DNA of 23,260 nt, taken from IMG/VR virus record IMGVR_UViG_3300005664_000096, positions 1 through 23,260 of that record, one strand, 5' to 3'. Positions 1 to 23,260 of this stretch are shown here, in pieces. This stretch comes from a virus. Under the pieces are notes generated by a model. It was not told where the DNA came from and made no database searches. It was given only the letters and a program-made list of their open reading frames with translations. Each line of letters starts with the position of its first letter. Position 1 is the first letter of the stretch. A program made the translations under genes and the position numbers.

Positions 1-54
1 AAAATATCAAGGGGGGTTGATAAAAATATCAAGGGGGGTTGATAAAAATATCAT
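1..54. repeat. Tandem 22-bp repeats containing a TTGATA-N4-TATCAA palindrome
   Basis: A 22-bp unit is repeated in tandem: nearly one full copy (1-21), a complete copy (22-43) and the start of a third (44-52). Within it lies the palindrome TTGATA-AAAA-TATCAA: a right half at 1-10, a full site at 17-32 and a near-perfect site at 39-54 whose last bases overlap the ATG at 53. Sites are separated by six G residues. The 22-bp period is about two helical turns, so bound dimers would sit on one DNA face. The likely role is an operator array controlling the replication operon; replication iterons are an alternative. The array is cut by the window edge, so the copy number is unknown. Confidence 0.7.
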
Positions 55-679
55 GCTAGAAGATAATAACCAAAGTATGATAATTAAAGATGATAATTTA
101 AAAGAACCACAAAATGAAAACGAACTTCTCGTAACGACAAAAGAAGAGATTGAAGGAATGGAGGTAACAGGGTATGAAATTATGCCACTTGATGCTGAGG
201 GTAATGATGATTTTATTCTGCCTTCAACACAAGAACAAACCCCACCCCCCAATTCCGCGACACCCCCCGCCCCACGGAAAGCGAAGCGGGAACCCAAATA
301 CATCTACCCCCCTACTCAGGAGGAATTGGTGCCGCTATTCTACGCCAAACTTCAAGAGAAGAAACGCGACCACCCAAATATTGTGGACTGCTGGAACTGG
401 GCAAACATGGAAGCGGAAAAATTCTTTTTGAATTGGGAGCGTAAAGGCTGGACTATTCAACGGCTACCAAACGCCATTGCAACATGGGTAAATGGTTCGA
501 TCACTTACGGAACCGTCACTAAGCCCTGCCCCATCCAGTACAAGAACAACCCCGCGAACGTACAACCACAACCCGAACAACCGAAACCCGTACAAACCCA
601 AATTACCAAACAAGACCTCGAAGCCCGCAAAGCTATGTTTGCAGCGGCCAAGGCGGAGTTAAACCAGATTGGAGCATGA
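53..679 (+). CDS. Putative phage replication accessory protein
   Basis: This protein has 208 residues from the ATG at 53. An in-frame TTG at 17 also exists but lies inside the tandem repeats, so the ATG is preferred. The N-terminal third is acidic and low-complexity, followed by a Pro-rich linker. The central block contains a W-N-W motif and the pattern F-F-x-N-W-x-x-K-G-W-x-x-x-x-L-P-N-A-I-x-x-W. This resembles the short conserved motif (a GW pair, then an amphipathic helix ending in W) often seen at the C-terminus of phage replication proteins encoded next to a helicase. The C-terminal tail is rich in Pro and Gln. It overlaps the next gene by ATGA and lies two genes upstream of the DnaB helicase. 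A role in origin binding or helicase loading is inferred from context and motif only. Confidence 0.6.
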   Translation: MLEDNNQSMIIKDDNLKEPQNENELLVTTKEEIEGMEVTGYEIMPLDAEGNDDFILPSTQEQTPPPNSATPPAPRKAKREPKYIYPPTQEELVPLFYAKLQEKKRDHPNIVDCWNWANMEAEKFFLNWERKGWTIQRLPNAIATWVNGSITYGTVTKPCPIQYKNNPANVQPQPEQPKPVQTQITKQDLEARKAMFAAAKAELNQIGA

Positions 680-1008
680 CTGCACAACAATACGTCCAAG
701 CCCTTCACGAACTCCAAAAGCCCTTAGTCGTTCAGCAAAAAGTAGTTGCGGCGGTGGCGAAGCAACACGGGGTAACATCGTACCAGTACAAGCAGGAATT
801 TGAAAAGGAGGCCAAAATAATTGTCACCCTGTACCCGCAAGAAATGGCGTTGCTATGGGAGTTCCGTACGGCTTGCTACGTTGAAAAGGCAAAGCAGAAA
901 GGGAAAGACGCGGTACTTTTGGAAATCATCAAAGAGGGTAAAGCCTGTATCCCTGAATACAAAGACGGGTGGCGTAGTGTGTATCAACAAATCAAATCAT
1001 TACCATGA
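676..1008 (+). CDS. Small protein of unknown function in the replication operon
   Basis: This 110-residue protein starts at the ATG that overlaps the preceding stop (ATGA at 676-679) and ends in the ATGA shared with the helicase start (1005-1008). The sequence is mostly helical in character, with many Lys and Glu, and has no signal peptide or membrane segment. No family is recognised. Its position between a putative replication accessory protein and the helicase, with overlaps on both sides, implies co-translation and a possible role as helicase loader or partner. That role is inference. Confidence 0.65.
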   Translation: MTAQQYVQALHELQKPLVVQQKVVAAVAKQHGVTSYQYKQEFEKEAKIIVTLYPQEMALLWEFRTACYVEKAKQKGKDAVLLEIIKEGKACIPEYKDGWRSVYQQIKSLP

Positions 1009-2345
1009 AAAAGACGACCTTACACGTAGAATCTAGCATTATCGGCACGCTGTTTTGTTGGCCGGATTACTTTGAAAAGGCAAGTTTGCAACTAAAGCCT
1101 GAAATGTTCAAGCACTACAAAAAGGCTTTCCGCTGGATGTGCAAGCAGTTCGACGAGCAAAGAAGCTGGGATATTCAGATAGTTACGGCTATGTTCGGGA
1201 ACGTCTCCGACCTGATCACAGCAGCCGAACCGGAAACCCTGCAAAGCGCAATTGCTTTTTTGATTGAAGAGTATAACCGCGAACAAGACGCAGCAACGTA
1301 CATAGCCGCCGCCGCAATGCTTGAAAGCCAAGACCCGGCAGAAGCCCGTAATTATGTACTTTCCAGGATCACCGACAACCCTGCGCCAGTGGAAGAAGAA
1401 CGCCGCCGGGGGGATAAGATAAAAGAGGCGCTGGATAGTATCGAAGACATGGACAACGGTATTCCGGTCAGTATTGAGGATTGGAACGAAAAGCTAGGTG
1501 GGTTCAAGGGGTCGGAGTTGACTTTTTTAGGCGGTCGCCCAGGCACCGGGAAAACTCGTCAGGCTATTTCGCTACTGTTGGATTTGGCGAAGCAAGATTG
1601 CCCCACCCTTTTCGTATCGGTGGAAATGCCCGAACGCGCGGTTTATTTGGAATGCCTTTCGATACTGACCGGAATTGACAAATACCGGATGATGCGCGGC
1701 GGGTTGGAGTTGTACGAAATAAAGGAATGCACAGAGGCAGCAAAGAAGTTGGCACTAATCCCTTTTCACATTGTGGATTTCAAACAGGCCACAAATAAAT
1801 TTTCGATGATAAGCCGCGTTGCCCGGCGCTATAAGCGTGATTTTGGCGTAAAGGCTTTCGGATTGGATTATGCGCAGATCGTCCATAGCGGCATTGACAA
1901 GATAGACAACGGGAATATTTTGCACCGATTGACCAGGGTTTCAAATGATCTTTCAATGTTCGTAAAGGGCACCGAACTAGATTGCATTGCCTGCGCTCAA
2001 TTAGGCCGTCAGGTTGAAAGTAAGCTACTGAAACGCCCTACTAGTATGTCCGACTTGAAAGAGGCCGGAGCTTTTGAACAGGATGCAGATAAGGTGGTAA
2101 ACCTTTGGCGGCCTACCTCCTGCGGGGTTGAATGTGACGAGGAAGGGCGGGAATACAAGAAAAGCGAAACTGAGTGGATTATCGTTAAGAACCGACGCTT
2201 TGACATTATTGGCTCATTCTGGACTGGAAGAGACGTACAACCCACCTCCAACCAGTTCCCGGTTAAACAGGAAGCGCAAAAGCAGTACGACACCGCAATG
2301 CCCGCGCAAGCCGGGAGGGGCTTGGATAGGGTTATACCGTTTTGA
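1005..2345 (+). CDS. dnaB: DnaB-type replicative DNA helicase
   Basis: This 446-residue protein matches the usual length of DnaB. It unwinds DNA 5' to 3' ahead of the fork as a hexameric ATPase. An N-terminal DnaB-like domain (about 1-100, beginning V-E-S-S-I-I-G) is followed by a linker and a RecA-fold C-terminal domain. The Walker A motif GRPGTGKT is at 177-184, an SVEMP segment follows at about 205-209, and the Walker B strand ends in LDYAQ near 287-291. The CAQLGRQVE sensor-like motif lies near 331, followed by L-K-E-A-G-A-F-E-Q-D-A-D, the characteristic DnaB segment after it. The start overlaps the previous stop. The stop codon runs directly into the first promoter/operator element, so the replication operon and the next transcription unit are juxtaposed. 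Confidence 0.93.
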   Translation: MKKTTLHVESSIIGTLFCWPDYFEKASLQLKPEMFKHYKKAFRWMCKQFDEQRSWDIQIVTAMFGNVSDLITAAEPETLQSAIAFLIEEYNREQDAATYIAAAAMLESQDPAEARNYVLSRITDNPAPVEEERRRGDKIKEALDSIEDMDNGIPVSIEDWNEKLGGFKGSELTFLGGRPGTGKTRQAISLLLDLAKQDCPTLFVSVEMPERAVYLECLSILTGIDKYRMMRGGLELYEIKECTEAAKKLALIPFHIVDFKQATNKFSMISRVARRYKRDFGVKAFGLDYAQIVHSGIDKIDNGNILHRLTRVSNDLSMFVKGTELDCIACAQLGRQVESKLLKRPTSMSDLKEAGAFEQDADKVVNLWRPTSCGVECDEEGREYKKSETEWIIVKNRRFDIIGSFWTGRDVQPTSNQFPVKQEAQKQYDTAMPAQAGRGLDRVIPF

Positions 2346-2346
2346 A

Positions 2347-2394
2347 AATACCATTTTTGTGGTATTGTGAGGCATTTTTTATTTTTAGACCTTG
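2347..2394 (+). promoter_or_regulatory. Promoter/operator element 1 (AATACC-N8-GGTATT)
   Basis: The half-sites are AATACC at 2347-2352 and GGTATT at 2361-2366, with an 8-bp spacer. This is the most divergent member: its spacer (ATTTTTGT) differs from the others, and the -7 box is weak (TAGACCTTG at 2386-2394, against TAnnTTTG). It lies immediately after the helicase stop and 20 bp before the DUF3560 gene start, which is where a promoter for that gene would be expected. Confidence 0.55.
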
Positions 2395-2413
2395 TGTGAA
2401 AAATCAAAAGGAT

Positions 2414-3055
2414 ATGAATACCTACACAAAATTTTGCCCAAATGTTTTCCTTGCCAAATGCTCACAGAAGCACCACAAAGGCGAGGTTATCCAGGTCGAA
2501 ACCAAGTATGGCAAAGAAAATGAGTGCATCGTACACAACCTAATTTACGAAAAAGACGGGTTTTTCTTCTACTCAATCACCCGCGAAGATGGCACCAACG
2601 CCCAAACCGTAGCCCAAAAACGCCTTGAAAAGCTGGAAGGTTACGCTGGAAGCGCTGATGCAAAAAGCCATGAAGCTTGGGAGGCTTCGCATGAGGGACG
2701 CGATTTTTTAGCCCTTGGCGAACCAATCAAAGTTGGACACCACAGCGAACGCAGACACCGCGCCCTGATTGAGCGCAACCATAACAGAATGGCAAAAAGT
2801 GTGGAGCTTGCCGACAAAGCCGAAGAATACCGCCGCCGTGCTGAATATTGGGCAGGACGTACAGACATTATAAATTTGTCCATGCCTGAATCAATTGAAT
2901 ACTTTGAATATAAGCTACAAGAGACAATGATGGAACACGAAGGATTGAAGAATGGAATTATTCCACGTACTCACTCATTTTCTTTGTCATACGCTTCTAA
3001 AGCCGTTAAGGAAATGAAGAAAAATTTGGAGCTTGCAAAAAAACTTTGGGGATAA
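2414..3055 (+). CDS. DUF3560 family protein
   Basis: This protein has 213 residues from the ATG at 2414, which is preceded by AAAAGGAT. The frame is open further upstream, but that part overlaps operator 1 and looks non-coding. The diagnostic segment is G-E-P-I-K-V-G-H-H-S-E-R-R-H-R-A-L, followed by R-N-H-N-R-M-A-K-S-V-E-L-A-D-K-A-E-E-Y and further helix. This corresponds to the conserved core of DUF3560, found in plasmid, phage and mobile-element proteins. Its biochemical role is unknown. A C-terminal helical region follows, with no membrane segment. It is the first gene after the replication operon and is probably transcribed from element 1. The family call is confident; no function is assigned. 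Confidence 0.82.
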   Translation: MNTYTKFCPNVFLAKCSQKHHKGEVIQVETKYGKENECIVHNLIYEKDGFFFYSITREDGTNAQTVAQKRLEKLEGYAGSADAKSHEAWEASHEGRDFLALGEPIKVGHHSERRHRALIERNHNRMAKSVELADKAEEYRRRAEYWAGRTDIINLSMPESIEYFEYKLQETMMEHEGLKNGIIPRTHSFSLSYASKAVKEMKKNLELAKKLWG

Positions 3056-3138
3056 TGGAAGGCTGGACAAACCTCACCCTATCCCGCAAAGACGGCGTGT
3101 GGTGCATCTGTACCCGCGTCGCCTTTGTTCCACTTTAA
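3055..3138 (+). CDS. Possible 27-residue ORF after the DUF3560 gene
   Basis: An ATG at 3055 overlaps the preceding stop (TAATG) and opens a 27-codon frame starting MEGWTNLTLS. The overlap suggests translational coupling. The peptide is too short to classify, and the frame may be fortuitous. The sequence from 3139 to 3227 is GC-rich and without an evident gene. Confidence 0.25.
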   Translation: MEGWTNLTLSRKDGVWCICTRVAFVPL

Positions 3139-3227
3139 AAGGCACCCGCTGAACTTGTGGCGGCGTGTCCTGGAGCGCGGGGGAAATTGGAATAATTGGA
3201 TAATGAACTGTTTTAAATCAAACAAAC

Positions 3228-3671
3228 ATGAAAGATGAATTAATAAAAATCATTGCGGAGTATTTAGAAAGAAACACGCTGATTTCTTGCGTTTCTGGTG
3301 ATGAATGTAGGTATGAGTTTGCAGCCTCCGAAATCGCCGAAAAGCTACTTCCGATTGTAGGCGAAAAAGACTTTCCCTATGATGAACTATTTGACCACAT
3401 GGCGAATGAACACGGGCTGACACTGATCCAAGGCGAGTTGGGCGACATTATCCATATCGCGCGGAGTGGGAAGCAGAGAACCGGGTGGGAAGATGCGCCT
3501 ATTTGGGGCAACTTCAAAACAGAAATTGACGGTGATGTGTATTTTTTTGAAAACATATTTTACCCGTGCCGATATATGAAACTAGGCGACGAGACAGGAA
3601 GCAGAGGGAGTTTTTTTCTTCAAACAGTAGACCGGAATTGGAGTGGTGAAATCACAAAACGACCAAAATAA
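3228..3671 (+). CDS. Hypothetical phage protein
   Basis: This protein of 147 residues starts at ATG 3228 after an A-rich leader (ATCAAACAAAC). The sequence is acidic, with a helical N-terminus (residues 1-45) and a central segment D-H-M-A-N-E-H-G. The C-terminal half, rich in aromatic residues (Y-F-F-E-N-I-F-Y), looks like beta structure. There is no signal peptide, membrane segment or recognised family. It has no overlap with neighbouring genes and sits among early accessory genes. No function is assigned. Confidence 0.6.
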   Translation: MKDELIKIIAEYLERNTLISCVSGDECRYEFAASEIAEKLLPIVGEKDFPYDELFDHMANEHGLTLIQGELGDIIHIARSGKQRTGWEDAPIWGNFKTEIDGDVYFFENIFYPCRYMKLGDETGSRGSFFLQTVDRNWSGEITKRPK

Positions 3672-3735
3672 AACGACGCGCCCACTTGTCTAAGCTGGGG
3701 CATCAATTCAATTTGTAAATCGGAGTTACTTAGGA

Positions 3736-3770
3736 GCCGGGTGTAATGCCCGGCGCTTTTAAAATGCAAA
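3736..3770 (+). promoter_or_regulatory. Leader hairpin followed by TTTTAAAATGCAAA
   Basis: GCCGGG (3736-3741) pairs with CCCGGC (3749-3754) around a 7-base loop. It is followed by TTTTAAAATGCAAA at 3757-3770, four bases before the ATG at 3775. The same 14-mer follows a different GC-rich stem at 6571-6608. It may act as an attenuator, an mRNA-processing site or a weak terminator. A poor -33/-7 pair (CTTG at 3685-3688, TCAATTTG at 3708-3715) lies upstream and may be a weak promoter. Confidence 0.45.
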
Positions 3771-3774
3771 AACG

Positions 3775-3969
3775 ATGGTTGACATGTCAAAATTTATCCT
3801 TGTTCCTGAATCACTACCAGTTATTGGCGATCTTCAAGTATTGCGAGTAATGGTTACAGACGGGAACAAACAGCAAAAAGCGTCGTATCGATACAAAGAA
3901 TGGTCGCTTGGAGTTGATCCAATTATTACTTGCATTATCGCTTGGAGATATTTAACACTAGAAGATTGA
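3775..3969 (+). CDS. Small hypothetical protein
   Basis: This 64-residue protein starts at ATG 3775, just after the leader hairpin; a second ATG at 3784 could serve instead. The sequence begins MVDMSKFILVPESLP and is followed by a basic/aromatic stretch. It has no membrane segment and no recognised family. Its stop codon is the TGA of TTGA at 3966-3969, which overlaps a TTG usable as the start of the downstream nuclease, so the two are probably translated together. Confidence 0.5.
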   Translation: MVDMSKFILVPESLPVIGDLQVLRVMVTDGNKQQKASYRYKEWSLGVDPIITCIIAWRYLTLED

Positions 3970-4325
3970 TCCAATTCCTCTACATCCTTCGATCAACAAA
4001 CCCGCCCCGGTTCAAAATTGGGATCGGTTGGCACCTGCACAAGCGAACACGACAGGTTGACAAAACCACGAAAGGCCGCCAATCGGTTCTTGTGGCGTTT
4101 GTGATGCCGCTGGGGGCAAGATGGATTGAAACGTATCTGCATAGGCGATACCGGAAGCATCACGCGCCCTTGAAGTTTGGAAGCGGAAAGAGTGAATACT
4201 TCAAACGTGGTGCCTGGATTGCAGAGGCGCTGTTTATTGCCGGGCTGGTTTGCGCGGTACAGTGGCTTTGTGTTTGGGGTGTGATTGGGTTGGTTTTATT
4301 CATTGGTTTAAAATTTGGATTATGA
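3966..4325 (+). CDS. Predicted membrane-anchored GIY-YIG (T5orf172-like) nuclease
   Basis: This protein has 119 residues if it starts at TTG 3966, overlapping the previous stop. A TTG at 3930 would add 12 residues; no ATG is available before the conserved region. The motifs fit the GIY-YIG superfamily: Y-I-L near residues 6-8, K-I-G-I-G at 17-21, basic residues R27 and R29, the metal-ligand-like Glu of W-I-E-T-Y-L-H at 55, and S-E-Y-F near 76-79, a T5orf172-type ending. A long hydrophobic stretch follows (about residues 87-119), enough for one or two membrane passes. The enzyme would cleave DNA while tethered to the inner membrane. The nuclease fold is inferred from motifs, and the membrane anchor from hydrophobicity. 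It overlaps the next gene by ATGA. Confidence 0.68.
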   Translation: MIQFLYILRSTNPPRFKIGIGWHLHKRTRQVDKTTKGRQSVLVAFVMPLGARWIETYLHRRYRKHHAPLKFGSGKSEYFKRGAWIAEALFIAGLVCAVQWLCVWGVIGLVLFIGLKFGL

Positions 4326-4609
4326 AAGTCTATAAAACACCATGCAAAAATTGCCTGTTAAGCCCGGATGCTATTGTTAGCCCGGCAAGGCGCAAGGAAA
4401 TTATAAAGAAGTGCGCAAATCAACAAACTTTCTTTGTATGCCATAAAGCAAGCATCCAAGGCGGTGAAGATATTTGTTGCAAAACATTTTACGATAAACT
4501 TGGCCACGTTAGCCAAATGATAAGGATTGCGAAAAGATTAGGTATTGTCGAAGAAGTTGATCAACCAGATTGCGAAAAGTTGCCTAGTTGGGCTGAAACT
4601 CACAAATAA
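4322..4609 (+). CDS. Small Cys-rich, probable zinc-binding phage protein
   Basis: This protein has 95 residues from ATG 4322, which overlaps the stop of the nuclease gene. Cysteines and a histidine are placed like a metal site: C8, C11, C31, C40-H41 and C52-C53. The pattern C-K-N-C-L, then F-F-V-C-H-K, then C-C-K-T-F resembles small phage proteins with a CxxC, a later F-x-C-H and a final Cys before a helical tail. The biochemical role of such proteins is not known to me. Overlaps on both sides imply co-expression with the GIY-YIG protein. Confidence 0.6.
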   Translation: MKVYKTPCKNCLLSPDAIVSPARRKEIIKKCANQQTFFVCHKASIQGGEDICCKTFYDKLGHVSQMIRIAKRLGIVEEVDQPDCEKLPSWAETHK

Positions 4610-4737
4610 TGATCCTGTTCGAGTATTTCGATAAGTTGCCGAAGGAGATAGACCCCGCCGTTCAGCATGACACACGCCGTTTTAAAATACCATGTTTTGG
4701 GTATTTACTAGACCGGATTTTACCCCGATATTTGTAA
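4609..4737 (+). CDS. Possible 42-residue ORF running through operator 2
   Basis: The ATG at 4609 overlaps the previous stop (TAATG). The 42-codon frame begins MILFEYFDKLPKEIDPAVQH and looks plausible for its first 24 codons. It then continues through the operator/promoter element at 4686-4734. Either a short gene extends into the control region or an original C-terminus was replaced by it. No family is recognised. Confidence 0.3.
   Translation: MILFEYFDKLPKEIDPAVQHDTRRFKIPCFGYLLDRILPRYL
4686..4734 (+). promoter_or_regulatory. Promoter/operator element 2 (AATACC-N8-GGTATT plus -7 box)
   Basis: AATACC lies at 4686-4691, the spacer ATGTTTTG at 4692-4699 and GGTATT at 4700-4705. The -33-like TTTA (4704-4707) overlaps the right half-site. 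After 19 bp comes GATATTTG at 4727-4734, which matches TAnnTTTG at all but the first position. The -7 box begins 27 bp from the start of GGTATT, the same distance as in elements 3 and 4. The gene start at 4755 lies 21 bp beyond. Confidence 0.75.
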
Positions 4738-4754
4738 TAACAAAAACGCAAAAC

Positions 4755-5123
4755 ATGAAAGACATCAAAATCGAAGATTACAGCCTAAATAAAGGTGAAT
4801 TGTTCGCCCAGGTAAGCCTACCAACATTGGAAGGTGAAGCCAATTTCTTTAACATCTCATTCGATGAATGGGACGTAATTGAAGCCGCGCTTTCACTTAA
4901 TATTATTGAAGAGTTGTACGACTACGACAACGGTCGCAACGGTCAACAAATGCTAATTTCCTACATATACAACGAGAATACAAAATTTGAAAAAGTTGTT
5001 TACTACGACTATTCAGAGGTTGTTGATCGATGGTTTAATGGCGAAGCAGAAGAAGCAATTATTTTGCACATCGCAATGAAAGACACGCAAATTGAAAATG
5101 CCCTAACCTTACGGGCAATCTAA
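4755..5123 (+). CDS. Hypothetical acidic protein, first gene after operator 2
   Basis: This protein has 122 residues from ATG 4755, chosen because the open frame upstream overlaps the promoter. It is strongly acidic (many Glu and Asp), with alternating beta-like and helical segments: F-F-N-I-S-F-D-E-W-D, then Y-D-Y-D-N-G-R-N. It has no membrane segment, Cys cluster or recognised family. It heads a unit that continues with another small acidic protein and the Sak4-like ATPase, so it may be a recombination or regulatory accessory. That is inference from position. Confidence 0.6.
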   Translation: MKDIKIEDYSLNKGELFAQVSLPTLEGEANFFNISFDEWDVIEAALSLNIIEELYDYDNGRNGQQMLISYIYNENTKFEKVVYYDYSEVVDRWFNGEAEEAIILHIAMKDTQIENALTLRAI

Positions 5124-5186
5124 TCACCCCCAGCGGTCAAAGCCTACCCTATCGGGTGGGTTGCGACTGCGGGAAAATCCATAAAC

Positions 5187-5429
5187 ATGACACCAGAACA
5201 ACAAAGCAAGCAACAAAAACGAATCAACGCACAAATCAATTTCAATAAGATGGTTTTGCGCCAAATCTATCCACATTGGGAAGATTACCCACTTGAAGAA
5301 ATGCGCCAAATAGAAGCCTACAAAGGCGAAGACGCAGACGAATTTGAAGACTTTTCGGAAGAGGTACAAACAGTGTACTGGATGGTGCGCAATATTGAAA
5401 TCATGGAGGGTAAATACAGCGCCCTGTAA
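5187..5429 (+). CDS. Small acidic hypothetical protein
   Basis: This protein has 80 residues from ATG 5187. The N-terminus is Gln/Lys-rich (MTPEQQSKQQKRINAQ), followed by an acidic helix-rich part (G-E-D-A-D-E-F-E-D-F-S-E-E) and a Trp-containing C-terminus. There is no recognised family. It lies 11 bp before the ATPase gene and is likely co-transcribed with it. The 63-bp gap before it contains a small GC-rich inverted repeat (ACCC-TATC-GGGT). Confidence 0.55.
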   Translation: MTPEQQSKQQKRINAQINFNKMVLRQIYPHWEDYPLEEMRQIEAYKGEDADEFEDFSEEVQTVYWMVRNIEIMEGKYSAL

Positions 5430-5440
5430 ATTATAAACAA

Positions 5441-6547
5441 ATGTTCAAGAAATTGGAAAATAACCGACCCTTTATTAAAATGGCCTTTCAGGGCTTTGCG
5501 GGTGATGGTAAAACATACACCGCTGTGCAGTGTGCGATTGGATTGCATAAGCAAATTGGGAGCAAACTACCTATTGCTATTTTCGACACTGAAAAGGCGG
5601 CCAAAGCTCTTGTAGGTGTATTCGCTGACGCTGGTATTGAATGCGTCGTTGATGATGAACACCGCAGCCTTAAAGCGCTAAATGAGGCTATTGCATGGTG
5701 TGAAAATGGCGGGGCTGACATTCTTGTGATCGACTCTATCACCCATGTTTGGGAAGAGTTTTTGAAGGCTTATATGGATCAGAAACGGCGCACTCGTTTG
5801 GAGTTTCAAGATTGGGGGGTTATCAAGCCACAATGGAAGCAGCAATTTTCCACTCCATTTGTAAAGGCCAAAATCCACATCTTCTTTACTGGCCGTGCTG
5901 GGTATGAGTATGAAACCGAAAAGGATGAACAAACCGGAAAACGCGAAATCCATAAATCAGGAATCAAAATGAAAGCAGAAACCGAAACCGCTTTTGAGCC
6001 TGATGTACTTGTGCTTATGGAGAAACACCAGGATGTTTTAGGGGATACCAAGAAAATCACCCGTGTTGCAACTGTCTTGAAAGACCGTACTACCCGCACT
6101 GACGGCAAAACGTTTGTAAATCCAACTTACGCAGACTTCAAGCCTGCTTTTGATGTATTCCTAAACGGGCAATTAAAGCCCGATGTTATGCGAGAAATCA
6201 ACGATACCTTTGCAGAAAACGAGGAACGCGGTGCAGCATGGAAACGCGAACGTGATGTATTGCTTGCTGAAATCGAAAAAACCTTTGATTACATGAAGTT
6301 TGGCACCACTCAGGAGGCAAAATCTTTGAAAGCTGCTATCTTGAATAAGATTTTTGGCGCTGTTTCACTTGATGGGCTTGAGGCAAAAAGCAACGAGCAA
6401 TTGAAAAAAGGTGAGGCGGTTTTGAAAGGCTTTGCTGAGGATTACATTTCGTACATTGAGATTTGCACTGCATCGAAGGAAACGCCAACCACTGACCATA
6501 TCAAGGGATTGTTGGTGCAACGCATTGAGCAACCAGGGCTAATCTAA
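5441..6547 (+). CDS. Sak4-like RecA-fold ATPase (phage recombination)
   Basis: This protein has 368 residues from ATG 5441. Walker A GFAGDGKT is at 18-25, and Walker B I-L-V-I-D-S is at 94-99. The T-E-K of I-F-D-T-E-K-A and a Q-W-K-Q-Q-F segment fit the compact RecA-like core of AAA_24/Sak4 phage ATPases, which act in single-strand annealing recombination together with SSB. The C-terminal third (about 250-368) is a charged, helical extension longer than the minimal core. Neighbours encode small accessory proteins, a NinB-like protein and a VRR-NUC nuclease, which supports a recombination/replication role. The ATPase call is firm; the Sak4 assignment is by motif and context. Confidence 0.8.
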   Translation: MFKKLENNRPFIKMAFQGFAGDGKTYTAVQCAIGLHKQIGSKLPIAIFDTEKAAKALVGVFADAGIECVVDDEHRSLKALNEAIAWCENGGADILVIDSITHVWEEFLKAYMDQKRRTRLEFQDWGVIKPQWKQQFSTPFVKAKIHIFFTGRAGYEYETEKDEQTGKREIHKSGIKMKAETETAFEPDVLVLMEKHQDVLGDTKKITRVATVLKDRTTRTDGKTFVNPTYADFKPAFDVFLNGQLKPDVMREINDTFAENEERGAAWKRERDVLLAEIEKTFDYMKFGTTQEAKSLKAAILNKIFGAVSLDGLEAKSNEQLKKGEAVLKGFAEDYISYIEICTASKETPTTDHIKGLLVQRIEQPGLI

Positions 6548-6570
6548 TTTTTGATTTACTTTCATGTGTT

Positions 6571-6608
6571 CCCCGGCGGGGTTGACTGCCGGGGTTTTAA
6601 AATGCAAA
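6571..6608 (+). promoter_or_regulatory. Leader hairpin followed by TTTTAAAATGCAAA
   Basis: CCCCGGC (6571-6577) pairs with GCCGGGG (6588-6594). It is followed at once by TTTTAAAATGCAAA (6595-6608) and, three bases later, by the ATG at 6612. The 14-mer is identical to the one at 3757-3770 although the stem sequence differs. The stem plus T-run could act as a weak terminator or attenuator between the ATPase and the NinB-like gene. Confidence 0.5.
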
Positions 6609-6611
6609 GCA

Positions 6612-7058
6612 ATGGAGCTAACCTACTACGGCAAAGTATCAGAAAGCGGGGAAATAAGCCTGCCTAAGCACATCCGCAAAGAGGTAGGCAAGCTGTTTAC
6701 TGGTAAGTCGATAGAGGTTGTTTTTCGACGCAAAAAGAAGCACCGGACGACAAGCCAAAACGCTTACTATTGGGCGGTTGTAGTTTCGCTGATCTTGGAA
6801 GAATTTGTTAATCTAGGCAACGACTTGCAAGCAGGGAATAAGGAGCATTTAGAACTGGTACATGGCATGTTGAAAGACATGTTTTTGCCCGCCAAAGAAG
6901 TTACGGACGCTGACGGGGTAGTGATCAACCTACCCCCCACTACACGGGATTTATCGACGCTTGAATTTATGGAATATTTAGAGAAGGTGTGCCAGTTTGC
7001 GGCTGAACGTTTGCAACTGGTAATCCCTGCACCGGAAACGCAAGGGGAATTTTGGTAG
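6612..7058 (+). CDS. NinB-like phage recombination protein
   Basis: This protein has 148 residues from ATG 6612; the open frame upstream covers the hairpin and is rejected. The N-terminus contains strand-rich M-E-L-T-Y-Y-G-K-V, then a basic stretch R-R-K-K-K-H-R-T-T-S-Q-N-A-Y-Y-W. This matches the R/K-rich, S-x-Q-N-x-Y-Y-W signature of NinB/Orf-family DNA-binding proteins in phages of this phylum. A helical segment with H-G-M-L-K-D-M-F-L-P follows, and the C-terminus is rich in aromatic and hydrophobic residues. NinB-type proteins assist recombination by binding single-stranded DNA. Position after the Sak4-like ATPase agrees. Confidence 0.68.
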   Translation: MELTYYGKVSESGEISLPKHIRKEVGKLFTGKSIEVVFRRKKKHRTTSQNAYYWAVVVSLILEEFVNLGNDLQAGNKEHLELVHGMLKDMFLPAKEVTDADGVVINLPPTTRDLSTLEFMEYLEKVCQFAAERLQLVIPAPETQGEFW

Positions 7059-7094
7059 TAATACCCGGCTCCGGTCGGGCTAAATAAATGAACG

Positions 7095-7601
7095 ATGATC
7101 TTAGACCACATTAGAGCCGAGCAAACAACCGACAGCACACGCGGAATCCTGATCCAACACGAAAAAGCAGAGTTTCCAGAATGGCTTTGCGATGTCCTTG
7201 AAGACGGCTACCGTAAAGTAAAAGAACACGGTAAGACGCGCATCGACGCGAAAACTTACTATGTTGTGCCAATCCAGTACGGACGCTTCTACGAGCGCTA
7301 TAACGAAGCGCACGGGCATAAGTTCGCCATTGCGCTAATGGATAAGCCAGGGGTTGACCGTGCAGGCCGTCACGGGAATGTGAGGGTGCATAAGCTCAAT
7401 AAGGTTACAGAAACGGAAGGATGTCCAGGTGTTGGGCAAATCAGGTATTCTAGCCTTGAAAAAAACTTTCACCTGCTTGCTGGCACTTCTACCCCGGCAT
7501 ACTTGCGCCTGTACAAGTTGCTGGAACCATACTACAACGAAGAAACGAAAGCCTTTTCGGAGGATATTTTTTGGCGGATCACAGAACAGTTTCACCAATG
7601 A
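7095..7601 (+). CDS. DUF5675-like protein, candidate cell-wall enzyme
   Basis: This protein has 168 residues from ATG 7095. The central motif is G-N-V-R-V-H-K (H99), then T-E-T-E-G-C-P-G-V-G (C110). This is the H...T-x-G-C-x-x-V-G arrangement of DUF5675-type proteins, which are common in phages and resemble L,D-transpeptidase-like Cys enzymes. Preceding residues (A-K-T-Y-Y-V-V-P and A-L-M-D-K-P-G-V) fit the strands before that motif. The N-terminal 50 residues are less typical. No signal peptide is visible, so if it acts on peptidoglycan it needs a holin or similar route. It overlaps the nuclease gene by ATGA. An enzyme role is inference from the motif. Confidence 0.6.
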   Translation: MILDHIRAEQTTDSTRGILIQHEKAEFPEWLCDVLEDGYRKVKEHGKTRIDAKTYYVVPIQYGRFYERYNEAHGHKFAIALMDKPGVDRAGRHGNVRVHKLNKVTETEGCPGVGQIRYSSLEKNFHLLAGTSTPAYLRLYKLLEPYYNEETKAFSEDIFWRITEQFHQ

Positions 7602-8107
7602 GTAGAGCCAACGCGATCACAAAAGCCATTATTGACCAAATCAACCTACAAGGATGTAAGGCGTTTCGGGTAAATACAATGGGCGTGTTTGATCTAAAAA
7701 CAGCCCTTGCAAAAATACACGAGCTTGTGATGTTCAACCAGATAAAGCGACTACCTAAACTGTCCGACTTTATCAAGGAAAACACAAGGCTCATTGAAGC
7801 GCTGAAAAAGAGTTACCGAACGTCAAGCGAGGAACTTGGAAAATCTGACATTATTGGCTACACGAAGCACGGCGTTTTTATTGCGGTTGAAATCAAAGCC
7901 AAAGGCGATCAACTTGATAAAGACGGCGGCTTCAATCAGGAGAACTTTTTAAAGGAAGTAGGCCAAAAAGGCGGCATTGCCTTTATCGTTGCCGAGGAAC
8001 CGGATAAGATCAAGCTACGTGTACTAGGCTCAAGCCAGCGAATAACGATTTGCCACCCTGACGACTTCCTGCGGCTGTTTCGGCTGAGGCTGGAAGAACC
8101 GTTTTAA
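7598..8107 (+). CDS. VRR-NUC family nuclease (PD-(D/E)XK)
   Basis: This protein has 169 residues from ATG 7598, which overlaps the preceding stop. Its core motifs are F-R-V-N near 23-26, G-K-S-D-I-I-G with D84, V-E-I-K with E98 and K100, and Q114 in F-N-Q-E-N-F-L. A beta strand I-A-F-I-V-A follows. This is the D...ExK...Q order of VRR-NUC enzymes, which process branched or flap DNA as Holliday-junction resolvase or structure-specific nuclease. A helical insertion (about 30-80) separates the N-terminal strand from the catalytic Asp. Its neighbours are recombination genes, so late resolution or packaging preparation is likely. Confidence 0.82.
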   Translation: MSRANAITKAIIDQINLQGCKAFRVNTMGVFDLKTALAKIHELVMFNQIKRLPKLSDFIKENTRLIEALKKSYRTSSEELGKSDIIGYTKHGVFIAVEIKAKGDQLDKDGGFNQENFLKEVGQKGGIAFIVAEEPDKIKLRVLGSSQRITICHPDDFLRLFRLRLEEPF

Positions 8108-8118
8108 AACCCATTGGA

Positions 8119-8277
8119 ATGAAAAAGTCATACATATTTTTTCTTTCGGCTTTTATTCTATTTGGGGCATCACAACTTGCAGATGATACCACCCGTAGGT
8201 TATTCGGGCTAACCCTATGTTGTATGTGTGTTTGCACTGGATTTATTTTAGCCGAAATTGAAAAACATAATCCATGA
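8119..8277 (+). CDS. Small membrane protein, 52 residues
   Basis: The ATG at 8119 opens a 52-codon frame beginning MKKSYIFFLSAFILFGASQ. Two hydrophobic segments (about 5-20 and 28-44) flank a short polar loop (A-D-D-T-T-R-R), and the second contains L-C-C-M-C-V-C. It looks like a two-pass inner-membrane protein. The stop overlaps the next ATG (ATGA at 8274-8277). It follows the nuclease and, two genes upstream, the DUF5675-like gene. It could be a small holin-like protein or an accessory membrane protein; this is inference from topology alone. Confidence 0.5.
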   Translation: MKKSYIFFLSAFILFGASQLADDTTRRLFGLTLCCMCVCTGFILAEIEKHNP

Positions 8278-8363
8278 AACTAGGAATCTTCATTTTGTTT
8301 CTGGCCTGGATGGCCTACACGTTTTCGGACGTTAAAATCAAACTGCCAACATGGAAAAGGTAG
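8274..8363 (+). CDS. Tiny single-pass membrane protein, 29 residues
   Basis: The ATG at 8274 overlaps the previous stop, and this frame's stop (8361-8363) overlaps the start of the next gene at 8351. The peptide starts MKLGIFILFLAWMAYTFSDV: one hydrophobic helix followed by a basic tail ending W-K-R. Overlaps on both sides support real translation, though the length is very short. No family is recognised. Confidence 0.4.
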   Translation: MKLGIFILFLAWMAYTFSDVKIKLPTWKR

Positions 8364-8830
8364 AAATGTTCACAGCAGAGGATGCAAAGGCGTGTGACTT
8401 CTTTGGAAGCACCCGCGAACCAAGAGACCCGCAGCCAAAGCGAATACCGTACAACGAAAGGAAGTGGCTCACAAACCATAAAGAAGAGCCAAAGAAACGT
8501 GCAAGCAGCCAGACCCGTACTGCCCGCAACTATTCCAGTCGCACAACCAACGAAGATGCCGCAGCGAAGGCACTCAAATTCGTCCAGGCACTAGGATATA
8601 ATTTATCCGCAAGACGCACACGTGAAGAACGGGCGCACTGGCGGGAAGGGTGGCATATCTTTTGTGTAGCGGTTCAGGTGCTTCACGTAAACTACACCCC
8701 CACCGGGATACGAAACGGGCTTGGAAGTTTTGACAGCGCGCCAAGTAGAGAAACCTTATCTTGCATGTTTGAAGCGTGTCGCACTGAGTCGAAATACTCG
8801 CACGTGCAGGTGAGAAAGATGTTAGGTTGA
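8351..8830 (+). CDS. Hypothetical protein, last gene of the early operon
   Basis: This protein has 159 residues from ATG 8351, overlapping the tiny membrane gene. The N-terminal half is polar, basic and apparently disordered (rich in Arg, Lys, Ser and Thr). From about residue 70 it becomes helical, with A-A-A-K-A-L-K-F-V-Q-A-L-G-Y-N and W-R-E-G-W-H-I-F-C-V-A-V-Q. The basic tail plus helical domain could be DNA-binding, for example a late regulator, but no known fold is recognised. It ends 30 bp before the stem of a strong terminator. Confidence 0.55.
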   Translation: MEKVEMFTAEDAKACDFFGSTREPRDPQPKRIPYNERKWLTNHKEEPKKRASSQTRTARNYSSRTTNEDAAAKALKFVQALGYNLSARRTREERAHWREGWHIFCVAVQVLHVNYTPTGIRNGLGSFDSAPSRETLSCMFEACRTESKYSHVQVRKMLG

Positions 8831-8859
8831 GTTTTTTCATAGTATGTTACCCAAATTGC

Positions 8860-8897
8860 AACGGGCTGGAATCGCAAGAAACCAGCCCGTTTTTTTT
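8860..8897 (+). terminator. Rho-independent terminator ending the early operon
   Basis: AACGGGCTGG (8860-8869) pairs perfectly with CCAGCCCGTT (8882-8891) around a 12-base loop, followed by an uninterrupted run of T to 8897. It works on the + strand. The reverse direction lacks a T-run. It separates the early + operon from the convergent late gene that ends at 8896. Confidence 0.9.
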
Positions 8898-9540
8898 AAA
8901 CAATATCAGTGTCTTTGTATTGGTTCCACATGTCATGAACTTGTTTGAATAATTCTAAGCTCCTGTCTTGTGTTTTCTTTTCGCACATATTATAAGTTGG
9001 ATGCAAAGCAGTGTGCGCCATAATCGGATGTCCGAAGCGATACAAACCAATCTGGAACCGCACAAGGTTGTTAAACTGCATTGATCGGTAGAAGTCACTA
9101 GGCAGTCGTTTACCATTCAATACGTCGCCAAAGTAGTCAACTGACTTACGACGCAAATCAAGCTCGTTCATTTCCTTCACATCGCCATTTGCCCACTTAA
9201 TAGGCTTCGTTGGCGCTGGTAACTTGGTAAGTGCTTTTGGTTGTGGCGCTGTTAAAATCGGTTTTGGTTCAAATGCCCTTGCGCTTTGCTCCTGTTCGGC
9301 GACTTTGTTTTTTAGATCGCGCTCGACGGTTGGAATGTACCCTGTCATTGCTGGTTCTGGCAACTGTTCGATTTTCTCGATAGGTTGTTCTTCTGTTTTT
9401 TTTTCCGCCCTGCGTTGCAATTCAGCCTCGCAATCAGCTTTGATTTTCAAATACAGATCTTTACCTGTTTTCTTGTAAGAGGCGCTCATTTTAATTATGT
9501 GCGCTCTGATTTCTTCGTTGGTTTTGTTTTCGATGTTCAT
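8896..9540 (-). CDS. Hypothetical protein at the end of the late module
   Basis: This protein has 214 residues. The N-terminal third is a charged helix (N-E-E-I-R-A-H-I-I-K-M, then E-A-E-L-Q-R-R-A-E-K-K), the middle is a Pro/Lys/Ala-rich linker, and the C-terminal 80 residues form a more ordered block with F-Y-R-S-M-Q-F-N-N-L-V-R-F and H-P-T-Y-N-M-C-E-K-K. There is no signal peptide, membrane segment or recognised family. The start ATG overlaps the stop of the small gene upstream (ATGA at 9537-9540), placing it in the same unit as the EF-hand membrane protein. Confidence 0.55.
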   Translation of the reverse strand: MNIENKTNEEIRAHIIKMSASYKKTGKDLYLKIKADCEAELQRRAEKKTEEQPIEKIEQLPEPAMTGYIPTVERDLKNKVAEQEQSARAFEPKPILTAPQPKALTKLPAPTKPIKWANGDVKEMNELDLRRKSVDYFGDVLNGKRLPSDFYRSMQFNNLVRFQIGLYRFGHPIMAHTALHPTYNMCEKKTQDRSLELFKQVHDMWNQYKDTDIV

Positions 9541-9665
9541 CCTACAAATTCTTTTGATTCAATTAAAGTTTTGATTTCCTCTTTGACCTCAAGCAGTAAT
9601 GCACCGCCAATATAGTCCATTGAAAGTCGAAGCATTTCAATTTCGTAATCAATAAGGTCATTCAA
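9537..9665 (-). CDS. Small helical protein with uncertain start
   Basis: An open frame ends at TGA 9537-9539, overlapping the next gene's ATG. From TTG 9665 it gives 42 residues (L-N-D-L-I-D-Y-E-I-E-M-L-R-L, then L-L-L-E-V-K-E-E-I-K); an internal ATG at 9635 would give 32. Upstream the frame stays open into the end of the membrane-protein gene and reads V-A-A-V-V-Q-P-V-T-P-E-L-E-Q-E-D, which looks coding, yet contains no ATG, GTG or TTG. The true start may be a rare codon, or ribosomes may enter from the upstream gene. Acidic and helical; no family. Confidence 0.45.
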   Translation of the reverse strand: MNDLIDYEIEMLRLSMDYIGGALLLEVKEEIKTLIESKEFVG

Positions 9666-9709
9666 GTCTTCTTGTTCTAGTTCAGGGGTAACGGGTTGAA
9701 CTACCGCCG

Positions 9710-10783
9710 CTACCCCGCCAGAAAACCCGCCTGGGCTGCTGCATCTACGTCGCGGTAGTCAATTGAGCCGTCTCCATTTGCGTCAACTGGATTCCTTCCA
9801 AGGTATCGAAACACGCGAATGATACGAAAGGCACCAGCGATGACCTTTAAGATGAAGCCAAACATAACCATCACATAGGCTACGCCCTCAGAGCGGGCAT
9901 TATTGGCGGCTTCTATCTTCTCGTTTGTAGCGGAAAGTGTAGCGTCGTTTTCAGCGGTTGCCGTTGAACTGTATTCAAGGTCTTTTACCTGCTGCTTCCT
10001 TAGTGCTACTTTGTTTGTCTCAAGTTCATCTAACTGAGCGGCCAAATCTCTCAGCCTTTTTGATTTTTTAAAGGCCGGGTTCAGTTTCTTTTGAAAAAAC
10101 CAAGCGTTTTTCTTTTCGTACAATTCAATTCCTTTGTCGTACCCGCTTGCAATCCTACGCCTTTCCTGTTCAATGGCCTTTTGGGTAGATTGAATGTCGA
10201 TTTGATTTGCGGTTATTGCAGTCGTTACCGCCGCTATCCTTGCGCCTTCCTGGGCTGCGAAAACGTTTCTTAGACTATCCGTATTTAGCTTCTTTTCTTT
10301 TTTCGCCATGTCTGCCGCCGGGGTTTTGATGATCTGGACTTGATAATAGTCAAAGACGTAAATCCCAATGCAAAGCGCCGATATAAAAACCCATTCAAGA
10401 TTTTGATTTATGCGCATAAACCAATTAAATGGTGTAGCCCTATTTGCTTTACTTAATGCCCTGCCAAAAACAATCTTAGCCCCTACCATCAAGTCAAATA
10501 CTGATTTTTGGATAAGGTCTTTCAACACAAGATCAGTCACGACAGCGGATGCAATAAAGCAAAACAATGCCGCAAGAATTTTGAAAGGCAACCAGTCGGC
10601 TAGATTGCCAGCCGTCACCCATCCGAATAAAGCTGCCCCGCCGGATGAAACAAAAGCAACGACATACAGCGCCCATATTTCGCCCATGTGGTAGTATTTA
10701 TCAATCCGCTCCTCATCCTTCTGTGGGTCTATTTTTTTGTAGGAAAACGGGGCTTTGATGTAGTCAAATAACGTCCTTTTCAT
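9710..10783 (-). CDS. Multi-pass membrane protein with coiled coil and C-terminal EF-hand
   Basis: This 357-residue protein has three N-terminal hydrophobic segments (about 36-58, 65-87 and 130-149), a long charged helical region (about 157-295) rich in Lys, Glu, Ala and Gln that suggests a coiled coil, and a fourth hydrophobic segment (about 301-323). The last 25 residues contain a complete EF-hand/dockerin-like calcium loop, D334-A-N-G-D338-G-S-I-D342-Y-R-D345, with ligands at positions 1, 3, 5, 7, 9 and 12. It has its own promoter (10872-10903). No family is recognised. The location beyond the late operon terminator and the membrane topology suggest a host-envelope function such as exclusion or lysis control; that part is inference. 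Confidence 0.7.
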   Translation of the reverse strand: MKRTLFDYIKAPFSYKKIDPQKDEERIDKYYHMGEIWALYVVAFVSSGGAALFGWVTAGNLADWLPFKILAALFCFIASAVVTDLVLKDLIQKSVFDLMVGAKIVFGRALSKANRATPFNWFMRINQNLEWVFISALCIGIYVFDYYQVQIIKTPAADMAKKEKKLNTDSLRNVFAAQEGARIAAVTTAITANQIDIQSTQKAIEQERRRIASGYDKGIELYEKKNAWFFQKKLNPAFKKSKRLRDLAAQLDELETNKVALRKQQVKDLEYSSTATAENDATLSATNEKIEAANNARSEGVAYVMVMFGFILKVIAGAFRIIRVFRYLGRNPVDANGDGSIDYRDVDAAAQAGFLAG

Positions 10784-10871
10784 TTGTGAAATATTTTTAC
10801 GTGGTTGCCTAATGTTTCCTTAAATTTTTCCCTTACGTGAAATTTTGCGGAAAAACTGCGGAAATAATTCT

Positions 10872-10903
10872 CAAATCTATTTAAACAAATTCAAGAATGC
10901 AAA
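10872..10903 (-). promoter_or_regulatory. Bacteroidota-type promoter for the EF-hand membrane protein
   Basis: Read on the - strand: TTTG (10903-10900), 20 bp, then TAGATTTG (10879-10872). This is an exact match to TTTG-N19/20-TAnnTTTG. The gene start at 10783 leaves a leader of roughly 80 bases. No AATACC/GGTATT operator overlaps it, so it is regulated differently from the divergent + promoter at 10958-11006. Confidence 0.75.
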
Positions 10904-10957
10904 TAAATTTTAACGACCGTTCGATAAAATCTTAAAATATTTTCCCCAACTTGAAAA

Positions 10958-11006
10958 AATACCATGTTTTAGGTATTGGAAGGCAACGATAGGCGGACTA
11001 TTTTTG
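10958..11006 (+). promoter_or_regulatory. Promoter/operator element 3 (AATACC-N8-GGTATT plus -7 box)
   Basis: AATACC lies at 10958-10963, the spacer ATGTTTTA at 10964-10971 and GGTATT at 10972-10977. The -33-like ATTG overlaps the right half-site, and TATTTTTG at 10999-11006 matches TAnnTTTG exactly, again 27 bp from the start of GGTATT. It drives the small + genes at 11025 and 11282, which lie inside the - strand late region. Confidence 0.82.
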
Positions 11007-11024
11007 TGAGGTAATCAAAAACAA

Positions 11025-11222
11025 ATGATCATGCACTTTAGCCATACCAAAGAATTTTATGACCTGATGGGTGAATTTGAAAAAGTCTTTAATCACAAAA
11101 GACTAGACAGAGAAGATAAGTCAATATGGCCAAAACAAAGGTATTATCAAGACTGGTCGACAAACGATTTATTCTGTGCCTACCTTCATGGTTATCAAAA
11201 CGGTCGATCTGTTTATATGTAA
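11025..11222 (+). CDS. Small moron-like protein
   Basis: This protein has 65 residues from ATG 11025; an ATG at 11031 is an alternative. It contains M-H-F-S-H-T-K-E-F-Y-D-L-M-G-E-F and ends D-W-S-T-N-D-L-F-C-A-Y-L-H-G-Y-Q-N-G-R. The final A-Y-L-x-G-Y-x-x-G-R pattern recurs in many small phage proteins, but I assign no function. It is soluble and mixed-charge. Its own promoter/operator lies 19 bp upstream, and a terminator follows the next gene. It is therefore an independent unit of opposite polarity to the surrounding late genes. Confidence 0.65.
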   Translation: MIMHFSHTKEFYDLMGEFEKVFNHKRLDREDKSIWPKQRYYQDWSTNDLFCAYLHGYQNGRSVYM

Positions 11223-11234
11223 TTTAACCACCAA

Positions 11235-11265
11235 CCCCGCCGCAACCAAGCCGGGAGTGGCGGGG
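11235..11265 (+). promoter_or_regulatory. Leader hairpin between two moron-like genes
   Basis: CCCCGCC (11235-11241) pairs with GGCGGGG (11259-11265). An A-rich stretch and the ATG at 11282 follow. There is no T-run, so it is not a classical terminator. It resembles the stems upstream of other genes in this window and may modulate translation or mRNA processing. Confidence 0.4.
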
Positions 11266-11281
11266 GAAAATCAAAGGAAAT

Positions 11282-11476
11282 ATGGAAAGTTATCACAAAC
11301 TCACCTACGACCTAATCCCGGGGCAAACCGACCGGGAAAAATACAATAGTATGTTATTGATTGTCGAGCTTTTAAACGACTTGTCCTTTCCGAAAAGAGG
11401 CGATGAAAAAAGCTTGATAGACTTGATTGAAAAGGCGCTTGAAATATCCGATCACTACATTGAGGTCAGAAAATAA
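11282..11476 (+). CDS. Small moron-like helical protein
   Basis: This protein has 64 residues from ATG 11282, preceded by AAAGGAAAT. The sequence M-E-S-Y-H-K-L-T-Y-D-L-I-P-G-Q is followed by two probable helices (N-S-M-L-L-I-V-E-L-L-N-D-L and S-L-I-D-L-I-E-K-A-L-E-I). It is soluble, mildly acidic and of no known family. It is co-transcribed with the 65-residue gene upstream from element 3 and ends 6 bp before the stem of a terminator. Confidence 0.6.
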   Translation: MESYHKLTYDLIPGQTDREKYNSMLLIVELLNDLSFPKRGDEKSLIDLIEKALEISDHYIEVRK

Positions 11477-11482
11477 ATACAA

Positions 11483-11510
11483 GGGGCTGCCAAGTCTCCC
11501 AGGCAGCCCC
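11483..11510. terminator. Bidirectional terminator between moron-like unit and late operon
   Basis: GGGGCTGCC (11483-11491) pairs with GGCAGCCCC (11502-11510). On the - strand the stem is followed by TTGTATTTATTTT. On the + strand the flank is A-rich, so + strand termination is less certain. It lies between convergent gene ends at 11476 (+) and 11540 (-), and probably ends the long late - transcript. Confidence 0.75.
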
Positions 11511-11539
11511 AAAACAACCACAATTTTTAAGGTTACTAC

Positions 11540-11851
11540 TTACCCTTCAACCTGAGGCTCTGGTTCCGGTTCTGGATTCACAGCGGCCACCGCTTCCAGC
11601 TTTTCGGCTGCCAGTTTCAGCGCTTCCGAAATTTCAAATTCATCCTTTGCGCTCAACCCGCCCGCCTCAATCTGAGCGGCAAGACGTTTCAAGTCTTCGG
11701 CAATGTTGTTGGTTGCTTCATCCACGCGAGTCAGCAGGTCTTTAAATTCTTGCAAATTTGCCATAATGGTTTGGATTTGTCGGCCTTGGTTTTTGAGCAT
11801 GTCCAGCGCTACGATAAGCAGCACCAAGATAGCCCCTTGTACAATAGCCAT
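11540..11851 (-). CDS. Small membrane protein with coiled coil
   Basis: This protein has 103 residues. One N-terminal hydrophobic helix (about 3-18, A-I-V-Q-G-A-I-L-V-L-L-I-V-A-L) is followed by a long charged helical stretch (20-92; L-K-N-Q-G-R-Q-I-Q-T-I, then A-A-Q-I-E-A-G-G-L) and a P-E-P-E-P-E-P tail. The layout of a single membrane anchor with a coiled coil recalls i-spanin-like or holin-accessory proteins, but no lipobox or diagnostic motif is present. It is the last gene before the terminator and lies two genes downstream of the holin, so a lysis-related role is possible. Confidence 0.55.
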   Translation of the reverse strand: MAIVQGAILVLLIVALDMLKNQGRQIQTIMANLQEFKDLLTRVDEATNNIAEDLKRLAAQIEAGGLSAKDEFEISEALKLAAEKLEAVAAVNPEPEPEPQVEG

Positions 11852-11862
11852 TTGGTTTAAGT

Positions 11863-12513
11863 TTAAACGGTTTCGATTTTCTTGATGGTCACCTCATAAC
11901 CATTAATTACAAAGGTCTTGGTTCCATCTACAGCAGACGCAGAAACAGCCCGCAGCGCTTCGCCTTCACTTGGATTTACAAACGACCGCCACAGTGACTT
12001 AAGCGCACCCAAGATGAATAACGATAGGGTAGTATCCGCCTTTGCTGCATTTAGGTTACCCCCAATGAAATCATCAATCACCAGCTTTTCCAATTCAGGC
12101 TTTTCAAGTTCGCCTCTGGTGAATACTGAAATTTGCTCGTTGTCTGGCTTGATTTCATCCGTTAACAAAAGCCCGATTTGCTTGGTTGAGTCAGCCAAAT
12201 ACTGAACCATTGCCCGATTGTAGGCTTGACCGATTCGAGTAATTACGGGCTGGAACAAGCGGAACAAAAACGGGATCATGAATAGTTGCAAGTAGCGCAA
12301 CCAAATGCCGGGGATTTGCTGTTTGTTCGGGATGTTGTCACCCATCGCGTCGATGGTTTCAATGAAATACGGCGCCGTTACGGTGACAATTTCTTCCTCT
12401 GGGCTTCCATCGGGTAGGCGCTTTTCCAATGCACTGCGCAAAGTGTTGATGCCAAGTTTACCGATAAACGATAGGACAATGTTCCAACCTTTTTCAATTG
12501 CTTCTTTAGCCAT
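11863..12513 (-). CDS. Hypothetical phage late protein
   Basis: This protein has 216 residues. The N-terminus is amphipathic (K-G-W-N-I-V-L-S-F-I-G-K-L-G-I). A hydrophobic stretch near 73-90 (L-R-Y-L-Q-L-F-M-I-P-F-L-F-R-L-F) could be membrane-associated but is short for a clear helix. The C-terminal part is beta-like (T-F-V-I-N-G-Y-E-V-T-I-K). No family is recognised. It lies between the holin and the small coiled-coil membrane protein, 11 bp from the latter, so the three may act together at the envelope. Confidence 0.55.
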   Translation of the reverse strand: MAKEAIEKGWNIVLSFIGKLGINTLRSALEKRLPDGSPEEEIVTVTAPYFIETIDAMGDNIPNKQQIPGIWLRYLQLFMIPFLFRLFQPVITRIGQAYNRAMVQYLADSTKQIGLLLTDEIKPDNEQISVFTRGELEKPELEKLVIDDFIGGNLNAAKADTTLSLFILGALKSLWRSFVNPSEGEALRAVSASAVDGTKTFVINGYEVTIKKIETV

Positions 12514-12520
12514 TGTTTTA

Positions 12521-12552
12521 TTTGTTTTTGTGGTATGAAAAGTTTAAATTTG
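12521..12552 (+). promoter_or_regulatory. Possible + strand promoter in a late intergenic gap
   Basis: TTTG (12521-12524), 20 bp, then TAAATTTG (12545-12552) matches the Bacteroidota promoter exactly. It points into the gap before the holin gene's 3' end, which contains a + strand stem-loop with a T-run at 12651-12677. The A/T-rich leader of the - strand gene starting at 12513 could mimic such a motif by chance. Confidence 0.4.
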
Positions 12553-12650
12553 TTTCGATAGCCGTTTGAGGCGAACGTATTTTCGTGTAAGTGATTACTG
12601 ATTCGTTTTTATTGGAAAAGGGAAAAATGATATGGGTTTTAGGTGTTACT

Positions 12651-12677
12651 AGCCGGGTGGAAACATTCGGCTTTTTT
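12651..12677 (+). terminator. Small + strand terminator-like hairpin
   Basis: AGCCG (12651-12655) pairs with CGGCT (12668-12672), extendable by two G-T pairs, followed by T residues to 12677. No + strand gene of convincing quality precedes it. It fits only a short untranslated transcript from the possible promoter at 12521-12552. It also overlaps the 3' end of the holin gene on the other strand. Confidence 0.5.
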
Positions 12678-13110
12678 ATTCCTCTTTTTCAAATTCTTCC
12701 TCCTCTTCCTCAACGGGCTTTTTCTTCCCTGGCAACAAACCACCAATCTGCTGGAAGATGTTCACCCCCGACACCGTGCGCGTGTTCTCCAATATGCTTT
12801 TTAGCTCCGTTACGCAAATCGCCGCCGCCGCTGTGTAGGTTACAGGAATGCCGGGAACGAATACCACCCGCACACCTTCACAAGCGAGGATCGAAACCAT
12901 ATAGACCGCGATCTTTTGAGATGTTCGGTAAAAGGTTGGAGCTTGAAAGTCTTCCCCCCGTTTTTTTGCTGCCAGCACACCCGTTATGGTGTCTGCAATT
13001 ACCAAAGCAATAGCGGTAGCAATAAAAGGCCATATAGGCATAATGAAGCCTAAAGCAAGGCCACATAGGCCGCCAAATACAGCTTCTAAAGTGTTCCAAA
13101 TCTTGTTCAT
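12676..13110 (-). CDS. Phage holin (holin_4-like)
   Basis: This protein has 144 residues from ATG 13110 (MNKIWNTLEAVFGG). The open frame extends upstream but without signs of coding. Hydrophobic segments lie at about 8-23, 25-42, 66-77 and 85-101. D40-x-x-T-G, then a basic loop, S-Q-K-I-A-V-Y and E-L-K-S-I-L-E-N-T fit the conserved features of phage holin family 4. Holins open the inner membrane at the end of infection so that a cell-wall enzyme can reach peptidoglycan. The tail is strongly acidic (V-E-E-E-E-E-E-F-E-K-E-E). The candidate wall enzyme (DUF5675-like) lies far away in the early operon. Confidence 0.75.
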   Translation of the reverse strand: MNKIWNTLEAVFGGLCGLALGFIMPIWPFIATAIALVIADTITGVLAAKKRGEDFQAPTFYRTSQKIAVYMVSILACEGVRVVFVPGIPVTYTAAAAICVTELKSILENTRTVSGVNIFQQIGGLLPGKKKPVEEEEEEFEKEE

Positions 13111-13144
13111 GTAGTTTCTCATTTGTCGGGGGGGGACAAAGTTG

Positions 13145-13753
13145 TTAGAAATCCATATAAACCCGCATCTCGTGCGGCGCTTTTCTGTTGCCTCCAAAAT
13201 AAGCACCAACCTTTCCGATGGTCTTGTATGGTCGGTCGTTTTCCTGCGTTCCTAGTAAATTGTTGTCGATATACAAAGCGTACTTTCCATTGATTTCGTC
13301 CAGGCTAAACCGGAACACCTGCCCGGCATGAACCTTGTAGATTGCGCTTTCGTGCGGCACGTTAGCCTTTGCGATGTTTTCATACAGACAAAGTTCAAAC
13401 GATCCATAAACCTTCGTGTCAGGTCGCCAAGCTAAAATAAAGCTGTTCACGTCCTTGAAGCCGTCGAAGTAGCGGTAAACGCCTGCTAGCTTATTCCAGT
13501 CCGATTGGTCGGAGCCTAGTGTGTTGTACCAGCACGATAAATCAAACATAGCCACCCCGTCAAAGCTCCGCGCCTCACCCGGGAACGGAAAAGGGGAGGG
13601 GGTGAAGTCTTTGCGGTTGTAGCCTACCCGATATTCTTTTAGCTCGGGTAGTATCTGTTCGGTGGTTGAGCAGGAGGATAGGTATAGGATTAACCCCATG
13701 ACTAGGATCACCCACAACCACCACTCTTTTAAAAGTCCTTTTAAAAATACCAT
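13145..13753 (-). CDS. Predicted phage-encoded lipoprotein
   Basis: This protein has 202 residues from the ATG at 13753. A hydrophobic helix and the lipobox L-S-S-C (Cys28) mark a lipoprotein signal peptide. The mature part is rich in aromatic and beta-like segments: S-F-I-L-A-W-R-P-D, H-A-G-Q-V-F-R-F-S-L, K-Y-A-L-Y-I-D-N-N-L-L-G. It may adopt a jelly-roll or concanavalin-like fold, as in carbohydrate-binding proteins; this is a guess from sequence character. The start codon lies inside operator element 4 on the other strand, so regulator binding there could affect both genes. It probably acts at the cell surface, for example by altering receptors or blocking superinfection. Confidence 0.6.
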   Translation of the reverse strand: MVFLKGLLKEWWLWVILVMGLILYLSSCSTTEQILPELKEYRVGYNRKDFTPSPFPFPGEARSFDGVAMFDLSCWYNTLGSDQSDWNKLAGVYRYFDGFKDVNSFILAWRPDTKVYGSFELCLYENIAKANVPHESAIYKVHAGQVFRFSLDEINGKYALYIDNNLLGTQENDRPYKTIGKVGAYFGGNRKAPHEMRVYMDF

Positions 13754-13794
13754 GTTTTGGGTATTTACACAGTGAAAAAGTATTTGCAATTTTG
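13746..13794 (+). promoter_or_regulatory. Promoter/operator element 4 (AATACC-N8-GGTATT plus -7 box)
   Basis: AATACC lies at 13746-13751, the spacer ATGTTTTG at 13752-13759 and GGTATT at 13760-13765. The -33-like TTTA is at 13764-13767. After 19 bp comes CAATTTTG at 13787-13794, matching TAnnTTTG except at the first position and again 27 bp from the start of GGTATT. The core is identical to element 2. The start codon of the divergent lipoprotein gene lies within the operator. Confidence 0.75.
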
Positions 13795-13819
13795 TTCTAT
13801 CAATAACAACTAAAAAAAA

Positions 13820-13960
13820 ATGAAAATGAGAGATCGTTACACATTAAAAGCTTACCTCTATCATGTAAAAAGGGGTCATTTAAAATTCTCATTTTTGCGC
13901 GCCATTAAGTGTGCGCTTTACGGCGGGCACGCCCAACGGAGAAAATATGTATGGTTTTGA
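13820..13960 (+). CDS. Small basic moron-like protein, 46 residues
   Basis: This 46-codon frame from ATG 13820 begins MKMRDRYTLKAYLYHVKRGH and ends R-R-K-Y-V-W-F. It is strongly basic (Lys, Arg and His throughout) and without a membrane helix, so it might bind nucleic acid. It lies 25 bp after the -7 box of element 4, with an A-run just before the start, and 6 bp before the stem of a + strand terminator. The promoter-gene-terminator arrangement, opposite in direction to the surrounding late genes, argues strongly that the frame is real despite its size. No family is recognised. Confidence 0.65.
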   Translation: MKMRDRYTLKAYLYHVKRGHLKFSFLRAIKCALYGGHAQRRKYVWF

Positions 13961-13966
13961 AATCTC

Positions 13967-13990
13967 AGCCCGCACTTTAGCGGGCTTTTT
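13967..13990 (+). terminator. Terminator of the 46-residue moron-like unit
   Basis: AGCCCGC (13967-13973) pairs with GCGGGCT (13980-13986), and T residues follow to 13990. It works on the + strand only. In the - direction no T-run follows, so the late transcript can read through. Confidence 0.85.
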
Positions 13991-14697
13991 CATTTCACCC
14001 CGCTTTGAACCCCGTTAACCACCTGCCGCGCGTTCTTCACCAACTGGTATTCCCGATCCAGCGAAATCCACCGCCCTTTGTCGTTAGGGTCTTGGAACAA
14101 CTGCACGTCCTTGTTAGCCCCGGCTAAATTACGGGCAAAAACAAACCCATCCCCCAAGACTTGCAGCGGGAAATTAGTCTGCGCGTTAACCCGAATCCGC
14201 ACCGAGCCAGCGGGCAACTTCTGCACCGTCACTTTGGCATCCGCAACGCCTGGCCTTTTCAAAATGTAATTCCCGACCAGCGAATCAGCAAAAGCCTTTT
14301 CAATTGTGGCGTACATCGAAGGCAGCCCTTTCCGGGTCAGCGCGGTATTGATTGCGTTAAAACTTCGCAGGGTTTGGTTTTGAAAGATGAATTTCTTTGC
14401 ATCGTTCGCCTGCTGCCTTGTGTAGTCAATCAGTGGATTTGCATAAAACGCTACCAATTGCGCCGTGTCACGGGCTTTAATCCCCTCGCACGGGTTATTT
14501 TCGTTGAAGCCCACCGGGGCTGAGTCGGTCAGCTTCCGCCCGCCGCGAAACTCCACGTACTGATTTACGAACCAGACCAGCGAGTCGCATTCGTTCAACC
14601 CGGTTGAGAAAAACAAAGTGTCCTTGATGATCTCGCCCGACTTTTGCCCGAACAAGGCAAGCGGGGCGAATAGAAGAATGAAAAGTAACTTTTTCAT
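13990..14697 (-). CDS. Predicted secreted protein following the tail fibre
   Basis: This protein has 235 residues with a clear Sec signal peptide: MKKLLFILLFAPLALFG, then Q-K-S. Residues 30-110 contain two Cys (L-N-E-C-D and N-P-C-E-G) that could form a disulphide after export. The rest is mixed helix and strand, ending in V-R-I-R-V-N-A-Q-T-N and a polar tail. No family is recognised. It starts 10 bp after the fibre gene's stop, so the two are co-expressed. It may be a fibre partner or an envelope-acting factor. Confidence 0.6.
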   Translation of the reverse strand: MKKLLFILLFAPLALFGQKSGEIIKDTLFFSTGLNECDSLVWFVNQYVEFRGGRKLTDSAPVGFNENNPCEGIKARDTAQLVAFYANPLIDYTRQQANDAKKFIFQNQTLRSFNAINTALTRKGLPSMYATIEKAFADSLVGNYILKRPGVADAKVTVQKLPAGSVRIRVNAQTNFPLQVLGDGFVFARNLAGANKDVQLFQDPNDKGRWISLDREYQLVKNARQVVNGVQSGVK

Positions 14698-14707
14698 ATT
14701 GTGGTTT

Positions 14708-17700
14708 TTAGTATAGTTTTATCCAGCCAATGCCAGAATAGAATTTAAATTTCCGTTGTGATCCTGGCACCCCTGTAACCACCGCGCTACCTACAATCGT
14801 TTCCCCGTTGCCATCAATTGTGAGGGTGCTAATCGCGTTGTTAAAAGTAATTGTACATACCTGCCCATCATCCGGGCTTGCGGGCATGTTAAGCGTAAAT
14901 GTTGCCTGTGTCGATCCCTGATTAATTAGGTTGTCTGCTCTGGTACTTGATAGGGTTTGTGGGCTTGTTGTGCTGGTAATTGTGTTGTATAGTTCGGTGT
15001 TACTAGGTATGTCTAGTACCGTCCCGTCTGTGGCAAATCCAGCAACAAAATCACTTCTTGTTTTAGATAGGTTGGAATCTTTTTTTGCGCCTACTCCATA
15101 CCCGTGTGCCTGAATTGTCTTATTGTCGGTTACAGTTAGGATCGCAGCACCTCCGCTGTCTTCTAGCAGCATAGTTTTGCCTGTTGTTGTACCTGTTCCT
15201 TTTACGTGCAATCGAGCATTTATTACAGCGGTTTCGAGACTAAGCCCTTGTGCTATGCCAATTCCAACATCACCTCCGACTACATAATCTATTATGCTAA
15301 TATTCCTAAACTCTTTAATAAGAAACTTCCAAAAAGAGGAAGTCTCAGCGGAATTTATTCTCGAGATACCAAAAATCATTTTTGCAGAAATATTTGACCC
15401 AGAAACAGAGTCTACTAGTGCGCCAAAATAACCAGCCTTTCGATATGAAGAGCCATTGTAAGGCCTAAAATATAGACCTCCGATTCTGTTGTTTTTTGCA
15501 AGTGCTGTTGGGCTTGCAATTGTTCCGCCAGATACGTCAAAATTATATCGTGCATCATCCCCGCTACTTACTGCAAGAGCGTGGTTCACATACCCATAAT
15601 CCGCAAAATTAAACCTAGAATCAAAGCCTGAATCAAACCCTTTCAAGCTCATCAAAGCAGTACTACCAAAATAAGGGTCAGTGATATTGAATTGAACTGA
15701 ATCGGTTGAATTGAAATATAGAGACCTCATCCAGCGCCCATCACCACGCAGAAATAAACTGCTTGTTCCGCCTGTAAATGAAGCCGAAAGCGTCCCTGAA
15801 CTTGTTACAGGGCTTCCAGAAACGGAAAAGATAGAAGGTAAAGAAAGTCCTACACTTGTTACTGTACCACCCGTGCGCATTGATCGTGCGTACTCTCTAG
15901 TAGCAACCTGCCGCCATGTACCTACGCTTTCACCGTATTCAAGAGCTGTGCTATCTGTGCTATATCGGAATGGAGTTGTGCTAGTTAATATCGTAGGCCT
16001 TTGCGCATCTGTCCCCCTTGGTACGCCATACCCTTTTATTCCGGTTGTTGTTATGTCGTACCTTGTTTGTCCTACTGCCGGGTTGATTTCAATTCCTCCG
16101 TTTTTATACACTCCAAACCGAATAGAGGATGAATTGTTTATTGTGTAATTATAGCTCCCTGAAAACCCAGGTGTAGGGCTTACTGTTGCGGTATAGTCAT
16201 TCGTTATTGTTAATATAGTAAATGTTGTGGAATTTAAAGTTATTGTTGTTCCTACATTAAAGTCTTTTGTAAAAAGAGTGGATGCGCCAAATCCAGATAT
16301 TGTTGAACTTCCTGAAGTTGTTGTAATCATACCATAACCCGTACTAGGTTGAGTTACGTAAAAATTGTAATTATTATCTACTGCTCCGTCTCCTATCCAA
16401 TTTTCTTTACTCGGAGCCATTTTGAACTGCACCTGACCTTTGTCAATTGTGCCGATCGTGTTCCTGTGATCATATGTTGCGAAATTGACTCCCACATCAA
16501 ACCCTCCAATATAGGAGGCGTCTTGCTGCATTACGTAATACTTTCGCTCTACGTTTGAAGTGAATAAGAAACCAAAGCTTCCTCCTACAAGGGTGTTTGC
16601 TCGTAGATTTATGTTATTGCTAGTTGAGGCGGTAGAAAAGCTTGCAGTTATCTGGTTGTTAGCCATGTAAATACTTGGAGCTGTCCCTTGTGTACTTGCA
16701 AGGGACAGCAAGTGGGCTGAAATTGTACCCTGAAACCCGTTCATATTGAATAGAATGTTTGCTACTGGATGTGTAGCTGTTTGTAGCTTCAGGAGATTTA
16801 CACTCGTTGTTGTAGGTGTGTAAATTTCTACTGCCTGACTTGGAGTATTTGTTCCAATACCTAGCCTCTTAGTAGAATTGTTCCAAAATAAATTCGCGTT
16901 ATCCTGTGTCCCTCTTCCGTTAGCATCCAAAAAAAGCAAACTCCCAGCCGTCCCCTTACCCCCTGGCAGTCCAGTTGAACTTGCTTGTAAAGGTGGAACC
17001 CAAGCCCCCGCCGTTGAGCTGTACCGCGCAAACCAGTCGTAATCTGAAATATCCATAATGTACCGACTTACCCCCGTGGGCAAACCTGCTAAACTGGAAG
17101 AATTGAACTGCCACGGCTTTAGCGCTTCCAGCTTTGTGCCGTTGTCGGTTATGTTTCCCGCTGCCAGTGTATTAGTTCCACTCCACCGTGCGGATCGGTC
17201 GGTGGTTCCGGTGCCAAGGGCGAGCGTTCCGTTAACGTCCGGTAAGATATAGCTTCGCCCGCCTGTTATGGTGCCGCCAAACTGCCGTTCAAAGCCATCG
17301 GTTCCTTTGAAATTGAATGATGACCCTTGCGCATAGATGTTTAACCCGCTTGCAGGTGTACTCGCTGCTGTGACTTGATCAGGAAGGCCAATGAACCCCG
17401 CGCCGCCTGTTCCGGTCAGGGTGCCGCCTTCAAGGGGGAAAAAGTTTGAACTTGTCCAATAGCGAGTGGCGTATACCGTGCTATCAGTATCAGAACCCCC
17501 GCCTACAACCTGCCAACTGCCGTTTGTAGCAATGTAGCGACGCAAAACCCCGTTAACCGTGTCGAGTTGAAAGTAAGCATGTGCGATAACACGCGGTTTT
17601 AGCACGGTATCCGCGGCAACTCCCCGCCAGATCAACCCGTCGCCCGTGGTTTGGTAACCTAGACGGGCTTTGTTCCCGGTGTTGGGGTATTGGGCGAACA

Positions 17701-17746
17701 GGAAAGCGGGGATTAAAAGTAGGAAAAGTAGAATATTATGTTTCAT
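14708..17746 (-). CDS. Large phage tail-fibre/appendage protein with signal peptide
   Basis: This 1012-residue protein begins with a hydrophobic signal peptide (MKHNILLFLLLIPAFLFAQ). Low-complexity Gly/Ser/Thr-rich sequence follows, with fibre-type repeats typical of Bacteroidota phages: R-S-Y-I-L-P-D-V-N-G-T-L-A-L near 170, R-L-G-I-G-T-N-T-P-S-Q-A-V-E-I near 295, and a G-I-G-I segment followed by A-R-L-H-V-K near 855. The C-terminal 70 residues (T-F-T-L-N-M-P-A-S-P-D-D-G-Q-V-C, ending G-W-I-K-L-Y) resemble a conserved fibre end domain. Fibres of this kind bind host surface receptors. A Sec signal on a virion protein is unexpected, since virions assemble in the cytoplasm. It overlaps the upstream gene by 4 bp. 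Confidence 0.8.
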   Translation of the reverse strand: MKHNILLFLLLIPAFLFAQYPNTGNKARLGYQTTGDGLIWRGVAADTVLKPRVIAHAYFQLDTVNGVLRRYIATNGSWQVVGGGSDTDSTVYATRYWTSSNFFPLEGGTLTGTGGAGFIGLPDQVTAASTPASGLNIYAQGSSFNFKGTDGFERQFGGTITGGRSYILPDVNGTLALGTGTTDRSARWSGTNTLAAGNITDNGTKLEALKPWQFNSSSLAGLPTGVSRYIMDISDYDWFARYSSTAGAWVPPLQASSTGLPGGKGTAGSLLFLDANGRGTQDNANLFWNNSTKRLGIGTNTPSQAVEIYTPTTTSVNLLKLQTATHPVANILFNMNGFQGTISAHLLSLASTQGTAPSIYMANNQITASFSTASTSNNINLRANTLVGGSFGFLFTSNVERKYYVMQQDASYIGGFDVGVNFATYDHRNTIGTIDKGQVQFKMAPSKENWIGDGAVDNNYNFYVTQPSTGYGMITTTSGSSTISGFGASTLFTKDFNVGTTITLNSTTFTILTITNDYTATVSPTPGFSGSYNYTINNSSSIRFGVYKNGGIEINPAVGQTRYDITTTGIKGYGVPRGTDAQRPTILTSTTPFRYSTDSTALEYGESVGTWRQVATREYARSMRTGGTVTSVGLSLPSIFSVSGSPVTSSGTLSASFTGGTSSLFLRGDGRWMRSLYFNSTDSVQFNITDPYFGSTALMSLKGFDSGFDSRFNFADYGYVNHALAVSSGDDARYNFDVSGGTIASPTALAKNNRIGGLYFRPYNGSSYRKAGYFGALVDSVSGSNISAKMIFGISRINSAETSSFWKFLIKEFRNISIIDYVVGGDVGIGIAQGLSLETAVINARLHVKGTGTTTGKTMLLEDSGGAAILTVTDNKTIQAHGYGVGAKKDSNLSKTRSDFVAGFATDGTVLDIPSNTELYNTITSTTSPQTLSSTRADNLINQGSTQATFTLNMPASPDDGQVCTITFNNAISTLTIDGNGETIVGSAVVTGVPGSQRKFKFYSGIGWIKLY

Positions 17747-18273
17747 ATTACTAAGCCGAAATCGTTATAAAATTCGTCATCTTCGCAACAATCACAGTCA
17801 GGGCAACCTACCGCGCTAGGTACAAAATCAGGCAATGCATAAGCGGAAGCACAAAGCCAATCCTTTGTCATTTGCTGCTGTGCTGTTATTCGCTGGCGCA
17901 AAGTGTCCTGGTAGAACTTTACCCCATCCATGCCCGCGTTTTTCCCGTATTCGTTGTCGAGTAGATAGAGGCCATTTGTGCCAAGCTGTAAGCCAATGTA
18001 AGGAGCGGCTTCGTATAGCACAGAATTGGCGCACAATGCTTTTAGGTTCGTATCCCAAAGCTCCTGATAGGCTGAGGTAGTGAATGCGCTGGAATCACCT
18101 TTTTCAGCCACCAGCGCGCTATAAAAGTCGCTACCAATTGCGTCCTTTACCCACCGAAACTCAGCAACCGGAATATGAGGCGATACCAACGACTTATCCA
18201 GCCGAATGTCTGCCGGGCTAGGTCGTGCGGTGCCGCCTTGGATTACTTCAAGGGGTTGGATTAGCTGCGCCAT
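17743..18273 (-). CDS. Putative head-tail connector-like protein (DUF6712-like)
   Basis: This protein has 176 residues; the start ATG at 18273 lies inside the end of the portal gene (26-bp overlap). The N-terminal part (A-D-I-R-L-D-K-S-L-V-S-P-H-I-P-V-A-E, then I-G-S-D-F-Y-S-A-L) and the helical L-W-D-T-N-L-K-A-L-C-A-N-S-V-L-Y-E-A-A-P-Y-I resemble small proteins encoded after the portal in Bacteroidota phages. The C-terminus has a Cys/Asp cluster (C-P-D-C-D-C-C-E-D-D-E) that could bind metal. Its position between portal and fibre supports a connector or neck role. The family name is tentative. Confidence 0.55.
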   Translation of the reverse strand: MAQLIQPLEVIQGGTARPSPADIRLDKSLVSPHIPVAEFRWVKDAIGSDFYSALVAEKGDSSAFTTSAYQELWDTNLKALCANSVLYEAAPYIGLQLGTNGLYLLDNEYGKNAGMDGVKFYQDTLRQRITAQQQMTKDWLCASAYALPDFVPSAVGCPDCDCCEDDEFYNDFGLVI

Positions 18274-19678
18274 CTGCGATTTGATTTCCGGTTATTGATT
18301 CTGGTTGCTGGTTTTCATCGGGCGGATAACCTAGTAATTCGCGTTTTTCATCGCGGGTCAAGTTCAATTCAGGGCTGATTTCACCTAAGAAGGATACAGG
18401 CATGGTATTAACAATACCAAACTGCACGCCATTCAAAACCTTAACTGAAGCCGAAAGCTCCTGTAAATATGGATTTATCACCCGGTTGCAAATCAGGTTT
18501 TGACGGGGTTTAATGATTGTGCTTTGTACTTTTTCGGTTTCGCTCTTTAACTCCTGGTTGCTGCCAAGTTTCCCTGCGGTACTAATGCCAGCTAGCACCT
18601 TAGACCAGCCCGCAGCCGTTACGATGTTTTCAGCAGCGGATTGTTGAAGCTCCAAAAATTCCCCATCATTTTGGCGATCCATTGGAATCCAGTTGGCCTT
18701 TAGTTTCTCATCCCGTAAAAGCTGAACGAGTAGTTTATGGTTGTTCCCGGTTCCGGTGAATTTCTTTTCAAATCGTTCAACAATCTTTTTGGCCTCAGTT
18801 GGCGTTGCAGAGCCGAACAATTGCAAAATACCAGACGGGATAAAAGAGTTATAAAGCTTGGAAACATTGAAGCGCTGGATTTGGTATTCAAGCTCTGCCC
18901 ACAACCTCGCGCTGATCCAGTCGGGTAAACCCCAATAAGTATAGCCAGAACAGTAGTTTTTGATATGAATGATGCTGCGTTCGGTACCGTCTGGCATTCG
19001 TGTCCAGTTTGGATAGGCTGCGATTTCACGGAAGCCTTTGTCAACATACCCGGTGCCATCACTTGAAAGTGGCATTTCTTCCCAGTTATCATAAATACCA
19101 TAAGACTTGATGATCTGGTCAAGCCCGGTTCTACGTATACCTACGTTATACAAATCAACATTGTAGATATCACAAAAAGCACTCCCCCCAACCTTACCTC
19201 GCACCAGTTCAAAAACAGCGTTCCCGAATGCCTCAAAATCATAACTCCCGACCGCGTTCACATCGGCCAGAGTTTGCCCGTGTTCATTTACTTTTTCAAT
19301 TGCGGATTCAATGTCTTCAAGTTGTCGCCCTGTTATTGGGGTTGGCTTTTCAGTTGTGGCGAGTAAACTAGAAGATTTGCCCTTAATTGGAATGTAGCCA
19401 TCACCCACAATCATACTTACTTTATCAGAAATAATGCGGCGTAGGGTAGGTGAGTTGTTGACGCAAGCAATTAAGCCTTTTAGAAATTCATCCCTTTTCT
19501 CAAACATCCTGACCCACTGATCGCCACGTCTTTGCAGGCGTTCCCGTGAAGGTTCGTTAAAAATGTCTTGCGTGATAAGGAATGTATCTTTTGGGCTTAT
19601 TTCAACCGAGGCGAGAATAGTAGATTGCCCAAACTTTTTTTGTCGTGTTGCAGTGGCCTTGGTTGTGGTTGTGGTCAT
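18248..19678 (-). CDS. Phage portal protein
   Basis: This protein has 476 residues from the ATG at 19678. An upstream in-frame ATG at 19705 lies in the loop of a hairpin and is less likely. The sequence follows the PBSX/HK97-type portal pattern: an N-terminal arm, W-V-R-M-F-E-K-R-D-E-F, I-S-D-K-V-S-M-I-V-G-D-G-Y, then I-H-I-K-N-Y-C-S-G-Y-T-Y-W-G-L-P-D-W-I-S-A (the conserved Y-x-G-L-P motif). A helical region ends N-L-I-C-N-R-V-I-N-P-Y-L. Portals form the dodecameric ring through which DNA enters and leaves the capsid. The C-terminus is Pro/Asn/Gln-rich. Confidence 0.85.
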   Translation of the reverse strand: MTTTTTKATATRQKKFGQSTILASVEISPKDTFLITQDIFNEPSRERLQRRGDQWVRMFEKRDEFLKGLIACVNNSPTLRRIISDKVSMIVGDGYIPIKGKSSSLLATTEKPTPITGRQLEDIESAIEKVNEHGQTLADVNAVGSYDFEAFGNAVFELVRGKVGGSAFCDIYNVDLYNVGIRRTGLDQIIKSYGIYDNWEEMPLSSDGTGYVDKGFREIAAYPNWTRMPDGTERSIIHIKNYCSGYTYWGLPDWISARLWAELEYQIQRFNVSKLYNSFIPSGILQLFGSATPTEAKKIVERFEKKFTGTGNNHKLLVQLLRDEKLKANWIPMDRQNDGEFLELQQSAAENIVTAAGWSKVLAGISTAGKLGSNQELKSETEKVQSTIIKPRQNLICNRVINPYLQELSASVKVLNGVQFGIVNTMPVSFLGEISPELNLTRDEKRELLGYPPDENQQPESITGNQIADGAANPTP

Positions 19679-19694
19679 GGTTGAAATTAAATTA

Positions 19695-19717
19695 GCCCCC
19701 AGCATTGCACCGGGGGC
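19695..19717 (-). promoter_or_regulatory. Leader hairpin upstream of the portal gene
   Basis: GCCCCC (19695-19700) pairs with GGGGGC (19712-19717). On the - strand the stem is followed by TAATTTAATTTC and then the preferred portal start at 19678. Like the + strand leader hairpins in this window, it sits just before a gene and lacks a proper T-run. It could attenuate transcription or protect and process the mRNA between the tube-like gene and the portal gene. Confidence 0.5.
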
Positions 19718-19740
19718 GTATATTAAAACCTAGTTGCTAG

Positions 19741-20286
19741 TTACGTCAAATCGGTTACAACGGCAGCGTTCACAAGCTCCCTTGCTTTCTCGCTGGTTGT
19801 ACACGTCAGGGTGATTGTCTCCTGGTTTGGATCAGTAAATGCCGTCCCTGTTGTACCTTCGTTAGTGGTAAGGATAGCAGTGCGCACAAGCCCGCCAACT
19901 TCGACGTTACCCCAAATCCAGTACTTGCCCGTATTTTCACCGTGGACAGGCACGACCCCGCAGCCATTGCCGCCAAGTTCCTCGATCACATCCCGAAGCG
20001 ACTGGTTGCGACAGGTAATAATACCCGTAAAGGTTTGCACCACGCTCTTGGCTTTAGTTACCGGATCGACGGTCATGGTTTCAGTAAACACGGCGCTATC
20101 CTGCCGAAACTCAAACTCGTAAAATACCGCTGCGGAACTGGTCAAAGTAATTTCACTCACCTTGCCGTTGGCAGACGTGGTTACGCTGGTGTATTCATCC
20201 CCATTTGCCAGATAAAGCAAACCCGCACCGCCTGGGCAAGTCCCGTCTGTGCAGTTGTTTGCCCATCCTCCTGATAAACTACTCAT
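19741..20286 (-). CDS. Putative virion structural protein (tail-tube-like)
   Basis: This protein has 181 residues and no signal peptide. The sequence is beta-rich with many Thr and Val: L-Y-L-A-N-G-D-E-Y-T-S-V-T-T, A-V-F-Y-E-F-E-F-R-Q-D-S-A, then V-Q-T-F-T-G-I-I-T, G-K-Y-W-I-W-G-N-V-E-V-G-G and T-N-E-G-T-T-G-T-A-F. The pattern of long strands and a G-K-Y-W-x-W-G segment is common in tube or major-tail-like proteins of Bacteroidota phages. It lies between capsid and portal, an unusual place for a tail-tube gene. A head-completion or decoration role is an alternative. Confidence 0.55.
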   Translation of the reverse strand: MSSLSGGWANNCTDGTCPGGAGLLYLANGDEYTSVTTSANGKVSEITLTSSAAVFYEFEFRQDSAVFTETMTVDPVTKAKSVVQTFTGIITCRNQSLRDVIEELGGNGCGVVPVHGENTGKYWIWGNVEVGGLVRTAILTTNEGTTGTAFTDPNQETITLTCTTSEKARELVNAAVVTDLT

Positions 20287-20296
20287 ATCGTTTAGA

Positions 20297-21277
20297 TTAG
20301 TAGCCTACACTAATAAGGCTAGGGTGAATGTAATTTGAACCCATTTTGAACCGTGCTTTCACGTAGTTTTTCTCGTCCTTGTCGTCAAACCAAATGCGCA
20401 ATTCACTGGAAGGATCAAGTACGTCGGTAGCAAGAACCTTGTTCATTTTGGTGGTGTACTCCACGTAATGAGGCAAGGTTGTACCAAGTGCGGTTGCAAT
20501 CTCGTCCCAACGCCACATTGGCCGGACTTCAATGCCACGGAAATACAGGCGTGGAGAGCCGTCGATTAAGGTCATCAAACCGAAATCACCGCCGCCGCCT
20601 TCTTCGATGTCCTCTTGGTATTGCATCCAAACTGACCCGGTTACATTCAGCACCTTTTCAGCATTTGGAAGTCCCTTGAGTTGCAGCGGCGCTTGGTCGT
20701 ACACGGCGCGCAAAATTGCGATACCATCACCGCTTGCCATTGCTGTACCTGATCCGGTGTTTGTGCGAGGAATCAATCCGTCAGCCACAAGGCCGGGATA
20801 GTATACCGTCCAAAAGCCGTCAATTGTATCGTAATTGGGGTTTGCACTTGCTTTGTTGCCGAAATACAGCAAACGAGATAAGTCCATTTTAACCCCTTGA
20901 CGGGCGCGGTTCATCAGAATGTCGCCAATTTGAGTATCAACCACATTGGAAATGTCGGTGCCAGTGCGAAGCAATTCCTCAAATACAGTGTCCTCAAATT
21001 CGTCCCAGCACAATTCAAGGTCAACTTTCATTTTGTTAACCTCAATTTCGCGCTCGTAGATCGAAAGTGATCCAACCGGGTTAAACCCGCAGCCCGTATA
21101 TTTGCGGATGATATTTTCAAGCGGGCGCACAAAACCAATTTTCTTTTTGTTCATGACGTTGCCCATTACCCGAAACTCATTCAGGGTGTCAGCGTCAAAA
21201 AAGATCGGCTCCAAAAATAATTTGTTGGCTTCGGTTCCCACGAACCGCACATCCAACTCGCCTAATTCTACTGCCAT
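20297..21277 (-). CDS. Major capsid protein
   Basis: This 326-residue protein has features consistent with an HK97-fold capsid protein. An N-terminal arm carries R-P-L-E-N-I-I-R-K-Y. An extended helix-rich region follows with E-L-C-W-D-E-F-E-D-T-V-F-E-E-L. Next come D-I-L-M-N-R-A-R-Q-G, D-G-F-W-T-V-Y-Y, A-I-L-R-A-V-Y-D-Q-A-P, an I-D-G-S-P-R-L-Y-F-R-G-I-E-V-R-P turn and a C-terminal V-K-A-R-F-K-M-G-S-N-Y segment. It follows a prohead protease and a probable decoration protein in the expected order. Capsid proteins of this type assemble into a procapsid and mature after proteolysis of scaffold. The call rests on motif layout and context. Confidence 0.8.
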   Translation of the reverse strand: MAVELGELDVRFVGTEANKLFLEPIFFDADTLNEFRVMGNVMNKKKIGFVRPLENIIRKYTGCGFNPVGSLSIYEREIEVNKMKVDLELCWDEFEDTVFEELLRTGTDISNVVDTQIGDILMNRARQGVKMDLSRLLYFGNKASANPNYDTIDGFWTVYYPGLVADGLIPRTNTGSGTAMASGDGIAILRAVYDQAPLQLKGLPNAEKVLNVTGSVWMQYQEDIEEGGGGDFGLMTLIDGSPRLYFRGIEVRPMWRWDEIATALGTTLPHYVEYTTKMNKVLATDVLDPSSELRIWFDDKDEKNYVKARFKMGSNYIHPSLISVGY

Positions 21278-21289
21278 TGCTTTAAATTT

Positions 21290-21766
21290 TTAGCTTAGGG
21301 TGTAAGATTCGGTTCCAGAACTGTTGCCATAAATCGCGGCTGAATCAATGTGGTAGCTGAACTGTACTTGCGTTGCACCGTCAGTGTTTGAAGTCGAAAA
21401 GATCACTTTCCAGTCATCATTTTTGTTCAGGGCGGAAGTGGTCACTACAAGCGCGGTTGTAGCTGCGCTGGACTGGAAGCCCGTTGCGTATGCTTCATTT
21501 CCGCTTTCATCCACAACCGTGAACTTGATGTAGTCCGTTGCAGTCGTCGCACCCGTTGACGGGGTGAAGGTGATCTGTACACCAGCGGAAGCCACAGCCC
21601 AGGTATGTGCTACGCTGTGACGGTCTTGGAATGTATCAACTCCAAATAGCTCAACGGATTGGTCTTCACCGTCGTTGGCGTAGGGGTTTGTGCGGGTCAA
21701 ACTGTTGGCAGTAATGTAATTCGCCGAAGGTTGCCAGCTATTTGCGTTTTGAACTGCACTAGCCAT
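21290..21766 (-). CDS. Probable capsid decoration or head protein
   Basis: This protein has 158 residues with no signal peptide. It is rich in Ala, Ser and Thr, with alternating beta-like segments: V-Q-I-T-F-T-P-S-T-G-A, Y-I-K-F-T-V-V-D-E-S-G-N, and Q-V-Q-F-S-Y-H-I-D-S. Its position between the prohead protease and the major capsid gene is where head decoration proteins are usually encoded. The start directly abuts the protease gene's last base (21766), suggesting coupling. No specific family is recognised; the role is inferred from position and composition. Confidence 0.6.
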   Translation of the reverse strand: MASAVQNANSWQPSANYITANSLTRTNPYANDGEDQSVELFGVDTFQDRHSVAHTWAVASAGVQITFTPSTGATTATDYIKFTVVDESGNEAYATGFQSSAATTALVVTTSALNKNDDWKVIFSTSNTDGATQVQFSYHIDSAAIYGNSSGTESYTLS

Positions 21767-22767
21767 TATCGCGTGAGTTTTTGTGTGAACATTTTAGCCC
21801 ATCCTTTGAAGTTGGCAGAGGCGGGAGTTTCTTCTGGCTTGTCGTCAGTGCGGGTACTTGCGCCGCTTGGAGCGCTCATCTGCTGCTTAACCTGCGCCTT
21901 TACGGCTTGCATTTCAGCGGCCAGGGCTTGCATGGTTTCGGCAAGTTGTACATTGGTTTCTTCAACCTCAGCCGCTTTAGTTGTCAGGGCTGCGATTTCT
22001 TCCGCAGTCATCACTTTGAAGCCGGATTTTTCTAGCAGTTCCTTTGCTTGGTCTGCTGTCATTTCCGGTGCTTGTGGTTCGGTTACTGCTTCAACGGTTT
22101 CGGGTTCATCCGCACCGCTCAAAGTAGCCATAGCCTTTGCCAGTAATTCTTTTACTGTCATGTCTTCCGGTTTATTGTTATTGAATAAAGCAGCCGGGAC
22201 GTTTACGTACCTTGCGAGTGCGGGCTGCATTTGAATTATATTTGCTTGTTTTGAAGTCTCTTGGATTTCATCGATAAACCCCATGTCTAGGTCTTCCTGT
22301 GCGGTAATCCACGACTCTGCATCCAACCATCGTTGTACCGTTATCTGAATGTTGCCGTTAATTTTACCCGACTTTTGGAGTTTTGAAACGTAGATGTTTT
22401 GTAGCTTTTCCTCCATCTTTGCCAGCAGGTCAGCCGTTGCGGTGAGTTCGTTGCTATCACCTACCGCCATAGTCCACGGGTTGTGGATCATTAAAAAGCT
22501 ATTGGGTGTCATTTTCACCCGCTTGCCTGCGAGTAACACAACAGAGGCGATTGAGGCGACAAGGCCAAAGCCTAGCGTTGTAACTTCGCCCGCGTACGCT
22601 TCGAGCATGTCAACCATTGCCAGTCCTTCGGTTACTTCACCGCCGGGGCTGCTTATGTTTAGGGTTACATCTTGCCCTGCTGCATCATTGAGTTGATAGC
22701 GCAAGTAGTTAGCCGGGTAGCCCCAGCCGTTGCCAATTTCGCCTAAAATGTCGATTTCGTACGCCAT
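21766..22767 (-). CDS. ClpP-type prohead protease with scaffold-like C-terminus
   Basis: This protein has 333 residues. The first about 175 form a ClpP/S14-like serine protease domain: I-S-S-P-G-G-E-V near 38-45, catalytic Ser72 in L-V-A-S-I-A-S, His95 in F-L-M-I-H-N-P-W, probable Asp149 in L-D-A-E-S-W-I-T-A, then M-G-F-I-D-E-I. From about 205 the protein is Ala/Glu/Gln-rich and helical (A-E-T-M-Q-A-L-A-A-E-M-Q-A-V-K-A-Q-V), as in internal scaffolds. The last residues are basic (M-F-T-Q-K-L-T-R). Such proteins guide procapsid assembly and then digest the scaffold. It is the first late gene in the window and is divergent from element 5. Confidence 0.85.
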   Translation of the reverse strand: MAYEIDILGEIGNGWGYPANYLRYQLNDAAGQDVTLNISSPGGEVTEGLAMVDMLEAYAGEVTTLGFGLVASIASVVLLAGKRVKMTPNSFLMIHNPWTMAVGDSNELTATADLLAKMEEKLQNIYVSKLQKSGKINGNIQITVQRWLDAESWITAQEDLDMGFIDEIQETSKQANIIQMQPALARYVNVPAALFNNNKPEDMTVKELLAKAMATLSGADEPETVEAVTEPQAPEMTADQAKELLEKSGFKVMTAEEIAALTTKAAEVEETNVQLAETMQALAAEMQAVKAQVKQQMSAPSGASTRTDDKPEETPASANFKGWAKMFTQKLTR

Positions 22768-22831
22768 ATGCTTAGATATGCGCGCAAAATATCACTGATT
22801 TGGTTATTGAAGTGGCAAGACTGGTTTATAA

Positions 22832-22879
22832 AATACCGTGTTTTGGGTATTGTGAAAAGGTGAGGATTTTGTAATTTTG
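22832..22879 (+). promoter_or_regulatory. Promoter/operator element 5 (AATACC-N8-GGTATT plus -7 box)
   Basis: AATACC lies at 22832-22837, the spacer GTGTTTTG at 22838-22845 and GGTATT at 22846-22851. The -33-like ATTG overlaps the right half-site. After 19 bp comes TAATTTTG at 22872-22879, an exact TAnnTTTG match, 26 bp from the start of GGTATT (one less than in elements 2-4). It drives the + genes from 22910 and is divergent from the prohead protease gene; only a poor - strand promoter is visible for that gene. Confidence 0.8.
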
Positions 22880-22909
22880 TATCATCACAAACGATAAAAA
22901 CAACAGCAC

Positions 22910-23065
22910 ATGAAAACATATTTTGTATACGGGGTGGAAATGACATCATTGCAAGAGCTAATTTTTAGCAAATATCTTAATAATAGCAACATTGCAATGA
23001 ATACGAAAACCTATGAAGAGCGCAAGGCAATTGCAAATGAATGGTTAAAAAGTCAAAAAGTTTAG
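22910..23065 (+). CDS. Small hypothetical protein under element 5
   Basis: This protein has 51 residues from ATG 22910, 30 bp after the -7 box and preceded by an A-rich leader (CAACAGCAC). It begins MKTYFVYGVEMTSLQEL and continues with a helix-rich polar stretch ending W-L-K-S-Q-K-V. The segment T-K-T-Y-E-E-R-K-A-I-A-N-E-W-L is strongly helical. No family is recognised. It is followed 4 bp later by another small gene, so the two form an operon. Confidence 0.6.
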   Translation: MKTYFVYGVEMTSLQELIFSKYLNNSNIAMNTKTYEERKAIANEWLKSQKV

Positions 23066-23069
23066 GTTT

Positions 23070-23260
23070 ATGAACAATAAGGCAATCCATTTGCTTGCTC
23101 GATGGATACAGGAGCAAAAAGGAGGTCATTTTGAGGATGACCAAAATATTGAAATCCTTGAAGAATTAGATTGTATTTTCAAGGATGAAATAAAAAAGCA
23201 AACTTGGAACAAGAACATGTCAAAACGAATGGCTTATTTTCTTGTTATCAAACGAGTTAT
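23070..23260 (+). CDS. Partial small gene running off the right edge
   Basis: The open frame from ATG 23070 continues past the window end; 63 codons are visible. It begins MNNKAIHLLARWIQEQK, then an acidic segment (F-E-D-D-Q-N-I-E-I-L-E-E-L) and a basic one (K-R-M-A-Y-F-L-V-I-K-R-V). The visible part is helical and soluble. It follows the 51-residue gene by 4 bp under element 5. No family is recognised and the C-terminus is unknown. Confidence 0.55.
   Translation, partial: MNNKAIHLLARWIQEQKGGHFEDDQNIEILEELDCIFKDEIKKQTWNKNMSKRMAYFLVIKRV

Follow-up and report, generated by a model that had tools for sequence, protein, structure and literature searches.

The locus studied here raises the question of why a virus should carry one palindromic element in several dispersed copies, and which protein would read them. 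The window, by which we mean the whole stretch of DNA analysed, is a 23,260-base IMG/VR virus record in which a first-pass annotation had described five AATACC-N8-GGTATT elements of uniform orientation as the operators of a putative phage regulon. All five were recovered as exact matches with the promoter direction on the plus strand (Table 1), while only ∼0.002 exact copies are expected by chance from the base composition. When up to two mismatches were allowed, 8 palindromes were seen against a mean of 0.99 in dinucleotide shuffles, none of which attained 8, and AATACC was the single half-site that recurred among the commonest 6-8-6 palindromes listed. Four of the copies are entirely intergenic and the fifth (copy 4) overlaps a minus-strand gene by 8 bases on its 5′ end, a placement with a probability of ∼3e-6 given that intergenic DNA makes up 8.4% of the window. 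The spacer [A/G]TGTTTT[G/A] is kept in four copies, as had been claimed, and copy 1 has ATTTTTGT instead. Inspection of the five copies found no Fur box of the AGAATnATTCT-type 19-mer, and neither CRP/FNR form (TGTGA-N6-TCACA or TTGAT-N4-ATCAA) is present in their sequence. No Rfam match was found in the window, so the repeats do not correspond to a known RNA element. A separate repeat occupies the left edge (positions 1-52), where two tandem iteron-like copies of AAAATATCAAGGGGGGTTGAT and a partial third are cut by the end of the record.

The elements coincide with promoters of the Bacteroidota housekeeping-sigma type, in which a -7 box (TAnnTTTG) stands at a set distance from a -33 element. 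Such a box lies 20 to 21 bp past the end of GGTATT in four copies (26 to 27 bp when counted from the first G of GGTATT) and matches at least 5 of 6 positions, whereas a box of that quality at 20 to 21 bp occurs by chance at 2.4% of positions. The corresponding box of copy 1 matches only 3 of 6, which bears out the earlier description of it as weak. Exact intergenic TTG-N19/20-TAnnTTTG promoters were found with the operator at 10999 and 22872 and without it at 12545, and another exact match on the minus strand (10879) also lacks it. Since intergenic promoters of this form exist both with and without the palindrome, the operator is selective.

Table 1. Palindrome copies, -7 boxes, and adjoining genes in the window
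Feature	Position	Strand	Remark
DnaB-like helicase gene	1005..2345	+	Precedes copy 1; shares 79% identity with G006
Operator copy 1, AATACCATTTTTGTGGTATT	2347..2366	+	Directly 3′ of DnaB-like helicase gene
Degenerate -7 box of copy 1, AGACCTTG	2387-2394		
DUF3560 gene	2414..3055	+	Follows copy 1
Operator copy 2, AATACCATGTTTTGGGTATT	4686..4705	+	
-7 box of copy 2, GATATTTG, 5/6	4727..4734	+	21 bp past GGTATT
Unknown 122-aa gene, the first behind copy 2	4755..5123	+	
Sak4-like ATPase, recombination operon after copy 2	5441..6547	+	phrog_1366, phrog_124
Operator copy 3, AATACCATGTTTTAGGTATT	10958..10977	+	
-7 box of copy 3, TATTTTTG, 6/6	10999..11006	+	21 bp past GGTATT
Pair of short ORFs (65 and 64 aa)	11025..11476	+	Inside minus-strand region
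Operator copy 4, AATACCATGTTTTGGGTATT	13746..13765	+	
-7 box of copy 4, CAATTTTG, 5/6	13787..13794	+	21 bp past GGTATT
One-gene unit, basic 46-aa ORF	13820..13960	+	Hairpin and T run 3′
Operator copy 5, AATACCGTGTTTTGGGTATT	22832..22851	+	
-7 box of copy 5, TAATTTTG, 6/6	22872..22879	+	20 bp past GGTATT
Unknown 51-aa gene, the first behind copy 5	22910..23065	+	

Related viral records contain further copies. The helicase match to G006 (43,970 bp), several early genes that match G007 (44,330 bp), and late genes at ∼39 to 59% identity to G005 and G012 indicate that the window and its relatives are mosaics of one lineage. In both G006 and G007 a site also lies 3′ of the helicase gene, and site 2675 of G007 precedes a small ORF with a Sak4-like gene farther on. 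Copies also occur upstream of small genes that oppose the late genes. The assignment of the copies to the units behind them holds for several of these units, but copy 2 is followed first by the 122-aa ORF, a weak homologue of which lies 3′ of a site in G006, and the Sak4-like ATPase and NinB-like genes come later. The 64-aa ORF behind copy 3 is 83% identical to an ORF of G007. In a set of seven viral records, made up of the window and six of its relatives, 24 sites with no more than one mismatch were found, and they are intergenic except for two that overlap mechanical 101-aa ORFs running across the promoter.

The helicase and portal proteins have only distant matches among named phages. A candidate capsid gene (20297-21277, minus strand) matches a Bacteroides phage only, at 23% identity, which supports a putative Bacteroidota host. 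Relatives of the DUF3560 protein at 45 to 60% identity occur in Porphyromonas gingivalis and Pasteurella phages as well as in a human fecal phage record. G006 additionally encodes a type IV CRISPR-like cluster (L178:2419-5680, minus strand) with Csf3- and Csf2-like proteins below curated cutoffs and a PAPS-reductase/CysH-like gene.

The full promoter unit, AATACC-N8-GGTATT-N20-22-TAnnTTTG, was matched in 101 of 395 Bacteroidia genomes and its reversed-pattern control in none of the 395, while the spacer-specific form was found in 101 genome stretches, predominantly of Bacteroidota. Among 121 such sites picked by the palindrome only, with no -7 box required, a -7-like box (at least 5 of 6) stood at exactly 21 bp in 39 and at any other single spacing in 0 to 5. 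A box in the reverse direction also peaked at 21 bp (11 sites), as a palindrome that works in both directions would be expected to show. The 157 distinct host sites show a spacing of 21 bp in 121 cases, 20 bp in 29, and 22 bp in 7. In these 157 sites GGTATT is followed by G in 74% and by T in 19%, which makes the right half-site run into the -33 element, as had been suggested for the phage copies. The start codon lies at a median of 82 bp past the first base of the motif. From the geometry of Bacteroidota promoters, the center of the host palindrome would fall ∼42 bp before the transcription start, which is a class II activator position. The earlier annotation had left open whether a dimer blocks or recruits RNA polymerase, and this position would favor recruitment.

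The genes downstream of the host sites are mainly those of iron and heme uptake. In the 131 nearest genes, the Pfam families included DUF4856 (23), TonB plug (19), FeoA (6), FeoB (4), HmuY (4), imelysin (3), and FTR1 (1), together with the hemerythrin family. A Fur-like AGAAT..TTCT element near 18 of the 157 host sites suggests that Fur repression may be combined with a separate activator. The exact phage-type spacer is commonest in the genome G017, where 14 copies of NTGTTTTN precede mixed cargo genes rather than iron genes. In the same genome, a ∼100-bp repeat (AAACTACGTAGGC...AAATACC[A/C]TGTTTTNGGTATTGTGGG) lies upstream of unrelated cargo genes in L033, L064, L069, L071, and L105 and resembles a promoter cassette that is being spread.

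The host sites are linked to genes for GerE-domain regulators. For about 27 of the 157 sites (309 kb), a number that includes two near-identical Alistipes sequences and hence events that are not all independent, such a gene lies no more than 1.2 kb away, against a background of 1 in 403 kb at similar loci. It commonly ends just upstream of the site or is the first gene downstream. The TACC-N8-GGTA core, present in all five phage copies, has the 16-bp span of the NarL 7-2-7 operator. The bias of the spacer heptamers toward TACYYMT is weak, with a score of 2.96 compared with 2.76 in shuffled sequences, and 26 of 1,000 shuffles reach 2.96.

The palindrome might instead be a constitutive module that strengthens the upstream and -33 region for the host sigma factor with no regulator involved, and its unvarying spacing to the -7 box and its overlap with the -33 element would fit such an arrangement. 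We regard this as very improbable, however, because both halves share a dyad symmetry, the GerE linkage is far above background, and the targets are functionally narrow. Slightly less credible still is the proposal that the hosts read the sites with a different activator of iron genes, for which the MerR-like protein MliR of Bizionia would be an example. Binding sites of MerR proteins are usually located between -35 and -10, and GerE genes recur beside the sites described here. The target classes do overlap, as loss of MliR lowers imelysin-like and FeoB-associated transcripts (PMC9478572).

A single subfamily accounts for most of the site-linked GerE genes. Ahead of the GerE domain its proteins have three cysteines (C107, C127, and C154 in the numbering of L148) that are invariant across nine aligned members. 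The members L148:789-1454 (minus strand), L094:2566-3228 (minus strand), and L234:764-1435 (plus strand) are linked to iron genes. A three-cysteine regulator (at least 198 bits) was detected in 14 of 20 genomes with sites and 18 of 60 without, a co-occurrence for which the Fisher P value of 0.002 is approximate, as the 80 genomes are related; the regulator is absent from 6 of the 20 site-bearing genomes. Its profile matches VraR, ChrA, and NarL, and no NCBIfam equivalog was found at the cutoff. A model of one three-cysteine LuxR protein, folded without an alignment, matches LiaR, VraR, RcsB, and NarL, and its pLDDT of 61.6 supports the fold class but not the geometry of the cysteines. The three-cysteine proteins retain the phospho-acceptor Asp, while the acidic pair of the receiver is absent in L148 and partly kept in L094. 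The protein is plausibly an iron or redox sensor and a candidate Fe-S sensor; possibly it binds iron or an Fe-S cluster. For G017, no clear three-cysteine LuxR protein was recognized among the 25 GerE loci compared, the best of which was 44% identical in the GerE domain. This, together with the mixed cargo behind its sites, makes iron control in the phage's own host only probable.

Other regulators also adjoin the sites. One linked type is an ordinary response regulator with a GerE-only 65-aa ORF behind the site. Two such ORFs (L041:1494-1691 and L355:1782-1976, both on the minus strand) lie directly behind an operator, each preceded by a complete LuxR gene, and they possibly modulate the regulator. 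In Alistipes, a fusion of an Fe-S-repair (RIC)/hemerythrin domain with GerE has its own operator (L119:5199-6131 and L093:2402-3334, both on the plus strand) and is a candidate for a second sensor type.

The search for a reader encoded by the phages themselves gave a different picture, as none of eight viral records, the window among them, yielded a GerE gene. A host regulator is thus the simplest reading. An operator of the phage's own would call for a phage-encoded repressor, for example of the XRE/Cro type, that sits on the -33 element and silences the plus-strand units, as in lysogeny or an early/late switch. G006 and G007 do encode small XRE/HTH_3 proteins, the site overlaps the -33 element, and the phages have many more sites per kilobase than the hosts do; that the window is a fragment and its relatives carry XRE proteins also counts against a host regulator. 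We nevertheless consider a repressor unlikely, since it would not account for the promoter in 101 of 395 bacterial genomes with matching spacing, iron genes, and linked GerE genes, and since a scan of 69 proteins, drawn from the window and two relatives, recognized no integrase family. The notion of an operator private to the phage is not supported, the same promoter unit being common in Bacteroidia, where it keeps the exact 21-bp spacing, stands mainly before iron-uptake genes, and has GerE regulators next to it.

A scan of the viral collection found the full promoter in 29 stretches and a control with a scrambled palindrome in 19, with a surplus at the 21-bp spacing (13 versus 6), and nearly all of the other viral records with the motif hold a single copy. 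The motif is thus rare in viruses beyond this phage group, and no general claim is made for Bacteroidota phages.

Collectively, the evidence makes it likely that the phage copies are host-type promoters under a host NarL-type activator, a reading in which the binding, the activation, the signal that is sensed, and the use of the promoter in the phage's host are all inferred from sequence. A host-encoded NarL/FixJ-type (LuxR, GerE-domain) dimer would bind TACC-N8-GGTA, with its right half-site on the -33 element of a Bacteroidota housekeeping-sigma promoter, 20 to 22 bp before the -7 box, and with its center near -42 it would most likely act by class II recruitment of RNA polymerase. In Bacteroidia this promoter stands mainly before genes of iron and heme uptake, and one main regulator type is the receiver-like and GerE protein in which three cysteines are invariant, plausibly a sensor of iron or redox state. 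The host activator is probably iron- or redox-responsive. Through the promoter, which the phage has copied several times, the unit behind the helicase gene, the recombination operon, and the small accessory genes would be coupled to the host regulator and expressed while that regulator is active. Such wiring suggests that the virus ties early and accessory genes to the nutrient-stress control of its host. Only tentatively would we go further and propose an undescribed, phylum-wide iron-response system of Bacteroidota, in which the three-cysteine NarL-type regulator would activate the AATACC-N8-GGTATT promoters, and which a phage lineage would have captured, multiplying these promoters so that the expression of its takeover genes follows the iron status of the host. 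The literature searched yielded no description of the operator, the promoter grammar, the three-cysteine link, or their use by a Bacteroidota phage, and it offered no match on DUF4856 or on LuxR-type iron regulators.

Several parts of this arrangement are of known kinds, including NarL-type regulators and Bacteroidota promoters. The -7 box and spacing of the housekeeping-sigma promoters (-33 TTG and -7 TAnnTTTG) recur in four of the five copies, but here, unlike in plain promoters of that class, the -33 element is joined to a palindromic operator. Promoters repressed by Fur differ in that the Fur-like element, seen near some host sites, is found at none of the phage copies. The regulators resemble the NarL/FixJ proteins NarL, VraR, LiaR, RcsB, and ChrA in sequence and fold, with a receiver-like and a GerE part, and differ from them in the three cysteines that are invariant ahead of the GerE part. 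CdhR of Porphyromonas gingivalis belongs to the LuxR family. As a heme-uptake regulator of Bacteroidota it offers a parallel, and HmuY-like genes are among the targets of the sites; in the account cited within PMC9666725 (Wu et al. 2009), CdhR regulates hmuYR.

The closest established precedent is found in cyanophages S-PM2d and P-SSM2, whose Pho boxes are read by the host PhoBR (PMC10976474). There, as proposed here, early and replication genes of a phage come under a host regulator of nutrient limitation, and a host operator is imitated, the phage copies in the present case being identical to the host operator and promoter. The cyanophage system concerns phosphate, PhoB, and cyanobacteria and is backed by gel-shift and expression proof, whereas the present one would concern a NarL-type regulator, Bacteroidota, and probably iron. 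Regulons can be annotated directly with the pattern AATACC-N8-GGTATT-N20-22-TAnnTTTG, and for a widespread class of Bacteroidota iron-uptake promoters there is now an operator that can be tested, together with a candidate for its regulator. As with the Pho boxes, the window offers a candidate case, outside the cyanobacteria, of phage core genes wired to a host nutrient-limitation regulator.
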